Below, piece after piece: positions 1-64,000 of a stretch of 64,000 nucleotides of DNA. Source of the stretch: Hyphomonadaceae bacterium (GTDB taxonomy: Bacteria; Pseudomonadota; Alphaproteobacteria; Caulobacterales; Maricaulaceae); assembly GCA_013001295.1 (NCBI GenBank), contig JABDMW010000010.1, positions 1 to 64,000 on the forward strand, in the 5' to 3' direction. Below the pieces are notes generated by a model. That model worked only from the letters and a program-made list of their open reading frames with translations. It had not been told where the DNA came from and did no database searches. Each line of letters begins with the position of its first letter. Within the stretch, counting starts at the first letter, position 1. The translations under genes and the position numbers were made by a program.

Positions 1-1119
1 GATGTTTTCACCGTTTATGACGACATGTCTGGCATTGATTTCAAAAACAATGTTTTAGGATCGATGGATCCGCCCGATTTCACGACCGGTTTCACGCGAG
101 AGAGTGTTGAGCTCGAACGCGCAGATAACGGGTTGATGTATCCGAAAGGCGATAGCGCAGTTGGCGTTTCTCGCGATTTGAAAGTTACAACTAAAGATAT
201 GACGGGCGTGTCCTGGTTTCCCAAAACCGAGCCCGTAATTCCATTTGCGTCTGGTAAAACCATCAGTGTTGAGCCGGGCGGCAATTCCCTTTTTTCTGCT
301 GTACAATCGGCGGAAGCTGGCGACGTCATAGCTCTGCGCCCCGGATCATACGTCGTCAGCAAATTTTTGAAGCTTGATAAGCCGCTGACATTCAAGGGTG
401 AGGGGAATGTCAATTTGACATTTGAGCGCTCAACCATGTTTGAAATTCTGAATGGCGGAAGCTTGCAGTTGATCAATCTGAATGTGACAGGCGCGGATAG
501 CCCGGATTATGCCGGTAATTCCGTGATCAGAACCAGCCCGTATTCAATGCTTAAAAACTACCGTCTCGAAATCATCGACAGCACGTTTTCCGATTTGGAT
601 ACTAATCATTCTTTCAATGTGATTTCAGCTGCCAAGGGCACGTTCGCTGACAATATTTTGATCGAAAATTCTGAATTTTCCGATGTTACCGGTGCTGTTG
701 TCATGCTCGATAAAGAGATCGATGACTATGGCATTTACAATGCGGAATATCTGACAATATCAGGCTCAAGTTTCAAAAACATTGGCGGAGACATTGTGGA
801 TTATTATCGCGGTGGACGCGACGAAAGTACATTCGGGCCACACTTCAACATGACAAATTCCAAAGTGAGTAATGTGGGTGGGGATAAACGCAATAAATCT
901 GAATCATCGCTTTATCTGCACGGCGTGCAGGTCACTGATATTTCGGATAATGTATTTGAGGACAGTAAACCGTTTCTGGTGAACCATACTGTGGGAGAAC
1001 CCAAGACAAAGATAACCAAAAACGAATTCAAAAACACGCCCGGCCCTAAAGTATTTGAGCTCAATAGTGGTCTTGAAAATACGGCGGTAATTTCAGACAA
1101 CAAAGGACTGAATCCATGA
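1..1119 (+). CDS. Alginate lyase, polysaccharide lyase family 6 (C-terminal part, 5' end outside window)
   Basis: The reading frame is open from the first base of the window, so this is the 3' part of a longer gene; about 372 residues are visible. It is a right-handed beta-helix protein rich in Asn, Ser and Val rungs. The visible part resembles the second (C-terminal) helix domain of two-domain PL6 alginate lyases, including the DYYRGGRDESTFGPHF stretch typical of that family. PL6 enzymes cleave alginate by beta-elimination outside the cytoplasm. The catalytic Lys/Arg pair lies in the N-terminal domain, which is not in the window, so activity cannot be judged here. The stop codon overlaps the start of the PL17 gene by 4 bp (ATGA), which indicates translational coupling and an alginate degradation operon. 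Family assignment is fairly secure; the exact substrate block (M, G or MG) is unknown. Confidence 0.85.
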   Translation, partial: DVFTVYDDMSGIDFKNNVLGSMDPPDFTTGFTRESVELERADNGLMYPKGDSAVGVSRDLKVTTKDMTGVSWFPKTEPVIPFASGKTISVEPGGNSLFSAVQSAEAGDVIALRPGSYVVSKFLKLDKPLTFKGEGNVNLTFERSTMFEILNGGSLQLINLNVTGADSPDYAGNSVIRTSPYSMLKNYRLEIIDSTFSDLDTNHSFNVISAAKGTFADNILIENSEFSDVTGAVVMLDKEIDDYGIYNAEYLTISGSSFKNIGGDIVDYYRGGRDESTFGPHFNMTNSKVSNVGGDKRNKSESSLYLHGVQVTDISDNVFEDSKPFLVNHTVGEPKTKITKNEFKNTPGPKVFELNSGLENTAVISDNKGLNP

Positions 1120-3296
1120 GGCGGGCGCTGACTACCCTCTTGTCTACGGTCGTGTTTGGAGGTGCCATGACAGCTTGCCAAAGCCAGACGAGTACACAAG
1201 CGCCTACGTCGACATCTGTAAAATCAGTTGAAATGACTGGCTTTGACAAAACCATGCACAACGCCAAAAAGCGTATAAATGCGCAGATGGATTTGCCTGT
1301 TAACGTCCCGGTCCCCAAAGATGCAGGCGGTGGCTATACCCACGAAAAACACAAAGACAATGCCAAGCTGATGTATGATGCCGGGCAGTTGTATACATTG
1401 TCGGGCGAACAAAAATATGCCGACTACGCGGCGAAAGTCATGCTGGCCTATGCGGACGTTTATCCGGACTGGGGTTTGCATCCTGAGCAAAAAGAACAAG
1501 ATCCAGGGCGCATGTTCTGGCAAAACCTCAACGAAAGTTGGTGGTTGGTACATGTCTCTCAAAGCTACGGAGCAATCAAAGAGACTTTGTCTCAAGAACA
1601 GCGCGATAAAATAGAAACGGACCTTCTCCGTAATGTTGCAGATTTTCTCTCAGATGGATCACCAACAACCTTCAACAAAATTCATAACCACGGAACATGG
1701 GCAACCGCAGCCGTTGGCCTGACAGGGTATGCAATTGGCGATGATGATTATGTGCAACAAGCCCTGCTAGGGCTCGATAAGTCAGGTGAGGCGGGCTTCC
1801 TCAAGCAAATGGACAAACTGTTTTCGCCGGACGGGTATTATAATGAAGGCCCATATTATCAACGTTATGCCCTCATGCCATTTGTGGTCTTCGGCCAAGC
1901 GGTTCAAAAAAACAATCCGGAGCAAAAAATATTCGAGAAACGCGACGGCATCCTAAAGAAAGCCATCTACACGACCATTCAACAAAGTTATGGCGGGCTG
2001 TTTTTCCCCATAAATGACGCGATTAAAGACAAAGGAATTGCCACCACCGAGCTGCTGCATGGTGTCGCGATTGCGTACGACCTCACCGGCGACAAAGGAC
2101 TGCTGTCAATCGCGGAGGCTCAAGGGAAATACGTGCTGACGTCGGAAAGTCGTAAATTGTCCGAAGATCTCGCTGCCGGTAAAGCCACGCCATTTGATTA
2201 TAAATCCATGCGTTTACGCGACGGAGAAAACGGAACCGAAGGCGGGCTGGATATTTTGCGCGCTTCGGCTGATCCAAATGATTTGACGGTTGTTGCGAAA
2301 AACACGTCCCAGGGTCTGGGTCACGGTCATTTTGACAAACTGGGATTGCTGGTTTTTGATGCAGGCCACGAAGTCATTCGCGATTACGCCGCAGCCCGGT
2401 TTTTAAACGTGGAAGCCAAATACGGCGGACATTACCTGCCGGAAAATAATTTATATGCTAAACAAACCGTGGCCCACAATGCGCTCGTTGTAGATGAAAC
2501 AAGTCATTTTCTGGGAAGTACCCAAACCGGGAATAAACATGCCCCTGAACTCGGACCCTTCGTAGTCAGTGATGAGATGACGGCGACGTCCGCCGACATT
2601 GATACCGCATATGATGATGTAGGGTTGAGCCGTACTGTTGCCGTTGTGAATGCCGACGCGTTTCCAAAACCAATTGTCATTGATCTTGTAGAAGCGCATG
2701 CCGACGCGTCACATCTCTATGATTTGCCATTTCATTACAACGGGCATTTAGTGGAAACTAATTTTGAGGTCCAGGCCAATCCGGTGAGCCGGACCCCACT
2801 TGGGGCTGCCAATGGATATGAATATCTGTGGCGGGCAGCAGAGGCGAAGCCGGAGGATGGATTCTCGCAAATTACCTGGCTTCTCGATCGGCGCTTTTAT
2901 ACCGTGTCTACGTCCGTACCGGAAAATACTTCAGTGGTGTTTGCACAAACCGGCGCCAACGATCCAAATTTCAATCTCCGCAATGAATCCGCGTTCATTC
3001 TGAGAGCTCAGAAAACAGACGGCGTGACCTATGCCTCGGTCATTGAACCGCACGGTGAATACAACCCAATTGTTGAATATACACTCGAAAGCCACAGCCG
3101 CGTGAAGTCGGTCTCGCACTTTGAAAATGGTCCAGAAGATTTCGTTCTCATAGAGACGAAAGACGGCCAGTCTGTGGGTCTTGGAATGTCCAGCGATCCC
3201 GACACCGCAAAAGAGCATACCGTAACGGTTAATGGTAAGGCGTTGAGCTGGACCGGCCCCTATCATTTATTCCAATCTGAAAGCGGGGGATTGTAA
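1116..3296 (+). CDS. Oligoalginate lyase, polysaccharide lyase family 17, lipoprotein
   Basis: A 726-residue PL17 enzyme, close to the family's usual length. It releases unsaturated monouronate, which rearranges to DEH, from alginate oligomers. The N-terminus has a lipoprotein signal (basic residues, hydrophobic stretch, lipobox MTAC with Cys21), so it is probably anchored in the periplasm or outer membrane. Residues about 80-350 form the alpha/alpha-barrel alginate lyase domain. It contains Asn191-His192 in IHNHGTW and the tyrosine motif EGPYYQRY (Tyr248), which line up with the Asn-His and Tyr catalytic residues known from Alg17C. Residues about 390-560 form the heparinase II/III-like beta-sandwich, with GLGHGHFDKLGLLVFDAG. 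The start overlaps the PL6 stop by 4 bp. PL6 (endo) followed by PL17 (exo) is a classic saccharification pair. Confidence 0.93.
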   Translation: MRRALTTLLSTVVFGGAMTACQSQTSTQAPTSTSVKSVEMTGFDKTMHNAKKRINAQMDLPVNVPVPKDAGGGYTHEKHKDNAKLMYDAGQLYTLSGEQKYADYAAKVMLAYADVYPDWGLHPEQKEQDPGRMFWQNLNESWWLVHVSQSYGAIKETLSQEQRDKIETDLLRNVADFLSDGSPTTFNKIHNHGTWATAAVGLTGYAIGDDDYVQQALLGLDKSGEAGFLKQMDKLFSPDGYYNEGPYYQRYALMPFVVFGQAVQKNNPEQKIFEKRDGILKKAIYTTIQQSYGGLFFPINDAIKDKGIATTELLHGVAIAYDLTGDKGLLSIAEAQGKYVLTSESRKLSEDLAAGKATPFDYKSMRLRDGENGTEGGLDILRASADPNDLTVVAKNTSQGLGHGHFDKLGLLVFDAGHEVIRDYAAARFLNVEAKYGGHYLPENNLYAKQTVAHNALVVDETSHFLGSTQTGNKHAPELGPFVVSDEMTATSADIDTAYDDVGLSRTVAVVNADAFPKPIVIDLVEAHADASHLYDLPFHYNGHLVETNFEVQANPVSRTPLGAANGYEYLWRAAEAKPEDGFSQITWLLDRRFYTVSTSVPENTSVVFAQTGANDPNFNLRNESAFILRAQKTDGVTYASVIEPHGEYNPIVEYTLESHSRVKSVSHFENGPEDFVLIETKDGQSVGLGMSSDPDTAKEHTVTVNGKALSWTGPYHLFQSESGGL

Positions 3297-3418
3297 ATAT
3301 GAGTATTCTCAATCAAACGGGTCGGCAGAATTTAAAAAAAGCGGGGACGAATACTTACTTCGATCTGCGTTCATTGTCGCACAATAATATTATAAAAAAG
3401 CAATAGGGGGAACGGCTC

Positions 3419-4735
3419 ATGTTAAAGGGTAAACTCAGATGGGTTGTTGTAACCCTCGTCGCGCTGGCAACGGTGATTAATTATATTGATCGTCAAACGA
3501 TCACAGTATTATGGCCGCAACATATGGCTCCGGATCTCTTTCCAGATATGGATGCTGACGGACATAAATCAATTTTAGGGCTCGTATCTGCAGTCTTTAT
3601 TTTATCCTACGCGGCGGGACAGGCAATATTTGGTAAAATCTTTGACTGGCTTGGAACGCGTGTTGGATTTGTACTTTCCATCGGTTTCTGGTCACTTGCG
3701 ACGGCCTTGCATGCATTTGCACAAGGCGTTTTGAGCCTCAGCATATTCCGTGTCTTATTGGGTGTCTCCGAGGCCGGTAACTGGCCGGGCGCTGCCAAAG
3801 CCAACGCGGAATGGTTCCCCACAAAGGAACGCGCACTGGCGCAAGGTATATTCAATTCGGGCGCCGCGATTGGCGGTATTGTCTCGATCCCCTTACTTGC
3901 CTATTTGGCCATTTATCTCGACTGGAAGATCATCTTTTTACTCGTTGCCGGACTCGGCGCTCTTTGGCTTGTTCCGTGGCTTGTCATCGTCAAGGCTCCG
4001 CCAAAATATCACTCGTGGATTACTGATGAGGAACGTGAATATATTCTCAGTGGCCAAATCAATGAAGATCTGGACGCCGACGGTAATCCTGATGGAGGTT
4101 ATAATCCATCTACAGGCGAACTCCTGTCGCGCAAGCAAAGTTGGGGAGTGATTACCGCTTCGGCCGCAATCGATCCGATCTGGTGGCTGTTTATTGTCTG
4201 GATCCCTACCTATTTGTTTGAAGTCCATGGCTTTAATATCAAAGACCTTGCTGTATCGGGCTGGCTTCCGTATGTCGGCGCAATGTTTGGTGCGTGGTTC
4301 GGCGGCTTGTTGGCGCAATACCTTCTTGGCAAAGGATGGACGGTAAATAAAACACGAAAATTCACGATCACGCTTGGGTGTCTAATAATGCTACCTTCGC
4401 TACTCTTAATGTCTGTGGCTTCAACAGCCGTTTTCGCAATTACGTTGATGTTTATCATTCTGTTTGGTTTTCAAACGGCGATTGGGAATGTGCAAACTCT
4501 GCCGGCAGATTTTTACGGCGGTAAAACGGTGGGAACCTTGTCGGGCTTCGCTGGTATGGCGGCAAAGCTAACGGCCTTTGCGCTAACTCTCTTTGTACCG
4601 GTTCTGACAGCCGGCGCGAATTACACACCGGTCTTTATCCTCGGCGCTGGGTTGGCTTTATTAGCCATAGCAGCTGTATGGTTTATGTGCGGTCATATTC
4701 AACCACTTAAACCCCGTGCAGCAAAAGCTGCTTAA
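3419..4735 (+). CDS. MFS transporter of the hexuronate (ACS) family, probable DEH or oligouronate importer
   Basis: A 438-residue protein with about 12 hydrophobic segments. The opening motif RWVVVTLVALATVINYIDRQ is typical of the anion:cation symporter branch of the MFS (ExuT and GudP relatives). A ribosome-binding site (AGGGGGAA) lies just upstream of the ATG. The gene sits between the lyases and the cytoplasmic DEH enzymes, so import of the unsaturated uronate or DEH across the inner membrane is the likely role. This is inferred from family and context. The 122-bp gap to the PL17 gene holds no recognisable terminator, so it is probably in the same transcript. Confidence 0.85.
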   Translation: MLKGKLRWVVVTLVALATVINYIDRQTITVLWPQHMAPDLFPDMDADGHKSILGLVSAVFILSYAAGQAIFGKIFDWLGTRVGFVLSIGFWSLATALHAFAQGVLSLSIFRVLLGVSEAGNWPGAAKANAEWFPTKERALAQGIFNSGAAIGGIVSIPLLAYLAIYLDWKIIFLLVAGLGALWLVPWLVIVKAPPKYHSWITDEEREYILSGQINEDLDADGNPDGGYNPSTGELLSRKQSWGVITASAAIDPIWWLFIVWIPTYLFEVHGFNIKDLAVSGWLPYVGAMFGAWFGGLLAQYLLGKGWTVNKTRKFTITLGCLIMLPSLLLMSVASTAVFAITLMFIILFGFQTAIGNVQTLPADFYGGKTVGTLSGFAGMAAKLTAFALTLFVPVLTAGANYTPVFILGAGLALLAIAAVWFMCGHIQPLKPRAAKAA

Positions 4736-4746
4736 ATTTAAACTTT

Positions 4747-4762
4747 GGTACAAAAATGTACC
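4747..4762. promoter_or_regulatory. Perfect inverted repeat in the MFS/reductase gap
   Basis: GGTACA and TGTACC form perfect 6-bp arms around an AAAA spacer, 12 bp after the transporter stop and about 10 bp before the AAGGAG ribosome-binding site of the next gene. The flanks extend it to TTGGTA...TACCGA, which resembles the two half-sites of the operators in front of gap but with wider spacing. It could be an operator for an internal promoter or a small mRNA hairpin. No T-run follows, so a terminator is unlikely. Confidence 0.35.
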
Positions 4763-4783
4763 GACGCATGAAGGAGTTAGTTA

Positions 4784-5665
4784 ATGTCTAAACCAGTTAT
4801 AGGTTTCATCGGTCTCGGACTTATGGGCGGCAATATGGTCGAAAACCTGCAAAAAAGAGGGTTTGAAGTCATTGTCATGGATTTGAACAAGGACGCGGTC
4901 GCGAAGGTGATCGCACGCGGTAATGCCAAGGAGGCCAAGTCGCCTAAGGAACTTGCCGAAGCCAGTGATATCGTAGAGCTTTGCCTCACGACGTCGGCAG
5001 TCGTTGAAAAAATTGTCTATGGCGATGATGGAATATTGGCCGGTATCAAACCGGGGTCCGTTCTTATCGATTTCGGCACCTCTATTCCAGCCTCCACCAA
5101 AAAAATTGGAGCGGATCTTGCCAAGAAAGGTGCCGGCATGATCGACGCACCCCTTGGGAGAACCCCGGCTCATGCCAAAGATGGTCTTTTGAATATAATG
5201 GCCGCCGGTGACAAAGAGGTTTTTGAAAAGTACAAACCAATGCTTTTGGAGCAGGGCGAAAATGTATTCTATCTTGGCGCACTTGGTGCGGGTCATACCA
5301 CCAAGCTGATTAATAACTTTATGGGCATGACAACGGTAACGGCCATGTCACAAGCATTTGCCGCCGCTGAACTTGCGGGCGTCGATCGTCAGCAGCTTTA
5401 CGATATTATGTCGAGTGGCCCGTCCAACTCACCGTTTATGAAGTTTTGCAAAAACTACGCCGTAGACGGGGTCAGCGATTTAGGCTTTTCGATTAACAAT
5501 GCCAATAAAGATCTGGGCTATTTTGTTCAAATGATGTCGGATCTAGGCTCACGTTCCTTGGTCGCTGAGAGTACATCCACAAATCTACAGGCCGCCGTTG
5601 ATGCAGGCTTGGGCGACGGAAATGTTCCAGAAATTTTTGACTATTTCGTGAAGCTAAAGAAGTAA
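4784..5665 (+). CDS. NAD(P)-dependent reductase of the 3-hydroxyisobutyrate dehydrogenase family (candidate DEH reductase)
   Basis: A 293-residue beta-hydroxyacid dehydrogenase. The N-terminal Rossmann fold shows GFIGLGLMGGNM. The substrate loop begins DAPLGRTPAHAKDG (residues 121-134), and the catalytic lysine is Lys174 in GHTTKLINNFMG. The family reduces or oxidises small 3-hydroxy acids such as tartronate semialdehyde or 3-hydroxyisobutyrate. Members in alginate loci are reported to reduce DEH to 2-keto-3-deoxygluconate (KDG). Here it lies between the uronate transporter and the KDPG aldolase, so DEH reduction is the best guess. It has a strong ribosome-binding site (AAGGAG). The operon carries a second, unrelated candidate DEH reductase directly downstream, so this one could instead act on a side product. 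Confidence 0.8.
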   Translation: MSKPVIGFIGLGLMGGNMVENLQKRGFEVIVMDLNKDAVAKVIARGNAKEAKSPKELAEASDIVELCLTTSAVVEKIVYGDDGILAGIKPGSVLIDFGTSIPASTKKIGADLAKKGAGMIDAPLGRTPAHAKDGLLNIMAAGDKEVFEKYKPMLLEQGENVFYLGALGAGHTTKLINNFMGMTTVTAMSQAFAAAELAGVDRQQLYDIMSSGPSNSPFMKFCKNYAVDGVSDLGFSINNANKDLGYFVQMMSDLGSRSLVAESTSTNLQAAVDAGLGDGNVPEIFDYFVKLKK

Positions 5666-5714
5666 TAAATTGGCAATGTGATTCACGACTTAATTGGGAG
5701 AGGAGAACAACACT

Positions 5715-6470
5715 ATGGCGGACGTAAAAGGAAAAGTGGCTATTGTCACGGGCGGGTCGCGCGATATCGGGCGCTCGTGTTCGATAAAGCTGGCCGGGGC
5801 AGGCGCAAAAGTTGTAGTGAACTATCACAGCAATAAATCTGCCGGTGAGGAAACTGTGGCCACGATTGAAAAAGCGGGCGGAACCGCCATTCTCGTGAAA
5901 GGCGATATGACGAAGAAGGCAGATGTTGATGCCCTCGTTGATGAAACCCGCAAGGCCTTTGGCGATGATATCCATATCCTGGTCAACAATGTTGGCGGGT
6001 TGGTCGCGCGCAAGAAAATCAACGAGATGGATGAAGACTTCTTCAATCATGTTATGACCCTCAATGTAAATTCCACATTTCTGGCAACCCAGGCGGTTGT
6101 ACCGCATATGCCGGCTGGTAGCGCAATTGTTAATCTGGCGTCGCTTGCGGGCCGTGACGGCGGGGGTCCCGGTTCCTCGGCTTATTCGACATCAAAAGGC
6201 GCAATTATTACATTCACGCGTAGTATGGCCAAAGAATTGGGCCCGGATGGTATTCGCGTGAACTCATTGTGTCCGGGCATGATAGACACAACTTTTCACG
6301 ATACGTTCTCGACCGACGCGGCGCGGCGAAACGTGGAAGCGACCGTGCCGCTTCGTCGCCAGGGTCACCCGGATGATTGTGCCGACACTGTTCTTTATCT
6401 TGCATCAGACGCATCATCATATATCACGGGCGCCAATATCGACATTAACGGCGGTATGTTCTTTTCATAG
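5715..6470 (+). CDS. SDR-family oxidoreductase, candidate DEH reductase
   Basis: A 251-residue classical short-chain dehydrogenase. The ATG at 5715 was chosen because GGGAGAGGAG lies just upstream; an upstream TTG would place the ribosome-binding site inside the gene. It shows the nucleotide motif TGGSRDIG, the NNVGG motif, Ser143, and the catalytic pair Tyr157/Lys161 in YSTSK. SDRs of alginate-degrading bacteria such as Sphingomonas A1-R reduce DEH to KDG with NADPH or NADH, and the gene sits immediately before eda and kdgK. The cofactor cannot be fixed from sequence alone. Arg16 after TGGS would be compatible with NADPH, but that is only a hint. Confidence 0.82.
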   Translation: MADVKGKVAIVTGGSRDIGRSCSIKLAGAGAKVVVNYHSNKSAGEETVATIEKAGGTAILVKGDMTKKADVDALVDETRKAFGDDIHILVNNVGGLVARKKINEMDEDFFNHVMTLNVNSTFLATQAVVPHMPAGSAIVNLASLAGRDGGGPGSSAYSTSKGAIITFTRSMAKELGPDGIRVNSLCPGMIDTTFHDTFSTDAARRNVEATVPLRRQGHPDDCADTVLYLASDASSYITGANIDINGGMFFS

Positions 6471-6478
6471 GATAATTT

Positions 6479-7114
6479 ATGTCAGACTCTCTATTTTCAA
6501 TACTACGTGGAGCGCCGGTTGTTCCTTTGGTTCAATCCGATGACCCGGAAGAAGCGGTCGCTATTTCAAAAGCCTTGCTTGCGGGCGGGCTTAATGTTTT
6601 GGAGGTTGTTCTTCGTACCGACAAAGCATTTGAATGTTTGGAGGCCGTTGCGAAAGCTTATCCGGCCGCGCATGTCGGTGCGGGGACGGTATTAAATGCC
6701 GAGCAAGCGCGGAAAGCCATAGACCACGGGGCAACATTTATCGTCTCTCCCGGGTTGGACGACGGCGTTGTCAACGTCGCCAAAGAAAATAAAATGCACG
6801 TACTCCCGGGCATCGCCACAGCGACCGAATTGCAGCGCGCCTGGAATATGGGATTGCGCGCAGTCAAGTGCTTTCCGGCCGGCGTTGTTGGCGGCCCAAA
6901 AATGATCAAGGCGCTGTCATCAGCATTTCGCGATATGGAATTTATGCCGACAGGTGGCGTCAACCCGAACACTCTGGCTGATTATTTAGCCGTGCCATCG
7001 GTATTGGCGTGTGGGGGCAGTTGGTTGACTCCGAAAGACGCGATTGCGAGCGGGGATTTTGGCAAAATTACCGAATTGGCAAAAGAGGCATTGGTAATTG
7101 CTTCAAAAGCCTAA
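6479..7114 (+). CDS. eda: 2-dehydro-3-deoxy-6-phosphogluconate (KDPG) aldolase
   Basis: A 211-residue class I aldolase of normal length. It splits KDPG into pyruvate and glyceraldehyde-3-phosphate in the cytoplasm. The Schiff-base lysine is Lys130 in AVKCFPAGVVGG (VKFFPA in most relatives). The LEVVLRT strand with its Glu and the GAGTV and FIVSPG strands of the TIM barrel are present, as is the phosphate-binding MPTGGV loop. It begins 8 bp after the SDR stop, so the two are co-transcribed. In this operon it closes the alginate pathway; it may also serve the general Entner-Doudoroff route. Confidence 0.93.
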   Translation: MSDSLFSILRGAPVVPLVQSDDPEEAVAISKALLAGGLNVLEVVLRTDKAFECLEAVAKAYPAAHVGAGTVLNAEQARKAIDHGATFIVSPGLDDGVVNVAKENKMHVLPGIATATELQRAWNMGLRAVKCFPAGVVGGPKMIKALSSAFRDMEFMPTGGVNPNTLADYLAVPSVLACGGSWLTPKDAIASGDFGKITELAKEALVIASKA

Positions 7115-7144
7115 TTACTAACGACGACAATTTATAGGAATATC

Positions 7145-8176
7145 ATGACTAAATTTTTGACATTTGGCGAGATCATGCTGCGCTTGCGAACACCCGGATT
7201 TGAAAGATTTTTCCAGAGTCCGCAGTTTGAGGCAACATTCGGCGGCGGCGAAGCTAATGTGGCTGTATCGCTTTCCAACTATGGGTTTGATGCAGCATTC
7301 GTATCTGCATTGCCAGACAATGATATCGGTCAGAATGCCGTCAACTCTCTACGTGGCCTAGGTGTCGATACGAACCTGATTGCACGTCAGGGCGATCGCG
7401 TCGGGATATATTTCCTGGAAACAGGTGCCAATCAACGCCCGTCGAAAGTCATCTATGACCGCGCTAATTCATCGATCAGTCAATGTAAGCCGGGAGATTT
7501 TGACTGGCCCAAAATCTTTAAAGGCGCGAAATGGTTACACATAACCGGCATCACACCAGCCCTATCGCAAAATTGCGCAGATTTATCGCTGGAATGTGTG
7601 AAGGCGGCTCAAAAAGCCGGCGTGACAGTTTCGTGTGATTTCAATTTCCGGGGCAAGCTTTGGAAATATGGAAAAACAGCGCCCGAAGTCATGCGGGAGC
7701 TGGTGAAATATGTCGATGTCGGAATTGCCAATGAAGAAGATTGCCAGAAGTCATTGGATATTTCTGTCGATGTTGATGTTGAGAGCGGCGAGCTGGATAC
7801 TTCTAAGTACGAGGCTTTATCTCAGAAGGTTCTGGATATTTACCCAAACATGTCAACGATCGCGATTACGCTCCGGGAAAGCATCAACGCAAACCGCAAT
7901 GGTTGGTCCGCCTGTATGCGTGACCGAAAAAACGGGTTTCTCCTGTCCAAGCACTATGATCTCACCGACATCGTTGACCGAGTCGGCGGCGGGGACAGTT
8001 TTGCCTCAGCGTTCATTGCCGGGTACAATCTCTATGAAGACCGCCAGCAGTCACTTGAATTCGCCGTGGCAGGATCAGCTCTCAAGCATTCGATTTTAGG
8101 AGACTACAACCGTGTTAGCCGATCTGAGGTTGAAGCGCTAATGGGCGGCGATGGATCCGGGCGTGTGCAGCGATAG
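7145..8176 (+). CDS. kdgK: 2-keto-3-deoxygluconate kinase (PfkB family)
   Basis: A 343-residue sugar kinase of the ribokinase/PfkB family. It phosphorylates KDG to KDPG with ATP. The N-terminal substrate signature [15 protein letters not shown] and the C-terminal ATP/anion-hole motif [13 protein letters not shown] with its catalytic Asp are both intact. A ribosome-binding site (TAGGAA) precedes the ATG. It is the last gene of the + strand alginate operon and supplies the aldolase encoded just upstream. It converges on gap with only 8 bp between the stop codons, leaving no room for a separate terminator. Confidence 0.92.
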
Positions 8177-8184
8177 TTAGTCGC

Positions 8185-9201
8185 TCACTCGCTTTCTAAA
8201 AATTTTGCCATTTCTGTAGCCGTATCCAACATGCGGTTCGAGAAGCCCCATTCATTATCATACCAGGCAAAAACCCGGACGAGATGATTGTCATTGACGT
8301 AAGTCTGATCTGCTACAAATGATGAAGAGTGTGCATCATGGTTCATATCTGATGAAACCAGTTTTTCATCAACAAAACCAAGGACGCCGCTATAACTGTC
8401 CTTACTTGCTATCGAAAACTTTTCTGTGACATCGCCGACATTGGCCGGCCTTTCAGTCAGGACAGTTAAATCAATGGCAGACACATTGGGAAGGGGAACA
8501 CGGACCGCGGTGCCGTCCAATCGACCTTGCATGTCCGGAATAACTTTCCCGATTGCTTTCGCCGCACCGGTTGTTGTCGGGATCATTGATATGGCGGCCG
8601 CCCGGCTCCGGTAAGGATCCCGGTGAGAGGCGTCCAATAAGCGCTGATCACCGGTATAAGCGTGTATAGTGGTCATGAACCCGCTTTTAATGCCGTAAGT
8701 TTTGTGAAGCGTGTCGATCAGCGGGGCCAACGCGTTGGTGGTACAGGACGCATTGGAGATGATATGGTCGTCTCTCGTTATCTCTGTATGATTAACACCA
8801 TATACAATGGTTTTGGTTTCGTCTTTGGCCGGGGCTGATATTAATACCCGTTTTGCACCAGCGAGTATATGTTTGCCCGAGAGATCCTGGGTGAGAAAAA
8901 AGCCTGTACATTCCAACACAATATCAACCCGTAATTTGCTCCAAGGCAGGACCTCCGGATCGCGTTCGGAAAAAACCGGAATGTCTTGTCCATTGACGGA
9001 TATATAATTTTCGCCTTTTTCGATAGTGCCCGGGAACCGGCCGTGAACGCTGTCATATTTTAGGAGATGTGCAAGCCGGTCGGCATCAGCCAGATCATTG
9101 ATAGCCACGATTTCTAGATCGTATTGATCACTCTCGACCAGGGCTCGAAGAACGAGTCGACCAATACGCCCAAAGCCATTGATTGCTATTCGTATCGACA
9201 T
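8185..9201 (-). CDS. gap: Glyceraldehyde-3-phosphate dehydrogenase, type I
   Basis: A 338-residue GAPDH that oxidises glyceraldehyde-3-phosphate to 1,3-bisphosphoglycerate. The N-terminal NAD motif is INGFGRIGR, the nucleophile is Cys153 in SNASCTTNALAP, and His180 is the general base. The C-terminal WYDNEWGFSNRM signature is complete. The ATG at 9201 was chosen because MSIRIAINGF is the normal family start and TAGGAAAA precedes it; an upstream start would run into the operator array. It is convergent with kdgK. Its operators and position suggest it is a pathway-specific isoenzyme that removes the triose made by the aldolase. An erythrose-4-phosphate dehydrogenase role is less likely given the context. 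Confidence 0.92.
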   Translation of the reverse strand: MSIRIAINGFGRIGRLVLRALVESDQYDLEIVAINDLADADRLAHLLKYDSVHGRFPGTIEKGENYISVNGQDIPVFSERDPEVLPWSKLRVDIVLECTGFFLTQDLSGKHILAGAKRVLISAPAKDETKTIVYGVNHTEITRDDHIISNASCTTNALAPLIDTLHKTYGIKSGFMTTIHAYTGDQRLLDASHRDPYRSRAAAISMIPTTTGAAKAIGKVIPDMQGRLDGTAVRVPLPNVSAIDLTVLTERPANVGDVTEKFSIASKDSYSGVLGFVDEKLVSSDMNHDAHSSSFVADQTYVNDNHLVRVFAWYDNEWGFSNRMLDTATEMAKFLESE

Positions 9202-9215
9202 ATGTTTTCCTATAA

Positions 9216-9272
9216 TTGGTATTACCAAAATAATTAATTGGTATTACCAAAATAATTAATTGGTATTTTAAA
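9216..9272 (-). promoter_or_regulatory. Tandem GntR/FadR-type operator array upstream of gap
   Basis: TTGGTATTACCAA occurs at 9216-9228 and again, identically with its flanks, at 9238-9250. A third copy at 9260-9272 keeps the TTGGTATT half but has lost the second half. The period is exactly 22 bp, about two helical turns. Each full copy is a 13-bp dyad matching the FadR-subfamily GntR consensus T-N-G-T-N3-A-C-N-A. It also resembles the TTGGTATACCAA box of UxuR/ExuR-type uronate regulators. The array starts 14 bp from the gap ATG, so bound protein would block the promoter or ribosome access. The regulator gene is not in the window. Confidence 0.75.
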
Positions 9273-9432
9273 AGGTATAGTAAAACGTTTATAATTGGTT
9301 TGAATTGTGTGCAAGCAGTTATTTGTGCTGAACAGATAGGTTTGGCGCTCAATTGAGTGAAACCGGACGTGGATTGTCGATGCTGGTCATGAAATTGGCG
9401 GTCAGAGACAGTCGCTGAATGTTAGTCGAGCC

Positions 9433-10209
9433 TTACTTGAAGTCAGGCTTTCTTTTTTCAAGAAACGCTTTGTAGCCTTCCTGGAAATCACGACTTGAGA
9501 AACCTGAGAGGAACCAGGCTTCGCTTTCAATTGTTTCGGTGCGTTGACCGTTTGAATGAGCCGCAAACATTTTCTTGGTTGTTTTGGCGGATTGGGTGGA
9601 GAGGCTCGCAATGTTAAGAGCATATTCCAGGACTGTGTTTTCCAGATCGTCAACAGGGCACAGTCGGTTAATCAGCCCCATGTCCAGAGCTTCCGCCACC
9701 AACACCAGTCGCGCAGAAAAAAGCATATCCTTGGCATGGGGCACGCCCACAGTCTCAATCAGTCGTTGGACATCCGAGAACGGATAAACCAGCCCGAGCT
9801 TATTGGGTGTGATGGCAAATTTTGAAGTTGTGTCCGCAAAGCGTAAGTCGCAGCAAAGCGCCAATCCGCAGCCACCCCCGACGCAGGCCCCGCGAACGAG
9901 TCCGATCACCGGGAAGGGGAACTCTGCTAAGGCTTTAAACCCGGCCGCAATATCATCCGAAATTTTTCGTGCCGATTCCTCGGTCGCATACAGTGTTTCA
10001 AATTCGGAGATATCAGCACCGGACGCGAAATGATCCCCATCGCCGCGCACGATCAAGACCTTGATCCCCTTCGTCTCTTCCGCAGTTTTTAAAATGCCGG
10101 GCAGGCCCGCCCACATTGCAGCATTGAGCGCATTGCGGCGCTTGGGCTGCGAGAGGACCAATTCACCGACATGGTCATTGATCATTTTGAATTTCAGATT
10201 TTCGCTCAT
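9433..10209 (-). CDS. Enoyl-CoA hydratase/isomerase (crotonase) family protein without the hydratase glutamates
   Basis: A 258-residue crotonase-fold protein with the CoA-binding and oxyanion-hole strands FASGADISEF and GACVGGGCGLALCCD. In true enoyl-CoA hydratases the two catalytic glutamates sit in GGGCE and QPE. Here the first is Gly (GGGCG) and the second region reads ITPNKLG, so both are missing. Hydration of enoyl-CoA is therefore unlikely; an isomerase, decarboxylase or thioesterase role is possible but cannot be named. It stands alone between the gap operator region and the antiporter gene, about 200 bp from each, and has no strong ribosome-binding site. Confidence 0.8.
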   Translation of the reverse strand: MSENLKFKMINDHVGELVLSQPKRRNALNAAMWAGLPGILKTAEETKGIKVLIVRGDGDHFASGADISEFETLYATEESARKISDDIAAGFKALAEFPFPVIGLVRGACVGGGCGLALCCDLRFADTTSKFAITPNKLGLVYPFSDVQRLIETVGVPHAKDMLFSARLVLVAEALDMGLINRLCPVDDLENTVLEYALNIASLSTQSAKTTKKMFAAHSNGQRTETIESEAWFLSGFSSRDFQEGYKAFLEKRKPDFK

Positions 10210-10406
10210 GATTTCGTTTACGTGTCTTCAGCGAAATCATCAAGCGATACAGGCCCGATTATTTAGGCCAACAAAGTTTTTAGATTGAGAAAATGCAAAC
10301 CACTAACTTGACGATTGGTCATGGTCTTGGTCAGGTGCTTTGAAAAGAAATGCCGGTGAATCAATTTATTAAAAACGCCAGAATAACAATTACGCTGGAT
10401 TCAAAT

Positions 10407-11678
10407 TCACTGTCGCGCACTGAGAAAGCCCATGCTTTTTTCGCCTATGAAATATGGTTTCCACCATGCAATGCTGACAGGGACAGCTACATTGAGCCAA
10501 AATGCGGTGAGCATCAAAGTGTAGAACAACTCTGTCGAAATAATCTTTTGTTGTACATAGGCGATATCAAAAACAACGAACGCCAATTCAGCGCGCCCAA
10601 GCATACCAAATCCGATCATAAGACTGTCCGGCCAAGGAAAGTGACCCGTATATCGAGCAGCGATAGCTGCCGAGCTTATCTGTGCCAGCAAAATTGCAAT
10701 AACGAGGCAGAAGACCTGCGGCAGAACGGAAACCAAGAGGTCCCAATCGAAAATAATCTTAGTGCCAAGGGCAACGAAGAATACGGGTCCAATCCAGGAA
10801 AACGCAACATTGTCAACAATACCGCGAATACGTTCAAATTCTTGATTGGGGGTGCTGCCGGTAAGGTCAAAATATTCTCCTTTTAAAATCAGACCGGCCA
10901 TATAAGCACCAACAGCCGGATGAAACCCAAGAACATGGGCGAGCAATCCCATCAGAAGCGCAAACAACAAAATAGCCAGAACTGCATGGTCTCCGGAATC
11001 GAATGTGACAAACTGTTTTGCGCCCCACCGGTCCATGACCCGAAGCCCTTTTGCAATCCCGGAGATTTCGTGGGGAAGCACCCATTTGGCAAGGAGGACG
11101 ACGAAGGCAAAGAACGCGATAGCTTTACCGACGATCCAGCTGATATCGATTAATGTGGGGGCTGTGCTTCCGGCCGCAATCGGGATTAGAATGGCGACAA
11201 GCGCCAGTGATGCAACGTCATCCAGAATTGCGGAAGTCATGATTCCCGTCGCCGCATCACTGCGTTCCAGCCCTTCGCTTTTGAGCGAAACCATTGTCAA
11301 GGAAACAGCGGTAGCCGTCATGGCAAGACCCGAGATCAGGGCCATATTGAAGCTGCCCCAGAAAGCATAAATAATTGAAAAAGCCGCGAGAAACGGCGCC
11401 AGCGCACCAAAAAAAGCAATGCCCCAGCTTCGTTTAATGCCCGTTATAAAACGCGTCATGTTTTCTTCAAAACCAAGCGCAAACATAATCAGGATAATAC
11501 CGACCTCTGCGAACCCGCGAATGAACTCGTCATCTTCCCGGGGCAGTAAATTGAAATTGACGAAAAGACAGCCGATCGCCAGATAAAATAAAACCGGCGT
11601 TAGCCGGGTTTTTCGTGCCAGAATAGCGGCGATGAACACACCGATCCAAATCAGCGCCAAGTATTCAAGAGAATGCAT
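10407..11678 (-). CDS. CPA2-family cation:proton antiporter
   Basis: A 423-residue integral membrane protein with about 12 hydrophobic segments. It is a monovalent cation:proton antiporter-2 (Na+/H+ exchanger, KefB-like) core domain without the C-terminal RCK/TrkA-N domain. The segment ATGIMTSAILDDVASL carries the Asp-Asp pair expected in the ion-binding helix. A good ribosome-binding site (GAGGGG) precedes the ATG. It is the last gene of a four-gene - strand unit with two universal stress proteins and a small protein, behind a FixK box. That suggests a role in ion or pH balance during oxygen limitation. The transported ion is not known. Confidence 0.85.
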   Translation of the reverse strand: MHSLEYLALIWIGVFIAAILARKTRLTPVLFYLAIGCLFVNFNLLPREDDEFIRGFAEVGIILIMFALGFEENMTRFITGIKRSWGIAFFGALAPFLAAFSIIYAFWGSFNMALISGLAMTATAVSLTMVSLKSEGLERSDAATGIMTSAILDDVASLALVAILIPIAAGSTAPTLIDISWIVGKAIAFFAFVVLLAKWVLPHEISGIAKGLRVMDRWGAKQFVTFDSGDHAVLAILLFALLMGLLAHVLGFHPAVGAYMAGLILKGEYFDLTGSTPNQEFERIRGIVDNVAFSWIGPVFFVALGTKIIFDWDLLVSVLPQVFCLVIAILLAQISSAAIAARYTGHFPWPDSLMIGFGMLGRAELAFVVFDIAYVQQKIISTELFYTLMLTAFWLNVAVPVSIAWWKPYFIGEKSMGFLSARQ

Positions 11679-11714
11679 GCCGTTTTCCCCTCGCTACGAT
11701 GTCGATTGAATTTC

Positions 11715-12086
11715 TCAGACGTTGATGTCGTTAACGGTTACGATTTGGTATATCATTTCGTCGCCGTCAGCCTCTTTGATCGAGATATATTCGCCGGGAA
11801 CAAAAGGTTCAGATTGAAAATTATACCCGCGATCATCCGCATTTTCATCGCCGCGGATGTCGTAGTGGAATGCCCAACTGCCTCCTTGTTTGTGGATGAG
11901 GTGGCCCAATTGATGTTCTTCATTGCCCCAAAACCTGACAACACGGCAGGCATCCCGATTGTCGCGCCAGCCTTGGGCATCAAGGTGGTGAGTGTCGTCT
12001 AACGGTGCAATGATTTCATATCCGTGCTTGGAGCTTCCGTTTGGGAAGGATTCATTGCGGGCCATTTCCATGCGTATTTTTTTCAT
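11715..12086 (-). CDS. Small conserved-looking protein of unknown function
   Basis: A 123-residue soluble, acidic protein with no signal peptide or membrane segment. It is rich in His, Asp and Trp, with several aromatic-histidine clusters such as FWGNEEHQLGHLIHKQGG and WAFHYDIRGDENADD. I do not recognise the family with confidence. The ATG follows GAGGA by 6 bp. It lies 10 bp after a universal stress protein gene and 36 bp before the antiporter gene, so it is in the same FixK-controlled operon. A role in the low-oxygen stress response is inferred only from that position. Confidence 0.6.
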   Translation of the reverse strand: MKKIRMEMARNESFPNGSSKHGYEIIAPLDDTHHLDAQGWRDNRDACRVVRFWGNEEHQLGHLIHKQGGSWAFHYDIRGDENADDRGYNFQSEPFVPGEYISIKEADGDEMIYQIVTVNDINV

Positions 12087-12096
12087 TTTTTCCTCG

Positions 12097-12930
12097 TCAA
12101 TTGGACATCAAGACCGGACCGGTCATCTTTTTTAAGGTCCGCGCAGTCACGCCGCCCAGAATATTTTCGCGAAGGCGCGAATGGCCATAGGCGCCGATCA
12201 CGAGTAGATCAGCTGATTCTGCTCGCTCAAGTAATGCGGATCCAACACGTTTGCGGGTTTTAATAACTTCTGTTGATACGGAAATATCATGGCGGTTCAG
12301 TGCTGCGGCCAATTCTGTTCCCGGTAGTTCATCCCTGATCTCCATCTCCTTACGCGGGTTGATACAAACGATATTTGTTTGATCCGCGAGTTGGAGGATC
12401 GGGATCGCGTCGAACGCAGCACGCGCAGCTTCGCGCGATCCATCCCATCCGATTACCGCTTGCTTAACCCTAAAGTCTTTCGTGTCGGTACCGGGAATGA
12501 CGAGGACCGGCCTGCCGCTTTCTTGCAAGACACGTGCGCAAAGCTCGACGTCCACACCTTCCTGAACTGTGTTCCGCGTTAGATTGCTGATCAAAATCAT
12601 ATCGGCTTCGCGGCCATGTTCGACAATGGCGTGACTGATAAAATACCCTTCAGAATTTACCTGGCGCCATTCTCCATTCAGGTTGTTTTTCCGCACAAAG
12701 TCTTGAAATTTTTGTTCAACTTCGGAAGCTCTGGACTTAAAAAAGTTGGTTCGGTCAACGTATTGAATCCCGCTTCCATACCCGTAAGGTGCGGAATAGA
12801 TGATAACCGATGGGATCACATACAACCCAATCACATGGCTATTGTGCCGTTGCGCAACCGCGCCCGCAGCCGCAAGAGTACTATCCAAAAAATCGAGATT
12901 ATTGAGGGATACGAGAATGGTTTTTAACAT
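12097..12930 (-). CDS. Universal stress protein with two UspA domains
   Basis: A 277-residue cytoplasmic protein with two tandem UspA folds (about 1-140 and 150-277). The C-terminal repeat ends in GAYGHSRLRENILGG, close to the ATP-binding signature G-x2-G-x9-G-(S/T), but Gly replaces the final Ser/Thr. Paired-domain Usp proteins are commonly induced by hypoxia and other energy stress. It starts 15 bp after a homologous gene with the same layout, so the pair probably arose by duplication. Both lie behind the FixK box at 13838-13851. The biochemical role is unknown. Confidence 0.9.
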   Translation of the reverse strand: MLKTILVSLNNLDFLDSTLAAAGAVAQRHNSHVIGLYVIPSVIIYSAPYGYGSGIQYVDRTNFFKSRASEVEQKFQDFVRKNNLNGEWRQVNSEGYFISHAIVEHGREADMILISNLTRNTVQEGVDVELCARVLQESGRPVLVIPGTDTKDFRVKQAVIGWDGSREAARAAFDAIPILQLADQTNIVCINPRKEMEIRDELPGTELAAALNRHDISVSTEVIKTRKRVGSALLERAESADLLVIGAYGHSRLRENILGGVTARTLKKMTGPVLMSN

Positions 12931-12945
12931 GTGCTTTCTTTCAAA

Positions 12946-13782
12946 TCAGTTTGACAAAAGGATGGGCCGGTCCATGTGGTGCAATACATATTCCGTTGCA
13001 CCGCCTAAAATACGTTCGCGTAGCCTTGAGTGCCCATAAGCGCCCATGACAAGTAAGTCCGCCTTTTGATCGCGAGCGTAATTGATAAGGGCCAAGCCCG
13101 GTTTTGACCGATTGTTCAAACCAGTCGCCGTGACTTTGACATCATGCCTAGCGAGCGCAGCGCCTAATTCCGCCCCTGGTAATTTCTGGCCCTTTCCGAG
13201 TGTCTTTTCTGGGTTTACCCATGTGAGGTGAACATCGTCTGCGAGTTTCAAAAGGGGCAGGCTATCAAATGCGGCGCGGCATGCTTCCCGCGAGGCATTC
13301 CATCCGACCACGATCTTGTCGAGTTTGCACTCAAGCCCATCTTCCGACGGTACCACCAATACGGGACGACCAGCGCTTAATATAATATCTGCCGATAAAT
13401 GAATATCGGTATTCGATTTGGATTTATCAGGAAAATCCTGCGATATCATAATGAGATCGCACTCGCGCCCGTGATCAACGACTCCTTTAGTAATATCAGA
13501 CGTTAACATGCGCTGTTGGCGCCACTCAAAATTTATTCCATCCCGTTTCATTCGATCTTCAAATTTTGAGCGGACGGACTCCGCTTGTTCCTCGTAAATT
13601 TTCTGAATGCGGTCATCCATCGGAACGTAAGCGCCGGGATAGGCCAACACCGATATAGAGGGGCCTGGAATAGGGTAGTATCCGATTACATGTGCCTGAG
13701 TTTTGCTTGCGACAAAGGCGGCAAAATTGATCACGTTTTCGACTTGATCAAGGTGGGCAAGTGAAACCAAAATTGTCGTCAT
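12946..13782 (-). CDS. Universal stress protein with two UspA domains, first gene of operon
   Basis: A 278-residue protein with two UspA domains. It is clearly paralogous to the next gene: both open with an ILVSL strand and end with GAYGHSRLRE..ILGG. The second domain retains the nucleotide-loop shape, but the last Ser/Thr of the ATP signature is Gly or Ala-like. It is preceded by GAAAGGAAT and, 56 bp upstream of the ATG, by a FixK/FNR box. It leads the unit usp-usp-small protein-CPA2 antiporter on the - strand. Confidence 0.9.
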   Translation of the reverse strand: MTTILVSLAHLDQVENVINFAAFVASKTQAHVIGYYPIPGPSISVLAYPGAYVPMDDRIQKIYEEQAESVRSKFEDRMKRDGINFEWRQQRMLTSDITKGVVDHGRECDLIMISQDFPDKSKSNTDIHLSADIILSAGRPVLVVPSEDGLECKLDKIVVGWNASREACRAAFDSLPLLKLADDVHLTWVNPEKTLGKGQKLPGAELGAALARHDVKVTATGLNNRSKPGLALINYARDQKADLLVMGAYGHSRLRERILGGATEYVLHHMDRPILLSN

Positions 13783-13837
13783 TGGCTATTCCTTTCTTTA
13801 AGTTCAATTGAGGATGGGCCAATTTCATCTGACAAAT

Positions 13838-13851
13838 TTGACTGCCATCAA
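13838..13851 (-). promoter_or_regulatory. FNR/FixK box upstream of the universal stress operon
   Basis: TTGACTGCCATCAA matches the FNR/FixK consensus TTGA-N6-TCAA exactly. Its centre is about 62 bp from the usp start codon, compatible with class II activation and a short leader. A fixK gene with the matching Glu-Ser-Arg recognition residues lies at 25110-25763. Confidence 0.75.
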
Positions 13852-13862
13852 AAATTTTGCCT

Positions 13863-13889
13863 AAAAAAACCGGCTTTTGAAAAGCCGGT
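13863..13889 (-). terminator. Rho-independent terminator after hsp20
   Basis: ACCGGCTTTT (13869-13878) and AAAAGCCGGT (13880-13889) form a perfect 10-bp stem. Read on the - strand it is followed by a run of seven T. It ends the hsp20 transcript and separates it from the universal stress operon. Confidence 0.8.
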
Positions 13890-14012
13890 AAGTTGAGGGA
13901 AGTTCTGTCTACAACGTCACCGGTTCCTATTGTTTGTTGTGCACCGGAAAGAAGAAGGGGAGGGACTTTCCGTAACTGAAAACAATCGGAACCAGCGTCG
14001 TCGTTTGCGCCC

Positions 14013-14564
14013 TTACGACGCAGATTTTATTTCGATTTTCTGCGGTGTGCTTTCAACCTGAGCAGGTTTAGGAATGCTCAAATGCAAGACGCCTTTTTCA
14101 TAATTGGCTTCGATGTCGTCTGCTGCGACTTCAAATGGCAACGCAATTGATCGTTCATATACGCCGTAGCTCCGTTCAGAAACACGATGTTTGGCCTTGC
14201 GACGCGTATTGGATTGTTCGCGTTCGCCGCGAATTTTTAACATTGAATTTTCAATCGTTACGTCAATGTCTTTCATGTCCATGCCTGGCAATTCCGTTGT
14301 AATTTCAATTGAGTCATCGGTTTCGTCAAGATCCGTTGCGGGGATTTTAAACTCTGGAAAATCTGTTTGCCCATTCAGGCTAAACCGGTGATTAAATTGG
14401 TTGAAAATTTCATCGACCTCCTGACGCAAGCTTTGTAAGGGGGCAAATAGACTGGTATGATCGCCAAAAATTGAGTCACTTCCGAAAGCGCCGACAGGTC
14501 TGGATTTGTCCTTAACGCTAATATCGGTCTTGTTTTTTTTCTTTTCTTTTAACTTTGTTTTCAT
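14013..14564 (-). CDS. Hsp20/alpha-crystallin small heat shock protein
   Basis: A 183-residue ATP-independent holdase chaperone. The start at 14564 follows GGAGAG by a few bases; longer versions would include the ribosome-binding site. The first 20 residues are very lysine-rich. The alpha-crystallin domain spans about residues 70-165 and ends with the family signature ANYEKGVLHLSIPK. A proline-rich region and a short C-terminal tail follow. It has its own terminator and a near-consensus FixK box at 14648-14661, so it probably belongs to the low-oxygen regulon. Confidence 0.92.
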   Translation of the reverse strand: MKTKLKEKKKNKTDISVKDKSRPVGAFGSDSIFGDHTSLFAPLQSLRQEVDEIFNQFNHRFSLNGQTDFPEFKIPATDLDETDDSIEITTELPGMDMKDIDVTIENSMLKIRGEREQSNTRRKAKHRVSERSYGVYERSIALPFEVAADDIEANYEKGVLHLSIPKPAQVESTPQKIEIKSAS

Positions 14565-14647
14565 GGTGCTCTCCATTGGGGGGTTGCAAAGAGGCAGATT
14601 CGGAGGAATCCGCATGACCAGATCTATAGAGAAATTTTTGAATAAAA

Positions 14648-14661
14648 TTGACCTTAGTCAG
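14648..14661 (-). promoter_or_regulatory. Near-consensus FNR/FixK box between hsp20 and the receiver-like gene
   Basis: TTGACCTTAGTCAG differs from TTGA-N6-TCAA only at the last base and keeps the TTGAC...GTCA core shared by the other boxes in this region. It is centred about 90 bp from the hsp20 start and 105 bp from the divergent receiver gene, so it could serve either one. Confidence 0.55.
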
Positions 14662-14759
14662 TTTTGACGGGCGTTGTTGAATTATCGAATAAAAAAAGAA
14701 CATACACAGCGCACAAACACTAGATTTTTTCAGCGTAGTTTGGGGCGGGGTAGCTGCAC

Positions 14760-15131
14760 ATGACGAATATTATTTCATTTCCGCGAACCGTTTTTATCAT
14801 TGAAGTGCAGGATGCGCTTTCGCAATCTTTGAAATCCCTGCTGGAGTCGCATGAACGCGTCGTTCGAATATTCAGTCAAGCGCAGGAATTTTGGACTGAA
14901 AACATACACCGTGATCAAGATATAGTGCTGTTAAATTTTGAGCATCGCAAAACGTCAGGCTTCGAATTTTTAAATCGACTTTTAAATGCGAAAAGGCGTC
15001 CTCAAATCGTCATCACATCCCCGCGCGATTTGATTTTTAATGATACGGATGCTTTTTGTGGCGGACGGGTTACTATGCTTTTCCATCCGGTTACACCAAA
15101 AAGATTGGTCGAAACAATCCAGAGCTTATAA
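14760..15131 (+). CDS. Degenerate single-domain receiver protein (possible FixT-like regulator)
   Basis: A 123-residue protein whose fold follows a FixJ-type receiver domain, but the phosphorylation site is gone. The acidic pocket (Asp-Asp in active receivers) reads Glu15-Val16-Gln17. The phosphoacceptor Asp is Asn59 in LLNFEHRKTSG. The conserved Lys is His109 in LFHPVTP; a Thr in VITSPRD is kept. It has no output domain. It lies between hsp20 and the cco operon, with fixLJ about 8 kb downstream. Single receiver proteins such as Caulobacter FixT inhibit FixL, and a comparable feedback role is a reasonable hypothesis. Unlike FixT of Caulobacter it has only one Cys, so an Fe-S centre is unlikely. 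Confidence 0.65.
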   Translation: MTNIISFPRTVFIIEVQDALSQSLKSLLESHERVVRIFSQAQEFWTENIHRDQDIVLLNFEHRKTSGFEFLNRLLNAKRRPQIVITSPRDLIFNDTDAFCGGRVTMLFHPVTPKRLVETIQSL

Positions 15132-15207
15132 ATAAGTAATCCTATTGTCGGTCAGACCTTATAGGTCACGACCATGGTGCTCGGCCTTGATGTGTCCGAG
15201 AGTAAAC

Positions 15208-15357
15208 TTAGAGCGGCTTGTCCTCTGAATGTAGAATGCGCGCGGCGTCTCCTTCAGGGTCTTCATATTGGTCATTTCTTATTGTCCAAAAAAAGCCGGC
15301 GAGACCAATCAGGCCGAGCACAATTGCAATCGGGATCAACCATAAAAGAGAATTCAT
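15208..15357 (-). CDS. ccoS: cbb3-type cytochrome oxidase assembly protein CcoS
   Basis: A 49-residue protein with one N-terminal membrane helix (LLWLIPIAIVLGLIGLAGFF) followed by a polar tail with WTIRNDQYEDPEGDAARIL. That is the CcoS/FixS signature, with the Asp/Glu-rich D-PEGDA-RIL end. CcoS is needed to load heme and copper into the oxidase. Its ATG overlaps the ccoI stop by 4 bp (ATGA), so it is the last gene of the ccoNOQPGHIS operon. Confidence 0.92.
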   Translation of the reverse strand: MNSLLWLIPIAIVLGLIGLAGFFWTIRNDQYEDPEGDAARILHSEDKPL

Positions 15358-17615
15358 GTTGTTGGCCTCCGCTCAGGTTTAGTAACGCGCATGCGTAGCG
15401 CGTTCAAAGTCACAAGCAAGGATGAAAGCGACATGGCAATTGCGGCGATCAATGGATTTACAAAACCAAAAACGGCCAGCGGGACGGCGAGAATGTTATA
15501 TACGACGGCCAGTCCCAAGTTTTCTTTGACACGCTGTTGCGCTTTTTGGGCGACTTCGAGGACGACAGGCAAGCCTTCTAGATCGTCGCCTAACAAGATG
15601 ATATCCGAACTCGCCCGCGTCACCATAGCGGCTGTTGCGGGTGAAGCGGACGCCGTTGCCGCTGCGAGCGCCGGCGCATCATTTATACCATCACCAACCA
15701 TCATCGGGAAAAGCCCCTGTTCCTGCAATTGACCGAGCCGGGCTAATTTATCTTTTGGACTGACTTCACCGGCCCATTTTTGAATACCAAGATCTTGCGC
15801 GACAGTGCGGGCCATTTCAACTGTATCACCGCTCAGGAGTTCCAACTCATATCCTCGATCTTTTAATTGTTCGATCACGTGCAGGCTGTCGCCGCGGATA
15901 CGGTCCTTAAATTCAAACATCACCGGTTTCCGTGTGCCGATTTTGAGCCACGCCATATTGCGCATATCGTTTTCCCTCTTGACGCCACACCAAGATCCAG
16001 ATCCAAATTTTACAGATTTTCCGTCTATGATAGCCTGGAGACCTTTCCCGGGAATTTCCTTGATATCTTTTGCCAGCGGTCCTTTGCCGGCGGCGCGGGC
16101 AACAGCACGGGCTTTCGGGTGCGTCGAGGCCCGCGCTAGTTTTGCAGCACTTTCAAGTTGGTCTTTTGAAATGTCTTTTCCATTCGCTAGAGCGAGGCGT
16201 CCCAATGTTAATGTACCCGTTTTATCAAAAATGATATTATCTATTTTGGCCAACCGTTCCAACGCGTCACCGGACCGGATTAAAACACCTTTTTTAAACA
16301 ATCGCCCTGCAGCGACAATCTGGACAGCTGGTACGGCCAAACCAAGCGCACATGGGCAGGTAATAATCAGGACTGCAATGGCATTGATCATTGCCGTTCG
16401 TATCTCGCCGCCAACCATAAGCCAGCCCAGAAAAGTAAGCAGCGCTAAACTATGGACAATTGGGACATAGGCTTTGGCGGCCTTGTCAGCGATTTTTACA
16501 TACCGGCTCTTTTTTTGTTCGCCCGCTTCGACCATTTTGCTGATTTCGGACAGAAACGAATCCTCGCTCACAGCCAGGGCTTCGATTTGAAGCGGCGCCC
16601 CTATATTGATCATACCTGAGTATACTTTATCGCCCGGTTTGGCATGCTGCGGCAGGGCTTCACCTGTTGCAATGCTGGCGTCGACTTCTGAAATTCCTTG
16701 TTTGATTTGCCCATCGACAGGTACATTTTCACCAGCTGCAATCAACAGCAAATCACCCGGTTTAACTTGCGAAGTTCGAACGGATTTAATACTTCCGTCG
16801 GGCAGAATTAAATTGGCAGAATGCGCTTGCATGGCCGCTAAGCGTTGTGCGCTTTCGCCGGTTCGCAGGCGCAACCGCATATCCAGATACCGGCCGATCA
16901 AAAGTAGAAAGCACAACATCACGGCAGCATCGAAATAAGTATCGGGATTTTTATTGATCGTTTCGTATAAGCTGAGTGCGCAGGCGAGTATCAGCGCCAG
17001 GGAAATCGGCACATCCATATTCGTTGTTCGATTTTTCAACGCCTGCCAGGCGGACGCGAAAAATACGCGCCCGGAATAGGCGACGACCGGAATGGCAATA
17101 AGTGCAGAAATCCAATGCATTAATGTTTGCTGGCTATCCGTCATTTCACCGCTGCTGGCCCAGACGCCTACAGATAACAACATGATATTTGCGCTGGCAA
17201 AACCGGCGACTGCCATGGCTTTCAAAAGCTTTGATAATTGTTTTTTAGTGCCAAGCGGTTGCAACTCGATGTCGAACGGTTGCGTTCCATATCCGAGACT
17301 GCTTAACAAATTGGCGATTTGATCAGCTTTGTTTTTAGCTCCCGTCCAATGAATGGTTAATCGAAGGGTCGAAAGGTTCATGCGAGCGAATTGAACGCCG
17401 TCAAGTGCTGAAATATTGCGTTCGATCTTGGCGACGCATCCAGCGCAGTGCACACCGCTGACCATCAGGTTCAAGCTATGCGTTCCATCCGCACGGGTTT
17501 GAACGAAATCGATATAATTAATAGATCGTGATGCACCAGATGACTGGCGCGCTAAATCAAGTCCGGTGTCTTGCCCACTCGGGCAACCCATATCATTTTC
17601 AATTATTGAAGCCAT
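15354..17615 (-). CDS. ccoI: Copper-translocating P-type ATPase for cbb3 oxidase assembly, CcoI
   Basis: A 753-residue P1B-type ATPase that moves copper for the CuB site of the cbb3 oxidase. An N-terminal heavy-metal domain carries HCAGC (about residues 56-60). The membrane metal-binding motif is ITCPCALGLAVP. The phosphorylation loop has DKTGTLT and the hinge has GDGINDAPAL. The start at 17615 overlaps the ccoH stop by 13 bp; an internal Met nine codons in is an alternative, and neither has a clear ribosome-binding site. Position between ccoH and ccoS fixes the assignment as CcoI rather than a general copper exporter. Confidence 0.94.
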   Translation of the reverse strand: MASIIENDMGCPSGQDTGLDLARQSSGASRSINYIDFVQTRADGTHSLNLMVSGVHCAGCVAKIERNISALDGVQFARMNLSTLRLTIHWTGAKNKADQIANLLSSLGYGTQPFDIELQPLGTKKQLSKLLKAMAVAGFASANIMLLSVGVWASSGEMTDSQQTLMHWISALIAIPVVAYSGRVFFASAWQALKNRTTNMDVPISLALILACALSLYETINKNPDTYFDAAVMLCFLLLIGRYLDMRLRLRTGESAQRLAAMQAHSANLILPDGSIKSVRTSQVKPGDLLLIAAGENVPVDGQIKQGISEVDASIATGEALPQHAKPGDKVYSGMINIGAPLQIEALAVSEDSFLSEISKMVEAGEQKKSRYVKIADKAAKAYVPIVHSLALLTFLGWLMVGGEIRTAMINAIAVLIITCPCALGLAVPAVQIVAAGRLFKKGVLIRSGDALERLAKIDNIIFDKTGTLTLGRLALANGKDISKDQLESAAKLARASTHPKARAVARAAGKGPLAKDIKEIPGKGLQAIIDGKSVKFGSGSWCGVKRENDMRNMAWLKIGTRKPVMFEFKDRIRGDSLHVIEQLKDRGYELELLSGDTVEMARTVAQDLGIQKWAGEVSPKDKLARLGQLQEQGLFPMMVGDGINDAPALAAATASASPATAAMVTRASSDIILLGDDLEGLPVVLEVAQKAQQRVKENLGLAVVYNILAVPLAVFGFVNPLIAAIAMSLSSLLVTLNALRMRVTKPERRPTT

Positions 17616-18088
17616 AACTCATTGCGAGTTGAAAACTCAAACCCTTCATTGGTGTTGGCTCTGATGACGAGCGTGCGTTGGCCAAATACAGGTTTGTCTA
17701 TTTTCGCCAGATAGGTGCCGTCGCCCCGCTCGATAAATTCCAAGGATAAATCTTCTGACGTGTCTGTTGGATGCCTTAGTTTTCCCTCCAGATTGAGTGC
17801 TGAAACAAGCGTATTGGATCCGTCGCGAATTTGTATTCGAACCTGCTCAGTCGAATAGTCGAGCGCAGCTGTCCATCCGGCCGCTTTTTGCGCTGCCCGT
17901 TCTTCGAGCGTGTCATTATAGTGCAGGCCTTGAAGATAGGATTTTTTGGTATCTTCACCGCGAAAACTGGTAATTGATTTGGCAATCATGAAGGCATTGG
18001 CGGCAACGATAACAGCGAAAAAGCCCAACACCATGAACAAGACTTGCTTACCCGTAAGGGATTTCGATATTTTTTCGCCTGTGCTCAT
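17603..18088 (-). CDS. ccoH: cbb3 oxidase assembly protein CcoH (FixH)
   Basis: A 161-residue FixH-family protein with one N-terminal membrane helix (about residues 16-37) and a periplasmic domain. The domain contains the family features YLQGLHYNDTLEERAAQKAAGW and a late FGQRTLVIRA-type strand. CcoH binds the assembling oxidase subunits and stabilises the complex. The start overlaps the ccoG stop by 4 bp, and the gene overlaps ccoI by 13 bp at its end. Confidence 0.9.
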   Translation of the reverse strand: MSTGEKISKSLTGKQVLFMVLGFFAVIVAANAFMIAKSITSFRGEDTKKSYLQGLHYNDTLEERAAQKAAGWTAALDYSTEQVRIQIRDGSNTLVSALNLEGKLRHPTDTSEDLSLEFIERGDGTYLAKIDKPVFGQRTLVIRANTNEGFEFSTRNELWLQ

Positions 18089-19569
18089 TTCTCGGTCTTT
18101 CCAGTGATGAACAGGGACGGTGTCAACACTTTCTCATTGGTTTGCGTATCTTCCAGCACGAAATTGAATCCTTCTCGAACCTGAAGTCCCGACACATCCT
18201 CCAACGCCACATAAACTTTATAATCAATTGTTTGATTGGCGGGGACGCTGATCGTTTGCGGATTATCCTGTCCGACAATACGCAAGACTGGATTTTGGAA
18301 CTTGTCGAGGGTCAAATCGAGTGTGCGCACTTGTGGCGTCTTATTGAGGACTTTGATTTGATACCCGTTGCGTATCGAGCCATCGGAAAGTTCGACAAAA
18401 TTGGGGATACGATCGCGTTGTACATTCATATCAAGTGTCGACCGATTGAGTAGCCCGAAAAGCATAAAGCTGCCGACAGCCGCAAATAAAATAGCGTAAA
18501 TGACAGTTCGTGCCCGGATCAGCTCGAATTTTTCTTTCGCGCCTTTTTGGCGCCGCTCAATATTGGCGTCCGTGTCATAGGCGATCAACCCGCGCGGACG
18601 ATCGATTTTATCCATTATCTCGTTACACGCATCTATACACAACGCACATCCGATACATTCGAGCTGCAACCCGTCCCGAATATCGATACCGGTCGGGCAA
18701 ACGGCAACACACTGTCGGCAATCAATACAATCGCCGCGGCCTTCCCATGTGGCGTTTTTCTTATGTGCGCCGCGCGGTTCGCCGCGGTCATACCGATATG
18801 TGACGTTCAAGGCCTTGTCGTCGATCATGGCGGCCTGAATGCGCGGCCATGGGCACATATAAGTACATACTTGTTCGCGCATATATCCGGCGAGCGTATA
18901 GGTCGTAAATGTGAGCAAGCCCATGAATACATAGGATGTAATCGGGGCATGCCCAATTAAAAAATCACGAAAAATGGTTGGCGCGTCATGAAAGTATAAG
19001 ATCCAGGCACCACCTGTGGCAGCCGCGACTAAAATCCAAACGATATGTTTCGCGGTCTTGCGCCAAATTTTATTAAAGTCCCACTTGGCGCGATCGAGTT
19101 TAATCCGCGCATTGCGGTCGCCTTCGAAAAAACGCTCGATTGCGATGAATAAATCCGTCCAAATCGTCTGCGGGCAGGCATACCCACACCAGACCCGGCC
19201 AAACAAAGCGGTGACGAGAAATAATCCGAGCGCAGCCAGTATGAGGAGGCCTGTGATATAATACACTTCCTGTGGCCAAATTTCGATAAAGAAGAAATAG
19301 AACCGTGCGTTTTCAAAATCGACGAGAACCGCCTGACTGGGGGCATCAGGTCCGCGGTCCCAGCGAATCCACGGGATAAAATAATAAATGCCCAACAGGA
19401 TAAACAGGGCAGCCCATTTTAATTTGCGAAAATTTCCATGCGCCAATTTCGCGTAAATTTGTTTGCGTTTTGCGTACAGGCTTTGCGGCGTTGACGGACT
19501 GACCGCAACGGCTTTTGACCGGTCAATACCGGGCGCAGCCTGGACCTGATTATCGTTGGTTTGTATCAT
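18085..19569 (-). CDS. ccoG: Cytochrome c oxidase accessory protein CcoG (FixG), ferredoxin type
   Basis: A 494-residue inner-membrane protein with several helices and two [4Fe-4S] motifs, CIDCRQCVAVCP and CIGCALCIDAC. An Ig-like C-terminal FixG domain follows. CcoG is reported to act as a cupric reductase during cbb3 assembly. A GAGGA ribosome-binding site precedes the ATG. It starts 15 bp after ccoP and overlaps ccoH by 4 bp. Confidence 0.93.
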   Translation of the reverse strand: MIQTNDNQVQAAPGIDRSKAVAVSPSTPQSLYAKRKQIYAKLAHGNFRKLKWAALFILLGIYYFIPWIRWDRGPDAPSQAVLVDFENARFYFFFIEIWPQEVYYITGLLILAALGLFLVTALFGRVWCGYACPQTIWTDLFIAIERFFEGDRNARIKLDRAKWDFNKIWRKTAKHIVWILVAAATGGAWILYFHDAPTIFRDFLIGHAPITSYVFMGLLTFTTYTLAGYMREQVCTYMCPWPRIQAAMIDDKALNVTYRYDRGEPRGAHKKNATWEGRGDCIDCRQCVAVCPTGIDIRDGLQLECIGCALCIDACNEIMDKIDRPRGLIAYDTDANIERRQKGAKEKFELIRARTVIYAILFAAVGSFMLFGLLNRSTLDMNVQRDRIPNFVELSDGSIRNGYQIKVLNKTPQVRTLDLTLDKFQNPVLRIVGQDNPQTISVPANQTIDYKVYVALEDVSGLQVREGFNFVLEDTQTNEKVLTPSLFITGKTEK

Positions 19570-19583
19570 GGCTCCTCAGCAGC

Positions 19584-20471
19584 CTACTGTGTCGGCGCAT
19601 CCGATTTCTCGCCACCGCCCAATGAATGAACATAGTATGCGAGAGAATTGACCATATCGGGCGAGAGGCGTTCTTTCCAATGCGGCATGACGCCGGCGCG
19701 ACCATTTGTCAGGGTTTCAACGATTGTGGCCCGGTCGCCGCCGTATAACCATTCATTATCTGACAAATCAGGTGCGCCCTGCAATCGATCGCCTTTTCCG
19801 TCCATCCCATGACAAGATGCGCACTGTTCCTGGTAGAGTGTCGACACGCGTGCAATAGCCGAGGCATCTGCTTCACGACCGGAAAGACTAACGACGTATT
19901 CTGTTAAATCACTAATCTCTTCGCGCGTGAGTAATTCATCACGACCATAGGCTTGCATCAGTGAAACGCGCGTGTCTTCATGCAAAGCGCGAATACCGTA
20001 ATTCAAAGTTTGACGTATGTCCTCATAGCTTCCGCCCCATAACCAGATATCATCATTGAGATTGGGATATCCCGGCAGACCCTGTCCATTTGTTCCGTGA
20101 CACGTCGCACAATTGTCGCCAAATGCCGATTCTCCCGCAGCCAATGCGTAACGGAGTAAATCTTCGTCGCCTTCAATTGTTTCAATATCAGCACTGAGCA
20201 TTTTATTGGCATAGACAGCGCGCTGGTCGGTCAATTTATATAGCTCTTCAACAACTTCAACGCGGTCGGATTTTCCCAACACACCTTTTGAATAGCTGTC
20301 AATTCCAGGAAGCGCAGGCATTAAAATGGCATAAATTATGGCAAAAACAATCGACGCATAAAATATCCATAACCACCACCGCGGCATGGGTGTGTTCAGT
20401 TCTTCGATCCCGTCCCATTCGTGGCCCGTGACCTCGGTTCCCGATTGTTCGTCTATACGCTTTTCACTCAT
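19584..20471 (-). CDS. ccoP: cbb3-type cytochrome c oxidase subunit III, diheme CcoP
   Basis: A 295-residue diheme cytochrome c subunit. It has one membrane helix (about 33-53), then two heme c domains with CATCH (121-125) and CASCH (217-221). The Met ligands lie in the later MQ and VMPHW regions. It accepts electrons from soluble cytochrome c and passes them to CcoO. It overlaps ccoQ by 8 bp and is followed by ccoG. Confidence 0.95.
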   Translation of the reverse strand: MSEKRIDEQSGTEVTGHEWDGIEELNTPMPRWWLWIFYASIVFAIIYAILMPALPGIDSYSKGVLGKSDRVEVVEELYKLTDQRAVYANKMLSADIETIEGDEDLLRYALAAGESAFGDNCATCHGTNGQGLPGYPNLNDDIWLWGGSYEDIRQTLNYGIRALHEDTRVSLMQAYGRDELLTREEISDLTEYVVSLSGREADASAIARVSTLYQEQCASCHGMDGKGDRLQGAPDLSDNEWLYGGDRATIVETLTNGRAGVMPHWKERLSPDMVNSLAYYVHSLGGGEKSDAPTQ

Positions 20472-20652
20472 CGGATTCTCCGTTTTTATTATCAGAGATC
20501 AGGCTTTCATCTGAGATTGGTCTTTCAGACGCTTTCTTGAATTTTTCGCGATTACCGGGCCAAAATACGTATAAGAGAACAGCCATGAAGAACGCGAAGA
20601 AAAAAACGGTCCCGCCTATCTTCACCCAGTGTGCGATTGTGCCGTATTCCAT
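20464..20652 (-). CDS. ccoQ: cbb3-type cytochrome oxidase subunit CcoQ
   Basis: A 62-residue protein with one membrane helix (about residues 14-32) that ends in VFWPGNREKFKKA, the usual CcoQ/FixQ transition, followed by an acidic tail. CcoQ stabilises the assembled oxidase. It starts 2 bp after ccoO and overlaps ccoP by 8 bp. Confidence 0.9.
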   Translation of the reverse strand: MEYGTIAHWVKIGGTVFFFAFFMAVLLYVFWPGNREKFKKASERPISDESLISDNKNGESDE

Positions 20653-20654
20653 AC

Positions 20655-21389
20655 TTACCTCTGATTCTCGTTGGTCTCGGCTTCATATTCCGAAAAGTCG
20701 ACGAGCGTACCGAGTATTTGCAAATACGCGACCAAAGCGTCCATCTCGGTTAAATTATCCGGATCGCCATCAAATTCTCGCATGACGGCTTTCGGATAAC
20801 GCTCGATAAACCCATCGGCGTCATCCGCGAATTCATCGAGTTGTGTTTTCATGTCTGAAGCCGCTTTCTCAATCATTTCATCTGTATAGGGGACGCCGAG
20901 TTTCTGGTTGGCTTTCAAGTGCATTGCAATCCGGTCTGTCGGCAATTTCGTCTCAGACAGAAATTTGTATGGGGGCATGACCGACGCTGGAACAAGGGCC
21001 TGCGGGTTTTCGAGATGCAAGACATGCCATTCGTCCGAATACTTGCCGCCAACCCGTGCCAGATCCGGTCCGGTGCGTTTCGATCCCCATTGGAATGGCC
21101 GGTCATACATGCTTTCAGCAGCCAAAGAATAGTGTCCGTAGCGCTCGACCTCATCGCGTAAAGGCCGGATCATTTGCGAATGACACGTATAGCATCCTTC
21201 GCGAACATAAATGTCCCGTCCAGCCAGTTCTAACGGCGAATAGGGCCGCATGCCTTCGACCTCTTCGATGGTACTGTCGATGTAAAATAGCGGGGCAATC
21301 TCGACCATCCCGCCAATCGAAACGACGCCTAATATGCCGACCAGAAGGGCAAAGGAGCGTTTTTCCATAAATGTATGTAGTTTGGACAT
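20655..21389 (-). CDS. ccoO: cbb3-type cytochrome c oxidase subunit II, CcoO
   Basis: A 244-residue monoheme cytochrome c subunit. It has an N-terminal membrane helix (about 13-35) and a heme-binding [12 protein letters not shown] with Cys66, Cys69 and His70. A Met ligand falls within [10 protein letters not shown]. It carries electrons from CcoP to the heme b of CcoN. It follows ccoN by 9 bp. Confidence 0.95.
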
Positions 21390-21398
21390 TTCTTGCTC

Positions 21399-23072
21399 CT
21401 ATACCGTTGCCAGGGTGGGCGTGTCAGGAAGGTCCTCCGCTGGCACCACTTGGTCGAGCGGTACGGCATTGCCTCGACCTTTGATGGTCATCCACAAATT
21501 AAACGACATCAACATGCTACCCAAAAGGAACAGCCCGCCACCCAGCGCCCGGATAATGTAGGCCAGATGCTTCATTTCTACCGTCTCGATGAAGGAATGC
21601 TCCAAGAAGCCGAGTTCATTGTATTTGCGCCACATCAGGCCTTCACCAATACCCGCGCCCCACATCGCTGTGATGTAAAAAAGAATACCGATGGTCGCGA
21701 GCCAGAAATGCCACTCGACCAAACGTGTCGAATAAAGATCTTTGCGCTTCCACAGCCATGGAACCATGCAGTACAAGGCACCGAAGCTGATCAATCCATT
21801 CCACCCGAGTGCCCCGGAATGCACATGCCCGACGGTCCACTCTGTATAATGGGACAGGGCATTGACATACCGGATCGACATAAGCGGGCCTTCGAATGTC
21901 GCCATTCCGTAAAATGCGACGGAAACAACAAGGAAACGGAGAACGGGATCGGTTCGCAGTTTGTCAAATGCACCCGCAAGCGTCATCAGGCCATTGATCA
22001 TACCACCCCAGCTTGGCATTAAGAGCATGACCGAGAACACCATACCCAATGTCTGCGTCCACTGTGGTAAGGCGGTATAATGCAAATGATGCGGACCTGC
22101 CCAGATGTAAATGAAGATCACGGTCCAAAAGTGTACAATCGAGAGCTTGTAAGACCATATGGGTCGATTGGCCCGTTTGGGGATGAAATAATACATCATG
22201 GCAAGAAAGCCGGTGGTCAGGAAAAAACCGACAGCATTGTGTCCATACCACCACTGGGTCATAGCGTCTTGGACACCACTAAATGCGGAGTAGGATTTCG
22301 CGCCCAATAAGCTGACCGGCATGGCCAGATTATTGACGATGTGCAGCATCGCGATGGTCACGATGAACGATAGGAAGAACCAGTTGGCCACATAAATGTG
22401 CGGTTCTTTCCGCTTTACCAGTGTCATCATAAAGACACCGAGATATGCGACCCAAACAATGGTAAGCCAAATATCCACATACCATTCCGGTTCGGCATAT
22501 TCCTTAGACGCCGTTATTCCCAATAAATAACCCGTTGCCGCAAGGACGATGAAAAGTTGGTAGCCCCAAAAGACGAACCAAGGCCAAATACCGCCTGCCA
22601 ATCGGGTTCGGCAGGTACGCTGGACGATATAAAACGACGAGGCGATCAGCATATTGCCACCGAAAGCAAAGACGACGCCTGATGTGTGGAGGGGGCGTAA
22701 TCGACCAAAGCCCATCCAGGGCAATTCTGCAAAATAAAAAGTCTCGGGGAAGGCCAGTTGCAATGCGATAACCAGGCCGACCAACATGCCGACCATGCCC
22801 CAAAACGCGGTGGCAATGACGCCCGCTTTAATCACATTGTCATCATATTCGGTGGAGTCGAATTTAAACCGGTTGTCGAAGACCCCGAAAACCAGTGCGG
22901 CAAGGCCTAAAGCGAATCCGCCCATCATCATGAAAGCATGCGGTTCCATTGTTGGATCGCCACCACGTGCCGCGGCCATTAAAGCCCACAAAAATCCGAG
23001 GATGAGTATCACTCCAATCGGAAATACTGCGTCATGCGCGTTTGGCAACGACATGGACCTTGATTGAGCCAT
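21399..23072 (-). CDS. ccoN: cbb3-type cytochrome c oxidase catalytic subunit I, CcoN
   Basis: A 557-residue heme-copper oxidase subunit with about 14 hydrophobic segments. It has the family's conserved histidine motifs such as WWYGHNAV and [15 protein letters not shown]. It reduces oxygen to water with high affinity and pumps protons, supporting respiration at low oxygen. The ATG is preceded by AAGGAGGGG. A perfect FixK box lies 48 bp upstream and a TATAAG -10-like hexamer lies about 22 bp upstream. It is the first gene of ccoNOQPGHIS and diverges from fixL. Confidence 0.96.
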
Positions 23073-23119
23073 AATCCCCTCCTTTTGAGTCGTACTTATA
23101 AGTCGACCTTAGGCGATTT

Positions 23120-23133
23120 TTGACCAAGGTCAA
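23120..23133 (-). promoter_or_regulatory. FNR/FixK box upstream of ccoN
   Basis: TTGACCAAGGTCAA is a perfect inverted repeat with 6-bp arms and matches TTGA-N6-TCAA. TATAAG at 23095-23100 (read on the - strand) is correctly placed as a -10 element. Together they give a class II layout, with the box centred about 40 bp from the predicted start of transcription, and a leader just long enough for the AAGGAGG ribosome-binding site. Confidence 0.88.
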
Positions 23134-23269
23134 TTTTCTGTCATACTAAATCCGGTTTGTTACGGTGATCTGTAACATGATAATCCGTGATCGCTTTCTC
23201 GACACGATTCCTTTATCGGAAATTCATTATTCGCTCGCTTAACTTAATCCTATTTGCTTAACTATTGAC

Positions 23270-24388
23270 ATGACTCACGATGATGCACAGGTCGAGCTCG
23301 AAGCCGTTCTCAATACAATTGTCGATGGCGTAATCATCATCAATGATAGGGGCGTCATGCAATTGTTTAACCCGGCATGCGAAAAAATGTTCGGGTATAA
23401 GCCAGATGAAGTCATTGGAAAAAACGTTAAAACATTGATGCCCGACCCATACACGACTGAGCATGACGGTTATATTCAAAATTATCTCAATACCAAAACA
23501 AGAAAAATTATTGGAATTGGCCGCGAGGTCAGGGGGCGTCGTCAGGACGGCACGACATTTCCCATGCATCTGTCTGTCGGTGAAGCCAAAATCGCGACGC
23601 GGACTATATTTGTTGGCATCATCCACGATTTAACGCGACGGCAAGAGGAGAGCGAAAAGTTCGAAAATTTGCAGCAAAAACATTTTCATCTATCGCGCGT
23701 CTCGGCCATGAATGAAATGGGATCTGCGATCGCCCATGAACTCAACCAGCCGATGACTGCGACGATAAATTATCTGGAAGCCGGGAAAGTCATGCTTGAC
23801 CAGAACAACGCTTTAGACGTTGAAAAACTCAAATCGGTGATGGACAGGGCAGTTGATCAAACCAAACGAGCATCGGAAATCATTTCCCGCATGCGCAGCT
23901 TTATTCGAACCGGCGACCTGGATAAGAAACCTGTGGAATTAGAGATCTGTCTGAAGACGGCCGTTGAACTGGCACTCATGCCTTTTAAAACAGTTGGAAT
24001 TAAGTGTACCTATGACATCAGCAGAGACATTCCGGAAATTTATGTAAACTCTATCCAAATTCAGCAAGTCGTTGTAAATTTGGTAAAAAATGCCTGCGAA
24101 GCCATGCTGGAAAGCGACACAAAAGAACTGCATATATCCGCCAAACGTCACGATGACAGCGCTTTTGTAGAGATTGGTGTGGCTGATTCCGGACAGGGCA
24201 TAGATCAAGAACAACAAGAGCATTTATTCACGCCATTTACGTCAAGCAAGAAAGACGGGATGGGGATCGGGTTGTCGATCAGTGAATCGATAATCAGCAA
24301 TCATGGCGGGCGAATTTGGGCAGACATTAATGAACCGCTAGGCACGCGGTTTTGTTTCACTCTGCCGATTTCGACAGGTGATGATTAG
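23270..24388 (+). CDS. fixL: Heme PAS oxygen-sensor histidine kinase FixL
   Basis: A 372-residue soluble sensor kinase with one PAS domain (about 10-125), then HisKA and HATPase_c domains. The PAS domain has the FixL heme pocket: His65 in EHDGYI as proximal ligand and Arg85 in IGIGREV as oxygen-stabilising residue. The phosphorylated histidine is His156 in AIAHELNQPM, and the ATP lid ends in DGMGIGLSISESI. There is no membrane helix, so it is cytoplasmic, as in Bradyrhizobium. Low oxygen should switch on autophosphorylation and transfer to FixJ, whose gene starts on the next base. The ATG lacks an obvious ribosome-binding site. Confidence 0.93.
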   Translation: MTHDDAQVELEAVLNTIVDGVIIINDRGVMQLFNPACEKMFGYKPDEVIGKNVKTLMPDPYTTEHDGYIQNYLNTKTRKIIGIGREVRGRRQDGTTFPMHLSVGEAKIATRTIFVGIIHDLTRRQEESEKFENLQQKHFHLSRVSAMNEMGSAIAHELNQPMTATINYLEAGKVMLDQNNALDVEKLKSVMDRAVDQTKRASEIISRMRSFIRTGDLDKKPVELEICLKTAVELALMPFKTVGIKCTYDISRDIPEIYVNSIQIQQVVVNLVKNACEAMLESDTKELHISAKRHDDSAFVEIGVADSGQGIDQEQQEHLFTPFTSSKKDGMGIGLSISESIISNHGGRIWADINEPLGTRFCFTLPISTGDD

Positions 24389-25006
24389 ATGAGCCGTATC
24401 AATCACAATATTTGTATCGTTGACGATGATCCTGCCGTTCTTGACTCCCTGACATTAATGTTGGAAACCATTGGGTGCACGGTCACATCGTTTCCCGACG
24501 GGACCAGCTTTCTCAATTCCGATCTTAAAAATTTTCGCGGTTGCGTCTTGCTGGACGTGCGAATGCCTGGAAAGGACGGCATGTCCGTTTTGCGAGAAGC
24601 TCTTGCGATCAATCCGCTGTTACAAGTCGTTATGATTAGCGGCCATGGCGATATTGCGATGGCGGTTAAGGCACTAAAGGACGGTGCTCAAGACTTTATC
24701 GAGAAACCATTTAAAGCTGATATCATCATTCCCGCACTGGATCGGGCATGCGAAAAATTGACGGCGGAACGTTCTGATAAAGCTTTTGAAGTGGAAGCCA
24801 AAGAAAACCTGGCCCGGCTCACTGAGCGAGAGTTGCAGGTTCTGGAAAGGCTTGTCGATGGGAAGCCGAACAAAATTGTGGCTTTTGAGCTCAGTATATC
24901 TATCCGTACAGTCGAAACGCATCGCGCGCGTATTCTTCAAAAGACCAGGGCAAATTCAATTGCGGAACTCGTCAAAATGAAAATCGCTGCTGATGGACAT
25001 GGATAA
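24389..25006 (+). CDS. fixJ: Two-component response regulator FixJ
   Basis: A 205-residue regulator with a receiver domain (about 1-120) and a LuxR-type helix-turn-helix (about 140-200). The receiver is intact: the acidic triplet Asp12-Asp13-Asp14, phosphoacceptor Asp56 in LLDVRMPGKDG, and Lys106 in DFIEKPF. The output domain has LTERELQVLERL and the recognition helix SIRTVETHRARIL. Its ATG directly abuts the fixL stop. The likely main target is fixK, about 100 bp downstream, where a FixJ-like site is visible. Confidence 0.93.
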   Translation: MSRINHNICIVDDDPAVLDSLTLMLETIGCTVTSFPDGTSFLNSDLKNFRGCVLLDVRMPGKDGMSVLREALAINPLLQVVMISGHGDIAMAVKALKDGAQDFIEKPFKADIIIPALDRACEKLTAERSDKAFEVEAKENLARLTERELQVLERLVDGKPNKIVAFELSISIRTVETHRARILQKTRANSIAELVKMKIAADGHG

Positions 25007-25023
25007 ATATAAGTCTATTTCAA

Positions 25024-25045
25024 GTCCGTAGTTTTACGTACGTAC
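25024..25045 (+). promoter_or_regulatory. Candidate FixJ-binding region upstream of fixK
   Basis: GTCCGTAG (25024-25031) and GTACGTAC (25038-25045) each match seven of eight positions of the reported FixJ core GTAMGTAG. The second lies in a perfect 10-bp palindrome TACGTACGTA (25035-25044). The region is 65-85 bp upstream of the fixK ATG, a usual distance for a FixJ activation site. The consensus is recalled from the literature and was not tested here. Confidence 0.5.
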
Positions 25046-25109
25046 ATTACCGATCTACTCCGAAACGATACGCACGCTATCTTGTTGTCATTGGATAAGG
25101 AGATTGGAA

Positions 25110-25763
25110 ATGCAGCATCAAGTCGTCGAGAACTTCACACCTACTTTCGTGCCGCCCATCACAAAAACGCCAACGCATTTGGGACGGATACATCCTGAAA
25201 AAACCCCATTGTTTCATCAAGGAGATCCAAGCAAATATTTTTACAAAGTCAGAAGCGGCGTCGTCATGACGTATCGGCTTTTGAAAGATAGTCAGCGTCA
25301 AATCACCGGATTTTGTACGGCGGGCGATTTTTTGGGCATGACGTCTGATGGTATTCAGCATGATACAGCGATTACCGTCACAACGTGTAATATTGTCAGA
25401 TTAACAAGAGCAGAAATACAAGCCGACAAAGAGTTACAACAAGAGCTTTTTACGAAGACCTGCCTGCAATTGGAAGAAGCTCAGGATATGATGATGACGC
25501 TAACGAAAAAGTCGGCGTCAGAGAAAGTTGCAGCCTTTTTGGTCATGTTGGCGAACCGGCAAAAATCCGAAACAAATGAAGCCGATATTCGCCTCCCGAT
25601 GTCACGTCAGGATATAGCAGATTTTCTCGGCATGAGTATTGAAACAGTCAGCCGCCGACTAACGGCGCTGAAAAGCAAGCAAGTGATTGGCCTTCCGAGC
25701 CGTCATATTGTTCATATTTTTAATATGGGGGCACTCAAAAAACTGGCAGGAGCCAGGTCTTAG
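25110..25763 (+). CDS. fixK: Crp/Fnr-family transcription regulator FixK
   Basis: A 217-residue regulator with a cyclic-nucleotide-binding-like N-terminal domain and a C-terminal winged helix (about 140-210). The ATG at 25110 follows AAGGAG; a TTG two codons earlier would lie against that site. The Fnr cysteine cluster is absent at the N-terminus, so it does not sense oxygen itself but relays FixLJ. The recognition helix contains Glu178, Ser181 and Arg182 (ETVSRR), the set that reads TTGA half-sites. Matching boxes precede ccoN, usp, hsp20, the SDR gene and the PolX-N gene in this window. Confidence 0.9.
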   Translation: MQHQVVENFTPTFVPPITKTPTHLGRIHPEKTPLFHQGDPSKYFYKVRSGVVMTYRLLKDSQRQITGFCTAGDFLGMTSDGIQHDTAITVTTCNIVRLTRAEIQADKELQQELFTKTCLQLEEAQDMMMTLTKKSASEKVAAFLVMLANRQKSETNEADIRLPMSRQDIADFLGMSIETVSRRLTALKSKQVIGLPSRHIVHIFNMGALKKLAGARS

Positions 25764-25774
25764 CGGGGGCCGTT

Positions 25775-26317
25775 ATGAAGATAAAAGTATTATCCGCATT
25801 GGTTCTTGCGCTCGCGTTCTCAGGGTGTGCGACACTTCCACTCTATATTAAAGCAGCAGAAAATGGCGGCTATGGCTACGCTGAACAAAAAATAGAAAAC
25901 AACCGATACCGCGTGACATTTAACGGCAACTCCTCGACGTCACGGCAGGAAGTCGAGAATTTTCTTCTTTACCGGGCCGCCGAATTAACAGTTGAGAGCG
26001 GCAATGATTATTTCACCATGCTCGAAAATGATACAGATGAGCACAAGTCATATTCGGTTCAATCCAGATTTCCTAGATATGGTCGTCGTGCGTATTTTTT
26101 AGGTCCTCGAGAGTATTATTATAACTACCCGTATTATTCCTATGGATTTGATTGGGGGCCCGAATATGAACGGACTGTCCACGAATTTACCCGCTACTCT
26201 GCCGAGGCCTATATTATCGTTGGCAGCGGTCAAAAACCGGTGAATGATCCGAATGCTTTTGACGCCCGTGATGTTTTGCGCAATCTTGATCCGATCGTGG
26301 CAAAGGAAAAGGCCTGA
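25775..26317 (+). CDS. CC0125/CC1285-family lipoprotein
   Basis: A 180-residue predicted lipoprotein with lipobox AFSGC (Cys18). The segment from about residue 27 (ENGGYGYAEQKIENNRY) through FLLYRAAELT resembles the alphaproteobacterial CC0125/CC1285 lipoprotein family, whose function is unknown. A middle stretch is unusually rich in Tyr (REYYYNYPYYSYG). It starts 11 bp after fixK and precedes nnrD by 24 bp, so it probably shares the fixK transcript. Confidence 0.75.
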   Translation: MKIKVLSALVLALAFSGCATLPLYIKAAENGGYGYAEQKIENNRYRVTFNGNSSTSRQEVENFLLYRAAELTVESGNDYFTMLENDTDEHKSYSVQSRFPRYGRRAYFLGPREYYYNYPYYSYGFDWGPEYERTVHEFTRYSAEAYIIVGSGQKPVNDPNAFDARDVLRNLDPIVAKEKA

Positions 26318-26341
26318 GTTGATTAAATACTCTATCAAGTG

Positions 26342-27133
26342 ATGACGCTCACACCCAAGAAAAACACACAGGAAATTTGGCAAGAGGATTTGCCAATATC
26401 TAAATTTGACGCCCACAAATACGACCGCGGTCATGCCGTCATTTTTGCAGCGCCGGAATTGACCGGTGCGACACGATTGGCGGCCAGTGCCTGTTCGCGC
26501 ATAGGTGCCGGCCTGACAACCGTTTTAGCTCCCGTTCGGGCCGATATTTATCGAACGGCACTCCCTGCAGATATCATGGTGCGCGAAACGATGACGTCGC
26601 TGTCCTCAAAAATAGCCGTTACTCTCGGCGGTCCTGGCGGCCTCCTGGTCGAACACCGCGACGCAATTCTCGATAATGTTTTGAAGTCCAATCGAGTTTT
26701 TGATGCAGGCGCAATTCCCGTAAAATCCGATTTTTATTATTTGGATGAAAGCTGTGTTTTGACACCGCACGAAGGAGAATTCGCGAAAGTCTTTCCAAGA
26801 TTGTCCGGTCCCTTAATCAACAAGGCCGCCATGGCCGCTCAGGAATCTGGTGCCATTGTTGTCTTAAAAGGGCCGCGGACCCATATTGCTCATCCGGACG
26901 GTCGAATTGTTGTGAACGAACATGCCAGTCCGTACCTTGCCACGGCGGGAACCGGCGACGTTCTGGCTGGTATGATCGCCGGGTTGATTGCGCAAGGCAT
27001 GCCCAACTTCGAAGCGTGTTGCGCCGCAGTTTGGATTCACGGCGAAGCGGCAAGGCGGTTTGGTCCGGGCCTGATTGCAAGTGATATTCCGGACATCATC
27101 CCTCAAATACTTGCCGATTTATTGAAAAAATAA
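26342..27133 (+). CDS. nnrD: ADP-dependent NAD(P)H-hydrate dehydratase
   Basis: A 263-residue protein equal to the C-terminal (ribokinase-like) domain of YjeF/Nnr enzymes, which repair damaged NAD(P)H hydrates using ADP. Visible motifs are KYDRGHAVIF near the N-terminus, the TPHEGEF motif and the phosphate/active-site loop ATAGTGDVLAGMIAG. The NnrE epimerase domain found in the fused form is absent. A GTG one codon earlier is an alternative start. It is the third gene of the fixK unit. Confidence 0.85.
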   Translation: MTLTPKKNTQEIWQEDLPISKFDAHKYDRGHAVIFAAPELTGATRLAASACSRIGAGLTTVLAPVRADIYRTALPADIMVRETMTSLSSKIAVTLGGPGGLLVEHRDAILDNVLKSNRVFDAGAIPVKSDFYYLDESCVLTPHEGEFAKVFPRLSGPLINKAAMAAQESGAIVVLKGPRTHIAHPDGRIVVNEHASPYLATAGTGDVLAGMIAGLIAQGMPNFEACCAAVWIHGEAARRFGPGLIASDIPDIIPQILADLLKK

Positions 27134-27223
27134 CATCGTATTGTTGCTTTGATCAGTCGAACGCGGAATCCTATGCGCTAAATTCTGTGTAAAAATTTCA
27201 AAGTTCAATTGTCACAAAAACAA

Positions 27224-28306
27224 TTATGCTTTGAGCGCGGTACGGAAATTAATGAATTCCATTATATTTTGCAGATTGATAACGCCGACCAGTTGATTGT
27301 TTTTTTGCACGGCAATCAAATTCGGTTGATGGCTTATCAGCATATCGAACGCTTTTTCGAGCGGTGCATCGCTGGCGCATTGTGCGATTTCGCGCCGGGC
27401 ATAGTCGTTGACAGGTGCCAATTCACCTTGTTCCTTTAATCCCCGTAACAAGTCGATTTGGGTTAATATGCCGACCGGTTTGCCATGGTCGATAACCGGA
27501 AAGTCAGTTTGGGTGCCTGCCAGCGTTAGTTGAATGGCCTGCCTGAGCGTATCATGAGGGGACAGCGTCGAAAATTCTGTCAGCATGGCCTGTTTTGCAG
27601 TTTGTCCCGAAAGCATGGCTTTCAGGGTGACCATGCCCGATTCAGACGCTGCACCGAACCACACGAAAGCGGCAATAATGACAAGAAGTGGATTATAGAG
27701 AAGACCTAGCAAGCCAAAGAACAGCGCCAAGGTCTGTCCGGCCCTAGCCGCGATTTCTGTTGCTTTATCCCTCGGCATTCGAAACGACAATAAAGCTCTG
27801 AATACTCGTCCACCATCCATGGGGAATGCCGGCAGCAAATTGAAAATTACAAGCGAAATATTGACCATCATCAGTGCTGCAATCGAAAAACCGTTTTCCA
27901 ATTTTAGCTGCTCTATATTGACCGGAATATCGTTGAGCATGATCCATATCCATAGCCCAAATGCGATGACAACATTGACGGCGGGGCCTGCGAGCGCGAC
28001 GATGATTTCTTGTTTTGGGTCTTCGGGAAGTGTCTCAAATGTGGCCACGCCGCCGATGGGCAATAAGGTAATATGGCGTGTTTTATAGCCAAACCGCCGA
28101 GCGGTCAGCGCATGACCAAATTCATGCAAAACCACGCAGGCAAAAAGCGTTATGACGAAGCTGATGCCCGAAATCACCGCCTGCCAGCTTTGTCCGATAT
28201 TCCAGAAGACAATGCCGATCCACACCAGGAAAATCAAAAAAGTTGCATGGATATAAATATCTATCCCGGCAACCCTCAACAGCTTCCACGACCATTTCAC
28301 GTTCAA
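27224..28306 (-). CDS. Site-2-type metalloprotease (M50) with C-terminal CBS pair
   Basis: A 360-residue membrane protease. The zinc motif HEFGH (His61, Glu62, His65) lies in an early membrane helix, and the third ligand is in LLPAFPMDGGRVF (Asp about 164). Residues about 240-355 form two CBS domains, which usually bind adenine nucleotides. Such proteins cut substrates within the membrane, often in signalling. The gene starts 18 bp after an SDR gene that has a FixK box, so it is probably induced at low oxygen and may link energy state to proteolysis. The substrate is unknown. Confidence 0.9.
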   Translation of the reverse strand: MNVKWSWKLLRVAGIDIYIHATFLIFLVWIGIVFWNIGQSWQAVISGISFVITLFACVVLHEFGHALTARRFGYKTRHITLLPIGGVATFETLPEDPKQEIIVALAGPAVNVVIAFGLWIWIMLNDIPVNIEQLKLENGFSIAALMMVNISLVIFNLLPAFPMDGGRVFRALLSFRMPRDKATEIAARAGQTLALFFGLLGLLYNPLLVIIAAFVWFGAASESGMVTLKAMLSGQTAKQAMLTEFSTLSPHDTLRQAIQLTLAGTQTDFPVIDHGKPVGILTQIDLLRGLKEQGELAPVNDYARREIAQCASDAPLEKAFDMLISHQPNLIAVQKNNQLVGVINLQNIMEFINFRTALKA

Positions 28307-28324
28307 CCGTCCAATCGTTGATTT

Positions 28325-29095
28325 TCAGGCCGCCACATAGCCGCCGTCTACGGGCAAGTGGACTCCTGTGACGAATGAGGCCTCGGGTGAACAAAGCCAG
28401 ACAATAGCTGCAGCGGTTTCTTCGGGTTCACCTATCCGGCCCATAGGATGGAGTGGATCCATCATTTGCCGCGAATTTTGGGCGCCATCAGTAGCTTGAT
28501 CAGCAACCGAGTCCAGCATGTCGGTATTGATCCCGCCGGGGCAAATCGAGTTTACGCGGATCCCGTCCTTGGCGTATTCAAGAGCGCCGTTCTTGGTCAG
28601 GCCGTTCACCGCATGCTTTGAAGCAACATAAGCTGCCAATCCCGGAAAACCGATAAGACCGGCAATGGAGGCCAGATTGACAATCGCACCGCCGTTGGTT
28701 TTCAGCATGGCATCGATTTCCGCGCGCATACAGTAGAATACGCCCTTGATATTGACGTCGACAATACGGTCAAAATTATCATCGTCCTGCTCTACCAGAT
28801 TAGCCATACTTCCCAATATGCCGGCATTGTTTACGGCGCAGTCCAATCGGCCATATGTCGCGATCGTTTTGGCAATAAGGTTTTCAACGTCTGCTTTTTT
28901 CGAAACGTCGGCGCGGATGAAAATAGCGTCACCACGCGATTTCCGGATTTGTGATGCGGTTTCTTCCCCGTCTTTCCTATTTACATCCGAAACAACAACT
29001 TTCGCGCCTTCAGCCGCAAACTTCAATGCCGTTTGCCGCCCGATACCGGCACCGGATCCGGTAACCATGGCAATTTTTCGGTCTACAAGTCCCAT
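28325..29095 (-). CDS. SDR-family oxidoreductase
   Basis: A 256-residue classical short-chain dehydrogenase. The ATG at 29095 was chosen because it puts the Rossmann motif TGSGAGIG at the usual distance from the N-terminus. It also shows NNAGILG and the active-site YVASK motif after NLASIAG. Closest in style to glucose-1-dehydrogenase or 3-ketoacyl reductase-like SDRs, but the substrate cannot be told. It leads a two-gene - strand unit with the M50/CBS protease, behind a perfect FixK box. Confidence 0.85.
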   Translation of the reverse strand: MGLVDRKIAMVTGSGAGIGRQTALKFAAEGAKVVVSDVNRKDGEETASQIRKSRGDAIFIRADVSKKADVENLIAKTIATYGRLDCAVNNAGILGSMANLVEQDDDNFDRIVDVNIKGVFYCMRAEIDAMLKTNGGAIVNLASIAGLIGFPGLAAYVASKHAVNGLTKNGALEYAKDGIRVNSICPGGINTDMLDSVADQATDGAQNSRQMMDPLHPMGRIGEPEETAAAIVWLCSPEASFVTGVHLPVDGGYVAA

Positions 29096-29144
29096 CGCGG
29101 CAACCTTTCTTTCCGAAAAGTTACCTTCAGGCCTATTTGCTGAA

Positions 29145-29158
29145 TTGACGACTATCAA
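29145..29158 (-). promoter_or_regulatory. FNR/FixK box upstream of the SDR-M50 unit
   Basis: TTGACGACTATCAA matches TTGA-N6-TCAA exactly and lies 50 bp upstream of the SDR start codon, almost the same geometry as the cco and usp boxes. Confidence 0.75.
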
Positions 29159-29611
29159 TTTTGCACAGAATCAGATCTCAGGATTTCAGTTTTGGAGCAT
29201 TTCGCACAGTATCAGCAGCTCAATCGCAATTTTCGACGCATCGGAAAGACCTGAACCATCGATCGTCAAGTCTGTAGTATTTCTTAAGTGGCTTCCCGAA
29301 CTTATGAGGCTCGCGACAAACGATAATTCTGGTCGCCTATACATGTAGGGAGCAAGCTGGAAATTTGACCGTGATCAAAATTTATAACGAAGAATCAGAT
29401 ATCCAGATCATGTTGTAACAAGGAGTAGACTTATAGGCACAACATCCCAGCTAATCCAAGCTGATTAATTCGAGACAAGAGTCGATAGGAATACGGTGAA
29501 TGGTTGCGACGGGGCCCGGATCGGATTGGCGTGAGCGCGTTGAGTTTACTTTACGTGGATCGTATTTCCTCCGGGCTTTCTGTACTGCTAGTCTCATGGC
29601 GAGAAATCCGC
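29159..29611. other. Divergent intergenic region between the SDR and PolX-N genes
   Basis: About 450 bp without a convincing gene. It contains the FixK box at 29365-29378. An AAGGAG at about 29420 is followed by no usable start codon. A reading frame continuous with the downstream gene opens from a TTG at 29504, but it has no homology-like features before the ATG at 29612. No RNA gene or repeat was recognised. Confidence 0.6.
29365..29378 (+). promoter_or_regulatory. FNR/FixK box upstream of the PolX-N gene
   Basis: TTGACCGTGATCAA matches TTGA-N6-TCAA. It lies about 240 bp before the chosen start of the PolX-N gene, so a long leader or an upstream start would be needed. It is a second box in the same divergent region as the site at 29145-29158. 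Confidence 0.65.
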
Positions 29612-30076
29612 ATGAATGGATATATATCTAACGATGACATTGTTGCGGTCTTATACGATTTCGCGGAGTTATTGGAGATCGATGGAGCCGACCCGTTTCG
29701 CGTACAGGCTTATCGGGCAGCGGCGGCGACTGTCACCAATCTCCCGAAGCAGGCTGCGGAAATTGTCGGCAACGATGGGGATTTAACCCGTTTACCCAAT
29801 ATTGGAACTGAAATCGCCCGCAATATCGTCGAAATAATCCGAACCGGTGAGATGGCAGAGCTTGAGGAACTCGAGCATTCCATGCCCGTGCATCTTGTTG
29901 AACTGGCGCGCATTCCCGGATTGGGGGCAAAACGCGTCAAAGCGATCGTCAAAAATATCGATGTGTTCTCACCGGGCAGAATTTATCAAGCCGCCTGTTC
30001 CGGCAAACTGGCAGAAATTCCAGGCATCGGAGAAAAGACTCAAGCTTCGATCAAGCAACACTTTGCGCCAAATTGA
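29612..30076 (+). CDS. Stand-alone helix-hairpin-helix protein resembling the PolX N-terminal domain
   Basis: A 154-residue protein matching only the N-terminal part of bacterial family X DNA polymerases. That part is the 8-kDa-like helical domain (LEIDGADPFRVQAYRAAA) followed by helix-hairpin-helix motifs IPGLGAKRV and IPGIGEKT. The nucleotidyltransferase palm and PHP domains are missing, and the frame ends cleanly, so it is probably a genuine short form that binds gapped or damaged DNA. The ATG at 29612 matches the usual PolX start, although the frame stays open upstream to about 29504. It is placed downstream of a FixK box. Confidence 0.75.
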   Translation: MNGYISNDDIVAVLYDFAELLEIDGADPFRVQAYRAAAATVTNLPKQAAEIVGNDGDLTRLPNIGTEIARNIVEIIRTGEMAELEELEHSMPVHLVELARIPGLGAKRVKAIVKNIDVFSPGRIYQAACSGKLAEIPGIGEKTQASIKQHFAPN

Positions 30077-30118
30077 GCCGTACACTGTGGGGAACCGGGA
30101 AGAAGAGCGCTTGATGAT

Positions 30119-31186
30119 CTAAAGTCCGTTATCGTAGAGTATACTGTCGCTACCAGCCGGTAATCGGACGATGGTCCCGTCCTCACTGACCGTTATTTTA
30201 CTGGCGAATTCATCCGCTGCACCTTTAACAAACATCGGAATTAACGCATCATTCGGAAGCATTGGCACAATATGATACAAGACCAGCGCTTTCGCCCCGG
30301 CGGCTTCAGCGGTTTTCGCCGCGTCAACGGGTGATGTATGATAGTCTCGGATATCATACATGATCTTGGCCATTCGCTTGGCGCCATTGTTTTCGGCGCC
30401 GGCCTGCATGGTTTTGACCATGTCCATGTTCAACGCTTCATGAAAAAGTACATCGACACCTTTTGAAGCCTCTGCGACATTTGGGTCATAGGCGGTGTCG
30501 CCGGAAATGGCGATGGACCGGTCTTTGTAATCAATGCGGTAGCCAAAGGCGGGGGAAACCGGTTCGTGATTGACTTTAAAGGCGGTGATTTTGATATCTC
30601 CGTCGATCAACACAAGCTGACTATCAGCGGTGAAGTCAATTTCATTTGCGGTCGCCCCAAATCCGGATGGATTGGCAATGTCAGTGCCGTGGTGCGCCGT
30701 GCGATATGTACTATCGATCCGGTAGGCCGCATTAAAACCATCCACTACTTTTGTCGTTCCGACCGGTCCGGAAACGGGTGTAGGTGTTGACCGATTGCCG
30801 TTTATCCATGTCCCCAATAGCATTTCGCCGAGTCCGTCTAAATGATCGGAATGAAGATGGGTCAGGAATATCTGTTCGGTTCGACCGGTTGGAAATCCCA
30901 TTGGACCGAGATTGCGGGACCCGCCGGATCCCGCGTCAAAAACAAAAGCCTGATTGCCTGCCAAGACGCCGATACAGGGACCGCTTCTTTTAGGGTCGGG
31001 CAGAGGCGAACCCGCACCGCATATATAGACGTGCAACCCGTCTTCGAGATTTACAGTTCTGTCGACGCCCAGATTTTGCGACACCATTTTGGCAAAACCT
31101 TTTTCAACCAGTTTCGGTTTGGCGATTTGGAGACCAACAAATAAAACTGCAATTAGCGCTATGCCAACAGTTAGAAATTTTTTCAC
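30119..31186 (-). CDS. MBL-fold metallohydrolase with N-terminal membrane anchor
   Basis: A 355-residue protein with an N-terminal hydrophobic segment (about 5-22), so it is probably periplasmic or membrane-anchored. The metallo-beta-lactamase core has the zinc motif LTHLHSDHLDGLG, the later NHEPVSPAFGYR and GDTAYDPNVAE. This layout resembles tRNase Z-like or arylsulfatase-like MBL hydrolases. The substrate is unknown. Its start overlaps the stop of the DsbA-like gene by 4 bp, so the two are translated together. Confidence 0.85.
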   Translation of the reverse strand: MKKFLTVGIALIAVLFVGLQIAKPKLVEKGFAKMVSQNLGVDRTVNLEDGLHVYICGAGSPLPDPKRSGPCIGVLAGNQAFVFDAGSGGSRNLGPMGFPTGRTEQIFLTHLHSDHLDGLGEMLLGTWINGNRSTPTPVSGPVGTTKVVDGFNAAYRIDSTYRTAHHGTDIANPSGFGATANEIDFTADSQLVLIDGDIKITAFKVNHEPVSPAFGYRIDYKDRSIAISGDTAYDPNVAEASKGVDVLFHEALNMDMVKTMQAGAENNGAKRMAKIMYDIRDYHTSPVDAAKTAEAAGAKALVLYHIVPMLPNDALIPMFVKGAADEFASKITVSEDGTIVRLPAGSDSILYDNGL

Positions 31187-32322
31187 GATTTACTCTCCAA
31201 TTTTTGCAAGGCGTGTTCCACAACCCAGAGCCGGTCCTGTCCCCAGGTAACGGTATCACCAACTCGAAAACTGGGCACGCCCCAGATTCCATGCTCCATC
31301 ATTTCTTTTTGGTTGGCCTCGGCTTCCGCGCGCCAATCATTATTGCCTAATACATCTTTAGCTTCGTTCCAGACAAGCCCGGCACGCTCGACAATTTTTC
31401 GAAGACCTTTGGGGCGTCCAGCGTCTATCCCTTCCGACCAGACAGCTTTCAGCCAGTTTTGAACATATTCGTAATCACGGCCTTGGGCTCGGGCCCACGG
31501 AATTAAAGAATATCCGAGTTCTACGGGCTTGCCGACGGGATCCAGAACTTTCCCAAAAGGAACCCCCAAACGCCGGGCTTCCCGTGCCGTATCGAGGGGA
31601 ATATACTTTTTCTTGGCCGGCGGTACTGGCAGCCCGCGCATGACCATAGGAAGCACAAATCGGAGCCTTAAATCTGCGCTATACGCATCAGCCAGTTTCT
31701 TAACGCGGTCCGGTACAATGGCCGTGTAGGGGGAGCGAAATGACAGATACCAATGCAGTTCGGCGCCCGTATTGCCCCGACCCGTGGGAACAATTGGCGG
31801 CGTATATATTGCTGTGTCAGCGGCGCCCGTACGTTCTAATCCAAGGTCGGCGAGCCGGATTTCCAGATAGTGCAACCGATCCAGGCCCCAATACCATTCG
31901 CCGCCATAATAAAGCATGCCACCAAGATAGTGGCCTAATTCTTCCCGCCGCGCGTCGGCGACGGATGTATTTTCCGCAGGTGCATTGTCTTGGATTTGAA
32001 AATCTATACGGGCCTTCTTGGCCAAGCGCATGGCATCCATTTTGGCGTAGTCTTTGAGTTTTTCACGTTCCGGGGCGGCACCGTCATCGGGAGGACTCAC
32101 CAAATGGATTGCGAGATTAACATCGTATTTATTTTGAAAATCCGGCAAAACTTTTTCAAGTAGTTGTGAATACGGATCTGTGGGATCGTGAAAAAATTCC
32201 ACGAGATGATCAGCCCCGGCCTTCATGCGAGTCCGTTCAAACTGCGCCCGTTGTTTGTCCAGGCGTTTTTTTGACAACATACGCTGCGCGAGCTTTGGAA
32301 CGATGAAAGACTTTACACTCAT
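31183..32322 (-). CDS. Duplicated DsbA/HCCA-isomerase-family thioredoxin-fold protein
   Basis: A 379-residue cytoplasmic protein made of two related thioredoxin-like (DSBA, kappa-GST) domains. The first carries VEFFHDPTDPYS near residue 42 and the second WYLSFRSPYTAI near residue 200. Single-domain relatives are 2-hydroxychromene-2-carboxylate isomerases and kappa-class glutathione transferases of about 200 residues, which use a Ser in the SPY motif. No CxxC is present, so it is not a disulfide oxidase. The C-terminal WGVPSFRVG is the usual cis-Pro segment. The substrate is unknown. It is coupled to the MBL hydrolase. Confidence 0.82.
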   Translation of the reverse strand: MSVKSFIVPKLAQRMLSKKRLDKQRAQFERTRMKAGADHLVEFFHDPTDPYSQLLEKVLPDFQNKYDVNLAIHLVSPPDDGAAPEREKLKDYAKMDAMRLAKKARIDFQIQDNAPAENTSVADARREELGHYLGGMLYYGGEWYWGLDRLHYLEIRLADLGLERTGAADTAIYTPPIVPTGRGNTGAELHWYLSFRSPYTAIVPDRVKKLADAYSADLRLRFVLPMVMRGLPVPPAKKKYIPLDTAREARRLGVPFGKVLDPVGKPVELGYSLIPWARAQGRDYEYVQNWLKAVWSEGIDAGRPKGLRKIVERAGLVWNEAKDVLGNNDWRAEAEANQKEMMEHGIWGVPSFRVGDTVTWGQDRLWVVEHALQKLESKS

Positions 32323-32399
32323 ACTTTGTCTTAGTGTGTATGAGAAAAAATGTCTTTATTTTATATCGGACAATTTTTCGGTCCGAGGGGAATTGGTTC

Positions 32400-34592
32400 C
32401 TATTTGACGAGAAAGACCGTTTCTTCAATATATGCGATCTGTTGATCGTTGTTAAAAACTGTCGCTTCAACCGCATGTTCGCCGCGCTTGACCGGCCAGA
32501 CATATTTACTGCCTTTTGCTTTTACTTTTTCACCATTGATTTCCCAGATCACGTGATCATTTTCTGAAATCCCCTGGATATGGAATTCCATAGCCTGGGA
32601 ATCAGCCGGCACACGTGGGTCGTAAGCCACATGCAGTCCATTAACCGGAAGTCGCAGCCGGATCGGTATGGACGTGTTGTACGCGACGCTGTCCGCTTGG
32701 CCTATGGAACCGTTCACGAACCATTCTGAATATTTTGCACACGTTTCTGGGTTGGCTTGTTCCGATCCTTTGCAGATATCCCGTTTCACCAATTTTGCAT
32801 GAACGGGCAGAGGGCGGGTTTCCTGGTGTTTATTCAGCTCCGAGAAGACACTTCTCAGCAACAGGGCTGGTCCCACCGAACCGGTCAGACCATCAGTTGG
32901 TTGTTGATCAAGATTGCCCATCCATACGCCGACAGTATACCGGTAATTAAACCCGACGGCCCAGCTATCGCGGTAATCACTCGACGTGCCAGTTTTAACT
33001 GCGGTCTGCACGGGGAAATTTAAAACGCTATAGGCGCCAAATTCCAATTCCCGGGCTTTCGGGTCTGACAGGATTAGCCCGAGCAAAGAAGCCAGTTCCG
33101 GGGCCATCACTCTGGTCGCGTCGGCATTGCCGTCGGCTTCCAAAAACGGTGTTAAGGGTTGGTGCACGCCACCATTAGCGATCGCAGCATAGGCTTCGAC
33201 CAATTCTAGAAGTGTGACGTCGCCGTTTCCGAGTGCAATCCCGTCGCCGTAAAAGATGGGATGATTGGACAGGCCTCTAAACCCAAATTTATGCAATCGA
33301 TCCAGATAGGCTTCCGCCCCGACAAATTGCAGGGCTTTCAAAGCTGGAATATTTAAAGAATTTCCAAGCGCCTGCCGCAAGGTGACATCGCCGTAAAATG
33401 TGCGGCTGTAGTTTTTATAGGCATGCAGTCCGTGTCCGACAGATTCCACCAAGGGCGCGTCTTCTATGATTGTCGCTGCCGTCCATCCTTTCTCCAGTGC
33501 CAACGCATAGAGAAATGGTTTTAAGGCTGAGCCCGGTTGTCTTGGAGTTGTCACTGCGTCGAAATATTTGCCCGGCGTATCCGTGCTATTCTTTCCCGCG
33601 ACCACCCAGGCCAGAATTTCGCCGTTTGTGTGATCGATAGCCAGGACTGCCCCATTGTGCACATTCTTGTTTCTTAAATGCGCGAGACGTTCATCGAGCA
33701 GGGTCTGTACGCGGTTTTGCAAATTCGCATTGAGCGTCGTTTTGATTTTTGGCCATCCCGCATTTGGGGCTTGCTGATGGGATTTGACATGGCCGACAAA
33801 TTCACTTGCTGCCACGGATAGACGCGGGGATCGCAAATCCAGAGGTTCTGCCAAGAGAGAGGCCTTTTGCTTTTCCGTCAGAACATCGTGGCGAACCAGA
33901 TTGCTGGCTAATCTTTCGATACCGCCTTCGACTTTCTTCGTGTCTTTCCATAAATCCATGCGGCTTGGTGCTCGCACCAAGACGATGAGGGCCAACATTT
34001 CTTTCTGGCTTAATGTGTCCAGATCCCGGTCAAAATAATAGTGCGCGGCCTGGGCAATGCCGCGACGATTAGCGGTGTAAGGAACCTGATTGAGATAAAA
34101 TTCAAGGATTTCATTCTTAGAAAAATTTTGCTCGAGGCGACCTGCTTCAAATCCCTCTATCCATCGCGCACCAATCGTTCGTCGTCTGGGGCGTAACATG
34201 CGCACGCATTGCTCGGTAATTGTGCTGGCGCCGCGCACGGACCTCAGCGCCAACACATTTGACTTTAAGGCTGCCAGACGGGCCAGCCAGTCCGGGCCAT
34301 TGTGAGCGTAGAAGCGCTTGTCTTCGGAAATGACGATGGCGTGTTTCAGAAAGTCCGGTATTTCATATAAGGATCTGATATCATGAACATTCCATTTGTT
34401 CTGGTAGGTGACGTTTAGCGGATCTCCAGCACGATCCAGAACCTGTACAAATTGGCTCGAGCGTAAAACCTTGTTAAAGGAATCGGGCGCGGCCTGGATA
34501 TTTTTAACCGTATATATGCCCAGAAATATGCAAAAGGCGGCTGCACAGATGACGCCGGAAAGGGCAAGTTTTATGACAATACTTCGGATCAT
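32400..34592 (-). CDS. pbpC: Penicillin-binding protein 1C
   Basis: A 730-residue bifunctional peptidoglycan synthase. It has an N-terminal membrane helix, then a glycosyltransferase 51 domain with the catalytic Glu90 in SEDKRFYAHNG. The transpeptidase domain shows SxxK (Ser355-Ala-Leu-Lys358), SLN and KTGTS. A C-terminal BiPBP_C domain completes the PbpC architecture. Its start shares one base with the stop of the large alpha-2-macroglobulin gene. The pair is conserved in many Proteobacteria, where the macroglobulin is thought to protect the periplasm and PbpC to repair the wall. Confidence 0.93.
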   Translation of the reverse strand: MIRSIVIKLALSGVICAAAFCIFLGIYTVKNIQAAPDSFNKVLRSSQFVQVLDRAGDPLNVTYQNKWNVHDIRSLYEIPDFLKHAIVISEDKRFYAHNGPDWLARLAALKSNVLALRSVRGASTITEQCVRMLRPRRRTIGARWIEGFEAGRLEQNFSKNEILEFYLNQVPYTANRRGIAQAAHYYFDRDLDTLSQKEMLALIVLVRAPSRMDLWKDTKKVEGGIERLASNLVRHDVLTEKQKASLLAEPLDLRSPRLSVAASEFVGHVKSHQQAPNAGWPKIKTTLNANLQNRVQTLLDERLAHLRNKNVHNGAVLAIDHTNGEILAWVVAGKNSTDTPGKYFDAVTTPRQPGSALKPFLYALALEKGWTAATIIEDAPLVESVGHGLHAYKNYSRTFYGDVTLRQALGNSLNIPALKALQFVGAEAYLDRLHKFGFRGLSNHPIFYGDGIALGNGDVTLLELVEAYAAIANGGVHQPLTPFLEADGNADATRVMAPELASLLGLILSDPKARELEFGAYSVLNFPVQTAVKTGTSSDYRDSWAVGFNYRYTVGVWMGNLDQQPTDGLTGSVGPALLLRSVFSELNKHQETRPLPVHAKLVKRDICKGSEQANPETCAKYSEWFVNGSIGQADSVAYNTSIPIRLRLPVNGLHVAYDPRVPADSQAMEFHIQGISENDHVIWEINGEKVKAKGSKYVWPVKRGEHAVEATVFNNDQQIAYIEETVFLVK

Positions 34593-37500
34593 TATTCTGT
34601 TGTGTCTGCACTCACTTTCAAAATCCCGGGCAAGCCTTTTCCGTAAATATCCGGATCGTACATTTCCTCACTGTGGACCGGCATTTTGGTAAATTCACCT
34701 TCAGCAATCGCTTGCGCTGTATAAGACAGGATATAATTGCCGGCCGGGAGATAGTCGGAATAAAACCGCGCTGCGTCATGACGCAATTCCTTGTGATAGA
34801 AACTCCACCGTGAAACACTGTAGTGAGCCCAGTCATCGAACTGGAACCACCAGGATCCGCCGGAGGCTTTAAACTCACCTTTATCCGCATCAACTGATGA
34901 GCTGGTCGCGAGATCGCGATTGATGGGTTCCAATCCACCCGGGATCGGATCATCTACGACAACGAAGTTGCGCGCCGTCGGCAAGGAGACGAAAATATCA
35001 ACGCGCACCAATTCACCACGCTTGATCTCAGCAGGGTTTTTGAGCAATTCCCATTTGTCATTGCGTTCGACATGGTATTCCTTGCGGATATCAATGCCAG
35101 CATTGGCGCGTTCGGCGCTGTCATCCAGCGGCGCATAGCTCATGCGTGTAGCATGATAGAGGCGGCCAGTGCCAAACCGTTCAACCTGAACCGTTTGTTT
35201 TTGACCGACCACAGAAGGGGTGATCTCCCGGCTGATGGTGACGGCTTCATCCGTCAGAGCTGCAAATGACGTCCTTCCGATTTCGCTGTCGTCGATCGCT
35301 ACACGAACCTGCAAATTAGGTGCCTGGTTTTCATACTTGCGCGCATAATCAACCAGACCGTTCATGCAAAAGACATTTTCCTGTGTATTTTCCCAATGAT
35401 CCCGTTTGCCTCTGGATTGTGTGATAGTACGCACCAGTTTGAACGGGATGTCGCCAACCATTGCGACGTCGCCCGGCATTCCTGATTGTTCAGTAAAGGA
35501 TGACAAGATAGCGCAATTGGCACGCAGCGGCGTCGCCAATATCCGGGAATAGCTGTCATCCAGGGTCTCATTAAAGGAGAACTTCCCGCCTGACTGCACG
35601 GAGCTTGCCAGGATACGACTTGAAACTTCCGTTACAATTTCTCCCGCGCCGTCGATTTTCAAAGCGGCTTGCAAATAGTGAGCCTGGCCGAATAAATCCA
35701 TATATTGAACATCATCACGGTAACGCTGCAGGTCGCTGAGTTTGATTTTATCGTGTTCAGCCAAGGCGGCCAAAGCCACAGCCCGAACGGACGAGGACAT
35801 GCCGCGGGAATAAAAAGTGGGAACCAGATCCTTGCGCAGCAGGCGGTCCAGATAAGCATGCAATTTGGCTTCAACTGGTGCAGGCACGTTATTGCCGCTA
35901 TCGCGCAGCCAATTGAACGACAGGGCCGTATACGCACTTAAATACGGACTGACATATTTGTCCTGCGCAATGAAATAGACCATGCCGCCATTGGGCGCTT
36001 GGTAATTGGCAGCCTGGTCCAGGGCTTGTTGGGGAAGCTTTTCACTGGCCGCCCAGGTTAAATCCTCCGGCATATAGTCTTCGAGATTTTGGTAATGCGA
36101 CGCCATCACGGCTTGCGATAATTTTGCCTCCCAGCCGGCATAGTCATAATCGCGCATATAGCGGAAAGCGCCGTCGATATTTCCGATCACAGACGGCGAA
36201 AGGACAACCGATACATCGCCCACATCCGGATGAATCCGGTCCGGGAACAAAAGCGATTCCGTGGCGAGACTTTCTGTCGTTGAACCGTAATTGGCGGCTG
36301 TATCCAATGAACGCCGCTTGTTGACGGTTAAGGTGTGTTCCATACCGTCGCCGTCGACCGCATCATTGGCTCGAACTTCGAACTGGATATGACCGGCGCG
36401 TATGGCCCGGCTTTGCGGTACCAAACCCGCCGCCATGGGCATGTAGACAGTTTCGCGTTTATAGGGCGGTAAGTCCACGATTTTCGAATAAGAACATACG
36501 GTGTCTTTGGTATTGTCATTGGCGGCCCGGCAAGCTTGTCCCGCTTTCAATGTCCCGGATGCAAGCACTTCCACATTTATTTTGCGCGGCTGATCAGTGC
36601 GGTTCATGACGCTAAATCCGGCCTTGAATGTGTCACCCTCGGTTACCTGATTGGGCATGACCGGTCTGACCTCGGTCGGGCGGTTGACCTTAAATTTGCC
36701 TTGACCCAATCCCATACGGTCACTGGGCGTGACTGCAAAGGCCAGGACCCGCCAACCCGTCAAATTGTCGGGGATTTCAAAACTGATTTCCGCGTCGCCA
36801 TCGGCGTTGGGAATGATGGACGGGTTCCAATAGCTGACATATTTAAACAAGGACCGCATACTGATATCAGCTCCACCATCACCGCCCGCATTCGCACCTT
36901 TCTTTTCAAATCTTTGGCGACCGATCAGGCGCGTCAGCAGGCTGAAATTACGAAGGTCGAGGCCGTCCAATTTATAAAAACCTTTATAAGGGTCAAAATA
37001 ATTGGCGCCGCCTTGCACAAGATCCAGAACCGCCTCATCAAGCACAACGACGGCCAGTTCTATGCTTTCCGTTTTGTCTTTGGTTTTCGGTTCGGCGTGG
37101 AGACTAATCTTGACCGTATCGCGTGGCCGATATACATCCTGATCGGCTTTTGCCGTGACGAGCATTTGCTTATACGGGTCGTTGACAGGAACTTCGACAT
37201 ACCCGGTTTTAAACGTGGGCTTACCTAGATCGACCTCGCCTTGTTTTGGCAATGGGGCTGCCACGCGCGGCGAGACGACAGTGACCGAGAAATAAAATCC
37301 GGGCATGAAGTCTTTCTCAATGTCAAACTCAATCACCGGCGTGCTGCCATCCAGTATCTGCACCCAGGATTTCAGGGCGCCATATCGTTCGACCGTGACC
37401 AGCGCTTGGGCGCCGGGGTAGGGGTTTTTGACCAGATAGCGGGCCGTATCGCCAATGGCATATTCCGTTGCTTCCGGGATAATTTGCAACGAATTGTCAT

Positions 37501-40500
37501 TGGGTTGTTCCCAAACCACTTGACCCTTGCCGACAACCCAGGCCCAGGATGACGTCGTGTGCGCGGTGCCTTTTGTATCTTTGATCGTCGCCACCATCCG
37601 GTAGCTTCCGGGCTTCTCCGGTGTAAACTCGCAGTTGGAAATTTCGGGCTTAGACGCCCCAGAACAATTGCCCGCGTCCACCCATTCATTGACATATTCG
37701 GTGATATAAGCGTTGCCGGCACCTTTGACCTTGGATGACTTGGTCTCCTGGCGTTCAATTTTAATGTCCACTTTCGTACCGGCGACCGGCGAACCGCTAG
37801 GATCGACCACGATATATTGGAGACGGGATAATTCGTCTTGTTCGTAGACCCATTTGGTTTGCTTCAACCCCACAAGTCGGTCGACAGCCAGGAAATCAGC
37901 GCTGGAAGAAGATGCAATAAATTTACCGCGATCATCGCGCACCGCACTTTCAACGTTCAGCCTCCCAAAGACAATGTTTTGCTTTTCAAGCTTGAATTTG
38001 TGTGTGGCTTTTCCTTGATCATCGATCGCATCGATTTTTTGAAACACCCGATTGCTGCGACTTCCATTATAGCTGTCAAATGTGAAACCTGTGGCGACCG
38101 GATGATCGGAACTAAAATATGATTGTTGCAAATTGGCGGTGACTCTCAGTTCCGCATCGGTATAAGCACCGCCGGAATGCAGGCTGGCTTGGCTGGATAT
38201 TTCCACCTCATCTCCGGGGTGGAATACATCGCCGTTCAAATCGTTTGAAACCTTGAACGGCGAAGGGGTGAAATCACTGACTAGAACCCGCATGGGCTGC
38301 CAGGAATGGTCCTTAGTGAAAGAGGCGCTCAGGCGAAACTGGTACCAGCCAACCGGGGCGTTTTCCGGCACCTTAAATTCACCATAATAACTGCCGAAGT
38401 TGGACAGAACGATGTCTTTGACTTCCTTAGCGGTCTTCCCTGTCGGGTCAACGATTTCCAATTTATAGGATCTGCGCGGTGCCGGGATATAGGTCTCATT
38501 GTCCTGATCGCGGACATAAAATTTATACTGGATTGTACTGCCGGCGCGGTAGACGCCTTGCGCTGTCGTACCCCAGCTATGGATATGGCCATATTCGCGT
38601 TGCGTATTCTCCCAGATCGAGGCGTTGGACACGCGGTAGGTATTGATCTCGAACCGGCGCTCCAGGGGCATCAAGGCCATTTTGTCACCTTTATCGACCC
38701 GAATAAACAACCGGTCGCAATTGTCCTGGTTGCGGCTATCGCACCAGCTTGCCAGATCAAGTTTGGGATCAAGCTCTTTGGTGCCTTTTAGGCGCGCCAG
38801 ACCCGATGCGTCTGTGACCGCAGTTTGTGTGATTTTAGGGTCGGCGGATAGGGCGCTGATCTTGTCCGTATAAATTTTGACTTGCGCGCCTTCGACCGGT
38901 TCCCCTGTTGCCAGGTCAGTCACCCAGACCAATGTATTGTAGTGGCCGATTTTTGTGTGGATTTGGTACGGGGACACCACAGCAAACAATACACGTTCGC
39001 TCCAGTATTTTTCAATATGGGGATCGGTCGCAATTTGCCCGTAAACCGCCCCATTAGCGCCGTCCAGCATGTCGCGGACGCGCATGGGAATGCCGAACTG
39101 TACGTCTTCGACCTTATCGTCTGCCAGGACGCTGATAGTCTGGTTGCCGGTCGCACCATCTTTTGTCAGTTTTCGATATCCGAAACGAACCTCATCCAGA
39201 TTGGTGACATAGAGTGGCACGTCCGAATCGACATTGTCTTCCAGCACGCCGGTTTTGTGGACCAGTTCAAAATTTGGCGGGCGGTGATCGGTGTAAAATG
39301 TCAGGTCAATCGGCGCGTCCAGAATCCGGCCAAACGCGTCCTCAAGCGCCGTCATCTGTTCGGGTTTGCGGAGGATCTTATCTTTAAGGCTGCGCGTCGG
39401 TTTCGTGGTTTTCAGCGCATATTCTTCAAAAGCCTGCAACAGTTCCGGCAACCAGATTTGATAGGGCTGGTCTTTTTGATGAGGGCGGCGGAGCTTGTCA
39501 AAATCCCGCTGGTTTTCCCATGGATCATAATCAGTGCGGTCCCCGGCGAGGTCCGGATCAAACACGACATTTGACTTGATTTGTGATTTCTGTACTGGGG
39601 TTGAGAAGGACAGGCGAACCGGTTGCATTGGATTGCACCTGCCAACAGTTTCGTTGTTTTCAGGCGTAATCAGGATGGTTTGGTTGGCATTGGTCGTGCA
39701 GGCTACGCCTAGAAATTTGAAGTCCGCGAAAGTATCAAAATTGACAACGGACCGATCTTCAACACCGGTTTGTGCGCCCCGTGCTGAAACCAGTCCGGGC
39801 TCGATCCAAAGGTCAATATTGGAGTCCAGAGGCAGTTCGCTTTTCGGTGAAACCAGCCAGATACGCCGGGCTTCTTCACCGCCGACTTTGCGCGGGTCAT
39901 CATCGCTTTTTCGGGTTGTTTCCGACCCCGGTCCAAAGTCCAGCACATAGCTTTCGCCGGGGGCATAGATAAATCGTGGCGATTGACGATCGTCTGGGTC
40001 GATTTCGACATCGCTCATTATCCATTCAGGCTGTTCACTGCCTGTGCGGGATTTAATCCTGAACTTCAAGAGCCGTTCGACGGAGGATTTGCTGACCGAT
40101 TGGTTGAAGGTCACCCGGATGATCGGGGAGCCGGGGCCCTGCCAATTGTCAAACCAGGCATAGCGAACTTGCGGTCGCTGGGTGATGAACCGGTGCACAA
40201 AAGTCTCGGACAATGTGGCACCGTCCTCAGCGATAATGCCGGGATCGACCGCCAACACGTATTCGGTTGCCTGTTGCAACTCATTGGCTTCATCCAGTTG
40301 GCAGGCCAGGGCGCTGGTATTGATCCATCGCCATTGGCAAGCAAGATCCGGCACGATTTTAATGGGAATTTCAGCATCGCTGCGTTCCATACGTCCAATG
40401 GGCACAATCGCACGGTTAAACTGAAAGACGATTTGTCGTGTGCCGGATACATCTTCGCCTGTAGGTACGACACGTGTTATTTTGACATCTTTTTGCCCGG

Positions 40501-40675
40501 CTTCGAGCCCGGGACCCGGTACGATTTCCGGTTCGAATGTCTCCACGGTTTGAACGGGAAGCGGGGGCGTAATAACGGCGGCGTCTTTGTCATTTTGACT
40601 AAACAGGTAATAAGCGAGCGCCAGCCCGGCAAGAAGCAAAAGACCTAGGACCAAAACCAGTTTATTTAATTTCAT
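34592..40675 (-). CDS. Bacterial alpha-2-macroglobulin family protein lacking the thioester
   Basis: A 2027-residue periplasmic protein with an N-terminal membrane anchor (about 6-24) and no lipobox Cys. It is built of many macroglobulin (MG) beta-sandwich domains, with a bait-like region and a helical thioester-type domain near residues 1500-1800. Family members with CLEQ use a Cys-Gln thioester to trap proteases. Here the aligned segment reads YDYAGWEA, with Gly1514 at the Cys position and Ala1517 at the Gln position, so the thioester cannot form. It is translationally coupled to pbpC. It may still act as a non-covalent protease trap or structural partner. Confidence 0.92.
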   Translation of the reverse strand: MKLNKLVLVLGLLLLAGLALAYYLFSQNDKDAAVITPPLPVQTVETFEPEIVPGPGLEAGQKDVKITRVVPTGEDVSGTRQIVFQFNRAIVPIGRMERSDAEIPIKIVPDLACQWRWINTSALACQLDEANELQQATEYVLAVDPGIIAEDGATLSETFVHRFITQRPQVRYAWFDNWQGPGSPIIRVTFNQSVSKSSVERLLKFRIKSRTGSEQPEWIMSDVEIDPDDRQSPRFIYAPGESYVLDFGPGSETTRKSDDDPRKVGGEEARRIWLVSPKSELPLDSNIDLWIEPGLVSARGAQTGVEDRSVVNFDTFADFKFLGVACTTNANQTILITPENNETVGRCNPMQPVRLSFSTPVQKSQIKSNVVFDPDLAGDRTDYDPWENQRDFDKLRRPHQKDQPYQIWLPELLQAFEEYALKTTKPTRSLKDKILRKPEQMTALEDAFGRILDAPIDLTFYTDHRPPNFELVHKTGVLEDNVDSDVPLYVTNLDEVRFGYRKLTKDGATGNQTISVLADDKVEDVQFGIPMRVRDMLDGANGAVYGQIATDPHIEKYWSERVLFAVVSPYQIHTKIGHYNTLVWVTDLATGEPVEGAQVKIYTDKISALSADPKITQTAVTDASGLARLKGTKELDPKLDLASWCDSRNQDNCDRLFIRVDKGDKMALMPLERRFEINTYRVSNASIWENTQREYGHIHSWGTTAQGVYRAGSTIQYKFYVRDQDNETYIPAPRRSYKLEIVDPTGKTAKEVKDIVLSNFGSYYGEFKVPENAPVGWYQFRLSASFTKDHSWQPMRVLVSDFTPSPFKVSNDLNGDVFHPGDEVEISSQASLHSGGAYTDAELRVTANLQQSYFSSDHPVATGFTFDSYNGSRSNRVFQKIDAIDDQGKATHKFKLEKQNIVFGRLNVESAVRDDRGKFIASSSSADFLAVDRLVGLKQTKWVYEQDELSRLQYIVVDPSGSPVAGTKVDIKIERQETKSSKVKGAGNAYITEYVNEWVDAGNCSGASKPEISNCEFTPEKPGSYRMVATIKDTKGTAHTTSSWAWVVGKGQVVWEQPNDNSLQIIPEATEYAIGDTARYLVKNPYPGAQALVTVERYGALKSWVQILDGSTPVIEFDIEKDFMPGFYFSVTVVSPRVAAPLPKQGEVDLGKPTFKTGYVEVPVNDPYKQMLVTAKADQDVYRPRDTVKISLHAEPKTKDKTESIELAVVVLDEAVLDLVQGGANYFDPYKGFYKLDGLDLRNFSLLTRLIGRQRFEKKGANAGGDGGADISMRSLFKYVSYWNPSIIPNADGDAEISFEIPDNLTGWRVLAFAVTPSDRMGLGQGKFKVNRPTEVRPVMPNQVTEGDTFKAGFSVMNRTDQPRKINVEVLASGTLKAGQACRAANDNTKDTVCSYSKIVDLPPYKRETVYMPMAAGLVPQSRAIRAGHIQFEVRANDAVDGDGMEHTLTVNKRRSLDTAANYGSTTESLATESLLFPDRIHPDVGDVSVVLSPSVIGNIDGAFRYMRDYDYAGWEAKLSQAVMASHYQNLEDYMPEDLTWAASEKLPQQALDQAANYQAPNGGMVYFIAQDKYVSPYLSAYTALSFNWLRDSGNNVPAPVEAKLHAYLDRLLRKDLVPTFYSRGMSSSVRAVALAALAEHDKIKLSDLQRYRDDVQYMDLFGQAHYLQAALKIDGAGEIVTEVSSRILASSVQSGGKFSFNETLDDSYSRILATPLRANCAILSSFTEQSGMPGDVAMVGDIPFKLVRTITQSRGKRDHWENTQENVFCMNGLVDYARKYENQAPNLQVRVAIDDSEIGRTSFAALTDEAVTISREITPSVVGQKQTVQVERFGTGRLYHATRMSYAPLDDSAERANAGIDIRKEYHVERNDKWELLKNPAEIKRGELVRVDIFVSLPTARNFVVVDDPIPGGLEPINRDLATSSSVDADKGEFKASGGSWWFQFDDWAHYSVSRWSFYHKELRHDAARFYSDYLPAGNYILSYTAQAIAEGEFTKMPVHSEEMYDPDIYGKGLPGILKVSADTTE

Positions 40676-40836
40676 AAATCACCCCCGAGTAAACCATACA
40701 CAAAAGCCTATGATTCGAATGTGGTAAAATTAAAATCATTTTATGGTGAAATAAAGTTTTCACGTGGCGTTGACTCAAACGGGCATATGAGAGAGGTTCC
40801 TTATCGATAAACAGATAATCTCAAGAGAACCCCAAC

Positions 40837-42720
40837 ATGACAAAATCACTCAATACCTTTCTCATCGGCCTATTGGCCACCACGGCTCTGGTCGCTTGCA
40901 ATCCGGGCACGAAATCCACAACAGAACCGGCACCCGTCGAAACAAGTTACACCGAAGCGGACATCGCCGAAGAAACCAAGCAGCTCAACGCCTGGTTCGA
41001 AGAGCAGTTTGAAACCGAGCTGGCATTCAGCCCGATCCAGCAAACATTTTTAGGCCGTAAAACCAATCTGGATAAAATCGATGATTTATCGATTGCGGCA
41101 GAAGACGAGCAAATGGCGTGGAAGCGCGCCAGCGTCGCGGAAATGAAGAAGAAGTTTGATTACGATAAATTATCGGACGACGGCAAGGTGTCCTGGGACA
41201 TCTGGGTGCAGCAATTGGACAGCGCTGAAGCTGCGCTCAAATTTCGTACAAACGGCTATGTGTTTGACCAGATGCGCGCAGTTCATACCTTCGGCCCGCA
41301 GCTTTTGATCGCGGTTCATCCGGTTGAGGATGCAGCAGGTATGGACGCCTATGTGTCACGGATCAGCGGTTTTGCCCGCGCCCTCGATCAGTTGTTGGAA
41401 CGGTCCAAGGAAAATGCAGCGACGGGTGTACGTCCTCCGAAGTTTGCGTTTGAAAGTGTGATCGATTCTGCTGGTAAAATCATCACAGGTGCACCGTTTG
41501 ATGATGGCGAAGACAGTGCGATCTGGGCGGATGCACAGTCTAAAATCAAAACCCTATTGGACGCCGAAAAAATCGATCAGGAAAAAGCGGATGCATTGAC
41601 CGCCGCTGCAAAAACGGCCCTTATCAATGATTGGAAGCCGGCCTATGAGCGGCTGATCGCCTGGCAAAAAGAAGACATCGTCAATGCCGATGAAGTTGCA
41701 AAAGGTGTGGGGGCATTGCCGAATGGTGAAGCCTATTACAATGAACGCTTGGCCAATCAGACGACGACGGACCTGACGGCGGATGAAATTCACAAGATCG
41801 GATTGGAAGAAGTGGCGCGTTTGCGCTCAGAAATGATTGCGATCAAAGATCAGGTTGGATTTGAAGGTGAATTGGTCGAGTTCTTTGCGGAACTGCGCGA
41901 CAATAAAGACAATGAGCTCTATTATTTCCCCAATACCGATGAAGGCCGCCAAGCCTATATTGATGAAGCCACAGCGGCGATAGACAACCTGAAAAGCGAG
42001 CTGCCGAAATTTTTTGGTATTCTCCCGAAAGCCGATCTGGAAGTAAAACGCGTGGAAGCATTCCGTGAACAAAACGGTGCCGCACAACATTACCGCGGCG
42101 GCACGCCGGACGGGTCTCGCCCCGGTGTGTATTACGCGCATTTGTCAGACATGAAAGCTATGCCGAAGCGTGAACTGGAAGTGATCGCCTACCATGAAGG
42201 TCTGCCGGGGCATCATATGCAAATCTCGATCCAGCAAGAACTTGAAAGCGTGCCGACTTTTAGAACCCAGGCTGGATTTACGGCCTACTCTGAAGGATGG
42301 GGACTTTATTCTGAATGGTTGGCCACCGAAATGGACGGGACCTATGATGATCCGTATTCCGAGTTCGGACGTTTGGGCTCAGAGATCTGGCGCGCTATTC
42401 GCCTCGTCGTTGACACAGGCCTGCATTCTAAAGGCTGGACCGAAGATCAAGCGGTTGAGTATTTCCAGCAAAACTCCGCGATTACCGATGCGCAGGCCCG
42501 CTCGGAGGTGCGCCGCTATCTGGTCATTCCGGGGCAAGCCACGAGCTATAAAATTGGGATGCTGAAAATTCAGGAATTACGACGCGACGCGGAAGCTGAA
42601 CTCGGAGACAATTTCGATATCCGGGGTTTCCATGACGTTATTCTCGGCGGTGGCGCAATGCCGTTGTCCGTATTAGAGCGCCGTGTCGATCAATGGGTTG
42701 AAAGCGTCAAAGCAGGATAA
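40837..42720 (+). CDS. DUF885-family lipoprotein, predicted metallopeptidase
   Basis: A 627-residue lipoprotein with lipobox ALVAC (Cys20). The conserved DUF885 zinc-site motif is AYHEGLPGHHMQ, starting with His453-Glu454 (HExxxxHH). Family members are large, mostly helical putative metallopeptidases of the cell envelope with unknown substrates. It diverges from the macroglobulin gene and ends at a strong terminator. Confidence 0.88.
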   Translation: MTKSLNTFLIGLLATTALVACNPGTKSTTEPAPVETSYTEADIAEETKQLNAWFEEQFETELAFSPIQQTFLGRKTNLDKIDDLSIAAEDEQMAWKRASVAEMKKKFDYDKLSDDGKVSWDIWVQQLDSAEAALKFRTNGYVFDQMRAVHTFGPQLLIAVHPVEDAAGMDAYVSRISGFARALDQLLERSKENAATGVRPPKFAFESVIDSAGKIITGAPFDDGEDSAIWADAQSKIKTLLDAEKIDQEKADALTAAAKTALINDWKPAYERLIAWQKEDIVNADEVAKGVGALPNGEAYYNERLANQTTTDLTADEIHKIGLEEVARLRSEMIAIKDQVGFEGELVEFFAELRDNKDNELYYFPNTDEGRQAYIDEATAAIDNLKSELPKFFGILPKADLEVKRVEAFREQNGAAQHYRGGTPDGSRPGVYYAHLSDMKAMPKRELEVIAYHEGLPGHHMQISIQQELESVPTFRTQAGFTAYSEGWGLYSEWLATEMDGTYDDPYSEFGRLGSEIWRAIRLVVDTGLHSKGWTEDQAVEYFQQNSAITDAQARSEVRRYLVIPGQATSYKIGMLKIQELRRDAEAELGDNFDIRGFHDVILGGGAMPLSVLERRVDQWVESVKAG

Positions 42721-42728
42721 TCAACGAG

Positions 42729-42754
42729 AGCCCGGCTACAAGCCGGGCTTTTTC
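42729..42754 (+). terminator. Rho-independent terminator after the DUF885 gene
   Basis: AGCCCGGCT (42729-42737) and AGCCGGGCT (42741-42749) form a perfect 9-bp GC-rich stem with a 3-base loop, followed by a T-run. It begins 8 bp after the DUF885 stop and isolates it from the symporter gene. Confidence 0.92.
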
Positions 42755-42780
42755 ATTTGGACGAAAACATCGGGGGAGTG

Positions 42781-44196
42781 ATGTCGTCAAATACGGTCGT
42801 ATTGCTGACCCTGATCGGGTACAAATTGCTCTTGCTCGGCATCGGGTTCTGGGCGTCAAAACGGGTTAAATCCGAAGCTGATTTCTTTATTGCCGGCAAG
42901 GGCGAGGGCCAGGGCCTGGGCGCATGGACGGCTGGCTTGTCGTATGCGGCCTCGACGAGTTCCGCCTGGGTGTTGTTGGGGTATACCGGTCTCGTGTTTT
43001 CAAAGGGATTGGTGGCGCTGTGGCTCATTCCCGGAATCTTTAGCGGCTATGTGCTGACCTGGCTGGTCATGGGGCCGCGCCTTAACGCGGAGACAGAAGA
43101 GCGCGGGCATCTGACGATCGTTGACTTCATCACCGGCGATGTCGGTGAAAAATGGCGCCGGATTATCGGCATTGTTTGTGCGCTGATGATCCTGTTTTGC
43201 TTTGTGTTCTATATCTCCTCCCAGTTCCAGGCGGCCGGCAATGCGCTCACGTCCGTATTCGGGATTAACAGCACTGAAGCGATTTTGCTCGGCGCGACCA
43301 TTATCGTGATTTATTGCTTGCTTGGCGGGTTTTGGGCCGCGAGCATCACGGATGCTTTGCAGGCTGCGGTCATGCTACTCGCGTGCGTGCTTGTACCGGT
43401 CATGGCGGTCGTCAATGCGGGCGGGTTCGGCAATATCATGTCCGCCCTGCAGGCGGATCAGGCGCCTGCGTATTTCAGTTTGACGGGCGGAGTGACCGGT
43501 ATGGTCGGGACGGGCGTTGCCCTTGGCCTCCTGGGCACGGGCCTCGGCGCGCTCGGACAGCCGCAACTGCTTAATCGGATCATGGCTACAAAGGATGCCA
43601 AGACCCGCCGCCAAGGCGCAGCCATCACCATAGGCTGGGGCATGATTATTTATACGGGCCTGACCTTGCTCGCGCTCACTGCCAAATCACTTGCGCTGGA
43701 TGTCGACGGGGAGCATTTGTTCTTCGAAGCGGCGGAAGCGTTCCTGCCGGCGGTCTTGGCCGGTGTTGTGATTGCTGCTGTGTTGTCTGCTGTCATGTCG
43801 ACGGTCGATAGCCTTTTGCTCGCTGCGGCCTCGGCGGTATCCCATGATATGGGGCTCGAATATAACAGCCCGAAAAAGGCGCTTCTGTTCGGGCGGATTG
43901 CCATGGTTGGTGTTGCGGTTCTGGCCGTTCTCCTGACCTTATATTTGCCCAAGGATATTTTCAGCCGCGTGCTGTTTTCCTGGGTGGCGCTGGGGGCCGC
44001 CTTTGGACCAACCATCCTGACCCGCTGTCTTGGTTGGCACGTTAAAGGCGGGTTTGTGCTCACGGCGATCGTCGCTGGGTTCGCGATTGCGGTCTATAGC
44101 GCCAACCAGTCCAGTGTCAGCGCGGATATGTTTGAGAAATGGGTGTCCTGGATTGTCGGGATGCTGATCTTGTTTGCAGGACGCCGTCGCGCTTAA
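42781..44196 (+). CDS. Sodium:solute symporter (SSS family)
   Basis: A 471-residue membrane protein with about 13 hydrophobic segments, of the sodium:solute symporter family (PutP-like). The [13 protein letters not shown] segment is typical of the family. The ATG at 42781 follows GGGGGAG; an upstream start would lie in the terminator of the previous gene. The substrate could be proline or another organic solute and is not fixed by sequence. Base composition is visibly GC-richer than the genes to the left. Its stop codon overlaps the stop of glpK on the opposite strand. Confidence 0.88.
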
Positions 44197-45692
44197 GCCT
44201 GCGTCAGGACTTTCGACACGGCGGTTTTCCAGTCGGCAAGCAAGGGATCACGTTCAGCCTTGCCCATCTTCGGATCAAAATGCGATTGCTGCTGCCACTG
44301 AGCGGCAAGGTCTTCGAGAGTATCATATAGGCCCGCTTGCAGGCCGACCAGATAAGCCGCGCCCAATGCCGTGGTTTCCAGCACTTTCGGCCGGTCGACG
44401 GGGAGGTCGAGAATGTCCGACAGGAATTGCACCAGCCAGTCATTATGCACCATGCCGCCATCGACCCGAAGCTCGGTCGGCTTCACCCCATCCTCGGCCA
44501 TGGCCGCGAATAGATCATGGGTCTGGTAGCACACGCTCTCGAGCGCCGCGCGCACGAAATCCGCCCGTCCGGTGGCGCGGGTGATCCCAAAGATAGCGCC
44601 GCGCGCATCCGGGTCCCAATAGGGGGCGCCGAGCCCGGTAAAGGCCGGCACCAGATACAGCCCGTTATTGGAGCCCAGGCTTTTGGCCATGCCTTCGGTC
44701 TCGGTGGCGTTCTTGATGATTTTAAGCTCATCGCGCAGCCATTGAATGGCCGCACCCGCAACAAAGATTGAACCTTCCAGCGCATAGGTGGTTTTACCAC
44801 CAATGCGGTAAGCCACGGTGGAGAGCAACCGGTTCTCGGATGTGATGCAGTCCTCGCCGGTATTGAGAATAACGAAACACCCGGTGCCGTAGGTGCTCTT
44901 GATCATTCCCTTTTCAAAACAACATTGGCCGATGGTCGCCGCTTGCTGATCTCCGGCTACGCCAAGGATCGGCAGGCTTTCACCGAGCAGGTTGGGGACG
45001 GTGTCGCCGAAATGCGCTGCACAATCCAGGACCTTGGGCAGGACGGCTTTTGGCACATCAAACAGAGTACAGAGCTCTGCGTCCCAATCCTGCGAATGGA
45101 TATTAAACAGATTGGTGCGGCTGGCATTGGTGGCGTCGGTCACGTGCGACGCGCCGCCGGTCAGGCGGTAGATCAAATAGCTGTCGACCGTACCAAAGGC
45201 GAGATTGCCCCCCGCCGCCAAAGCGCGGGCTCCGTCCACATGATCGAGGATCCAGGCGGCTTTGGTGGCGCTGAAATACGGGTCCAACAACAACCCGGTT
45301 TTGGCGGCCACATCCGCCTCATCAATTTTGGTTTTTAAGGTGCGGCAAATCTCAGCCGTGCGCCGGTCCTGCCAGACAATCGCGTTGTAAATGCATTTTC
45401 CGGTCGCCCGGTCCCAGACCAATGTAGTCTCGCGTTGATTTGTAATGCCGATCCCGGCAATGGACAAGCCGTCTGCTTTCGCATGGGCATAGGCGTCTTT
45501 CAGGGTCGAGAGCGTCGTCTCCCAAATCTCGTCCGGGTCATGCTCGACCCAGCCATCCGCTGGATAAATCTGGGTAAACTCCTGCTGCGCCGTAAACAAG
45601 ATCGTTCCGTCCGGTGAAAACACCAAAGTCCTCGTACTCGTCGTGCCTTGGTCTATGGCTAGAATGGCTGTTTTGTCTGTAGATGCGCTCAC
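44193..45692 (-). CDS. glpK: Glycerol kinase
   Basis: A 499-residue FGGY kinase that phosphorylates glycerol to glycerol-3-phosphate. The N-terminal ATP motif is [14 protein letters not shown] and the glycerol-site strand [10 protein letters not shown] is present. C-terminal FGGY motifs include [17 protein letters not shown] start at 45692 is preferred because AGGGGA lies 7 bp upstream and it gives the normal family length; a TTG eight codons earlier would remove that site. No glpF or glpD lies nearby. Like the symporter it faces, it is GC-rich relative to the rest of the window. Confidence 0.95.
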
Positions 45693-45743
45693 ATGTTTCC
45701 CCTGCGTGTTTGCCAATTTTTATGACGGAATTTCAGAGTCGCG

Positions 45744-46367
45744 TCAAACTACCCACAATTCACCCAACATCCCCCGATAAAACTCCCCATGATCCCCCGC
45801 ATGATTGTCCATGCCCGGCTTGGTCAGGCACCCTCTTGGTTTCACATAGCTGTCGATCCGGCGCACCGGGTTTTCGTGCCATTGGATGTTGAAGGCGGCG
45901 AGCTTGGGGAAGAAATAAAGGCTTGAATAGGGCAAATGGTCATGGATCCACCAGGCGAGCGCCGGCCAGTCGCCGGTGCGCTCATAATAGGGGATGAAGC
46001 TGTTTACGACCACGGTCGCAGTGGCGCCCATATAGCCGTCCTTGTCGCGCACGTCCCAGATATGATCGCTTTAATTGGTTTCATTGCGCCCGCAGCTCAG
46101 GTTGTTTTCATTGCCAAAACCGTTGACGCTCGGGCTGCGATAGGCCGAGCGCACACTGATGCGTCCGAACTGATCTTGCAGCGGTTCGAGCAATTCTTCA
46201 CACAGTTTGCGCCCTGCTTTTACGGCGAGATCCGGATTGTCAGGGATATTGGGCATGCCATGAAAATTGGCGATCTCCGAATACAGCATGTCGCGCATGA
46301 AAAACGATTTCGACAACCGTGCCCGCCCGAGCGCTTCCAAAGATTTCACCGATGCCGGTTTTCTCAT
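45744..46367 (-). pseudogene. M15-like peptidase gene interrupted by one in-frame stop
   Basis: Two reading segments in the same frame (46367 to 46071, then 46070 to 45744) are separated only by a TAA codon at 46071-46073. Together they read as one protein of about 207 residues. Its features are SLEALGRARLSKSFFMRD, VRSAYRSPSVNGFGN, DHIWDVRDKDGYMGA and WWIHDHLPYSSLYFFP, which look like a His/Asp/His peptidase of the M15 type. The codon before Ser-Asp-His should encode an aromatic residue (Tyr TAT/TAC), so a single base change explains the stop. It is upstream of glpK on the same strand. A recent null mutation, a sequencing error or read-through are all possible. Confidence 0.7.
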
Positions 46368-46393
46368 TTTTCTGTATAAGCTACCGGAGCTTC

Positions 46394-46693
46394 TTAGAAA
46401 TCTATGTCGACGTCTTTGGTGTTGGCTTTGATGCCCAATTGATGGTTTTTGATGTCGCGGACATCATCGCTGAGACGGAAAAACAGCAAGTAAATCTCAC
46501 ACAAAAAGCGCCAGAATACGATCCCGACAACGGCACCGACCAATGCCGCAATAGAGGTTCCAATGCCTTGGGAAAATCCACTAATGAATCCGAGAACTCC
46601 AAACAGGATAATTCCCGCCAGTCCGACAAAATACAGAACCTTGATCAGTTGCGTTCCGATCAGTTTATCAAATTTTAGAAAATAGTTTAGCAT
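46394..46693 (-). CDS. DUF4282-type small membrane protein
   Basis: A 99-residue protein with two hydrophobic segments (about 15-38 and 45-68) and a polar C-terminus starting FRLSDDVRDIK. The start at 46693 follows GAGGAGGGG. It resembles DUF4282 proteins, whose function is unknown. It lies alone between the broken M15-like gene and the DUF2207 gene. Confidence 0.7.
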   Translation of the reverse strand: MLNYFLKFDKLIGTQLIKVLYFVGLAGIILFGVLGFISGFSQGIGTSIAALVGAVVGIVFWRFLCEIYLLFFRLSDDVRDIKNHQLGIKANTKDVDIDF

Positions 46694-46772
46694 GCGCCCC
46701 TCCTCTTGGTTGAGCGGGAGCATATCAGAAACGTGTATCTCTCACAAGGCAAGTGCGAACGCAAAGGTTTGG

Positions 46773-48479
46773 TTACCAACCACCCCCGCCGCCACCGCCT
46801 CCGCCTCCGCCAGAGAATCCACCTCCGCCTCCGCCTGACGAACCGGACGATTGTGGTGCGGCGCTGGTAACGCCGGAGCTGATATTGTTAACAACGGAGC
46901 CAAGCCCTCGGCTGATATTGCCAGAATTGAAATGGCCGGTTGACCAATGGGGGGCATAGGTTTCGGCCTCGGTAGGAAGCACCGACTGAAAATATTTCGA
47001 CCAGGGCTTTTCAACACCGAGCGCGATGGCATAGGGCAGAAAACGTTCATAGCGTTCGACGGTCATCGGCGGCGGGGCCTCACTGCCGACTTTAACAGCG
47101 TTCATTTGCAGTTTTTCGGCTTTTTCAAGATACAGTTTAAACCCTTCGATTTCGGCAGATACGGCCTGGCCTTTTTTTGTCGGCGCGGGCAGGAGGAAGA
47201 AGAACAAAATATTAGTAATAATCAGAGCACCCAGAATGTAAAAATAGATCGGCTTCCATGGACCGAAGGTCGATATAGCGGCGGCGATTAAAGCCGCGAT
47301 ACTGATAATGGCGCCGACGACCATATATCCTACATTCCAGCGCTGATAGTCTTTGGAATAGCGTTTGCCGACATCTTTCACAAACTTTTCACGTGCGCCG
47401 TTGAACCGGGTATGGGTTTTGCCAGCCAGAGTGAGTGTTCTATTTTGCCCGGGAAACATGCGGTGTAAAAGCAGGGATTGTTCCTGTGGCAATTTCGGGG
47501 CAGGGCCGTCGTCGATCATCGAAAATTTTGTTTTCTTTTTTGCGGAGTCAATTTCAATCATGTTTTTAATCCCGAGATCGACAAGCGAGGCGACCAATGC
47601 CCGGTTTTTTGAAAACCCTTTGTAGTGAATATGACTGACGGCCGCAGGTGAATAGCCTTCCGGGGCTTGATAGCGTGGAAATACCGGTAGCTTGCCCGGA
47701 TCGCGACCGACTTTATTCCAGGCGCGGTAATAATAGCCAAGAATCCCAAACAGCGTTAGGGACAGGACCATCATAACCCCGTTTTTCACCCACCATATAA
47801 ACCGGTTTTGCGACGCGGACGGCGGATTGATAACGCCCTTATCAAATTTAAGCGACACGGTAATGCCTTCACGTCGCGCGAGCGGTCGGGTGGTTGTAAA
47901 TACATGCGAATCACCGATCCGACGATGGATGTAATCGGACCCATTGGCGCCACGATGTCCGGTGTATGCATTTATATCTGCGCCGGATATTGGTTCCGGA
48001 AACCGGACTTCAACTTTGGCTTTTTCAATCGGGAAATCCCAATAGGTACCAGTAGCATTCCAATAGACTTCGTCAGTGGTTTCCTCGCGGCGGATTTGAT
48101 TTTTGGCTTTGTACTTTATTTCGTAGACATGAGGGCCGTGCGGGATAAATCGATCAGCATTGCCAATCCGAATACGCAGAGCATTGTTTTCTTTCGATGT
48201 CTCGTACTTTTCCTTATTGCCATTGCGCGTGACCGATTGCACATCGAATTTTTGCGGAATTTTGTAAACGCCGTCCTGCAAATAACGAGGGATATCGCGA
48301 AAGATACCCCGTCTGATTTTTTGACCCTCGGCAGTAACGGCGATGGTTTCGGTGACGATAAAATCGCCGTTTTTCTGAACGTCGATCGAAACGTCAAACG
48401 ATGTTATTTTTTCTGCAGCGAACGCAGAAACAGATAGCAGGCATGTCAGCAGCGTAACAAGCAGCGCTCTTAACATCAT
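46773..48479 (-). CDS. DUF2207 membrane protein with glycine-rich tail
   Basis: A 568-residue protein with a cleavable signal peptide (ending AFA), an extracytoplasmic DUF2207 domain (about 25-230) and membrane helices at about 235-255 and 390-440. The C-terminus is almost pure Gly and Ser (about the last 30 residues), a feature common in this family. The function is unknown. It overlaps the lemA-like gene by 4 bp, and the DUF2207-LemA pairing is widespread. Confidence 0.88.
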   Translation of the reverse strand: MMLRALLVTLLTCLLSVSAFAAEKITSFDVSIDVQKNGDFIVTETIAVTAEGQKIRRGIFRDIPRYLQDGVYKIPQKFDVQSVTRNGNKEKYETSKENNALRIRIGNADRFIPHGPHVYEIKYKAKNQIRREETTDEVYWNATGTYWDFPIEKAKVEVRFPEPISGADINAYTGHRGANGSDYIHRRIGDSHVFTTTRPLARREGITVSLKFDKGVINPPSASQNRFIWWVKNGVMMVLSLTLFGILGYYYRAWNKVGRDPGKLPVFPRYQAPEGYSPAAVSHIHYKGFSKNRALVASLVDLGIKNMIEIDSAKKKTKFSMIDDGPAPKLPQEQSLLLHRMFPGQNRTLTLAGKTHTRFNGAREKFVKDVGKRYSKDYQRWNVGYMVVGAIISIAALIAAAISTFGPWKPIYFYILGALIITNILFFFLLPAPTKKGQAVSAEIEGFKLYLEKAEKLQMNAVKVGSEAPPPMTVERYERFLPYAIALGVEKPWSKYFQSVLPTEAETYAPHWSTGHFNSGNISRGLGSVVNNISSGVTSAAPQSSGSSGGGGGGFSGGGGGGGGGGGW

Positions 48480-49042
48480 GCATTGTCTCCAAAGGCAATA
48501 TCGGGTAGGGCGCCGTCGCTACCCTCCAGTTCAAAATAATCTACTGTATGAAAATTGAACGCGCCCGCTACCAAATTGGCCGGAAAGCTTTCGACCTTTG
48601 TATTCAATTCGCGTGTTGCGCCATTGAAAAACCGGCGCGCCATTTCGATTTTGTCTTCGGTTTCGGAGAGTTCGTTCTGCAAATCCAGAAAGTTTTGGTT
48701 GGCTTTGAGTTCCGGGTAATCTTCGGCCACGGCGAGCAGGCGGGAAATCGGTCGGGCAAGGGCGCCCTCGGCCGCTTGACGGGCTTTGATATCGTTCCCG
48801 GCATCAATCGATTGACTTCGTTTTTTCGTAATGTCCGAAAACAATTGCTTTTCGTGCTTGGCATAACCTTTGACGGTTTTAACCAATTGTGGAATTAAAT
48901 CGGTTCGGCGCTTTAATTGGACATCGATATCGGACCACCCATTTCGCACCATCTGCCGTAAATTCACCAACTGGTTGAATAAGATGACGACAGCGACGAT
49001 CAAAATGACCGCGACCACCAATAAAATGCTTAAGAAATTCAT
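48476..49042 (-). CDS. LemA-family protein
   Basis: A 188-residue protein with an N-terminal membrane helix (about 4-25) and a long helical, coiled-coil-prone domain. The family motif VRNGWSDIDVQLKRRTDLIPQLV is complete. LemA proteins are membrane-anchored and of uncertain function, often encoded with DUF2207/TPM proteins. It is the first gene of the two-gene unit. Confidence 0.9.
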   Translation of the reverse strand: MNFLSILLVVAVILIVAVVILFNQLVNLRQMVRNGWSDIDVQLKRRTDLIPQLVKTVKGYAKHEKQLFSDITKKRSQSIDAGNDIKARQAAEGALARPISRLLAVAEDYPELKANQNFLDLQNELSETEDKIEMARRFFNGATRELNTKVESFPANLVAGAFNFHTVDYFELEGSDGALPDIAFGDNA

Positions 49043-49232
49043 TTGCGTCCCTCCGTCTTAAATATAGGAACTATTCACGAGATTGCAAATAACCCCCATA
49101 AAATAAGGGGTTTTTGATGTGAGCACAATCTGATTTCATGACGATATTCGGGAGTCGGCCTCTAATAACTCGAAATACAACTTTAACACATTATTTTCGT
49201 TCTGCTGATATCCGAAAAGCCAGGGCGAATGA

Positions 49233-50636
49233 TTGTGGGAACTTTCAGTGACGGTTAGCGATAAACTTCTTCGGTTCGAGGAATTTCTAAGGTTTAGCGA
49301 GTTGCGCGTAGCCAATGACATTATCCGTGCACGCGCCGTCTATTTAATTGGATTGGCTTTCGTCCTGACGCAAATCATAAACATTGCCATGATGAGTCAT
49401 ACTTACGGGCAATGGACATTCGATCATTGGGTGTCGATTGCAGCGGTAAGCGTGATCATTTTGTTCGTTTTTTCGTTGCGGTATTGCAAGAATTTTAAAT
49501 TGTTCGCTGGACTGTATTCGCTTTTGCTAATTGCCGGGATTGCGGCATCTGCTGTCCCTGAATTCACGGGCGTCAATTCAGCTCTAATGCCTTTGTTAGT
49601 GCTCGGCTGCTTTGTGAACGGATTTATCAATGGGTGGAAGTCCGTATCGGTCTATGGGGTCGCTGCCACCATTTTCGTTTGGTTTCTGTACCGTGTTAGT
49701 CTTTCTGCACCCGCTAACGCATTGTTCGCCGCTGAAATTTACGCTGCTGCAAACTATCAACGTGCCGTCCAGATGACGCTGGCTCTGTTTCTGTCAACCT
49801 TGGTTGCGGCCTGGATTAGCTACCATATGCACCGGGCATTTACCTATCTGGAAACCAGTATGTGGCACGCGCGAAAAGCGGATCGCTCCAAATCGCAGTT
49901 CTTGGCGAATATGAGTCATGAGCTCCGGACGCCGCTCAACGGCATTATTGGTATGAGTGGCCTCCTTTTAAAAACCAATCTGAATCCAAAGCAGCGACAA
50001 TATAGCGAGATCGTAAATAGCAGCAGTGTCAGTCTGGTTGGGATCATAAATGACGTGCTGGATATCTCAAAGCTCGATGCCAACAAACTCGTCATCAAAG
50101 CAGAAGAATTCGATTTTTATAAAATGATCAATGGGCTGATAAATCTGCATCGACCGGCGGCTGTGAAGAAGGGGCTGGCCTTTGGTTTGTCCTTCCGCGA
50201 AACATTGCCCCATCATTTCGTTGGAGATGTCGGGCGACTTAAACAAATCATCAATAATCTAATCGGGAACGCCATCAAGTTTACGGACAGGGGTTCCGTT
50301 TATATTTATGTGGACGGACGAATGGAAAACCAAACAGATATGATGTTGTGCGTCGCCGTTCAGGACACAGGTGTTGGTCTCAATGAAAACGATCAGAAAA
50401 AAATCTTCGGTCGATTTGAGCAGGTAGATAACCGGCTGTCGCGCCAGAACACCGGAACGGGTTTGGGCTTGACGATTTGCAAAGAGTTTATTGAGTTTAT
50501 GGGAGGATCCTTAAACGTGATTAGTGAAATTGATAAAGGTTCCACGTTTTATTTTAATTTGAAGCTGCCAATCGCAAAACGGTCCCATAAAAGTGTGGAT
50601 ATACAAAACTCGGTTACGAATTCTGCTATCGCTTAA
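49233..50636 (+). CDS. Membrane sensor histidine kinase
   Basis: A protein of up to 467 residues with five or six membrane helices in the first 190 residues, then HisKA and HATPase_c domains. The H-box is [18 protein letters not shown], the N-box [12 protein letters not shown]-like, and the G-box GTGLGLTI. There is no periplasmic sensor, HAMP or receiver domain, so the membrane part itself is likely the sensor. No cognate response regulator is adjacent. The start is uncertain: a TTG at 49233 and a GTG at 49248 are both possible and neither has a strong ribosome-binding site. Confidence 0.85.
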
Positions 50637-50684
50637 GTCGTTCGATAATTTTAAAAATTGCGCAGGAAAAACCTAAAGTTATCC

Positions 50685-52972
<2,288 letters not shown>

Positions 52973-52998
52973 TTTCTAAGGCCAATAACAAATGCGAA

Positions 52999-53035
52999 AG
53001 GCGGCGTCCCGACATATTGGGGCGCCGTCTTTTTA
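52999..53035 (+). terminator. Probable rho-independent terminator after katG
   Basis: The arms GGCGGCGTCCC and GGGGCGCCGTC pair over 11 bp with two G-U pairs around a short loop (GACATATT), then a T-run. It lies about 27 bp after the katG stop. Confidence 0.8.
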
Positions 53036-53105
53036 TGTTTCAATGGACATCGCGACGGCTTCCCGATAAGGCGAACGTCAGAATTATCAACAGGTCCATT
53101 AGGAT

Positions 53106-54332
53106 ATGTCCGACCGGTACGCAGCATTTCGTCATTCCTCATTTTCGCGTTATTTTACGGCGCGTTTTTTAACAGCGTTTGCGACTCAAATTTTATCGGT
53201 CGCTGTTGGATATGAAATTTACGATGTAACCGGAAACCCGATTTGGCTCGGATGGATCGGATTGGTGCAATTTCTTCCAGCACTTCTGCTCGTTGTCATT
53301 ACAGGCTTCGCGTCAGACAAGTTCGGGCGGCGACTGGTCATGGGCTTGGGTATTTTACTTGAGATGCTATGCGTTTTTGGTGTTATTGGTTTGGCGTTGA
53401 CCGGGAATTTCAGACCGATCCCAGTGCTAATTGTCCTAACATTGTTTGGCATAGCGCGCGCGTTCATGTCGCCTGCATCAGCTTCGCTTGTTGTTAATGT
53501 CGTGCCAAAAGATGATTTCGCCAACGCCGTTGGCTGGGTAACCTCATCCTGGCAAATTGCGTCAGTTGTCGGGCCTGCTGTGGGCGGCGTTCTCCATTTA
53601 CTTTCCGCCAGCCTCGCCTTTGCCGTTTCCGGCATAGCCTTTGCGTGCGCTGCCTTTCTCATTTTCTCTATCCCCAAACCAAAGCAAATTCTTTCTAAAG
53701 AACCGACAAATCTGAAAACATTAATCGGTGGCTTTCGTTATATTTGGCAGGAGAAAATAGTCTTGGGCGCAATTTCACTTGATCTTTTTGCCGTCTTATT
53801 GGCGGGAGCAGTCGCTCTTATGCCGGTCTATGCCAAAGATATTTTGGAAGTTGGGCAAGTTGGCAACGGGTTATTGCGCGCCGCGCCCGGAATTGGGGCG
53901 ATTGCTATGGCTGTCTGGCTGGTGTCATTTCCAATCAAGGATCACGCTGGGAAAATATTGTTTGTCAGCGTCGCATTATTCGGGTTGGCGACAGCTGTGT
54001 TCGGTGTGTCGAAACTGGCGTGGTTCTCGATACTTGTTCTCATGCTTGTGGGTGCTTTTGACATGGTTTCAGTTTATATCCGCGAGGTGCTGTTACAGCT
54101 CTGGACGCCAGACCATGTCCGGGGCCGGGTCAATGCCGTTAATTCCATATTCCTGGGGGCATCGAATGAACTTGGCGAATTCCGCGCCGGATTTATGGCT
54201 GCCGCGTACGGAACAGTATTTACAGTGGTCGCAGGCGGGGTCGCAGCGATTGGTGTTGCGGGACTTTGGACTCAGCTGTTTCCCCGGTTATACAAGACCA
54301 ACAGTTTAGACGGTCCAGATCATCTGGATTAG
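53106..54332 (+). CDS. MFS transporter (EntS-like exporter family)
   Basis: A 408-residue membrane protein with about 12 hydrophobic segments and the MFS loop motif DKFGRRLVMG between helices 2 and 3. The N-terminus (FRHSSFSRYFTARFLTAFATQI) resembles the MFS_3/EntS branch of drug and siderophore exporters. AGGA precedes the ATG. It lies after the katG terminator and 21 bp before the DUF1244 gene. The substrate is unknown. Confidence 0.85.
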   Translation: MSDRYAAFRHSSFSRYFTARFLTAFATQILSVAVGYEIYDVTGNPIWLGWIGLVQFLPALLLVVITGFASDKFGRRLVMGLGILLEMLCVFGVIGLALTGNFRPIPVLIVLTLFGIARAFMSPASASLVVNVVPKDDFANAVGWVTSSWQIASVVGPAVGGVLHLLSASLAFAVSGIAFACAAFLIFSIPKPKQILSKEPTNLKTLIGGFRYIWQEKIVLGAISLDLFAVLLAGAVALMPVYAKDILEVGQVGNGLLRAAPGIGAIAMAVWLVSFPIKDHAGKILFVSVALFGLATAVFGVSKLAWFSILVLMLVGAFDMVSVYIREVLLQLWTPDHVRGRVNAVNSIFLGASNELGEFRAGFMAAAYGTVFTVVAGGVAAIGVAGLWTQLFPRLYKTNSLDGPDHLD

Positions 54333-54353
54333 CAAGCACGAAGGAAATTTGCG

Positions 54354-54662
54354 ATGAGCGATAATATTGATCAAGCTACACAAGACAAATTGGATGCCGC
54401 CGTTATGCGCCGGTTAATAGCTCACCTAGATGACCGTAAAAATGTCCAGAATATTGATTTGATGATCTTAGCGGATTTTTGCCGGAATTGTCTCGGAAAA
54501 TGGTATAAAAATGCGGCCGATGATTTGGGCGTCGACATGAGTGATGAAGCCGCGAAAGAACGTATATATGGTATGCCATATACAGAATGGAAAAAGCAGC
54601 ATCAATTGCCGGCCTCGCAAGAACAGCTTGATAAACTGGACGAGAAGAAATCCCAAAAATAG
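54354..54662 (+). CDS. DUF1244-family protein
   Basis: A 102-residue helical cytoplasmic protein. The core NVQNIDLMILADFCRNCLGKWY and the later GMPYTEWK match the DUF1244 family, which is common in Proteobacteria and of unknown function. The two Cys in FCRNC form a CxxC-like pair. It follows the MFS gene closely. Confidence 0.85.
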   Translation: MSDNIDQATQDKLDAAVMRRLIAHLDDRKNVQNIDLMILADFCRNCLGKWYKNAADDLGVDMSDEAAKERIYGMPYTEWKKQHQLPASQEQLDKLDEKKSQK

Positions 54663-54847
54663 GGAAAATCAAGGATTAATCGCCTTAAAACCGGCTGTTT
54701 TACCGCTTAATACTGCAAAAATTGGCCGGAAAATGCCATTGGTTGATTAATATTTTAAATTTAGCATTGCGTATTAGCTATAAATGCCTACAAAGAGGCG
54801 AGTCTTTGGGAAGGGGCTTGGGTGATAATAGGCGCGAAGGATCAACC

Positions 54848-55156
54848 ATGCAAAGTTCCCACAATATCCAGCAGGCGAATGTCGCCCGTGCAAGTGGCTT
54901 ATTGAAAGCAATTTCCAATAAAACAAGACTATCGATTGTCTGTCTTTTGGCCGAAAACGAAATGTCTGTGGGCGAGTTATTGGATGTTATTCCTCTTTCG
55001 CAATCAGCCATGTCGCAACATTTGGCCCTGCTAAGACGGGGAAAAATTGTCAAAACCAGACGTCAGGCGCAATCCATTATTTATTCGCTTTCCAGTTCCG
55101 AAGCAAAAACAATTGTTGCAACGGTCCACAAACTTTTTTGCGACGATGAGAATTAG
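54848..55156 (+). CDS. ArsR-family repressor of the BigR/SqrR persulfide-sensing type
   Basis: A 102-residue winged-helix repressor. The ATG at 54848 follows GAAGGA; longer frames lack features. Two cysteines, Cys32 in LSIVCLL and Cys98 in KLFCDDEN, sit at the positions of the sensor cysteines of BigR (42/108) and SqrR (41/107). The spacing is the same 66 residues. In those proteins persulfides link the pair and release DNA. The recognition helix is SQSAMSQHLALLRR. No sqr, blh or other sulfide gene adjoins it, so its target is unclear; it could be itself, the TerB-like gene or a distant locus. Confidence 0.82.
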   Translation: MQSSHNIQQANVARASGLLKAISNKTRLSIVCLLAENEMSVGELLDVIPLSQSAMSQHLALLRRGKIVKTRRQAQSIIYSLSSSEAKTIVATVHKLFCDDEN

Positions 55157-55231
55157 ATACAATTTTACGGATTGTCACACGGAGTTCTTCCGACGATAAT
55201 CCTCTGCATCAAGTCAGAATTGAGATTGTTA

Positions 55232-55633
55232 ATGGCGGAGCTAAAACTCAACACGATAGTTGAAGACGTATTGCGTCTTCTCCTATATGTTGTCGCCGCT
55301 GATAAAAAAATATATCAAAATGAAATCGACGGGTTTTTAAAAGCGACAACGGACTTGTGTTTGGCAGACACGGACGGGAATGCACTCCCCCGATCCTGGT
55401 TGTTTGATTGGTTCTTGCAAAATTATCAGGCGGTAAAAACAGATACCGAAAATTCGGATTTCAGTACGAATCTTGTCCATCATTTTATCAGATTGCGGAC
55501 ATGGCCAGACAAAAAGCGGCTGCTGAGCATATTGTGCAATATAGCAGTCGCAGATGGAGACTATCATCTGAATGAAAAGGTCCTTGTGGCATTAGCGGCT
55601 GCATACTGGGAAGAAAAAGCACCCGAATTGTGA
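55232..55633 (+). CDS. TerB-like cytoplasmic protein
   Basis: A 133-residue all-helical protein with acidic repeats typical of TerB/DjlA-N domains (AADKKIYQNEIDGFL and VADGDYHLNEKVLVALAA). TerB domains bind metal and often act in stress or tellurite-type responses. The start at 55232 is chosen for the domain boundary; the frame is open upstream. It follows the BigR/SqrR-like gene by 75 bp and may be its co-transcribed target. Confidence 0.65.
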   Translation: MAELKLNTIVEDVLRLLLYVVAADKKIYQNEIDGFLKATTDLCLADTDGNALPRSWLFDWFLQNYQAVKTDTENSDFSTNLVHHFIRLRTWPDKKRLLSILCNIAVADGDYHLNEKVLVALAAAYWEEKAPEL

Positions 55634-55656
55634 TATCACGATTAGCTTTTTAGGTT

Positions 55657-55675
55657 GAATGACGGCGCGTCATTC
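55657..55675 (+). promoter_or_regulatory. Perfect 19-bp operator in front of the acyl-CoA operon
   Basis: GAATGACG and CGTCATTC form perfect 8-bp arms around GCG. A -35-like TTGAAT overlaps the left arm and a -10-like TATATG (55676-55681) follows the right arm, so a bound repressor would sit on the promoter. It is 83 bp before the thiolase ATG. A TetR-type regulator is the usual kind for such sites and such operons, but its gene is not in the window. Confidence 0.65.
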
Positions 55676-55758
55676 TATATGCATCAAGTTTCATATTGCC
55701 CGCCATTGGTTAGCGTGTGCAACCCGTTTGCCAATCCCAAAGATCCAAGGAGATCATT

Positions 55759-56934
55759 ATGAGAGAAGCCGTCATCGTATCAACCGCAAGAACTCCGATT
55801 GGACGTGCCTACCGCGGTGCTTTTAATGCCACACCATCTCCCACATTAGCCGGACACGCTATTGATGAAGCTGTCAAGCGGGCTGGAATTGATGGGGCAG
55901 AGGTTGAAGACGTCACGATTGGCGCAGCTATGCAACAAGGCGTTCAGATCACGGTGGCTCGAAACGCGGTTTTGGCTTCAAATTTGCCGGTTACTGTTTC
56001 AGCCCAAAGTATCGATCGTCAGTGTTCGTCCGGCATGATGGCGATCGGAATGGCTGCAAAACAAATCATTGTGGACAATCAACAAATTGCCATCGGCGGG
56101 GGCGTCGAAAGCATATCAATGGTCCAGACCGGTGAAATGTTCCGTGGCACAGATCCAAACGTGATCGCCAAACATCCAAATGCTTATATTCAAATGATTG
56201 ATACGGCTGAAATTGTTGCCAAGAAATACGGCGTATCACGCGAATCCATGGACGAATATGCGCTGCAAAGCCAGCAACGCACCCATGCCGCTCAAGAAGC
56301 CGGTAAATTTGATGATGAGATCGTGCCATTGGCGTCGACCATGATGGTCAAAAACAAAGAGACGGGTGAGATTTCCAAGCAGGATGTCACATTGGAAAAA
56401 GACGAAGGCAATCGTCCGGGTACGACACTTGAAGGTCTTTCCGGTCTTGGAGCTGTCCGAGGCGAAGGCTTCACTATTACAGCAGGGAATGCCAGCCAGT
56501 TATCCGACGGTGCATCTGCCAGCGTTCTGATGGAAGCCAAAGAAGCCGAAAAACGCGGCCTTGAACCGCTCGGGATTTATCGCGGTATGGCCGTGGCGGG
56601 GCTAGAGCCGGAAGAAATGGGCATTGGCCCGGTGTTCGCTGTGCCAAAGCTCTTGAAAGCCAATGGCTTAAAAATGGATGATATCGATCTGTGGGAGCTC
56701 AATGAAGCCTTTGCAGTACAAGTGATCTATTGCCGTGACCAACTCGGAATTCCAAATGAGATCATGAATGTGAATGGCGGCGCGATTTCTGTCGGGCATC
56801 CCTACGGCATGAGCGGGGCGCGTATGGTCGCGCACGCCTTGATTGAAGGAAAACGTCGGGGCGCAAAATATGTTGTAAGCACAATGTGTGTTGGCGGTGG
56901 TATGGGTGCCGCCGGTCTTTTTGAGGTAGCGTAA
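55759..56934 (+). CDS. Acetyl-CoA acetyltransferase (thiolase)
   Basis: A 391-residue thiolase that cleaves 3-ketoacyl-CoA. The nucleophile Cys is in [13 protein letters not shown], the His in [15 protein letters not shown] and the second Cys in [10 protein letters not shown]. The ATG at 55759 follows AAGGAG. It is the first gene of an operon with a hydroxyacyl-CoA dehydrogenase-like SDR, four acyl-CoA dehydrogenases and a hydratase, so it performs the last step of a beta-oxidation cycle. Confidence 0.93.
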
Positions 56935-57857
56935 TGAGTAAAGTCGATTTTGAGAACCGCGTCGCGATTATTACAGGCGCGGGTGCAGGTCTGGGTAAAA
57001 GCCACGCACTGGCACTGGCTGCACGCGGTGTTAAGGTAGTCGTAAATGATTTGGGCGGTTCTGTGTCCGGTGAGGGCGGTTCAAAGTCCGTGGCTGAGCA
57101 GGTTGTTGACGAAATTGAAGCGGCTGGTGGTGAAGCCATGGCCAATGGTGCCGATGTCACCAAATTGGATCAAGTTGAGACCATGGTCGCGGCAGCAATT
57201 GATCGGTGGGGGCATGTCGATATCCTGATCAATAATGCAGGCATTCTCCGCGATAAGAGCTTCTCGAAAATGGAGATGAAAGATTTCGAGCTTGTTTTGG
57301 ACGTTCATCTGGTTGGGTCAGCAAATTGTACAAAAGCGGTTTGGAATCACATGAAAGAGCGGGGTTATGGCCGGATCGTGATGACGACATCTTCTTCCGG
57401 TAATTACGGTAATTTTGGTCAAACCAATTATGGGGCTGCTAAAACCGGTGTTATCGGCTTAATGAACACGCTATGCCTGGAAGGCGCGAAGTACGACATA
57501 CGGGTTAATGCACTGTCTCCGACCGCTGCCACACGTATGACAGAAGGACTGATGCCGGAAGAAGCTTTGGCGTTGTTAACGGTCGAAAGCGTTACGGCGG
57601 GGCTGGTCTATTTGGTATGCGATGATGCGCCCAACCGGTTAATCCTGTGCGCAGGCGCAGGCGGTTTTGCAGCAACAAAAGTTTACGAGACCAAAGGTAT
57701 TCATCTCAATCCGGATCAACAATCGCCCGAAAATGTGGCAAAACTGATCGACAAGATCACCGATCCAGAAGGCCAGGAAGAATATACAAATGGCGGCCAA
57801 CAAACGATGAAATTTGTGACGCAAGCTTCGGCAGGAGTAAATACATGGGACATCTAG
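56934..57857 (+). CDS. SDR of the HSD17B4 (MFE-2) type, probable 3-hydroxyacyl-CoA dehydrogenase
   Basis: A 307-residue SDR resembling the dehydrogenase domain of peroxisomal multifunctional enzyme 2. The NAD motif TGAGAGLGKSHALALAARG is followed by the characteristic VVNDLGGSVSGEG. The active site has Ser in TTSSSGNYG and Tyr-Lys in YGAAK. Members oxidise 3-hydroxyacyl-CoA, including branched and steroid side chains. The start shares one base with the thiolase stop, and the end overlaps the next gene by 13 bp. The separate MaoC gene downstream supplies the hydratase activity that is fused in MFE-2. Confidence 0.9.
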   Translation: MSKVDFENRVAIITGAGAGLGKSHALALAARGVKVVVNDLGGSVSGEGGSKSVAEQVVDEIEAAGGEAMANGADVTKLDQVETMVAAAIDRWGHVDILINNAGILRDKSFSKMEMKDFELVLDVHLVGSANCTKAVWNHMKERGYGRIVMTTSSSGNYGNFGQTNYGAAKTGVIGLMNTLCLEGAKYDIRVNALSPTAATRMTEGLMPEEALALLTVESVTAGLVYLVCDDAPNRLILCAGAGGFAATKVYETKGIHLNPDQQSPENVAKLIDKITDPEGQEEYTNGGQQTMKFVTQASAGVNTWDI

Positions 57858-59017
57858 ACGATTTTCGCGCAGAAACTCGGGCATGGCTTGAGGAAAACTG
57901 TCCAGAGTCTATGCGCACGCCTTTTTCTAATGATGGGGATGCTTGTTGGGGCGGGCGGAATTGGACATTTGCCAGTGACGATCAGAAAATCTGGCTCGAA
58001 CGGTGTGTCGCCAAAGGCTATACCGCACCGACTTGGGACGAAAAATACGGAGGCGCCGGACTAGACCGAGCTCAGGAGCGTATTCTCCGGCAAGAAATGA
58101 AGCGGATTAACGCGAGATTACCATTGTCCAGCTTTGGCATCTGGATGCTCGGGCCGGCCTTATTGAAATTCGGGTCCGAAGAACAAAAACTAAAATATTT
58201 ACCGCCAATTACACGCGGAGAAATTCGCTGGTGCCAAGGCTATTCAGAACCGGCTGCCGGATCTGACCTCGCATCACTCGCAACAAAAGCTGAAGACAAA
58301 GGTGATCATTTCCTGGTCAATGGCCAGAAAGTCTGGACATCCTACGCAGATAAGGCCGACTGGATTTTCTGTCTCGTGCGCACCGATAATTCCGGCACCA
58401 AACACCAGGGCATTAGTTTTGTGTTGTTTGATATGGAAAGTGAAGGCGTTGAAGCGCGCCCAATTAAACTGATCTCCGGTCGGTCCCCGTTCTGTGAGAC
58501 GTTCTTTGAAAATGTCAAAGTCCCGAAAGAAAACCTGGTTGGAGAATTGGGGCAGGGATGGACGATTGCTAAATATCTCCTCACCCATGAACGCGAAATG
58601 ATCGGCGAAATGGAAGCGCCACGCCCGCTTTCTGAAGTGGCTGCGCAAACCATGGGGTTGGTTGATGGCAAATTACCAGACTCATTGCTCAGAGGTAAAA
58701 TTGCGGAGGCCGAGATCGATGATTGGGCCTTCAAAATGACCATGGGCCGCCTGCTTTCAGAAGCCAAAGCCGGAATGAGCCTGGGCGCGAAATCTTCGAT
58801 GTTGAAATATTACGGAACTGAGCTGAATAAGCGCCGGTTGGAACTGATGATGGATGCAGCAGGTCAAGACGGACTTGAATGGGAAAGCGACCGCAGCAAT
58901 GACGGTCAATTGGCGCGGTCATGGCTGCGAACCAAAGGCAACTCAATTGAAGGTGGCACGTCCGAAGTTCAATTAAATATTATTTCCAAACATATTCTAC
59001 AATTGCCGGGGGCTTAA
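57845..59017 (+). CDS. Acyl-CoA dehydrogenase, probable alpha-type subunit (pair 1)
   Basis: A 390-residue acyl-CoA dehydrogenase. The ATG at 57845 follows AGGAG. It keeps the FAD/substrate motif WCQGYSEPAAGSDLAS, a HER motif in the region where isovaleryl-type enzymes place their catalytic Glu, and the C-terminal loop EGGTSEVQ. The next gene is a second, diverged dehydrogenase lacking these, separated by 1 bp. That layout matches heteromeric alpha2-beta2 acyl-CoA dehydrogenases of sterol side-chain degradation. The substrate is unknown. Confidence 0.9.
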   Translation: MGHLDDFRAETRAWLEENCPESMRTPFSNDGDACWGGRNWTFASDDQKIWLERCVAKGYTAPTWDEKYGGAGLDRAQERILRQEMKRINARLPLSSFGIWMLGPALLKFGSEEQKLKYLPPITRGEIRWCQGYSEPAAGSDLASLATKAEDKGDHFLVNGQKVWTSYADKADWIFCLVRTDNSGTKHQGISFVLFDMESEGVEARPIKLISGRSPFCETFFENVKVPKENLVGELGQGWTIAKYLLTHEREMIGEMEAPRPLSEVAAQTMGLVDGKLPDSLLRGKIAEAEIDDWAFKMTMGRLLSEAKAGMSLGAKSSMLKYYGTELNKRRLELMMDAAGQDGLEWESDRSNDGQLARSWLRTKGNSIEGGTSEVQLNIISKHILQLPGA

Positions 59018-59018
59018 A

Positions 59019-60158
59019 ATGGGTTTGGTTCTTAATGAAGATGAAGTCATGTTGCGCGAAAGCGCCGAAGGCTTTTTTGCCGATAAAGCACCGGTAACCG
59101 AATTGCGTAAATTGCGTGATGGAAATGACGAAACCGGGTTTTCGCGTGAGCTCTGGAAAGAAATGGCGGATATGGGTTTTGCCGGTATTCTTGTGCCGGA
59201 AGAACACGGCGGCGTCGATATGGGCTATATGGCGGCCGGACTTGTTGCGGAGCAAATGGGTCGTAATTTAACCGCCTCTCCATTCCTGTCGACAGCCATA
59301 TTGGCGGCGACGGCTTTACGCAATTCCGGCACGCCGGAGCAGCAGGCTGCGTGGCTTCCGAAAATCGCCGCCGGTGATGTCATTATGGCGTTGGCACTTG
59401 ACGAGGGCGGGAAACACAATCCACGAGGCACAACCGTAACCGCCAAGCCATCCGGCAACGGATTTAAAATTTCAGGCCATAAAGCCATGGTTGTTGATGG
59501 CCATGTGGCAGACGCTTTGATCGTTGCAGCCCGTACATCCGGAGAGCCAGGTGATGCGGACGGGATTAGCCTGTTTATCGTCGATCCAAAATCCAAAGGT
59601 GTCGACGTGGAACGCACGATTATGGTCGATAGCCGTAATGCAGCCCGCGTCGATTTTGACGAAGTGGAGGTTGCCGGTGATGCCTTGTTAGGATCGCTTG
59701 ATGAAGGCATGGATGCACTCGGTACTGTTTTAAACGCGGGCCGCGCCGCAGTCGCGGCGGAATTGCTGGGTACGAGCGATCAAGCCTTTCAAATCACGGT
59801 CGATTATCTCAAAGAACGCAAACAATTCGGCAAGATAATTGGCGAATTTCAAGCGCTTCAGCACAGAGCGTCGCACCTGTATTCAGAAATGGAATTGTGC
59901 CGGTCAGCGGTTTTGGCGGCACTAACGGCAATGGACGCGAACGACAAAAACACCAGTCTTTATTGCGCAATGGCCAAAGCCAAACTGGGGTCGGTTGCCA
60001 AACTTGCCGGTGTGGAAGGTGTACAGATGCACGGCGGCGTTGGCATGACGGATGAATACGACATCGGATTATATTTGAAACGTATTCGCGTGGCGCAAGA
60101 ACTATTTGGAGATGCGCACTACCATATGGATCAAATTGCGAGCGCAATGAACTACTAA
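59019..60158 (+). CDS. Acyl-CoA dehydrogenase, probable beta-type subunit (pair 1)
   Basis: A 379-residue acyl-CoA dehydrogenase fold. The alpha-type C-terminal GTSE-Q loop is absent; the equivalent region reads GVGMTDEYDIGLYLKR. The helix that should carry the catalytic Glu reads NAGRAAVAAELLG. It is therefore probably not active alone and forms a complex with the product of the preceding gene. Confidence 0.88.
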   Translation: MGLVLNEDEVMLRESAEGFFADKAPVTELRKLRDGNDETGFSRELWKEMADMGFAGILVPEEHGGVDMGYMAAGLVAEQMGRNLTASPFLSTAILAATALRNSGTPEQQAAWLPKIAAGDVIMALALDEGGKHNPRGTTVTAKPSGNGFKISGHKAMVVDGHVADALIVAARTSGEPGDADGISLFIVDPKSKGVDVERTIMVDSRNAARVDFDEVEVAGDALLGSLDEGMDALGTVLNAGRAAVAAELLGTSDQAFQITVDYLKERKQFGKIIGEFQALQHRASHLYSEMELCRSAVLAALTAMDANDKNTSLYCAMAKAKLGSVAKLAGVEGVQMHGGVGMTDEYDIGLYLKRIRVAQELFGDAHYHMDQIASAMNY

Positions 60159-60176
60159 ATAAAAAAGGAGAGCGAT

Positions 60177-60632
60177 ATGAATATGGTGAAACCGGCAGAT
60201 TTGCCAAATATGGTCGGAACTGAAGTTGGGCTAAGCGACTGGGTTGCTCTCGAACAAGAGCGGATCAATACGTTCGCGGATGTTACCGAAGATCACCAGT
60301 TTATTCATATCAATGAAGAGGCTGCAAAAATGACACCATTTGGCGGAACGATTGCCCATGGCTTTCTCACGCTGTCCATGTTGTCGAAATTCTCTGAGCA
60401 AGCCGGTATCGTATTGGAAGGTGTGAAAATGGGCGTAAACTACGGGTTTGATAAGGTCCGGTTTATCAATCCCGTGCCTTCCGGTTCAAAAGTCCGGGGG
60501 CGCTTTGTGTTGAAAGACGCGGTCGAGAAAAACCCCGGACAGTTCTTGCTGACTTATGGCGTTACAGTCGAGATCGATGGCGTGGATAAGCCGGCACTTG
60601 TCGCGGACTGGATGGGGATGCAAGTCGTTTAA
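60177..60632 (+). CDS. MaoC-family dehydratase (enoyl-CoA hydratase 2 type)
   Basis: A 151-residue hot-dog-fold protein. The hydratase-2 motif is in FADVTEDHQFIHINEE with the catalytic Asp and His, followed by PFGGTIAHGFLTL. It hydrates enoyl-CoA to 3-hydroxyacyl-CoA. GGAGAG lies 6 bp before the ATG. It sits between the two acyl-CoA dehydrogenase pairs, and its stop shares one base with the next start. Confidence 0.9.
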   Translation: MNMVKPADLPNMVGTEVGLSDWVALEQERINTFADVTEDHQFIHINEEAAKMTPFGGTIAHGFLTLSMLSKFSEQAGIVLEGVKMGVNYGFDKVRFINPVPSGSKVRGRFVLKDAVEKNPGQFLLTYGVTVEIDGVDKPALVADWMGMQVV

Positions 60633-61843
60633 TGAGCGACGTTTCTCAAAAAGATCTCGATGAATTTGCACAAGAGGCGGATGCCTGGTTTGCAGAAAAC
60701 ACACCGGGCGAACAAGACTTCATGTTGCCACTTACCTTTATGGAAGTGGGCACAGATCAACAATTCGATTTTTTACGCGATTGGCAGCGCAGTGTTTACG
60801 AAGCGGGCTATCTGGGTGCAGCCTGGCCCAAAGCATATGGCGGCGGCGGGCTAACCCAAGCTCATCAAGATTTAGCAACTGCTGCGATGCGCAAGTATCG
60901 CGGTCCTATCATTCTAAATGCCATTGGGACAGGCTGGACGGGGCCTTTGCTCCTCGATATCGGTACAGAAGAGCATAAAAAGAAGTATTTGAAGGGTATC
61001 CTTTCCGCAGAAGACATTTGGTGTCAGGGCTTCTCAGAGCCGGACAATGGCTCCGATCTTGGCAATGCGCAATTGCGTGCGGTGCGCGACGGCGACGAAT
61101 ATGTGCTCAATGGCAGTAAAATCTGGACCACGAACGGGCATTACGCCAAATATATGATCTTGCTTGCACGCACCAATCCAGACGCCCCTAACAAATATGC
61201 GGGTCTAAGTTTCATGTTATGTCCGATGACTGTTCCTGGCATTGAAACCGTCAAGATCAGGAAACTGACCGGTGAGCATGGCTTCACCCAGACATTCTTC
61301 ACCGACGCACGCATTCCCGCAGACGGGTTGATGGGCAAAGAGGGTGAAGGCTGGAATGTCGCAATGTTGACGCTCCAATACGAACGCAATGCTAAAGGCG
61401 GTCAGGCCGGCGGCTATGTCATAACCGAAACCGATCCATTGGAAATTTTGGATCTCGCTCGAAAGACGAAAAGCGCTGGTAAACCCGTGCTTGATGACCC
61501 TGTCGTGCGCGATCAAATGATGGATTTTATCATTGAGACGCAGGCACTAAATATGGGCCGACAAAGGGCCAAACTGCCGCCGCTCAATCAGGATCGGCCA
61601 ATGGCTCTGCCCCTGATGTCCAAGCTCATGCACACCGAATATGCAAGACGCATCAATGAATTCGCTATCGGGTTACAAGGTGCGAATGGTGCTTATTATA
61701 TCAACGAACCCAATGCGGTCGACGCGGGGTACTGGCACCGATCATATCTCAATGCATTCTCCGCGACTATTGGCGGCGGCACATCACAAATCCAACGTAA
61801 TATCGTTGGCGAGCATGTGCTAGGCCTACCGAAAACGAGATAG
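60632..61843 (+). CDS. Acyl-CoA dehydrogenase, probable alpha-type subunit (pair 2)
   Basis: A 403-residue acyl-CoA dehydrogenase with WCQGFSEPDNGSDLGN, a YER motif in LTLQYERN and the C-terminal loop GGGTSQIQRNIVGEHVL. These are alpha-type features. It is followed after 3 bp by a diverged partner. It is homologous to but distinct from the pair 1 alpha subunit, suggesting a second dehydrogenation step or a different chain length. Confidence 0.9.
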   Translation: MSDVSQKDLDEFAQEADAWFAENTPGEQDFMLPLTFMEVGTDQQFDFLRDWQRSVYEAGYLGAAWPKAYGGGGLTQAHQDLATAAMRKYRGPIILNAIGTGWTGPLLLDIGTEEHKKKYLKGILSAEDIWCQGFSEPDNGSDLGNAQLRAVRDGDEYVLNGSKIWTTNGHYAKYMILLARTNPDAPNKYAGLSFMLCPMTVPGIETVKIRKLTGEHGFTQTFFTDARIPADGLMGKEGEGWNVAMLTLQYERNAKGGQAGGYVITETDPLEILDLARKTKSAGKPVLDDPVVRDQMMDFIIETQALNMGRQRAKLPPLNQDRPMALPLMSKLMHTEYARRINEFAIGLQGANGAYYINEPNAVDAGYWHRSYLNAFSATIGGGTSQIQRNIVGEHVLGLPKTR

Positions 61844-61846
61844 GCC

Positions 61847-62980
61847 ATGACGGATATCACACAAAATTTCGGGCAAATGGGCGTCAGTGAGGAACAGGTT
61901 GACCTCCTTGATGTCGCGACAAATTTCTGCCGTGAAAGATCACCCGTAGATAAAGTTCGTACCCTAATGACTGACGAATTGGGGTTTGACTCTGATATTT
62001 GGAAAGAGATCGGCGATCTCGGTTGGTGTGCCATAGCAATTCCGGAGCAGTATGACGGTGTCGGCCTGAGCATGGCTGAAGTTGTGCCTGTCATGGAACA
62101 AATGGGACGTAATTTGATGGCTGGCCCGTTTATGAGTTCGACGCTTGCGGCGCAAGCTTTACTTGCCGGCGGAACTGAATCCCAAAAATCAGAACTCCTG
62201 CCAAAAATTGCCGCGGGCGCTGTAGCGAGTTTGGCTCTCAATGAAAAGAGCGGTGACTGGAATCTTGAGCATATAGCGGCCAAAGCGACAAAAGATGGTA
62301 ATTTATACAAGCTTACCGGTATGAAAACACTTGTTCAGGACTTACCCAGTGCCGAGTTCGCTCTTGTTAGTGTTCTCATTGAGGGCAAACCCGGATTGGT
62401 AATCGTGAACGTTAGCGATATTTCCGAGGCCGCCATTCGTCGGGAAAACCTGATCGATGAAACCAAGCGGGCATATGAATTCAATTTGGATGGTCTCACC
62501 GTTGCGGCAGACGCCATCCTCGATATGAATAAAGCAACAACCTGTTTTGCGCATATCCATCTCTGTGCAAATCTGTTGAGCGCGGCCGAACTCTGTGGCG
62601 GTACACAGGCCACGATTGACTACACGATTGAATATTTGAACACGCGTAAGCAATTTGGCAAACTGATCGGCAGCTATCAAGCCTTGAAACACACGACGGT
62701 CGATGCAGCCGTTGACTATGAAAAAGCCCGCTCACTTCTGTACAGCGCCGCTTTTAGTTTCAACGAACAGGGCAGGGGCGAAATTGCCACACGTATGGCC
62801 AAAGCCCAAGCCGTTACCGCTATGTCATTTGCGGCAGACCGCGCCATTCAATTTCACGGTGGATTTGGATTTACTTATGATTGCGATGCTCAATTGTATC
62901 GCCGTCGCGCCATATTCAATGCGTCACAATACGGTGATGCGCGCTATCACAAGCGAAAACTCGCCGAATTGTTATTCTAG
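61847..62980 (+). CDS. Acyl-CoA dehydrogenase, probable beta-type subunit (pair 2)
   Basis: A 377-residue dehydrogenase fold lacking the alpha-type motifs: the final region reads FHGGFGFTYDCDAQLYRRR, and no GTSE-Q loop is present. It is the last gene of the operon. It most likely forms a heterotetramer with the preceding product. No terminator is obvious in the 12 bp before the next gene, which is convergent. Confidence 0.87.
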   Translation: MTDITQNFGQMGVSEEQVDLLDVATNFCRERSPVDKVRTLMTDELGFDSDIWKEIGDLGWCAIAIPEQYDGVGLSMAEVVPVMEQMGRNLMAGPFMSSTLAAQALLAGGTESQKSELLPKIAAGAVASLALNEKSGDWNLEHIAAKATKDGNLYKLTGMKTLVQDLPSAEFALVSVLIEGKPGLVIVNVSDISEAAIRRENLIDETKRAYEFNLDGLTVAADAILDMNKATTCFAHIHLCANLLSAAELCGGTQATIDYTIEYLNTRKQFGKLIGSYQALKHTTVDAAVDYEKARSLLYSAAFSFNEQGRGEIATRMAKAQAVTAMSFAADRAIQFHGGFGFTYDCDAQLYRRRAIFNASQYGDARYHKRKLAELLF

Positions 62981-62992
62981 AAAGCGGGCAGC

Positions 62993-63364
62993 CTACAAAA
63001 TCACTAAAGCCTGATCCGAATAGATTTTAATATCATCCGGGAACAAGTAGTAATGGAATCCCATAAGATCGGCAGACGGGAGCGCCGTATTACCGTCAAA
63101 CACACCGCTTTCCAGCATGGTGTTATCCGTCACAAGATGTACAAGTTCTTCCGCAAATCCTTTAAGCACAACCGTGTTGTCCTGATCAGGGACCAGGCTG
63201 TTTAAGTGAAGGACAGTCCCGTCGATATCGCCGATATCCGCTGGAGCGGATTCGGCTTCAAATTGCGGAGCTGACATTTCAAATGGAAAAGCGATGGTCT
63301 CGACGCCGATAATATCAGTGTCGTCTGCATTTTCTGTTTCGTTTTCATTCCCTGGTGTGACCAT
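62993..63364 (-). CDS. Small acidic protein of unknown function
   Basis: A 123-residue, very acidic protein. The first 25 residues are polar (Asn, Glu, Asp), and there is no signal peptide or membrane helix. I do not recognise the family. The C-terminal half (GFHYYLFPDDIKIYSDQALVIL) looks folded. It is convergent with the dehydrogenase operon and lies 79 bp after the OmpA-like gene on the same strand. Confidence 0.5.
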   Translation of the reverse strand: MVTPGNENETENADDTDIIGVETIAFPFEMSAPQFEAESAPADIGDIDGTVLHLNSLVPDQDNTVVLKGFAEELVHLVTDNTMLESGVFDGNTALPSADLMGFHYYLFPDDIKIYSDQALVIL

Positions 63365-63443
63365 GTCACAATCTCTCTGTCATTTTGAACGTTTGCGGTT
63401 TGTTGTTTTTATCCGGCAAACGCTTGAGTGGTTTTTGCGAAGC

Positions 63444-64000
63444 CTAGCCCTGGCTCGCCAATAAGTTAGACGAACAATCACAATTATTTACGGATCTCTC
63501 GTCGACGATTCCCTTTTTCGTGTACCCAAGTGCGATACCGCATTGGACTTTTGTATACCCAGCCAGATTATAGCCCGGGCCTGTAGTCCCTTGAACAGCA
63601 GGATCATTATATTTTGCGGCGGCCGCGTTCATACGCGACTCAAGTTCGCCGCCAAGTGCTTTAATGTCTGCAGTGGCAAGGGTGGTACGCGAACGACCGT
63701 CACAAACTGGCGTAGTGTCCTCCGTATAGGTCCGCACCGGAGTTGGGACAACGGGCGGTGGAGGTGGTGGCGGGGCTGCTACCAGTTGCACTAAACCTGT
63801 AACCGAAGTGGTCACGCGTCTGTTCAGGCGTTCGCGTTCTGTTGTAGAGACGGCCAAATCGTATTCACCACGACTGACAACGCTCTGCATTTGGGCGGGG
63901 CTTACACCATTATCGAACAAAAACTGTTGAACAGCATTTGCACGGCGCATAGCCAAATCATCATTGTATTCATTGGTTCCGACTGCGTCAGTATGACCGG
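63444..64000 (-). CDS. OmpA-family protein (N-terminal part outside window)
   Basis: The frame is open to the end of the window, so the N-terminal part is missing. The visible start GHTDAVGTNEYNDDLAMRRA is the peptidoglycan-binding OmpA motif. After it come a proline stretch (APPPPPPPVV) and a C-terminal region of about 110 residues with four Cys, which is unusual for OmpA proteins. It would tether the outer membrane to the wall. The extra C-terminal domain is not recognised. Confidence 0.85.
   Translation of the reverse strand, partial: GHTDAVGTNEYNDDLAMRRANAVQQFLFDNGVSPAQMQSVVSRGEYDLAVSTTERERLNRRVTTSVTGLVQLVAAPPPPPPPVVPTPVRTYTEDTTPVCDGRSRTTLATADIKALGGELESRMNAAAAKYNDPAVQGTTGPGYNLAGYTKVQCGIALGYTKKGIVDERSVNNCDCSSNLLASQG

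Follow-up and report, generated by a model that had tools for sequence, protein, structure and literature searches.

The closest described counterpart of the locus reported here is the fix region of Sinorhizobium meliloti. In strain RCAM1115, fixL, fixJ, an annotated fixT, and an HTH gene in the fixK position (product 37% identical to the FixK described below) are followed by ccoN, and a usp gene is adjacent. A FixJ-like site lies between fixT and fixK. The fixJ-fixT gap has no good FixK box, the best match there carrying two mismatches. FixT inhibits FixL autophosphorylation, and phosphorylation of FixT was undetected in both S. meliloti and Caulobacter. Caulobacter crescentus also possesses FixLJ, FixK, and FixT, with a four-cysteine Fe-S motif that is found in the Caulobacter genus and is missing from non-Caulobacter FixT.

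The wider regulons of these proteins have also been described. According to the available part of Dufour et al. 2010 (PMC2908626), alphaproteobacterial FixK regulons are predicted to contain Hsp20, CBS-domain and cytochrome c proteins, together with FixJ and FixL, and UspA and the cbb3 genes are among the FNR members. Usp, Hsp20, CBS, and cbb3 genes are thus already published as FixK/FNR targets. A rhizobial hsp20 whose anaerobox lies at -87.5 relative to the start is induced about 50-fold in an FnrN-dependent manner.

Similar gene content is known outside the Alphaproteobacteria. DosR of mycobacteria is a response regulator and not a CRP/FNR protein. Its regulon, as far as the available excerpts go, includes Usp proteins, the alpha-crystallin Hsp-X, and the metalloprotease Rip3/Rv2625c. 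The lxa locus of Burkholderia cenocepacia has 50 genes, including six Usp proteins and a heat shock protein; the accessible portion of that report discusses a FixK homologue as regulator and likens the locus to DosR (PMC6127331).

The stretch of DNA analyzed here (the window, 64,000 nucleotides) likewise has fixL, fixJ, fixK, ccoN, and usp genes close together. The regulators are as follows.

23270..24388, plus strand: fixL, PAS histidine kinase (NCBIfam FixL E 3.2e-115, below the cut-off)
24389..25006, plus strand: fixJ, response regulator (NCBIfam FixJ E 2.5e-59)
25028..25045, no strand assigned: FixJ-like site in the fixK leader, GTAGTTTTACGTACGTAC, judged by eye
25110..25763, plus strand: fixK, CRP/FNR-type regulator (FixK2 structure 4i2o E 6.7e-26; NCBIfam FixK E 1.1e-39)

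Each of the three proteins misses its NCBIfam equivalog cut-off. FixL scores 385.6 against 850 bits, in a match spanning positions 123-483 of a 485-long model, and FixJ scores 200.2 against 255 bits, the best of the models shown. In FixL, PAS residues His65 and Arg85 and the kinase His156 are conserved. His65 and Arg85, which we take to be the heme-ligand histidine and the FG-loop arginine of the PAS domain, are invariant in an alignment of four FixL proteins including that of S. meliloti. The FixJ-like site resembles the sites ahead of fixK in S. meliloti and in G014 and G030, two other genera of the same family; a regular expression for the FixJ site matched those three leaders and not the fixK leader of the window. 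There is no FixK box ahead of the window fixK.

FixK reaches 135.9 of 300 bits with a Caulobacter-type model, the best of 11. The protein lies outside that equivalog and is called FixK-like by context. Among the named organisms scanned, its relatives are at most 43% identical. Its reading helix SIETVSRR aligns with TLETVSRA of FixK2 and contains the FNR-type E-x-x-S-R. FNR is marked by an N-terminal Fe-S cysteine cluster, which is missing here, the first cysteine being residue 69 of 217.

Five FixK boxes lie in this region. The preliminary description had placed them ahead of usp, hsp20, ccoN, an SDR-M50 unit, and a PolX-N-like gene; all five are present, one of them ending in TCAG.

13838..13851, minus strand: TTGACTGCCATCAA, exact match, preceding the usp1-usp2-11715-antiporter unit; -10-like CATCCT 21 bases behind
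14648..14661, no strand assigned: TTGACCTTAGTCAG, one mismatch at the 3' end (TCAG), between the divergent hsp20 and receiver genes; best -10-like hexamers TATAGA at 19 bases (hsp20 side) and AATTAT at 18 (receiver side)
23120..23133, minus strand: TTGACCAAGGTCAA, symmetric, preceding ccoN; best -10-like hexamer TATAAG 19 bases behind
29145..29158, minus strand: TTGACGACTATCAA, exact, preceding the SDR-M50 unit; TAACTT 21 bases behind
29365..29378, plus strand: TTGACCGTGATCAA, exact, preceding the PolX-N-like gene; TATCCA 21 bases behind

The genes behind these boxes are listed below.

12946..13782, minus strand: universal stress protein 1 (usp1), Usp domain
12097..12930, minus strand: universal stress protein 2 (usp2), Usp domain
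11715..12086, minus strand: small protein, probably of the usp operon, without a Pfam match; 10-bp gap to usp2
10407..11678, minus strand: cation:proton antiporter (Na_H_Exchanger), probably the last usp-operon gene; 36-bp gap
14013..14564, minus strand: Hsp20 small heat shock protein, HSP20 domain
14760..15131, plus strand: single-domain degenerate receiver of 123 aa (Response_reg only), a probable FixT-type FixL inhibitor
21399..23072, minus strand: ccoN, cbb3 oxidase subunit I, first gene of ccoNOPGHI (15354-23072), by homology and operon order
28325..29095, minus strand: SDR oxidoreductase, adh_short_C2
27224..28306, minus strand: M50 site-2-type protease with two CBS stretches (Peptidase_M50 and CBS)
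29504..30076, plus strand: helix-hairpin-helix protein (HHH_8 and HHH_5), like the N-terminal part of PolX

The CcoN protein is 73% identical to that of G030 and 75% to that of G014, with an identical operon order. The N, O, and P products also match the annotated ccoN, ccoO, and ccoP of S. meliloti; the names of the G, H, and I genes are our own reading, given without a family search. The PolX-N-like protein matches positions 4-142 of the 571 positions of the PolX model (E 3.4e-23), and its gene starts at TTG 29504 or ATG 29612.

Three boxes had been described as lying at nearly the same distance from the start codon. Measured from the box center to the likely start, the distances are 62.5 for usp1, 54.5 for ccoN, and 56.5 for SDR, and the similarity holds given an SDR start at ATG 29095. 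The listed SDR start, TTG 29158, falls within the 29145 box, so ATG 29095 is the likelier start. For hsp20, our reading favors ATG 14564, which has the better ribosome site, over 14615 of the ORF listing. The box is then 90.5 from the start, compared with -87.5 for the rhizobial anaerobox. The PolX-N-like gene is more distant, at 132.5 (TTG) or 240.5 (ATG). In S. meliloti, exact boxes precede usp and ccoN by 66.5 and 60.5 bp when starts are extrapolated from the window proteins, and by 72.5 and 99.5 bp by annotated starts. The S. meliloti ccoN box is TTGAT-N4-ATCAA and the usp box is of mixed form, unlike those of the window. The window also differs in that the receiver is away from fixK and its box is common to hsp20, and in the added M50, SDR, and PolX-N genes. 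The M50-SDR unit and the PolX-N-like gene are not mentioned in the available part of PMC2908626.

Box matches exceed chance expectation. On both strands of the window, TTGAC-N4-RTCA has 7 matches against 1.34 expected, and none of 100 shuffles reached 7. In the organism's own genome (3.49 Mb), exact TTGAY-N4-RTCAA occurs 41 times, compared with 3 for the pattern read backwards. The 14648 site is outside these 41; four of them fall in the 15.5-kb region of the window. When 41 sites were placed uniformly, the best 15.5-kb stretch held at least 4 in 2.8% of simulations. A genome scan had been expected to show enrichment around fixLJ-fixK. The crowding is real, but the region is neither the sole nor the densest cluster; contig C53 has 5 boxes within 8.2 kb and 6 within 14.8 kb (at least 6 in 0.01% of simulations). 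This denser cluster rules out the window as the single enriched place.

The half-site form divides the genomic matches. TTGAC-N4-GTCAA lies outside ORFs of at least 150 aa in 14 of 15 cases, compared with 0 of 7 for TTGAT-N4-ATCAA (Fisher P 5e-5); mixed forms are intermediate (10/19). With 7/7 inside such ORFs, symmetric TTGAT-N4-ATCAA is ruled out as a regulon member.

At 21 bases behind the boxes, -10 hexamers are over-represented, as in class II promoters. The peak at 21 has P 0.006 for the 6 window pairs alone and was reached in 0/5000 rotations for all 26 chosen pairs, which include the inexact 14648 box in both directions. The 24 sites outside long ORFs give the same peak when no direction is chosen (P 0.0036); when the window is excluded as well, P is 0.077. 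When both strands of all 41 sites are counted, offset 0 ranks highest (2.27), followed by 21 (2.22). Control boxes inside ORFs lack the peak at 21 and have one at 39 instead (P 0.015 and 0.045), so the spacing test alone can yield such P values by chance. The fixed spacing of class II FNR/FixK sites is therefore found as a peak at 21, with that control peak at 39 and with exceptions in the window, where the best hexamer of the hsp20, ccoN, and receiver promoters stands at 18-19. The 41 exact sites comprise 4 in the window, 16 in chosen pairs, 16 ORF-internal controls, and 5 left out (L018:3064, L021:3037, L024:3002, L026:3069, and L032:3082). One used site, L038:3077, sits within a mechanically called 242-aa ORF on the opposite strand. 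Together, half-site form and promoter spacing separate this genome's boxes from chance matches.

Relatives bear on which boxes are true. The search used 49 query proteins against the two nearest FixK-bearing relatives, G014 and G030, with loci picked by exact TTGACNNNNRTCAA. In these two genomes, an exact box lies within 100-odd bases upstream only for ccoN and the receiver; of the 47 other query proteins, a single one, an SDR relative at 35% identity, has a box, and this lies 307 bp upstream. The sole true targets could then be the cbb3 oxidase and the receiver, with the usp, hsp20, SDR, and PolX-N-like boxes arising by chance from a short pattern. This is very unlikely given the genomic excess of 41 over 3 and given that for the usp, SDR, and PolX-N-like boxes the best -10-like hexamer lies exactly 21 bases behind. 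The usp relatives in G044 and S. meliloti also have boxes about 65 bp ahead of the extrapolated start. In G185, the 20 kb examined for a same-family usp pair (42%) contain no exact box. Order-mate loci were partly picked for fixK, usp, or polX-N hits, so their box counts are not frequencies.

The form TTGA-N6-TCAA is common to FNR, FixK, and DNR proteins and is not specific to FixK. The boxes might be read by, or shared with, another CRP/FNR protein, with fixK governing only part of them. The genome has four HTH_Crp_2 matches, two over the cut-off: FixK, with I-E-T-V-S-R, and a second CRP-family protein at C36:192666. The latter carries R-E-T-I-S-R, and these helix residues are of the CRP type. 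The remaining two, at 22 and 21 bits, are weak and fall short of the cut-off; one of them looks DeoR-like. Both relatives with a close FixK carry boxes ahead of ccoN and the receiver, and a shared or different reader is accordingly unlikely.

A FixK regulon around fixLJ-fixK, as originally proposed, is well supported by regulator type, box form, promoter spacing, and the ccoN and receiver boxes of two relatives. Judged from sequence, the probability of a FixLJ-FixK low-oxygen regulon is roughly 0.8. The arrangement is known, and the locus adds a new instance of it.

The preliminary description had not seen that the 14648 box also faces the plus-strand receiver gene at 14760. The best NCBIfam match of this receiver is FixJ, far under the cut-off. 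The acidic pair, the phosphorylated Asp (now Asn), and the conserved Lys are all lost. Homologues at 37-41% identity occupy the fixJ-fixK interval and follow a perfect box in G014 and G030, where the order fixL-fixJ-box-receiver-fixK stands beside box-ccoNOPGHI. The FixT position is thus occupied by these homologues and not by the window receiver. They have also lost the acidic pair and the Lys but retain the Asp.

The receiver is probably a FixT-type inhibitor of FixL that stands apart from fixK in the window. Alternatively, it could be an orphan receiver of the ordinary kind, or else a FixJ duplicate in decay. Its lost residues, its distance from fixK, and the Asp kept by its homologues would agree with this. 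The alternative is doubtful, as the homologues hold a fixed place behind a box in two other genera and share two of the losses, and residue loss fits a FixT whose phosphorylation is undetected. FixT identity is generally low (21.5% between Caulobacter and Sinorhizobium), so similarity is unable to settle the name. The window receiver has one cysteine, compared with the four-cysteine motif of C. crescentus, which rules out the Fe-S version of FixT; a single cysteine does not exclude FixT, since non-Caulobacter FixT lacks the motif. A second single-domain receiver (L026:7230-7655) has the usual acidic, Asp, and Lys residues.

In the proposed FixLJ-FixK mechanism, a fall in oxygen would lead heme-PAS FixL to phosphorylate FixJ, which would turn on fixK via the FixJ-like site in its leader. 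FixK is predicted to bind TTGAC-N4-(G/A)TCAA boxes in the class II arrangement, with a -10 hexamer following at near-fixed spacing. It would activate, at low oxygen, the cbb3 oxidase, the usp-antiporter operon, hsp20, SDR-M50, and the PolX-N-like gene, and may act at about 16 other sites across the rest of the genome. The 14648 box may also drive the 123-aa receiver, and this putative FixT-type protein would inhibit FixL and close a negative feedback loop.

The low-oxygen survival programme suggested earlier can reasonably be inferred from published FixK/FNR regulons with usp, hsp20, and CBS genes. That account overlooked the probable FixT, and the cluster is not unique. The analogy to DosR is already in print for a Burkholderia locus, in the accessible portion of that report. 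With the DosR regulon the window shares Usp, Hsp-X, and Rip3/Rv2625c types in a comparison of content, as known from excerpts; likeness to lxa, in another class of bacteria, is also one of gene content.

The feedback wiring may differ in this lineage. One box precedes the receiver and fixK together in G014 and G030, so FixK would activate both itself and the inhibitor. In the window, no box precedes fixK, and the inhibitor's box is common to hsp20, so FixK would drive only the brake and the chaperone. Such rewiring is a tentative proposal. If true, the low-oxygen response, with negative feedback and no positive feedback, would be graded instead of switch-like.

This locus adds a sequence-supported FixK regulon in a probably alphaproteobacterial genome. 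Its FixT-like gene is placed otherwise than in relatives, which raises the question of whether an inhibitor moved away from fixK alters the shape of the oxygen response.

The series of genes around fixLJ-fixK likely contains a FixK regulon, with a probability of about 0.8. The genome is 3.49 Mb in 59 contigs, and the window lies on contig C15. Judging by where the relatives of its fix genes are found, the bacterium is probably an alphaproteobacterium. The series is composed of the following genes:

Minus strand, in this order: enoyl-CoA hydratase-like gene (our own tentative label), antiporter, small protein, usp2, usp1
Divergent pair after usp1: hsp20 (minus), 123-aa receiver (plus)
Minus strand: ccoIHGPON (names from the cco operons of relatives, S. 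meliloti matches, and our own reading)
Plus strand, in this order: fixL, fixJ, fixK, CC0125-type lipoprotein, NAD(P)H-hydrate dehydratase
Minus strand, after NAD(P)H-hydrate dehydratase: M50-CBS protease, SDR
Plus strand, last in the series: PolX-N-like helix-hairpin-helix gene

The preliminary description placed FixK-type boxes before usp1, hsp20, ccoN, SDR, and the PolX-N-like gene, and all five were found in the window sequence. Its account of the genes overlooked the lone receiver at 14760, which shares the hsp20 box. NAD(P)H-hydrate dehydratase (26339-27133) is the second gene after fixK, and relatives also accompany hsp20 and usp on two other fixK loci (L045 and L046). The PolX-N-like gene (29504-30076) encodes a helix-hairpin-helix protein that corresponds to the N-terminal part of PolX and lacks a polymerase domain. 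Five matches are found elsewhere in 200 genomes of the order, in frames of 158 codons (G111), 317 codons (G127), and more than 600 codons each (G126, G131, and G085).

FixK has FixK2 as its nearest solved structure (E 6.7e-26) and possesses the reading helix I-E-T-V-S-R. The genome contains four HTH_Crp_2 matches, two of them above the cut-off: FixK and a protein with the helix R-E-T-I-S-R, which we take, by the residue rule, to be CRP-like. One of the two weak matches looks DeoR-like. FixL keeps the PAS His, the PAS Arg, and the kinase His. The names FixL, FixJ, and FixK rest on similarity and context because all three score under the NCBIfam equivalog cut-offs. The fixK gene directly follows fixJ, and every box-like sequence in its leader has at least two mismatches. 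This leader carries GTAGTTTTACG, judged by eye to be a putative FixJ-like site.

Exact TTGAY-N4-RTCAA sites number 41 in the genome, versus 3 for the reversed pattern. Position varies with form: 14 of 15 TTGAC-N4-GTCAA sites lie outside mechanically called ORFs of at least 150 aa, as do 10/19 mixed-form boxes and 0/7 TTGAT-N4-ATCAA sites. The factor therefore appears to prefer the TTGAC half-site. A genome scan had been predicted to show enrichment here, and this part holds, with 4 of the 41 sites within 15.5 kb; at least four sites fell in some 15.5-kb stretch in 2.8% of simulations with uniform placement. The enrichment is, however, not unique to this place. A denser cluster on contig C53 (109276-124047) packs six exact boxes into 14.8 kb, with five falling within 8.2 kb, and adjoins beta-CASP hydrolase, CBS, DUF2267, glycine-zipper, DUF6544, and ABC-transporter genes. 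Elsewhere in the genome, a box (L018:3064) is located ~40 bp ahead of a Lon-like protease gene of the LonB/LonC type, a 52% relative of which adjoins hsp20 and usp at another locus (L175). A second single-domain receiver (L026:7230-7655), with the usual phosphorylation residues kept, lies ~140 bp behind a box. It is divergent from a CreA-family gene that lies across the same box.

To score promoter spacing, offsets 0-59 behind each box were scanned for -10 hexamers using a weight matrix built by hand. Across 26 chosen site-gene pairs, the mean score tops at 21 bases (4.59 versus a background of 1.72), and 0/5000 random rotations match this. With the window excluded, the remaining 20 pairs also peak at 21 (4.41; 0/5000 rotations), and the six window pairs alone do so with P 0.006. 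Control boxes inside ORFs (32 rows from 16 boxes) score 1.07 at 21 and have their own peak at 39 with P 0.015, so single P values of that size deserve little weight. If direction is left unchosen, the top score for the 24 sites lying outside long ORFs is again at 21 (P 0.0036; P 0.077 at 21 when the window's four are excluded), and all 41 sites top at offset 0, with 21 second. Within offsets 17-25, the best hexamer is at 21 for usp1, SDR, and the PolX-N-like gene, at 19 for hsp20 and ccoN, and at 18 for the receiver. The ccoN and receiver promoters of two relatives from other genera of the family (G014 and G030) have it at 21 in three of four cases and at 19 in the fourth. A 21-base spacing between box and -10 hexamer corresponds to class II activation at FNR/CRP promoters.

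The 14760 product is a lone receiver domain with Asn in place of the phosphorylated Asp, and it has lost the acidic pair and conserved Lys as well. Matches at E ≤0.001 occur in 9 of 61 genomes searched, and, the self-match aside, just two of these, in G014 (38%) and G030 (40%), fall below 1e-10. These two genomes are also the only ones with FixK proteins near 60% identity. In both, fixJ and fixK flank the receiver homologue, which has a perfect box ~57-60 bp upstream, and fixJ-receiver-fixK adjoins a cco operon that has its own box. The homologues have likewise lost the acidic pair and Lys, with the Asp kept. FixT is an inhibitor of FixL autophosphorylation; no phosphorylation of FixT itself was detected, and outside Caulobacter it is without Fe-S cysteines. 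These published traits fit the 14760 receiver. Taken with its homologues' place beside fixJ and fixK, it is best read as a probable FixT-type inhibitor, a reading less certain than the FixK regulon. Small receivers beside fixJ in Phenylobacterium zucineum and three order-mates (L132, L171, L172, and L183) keep most phosphorylation residues, unlike the 14760 receiver.

The order in S. meliloti RCAM1115 is fixL, fixJ, annotated fixT, an HTH gene that is a 37% match to the window FixK, and ccoN. A CTAAGTAGTT-like site between fixT and fixK resembles those of G014 and G030. The fixJ-fixT interval contains no good box, the best having two mismatches.

Close FixK relatives are few: 3/61 genomes, own included, have one at E <1e-60, and 46/61 have some match. 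A search of the order's 199 other genomes gave no match at 1e-40 for the M50-CBS protease, and usp relatives at 1e-20 occur in 64/200; the M50 gene, at least, is accessory. Among 12 named loci, usp and hsp20 are found together in three (L045, L046, and L049) and M50 in two (L049 and L055, the latter with only a partial FixK match). Seven fixK loci of six order-mates, partly picked for such genes, include usp in six and hsp20 in three; one of the seven, in G044, carries eight boxes within 16 kb. Comparable gene sets recur next to fixK.

In Dufour et al. 2010 (PMC2908626), predicted FixK targets include Hsp20, a CBS protein, cytochrome c, FixJ, and FixL, and FNR targets include UspA and cbb3 genes. 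Published work also describes Usp, CBS, and Hsp20 proteins induced by microoxia in Bradyrhizobium, and in Rhizobium a FnrN-dependent hsp20 whose anaerobox sits at -87.5. Cullen et al. 2018 (PMC6127331) liken to DosR the lxa locus of Burkholderia, which includes Usp and heat shock proteins and for which a FixK homologue is discussed as regulator. Less usual in the window are the place of the receiver and a fixK without a box; no reports of such rewiring were noticed among the titles and abstract openings listed by literature searches aimed at other questions. The window adds another case to the already published FixK/FNR low-oxygen gene sets.
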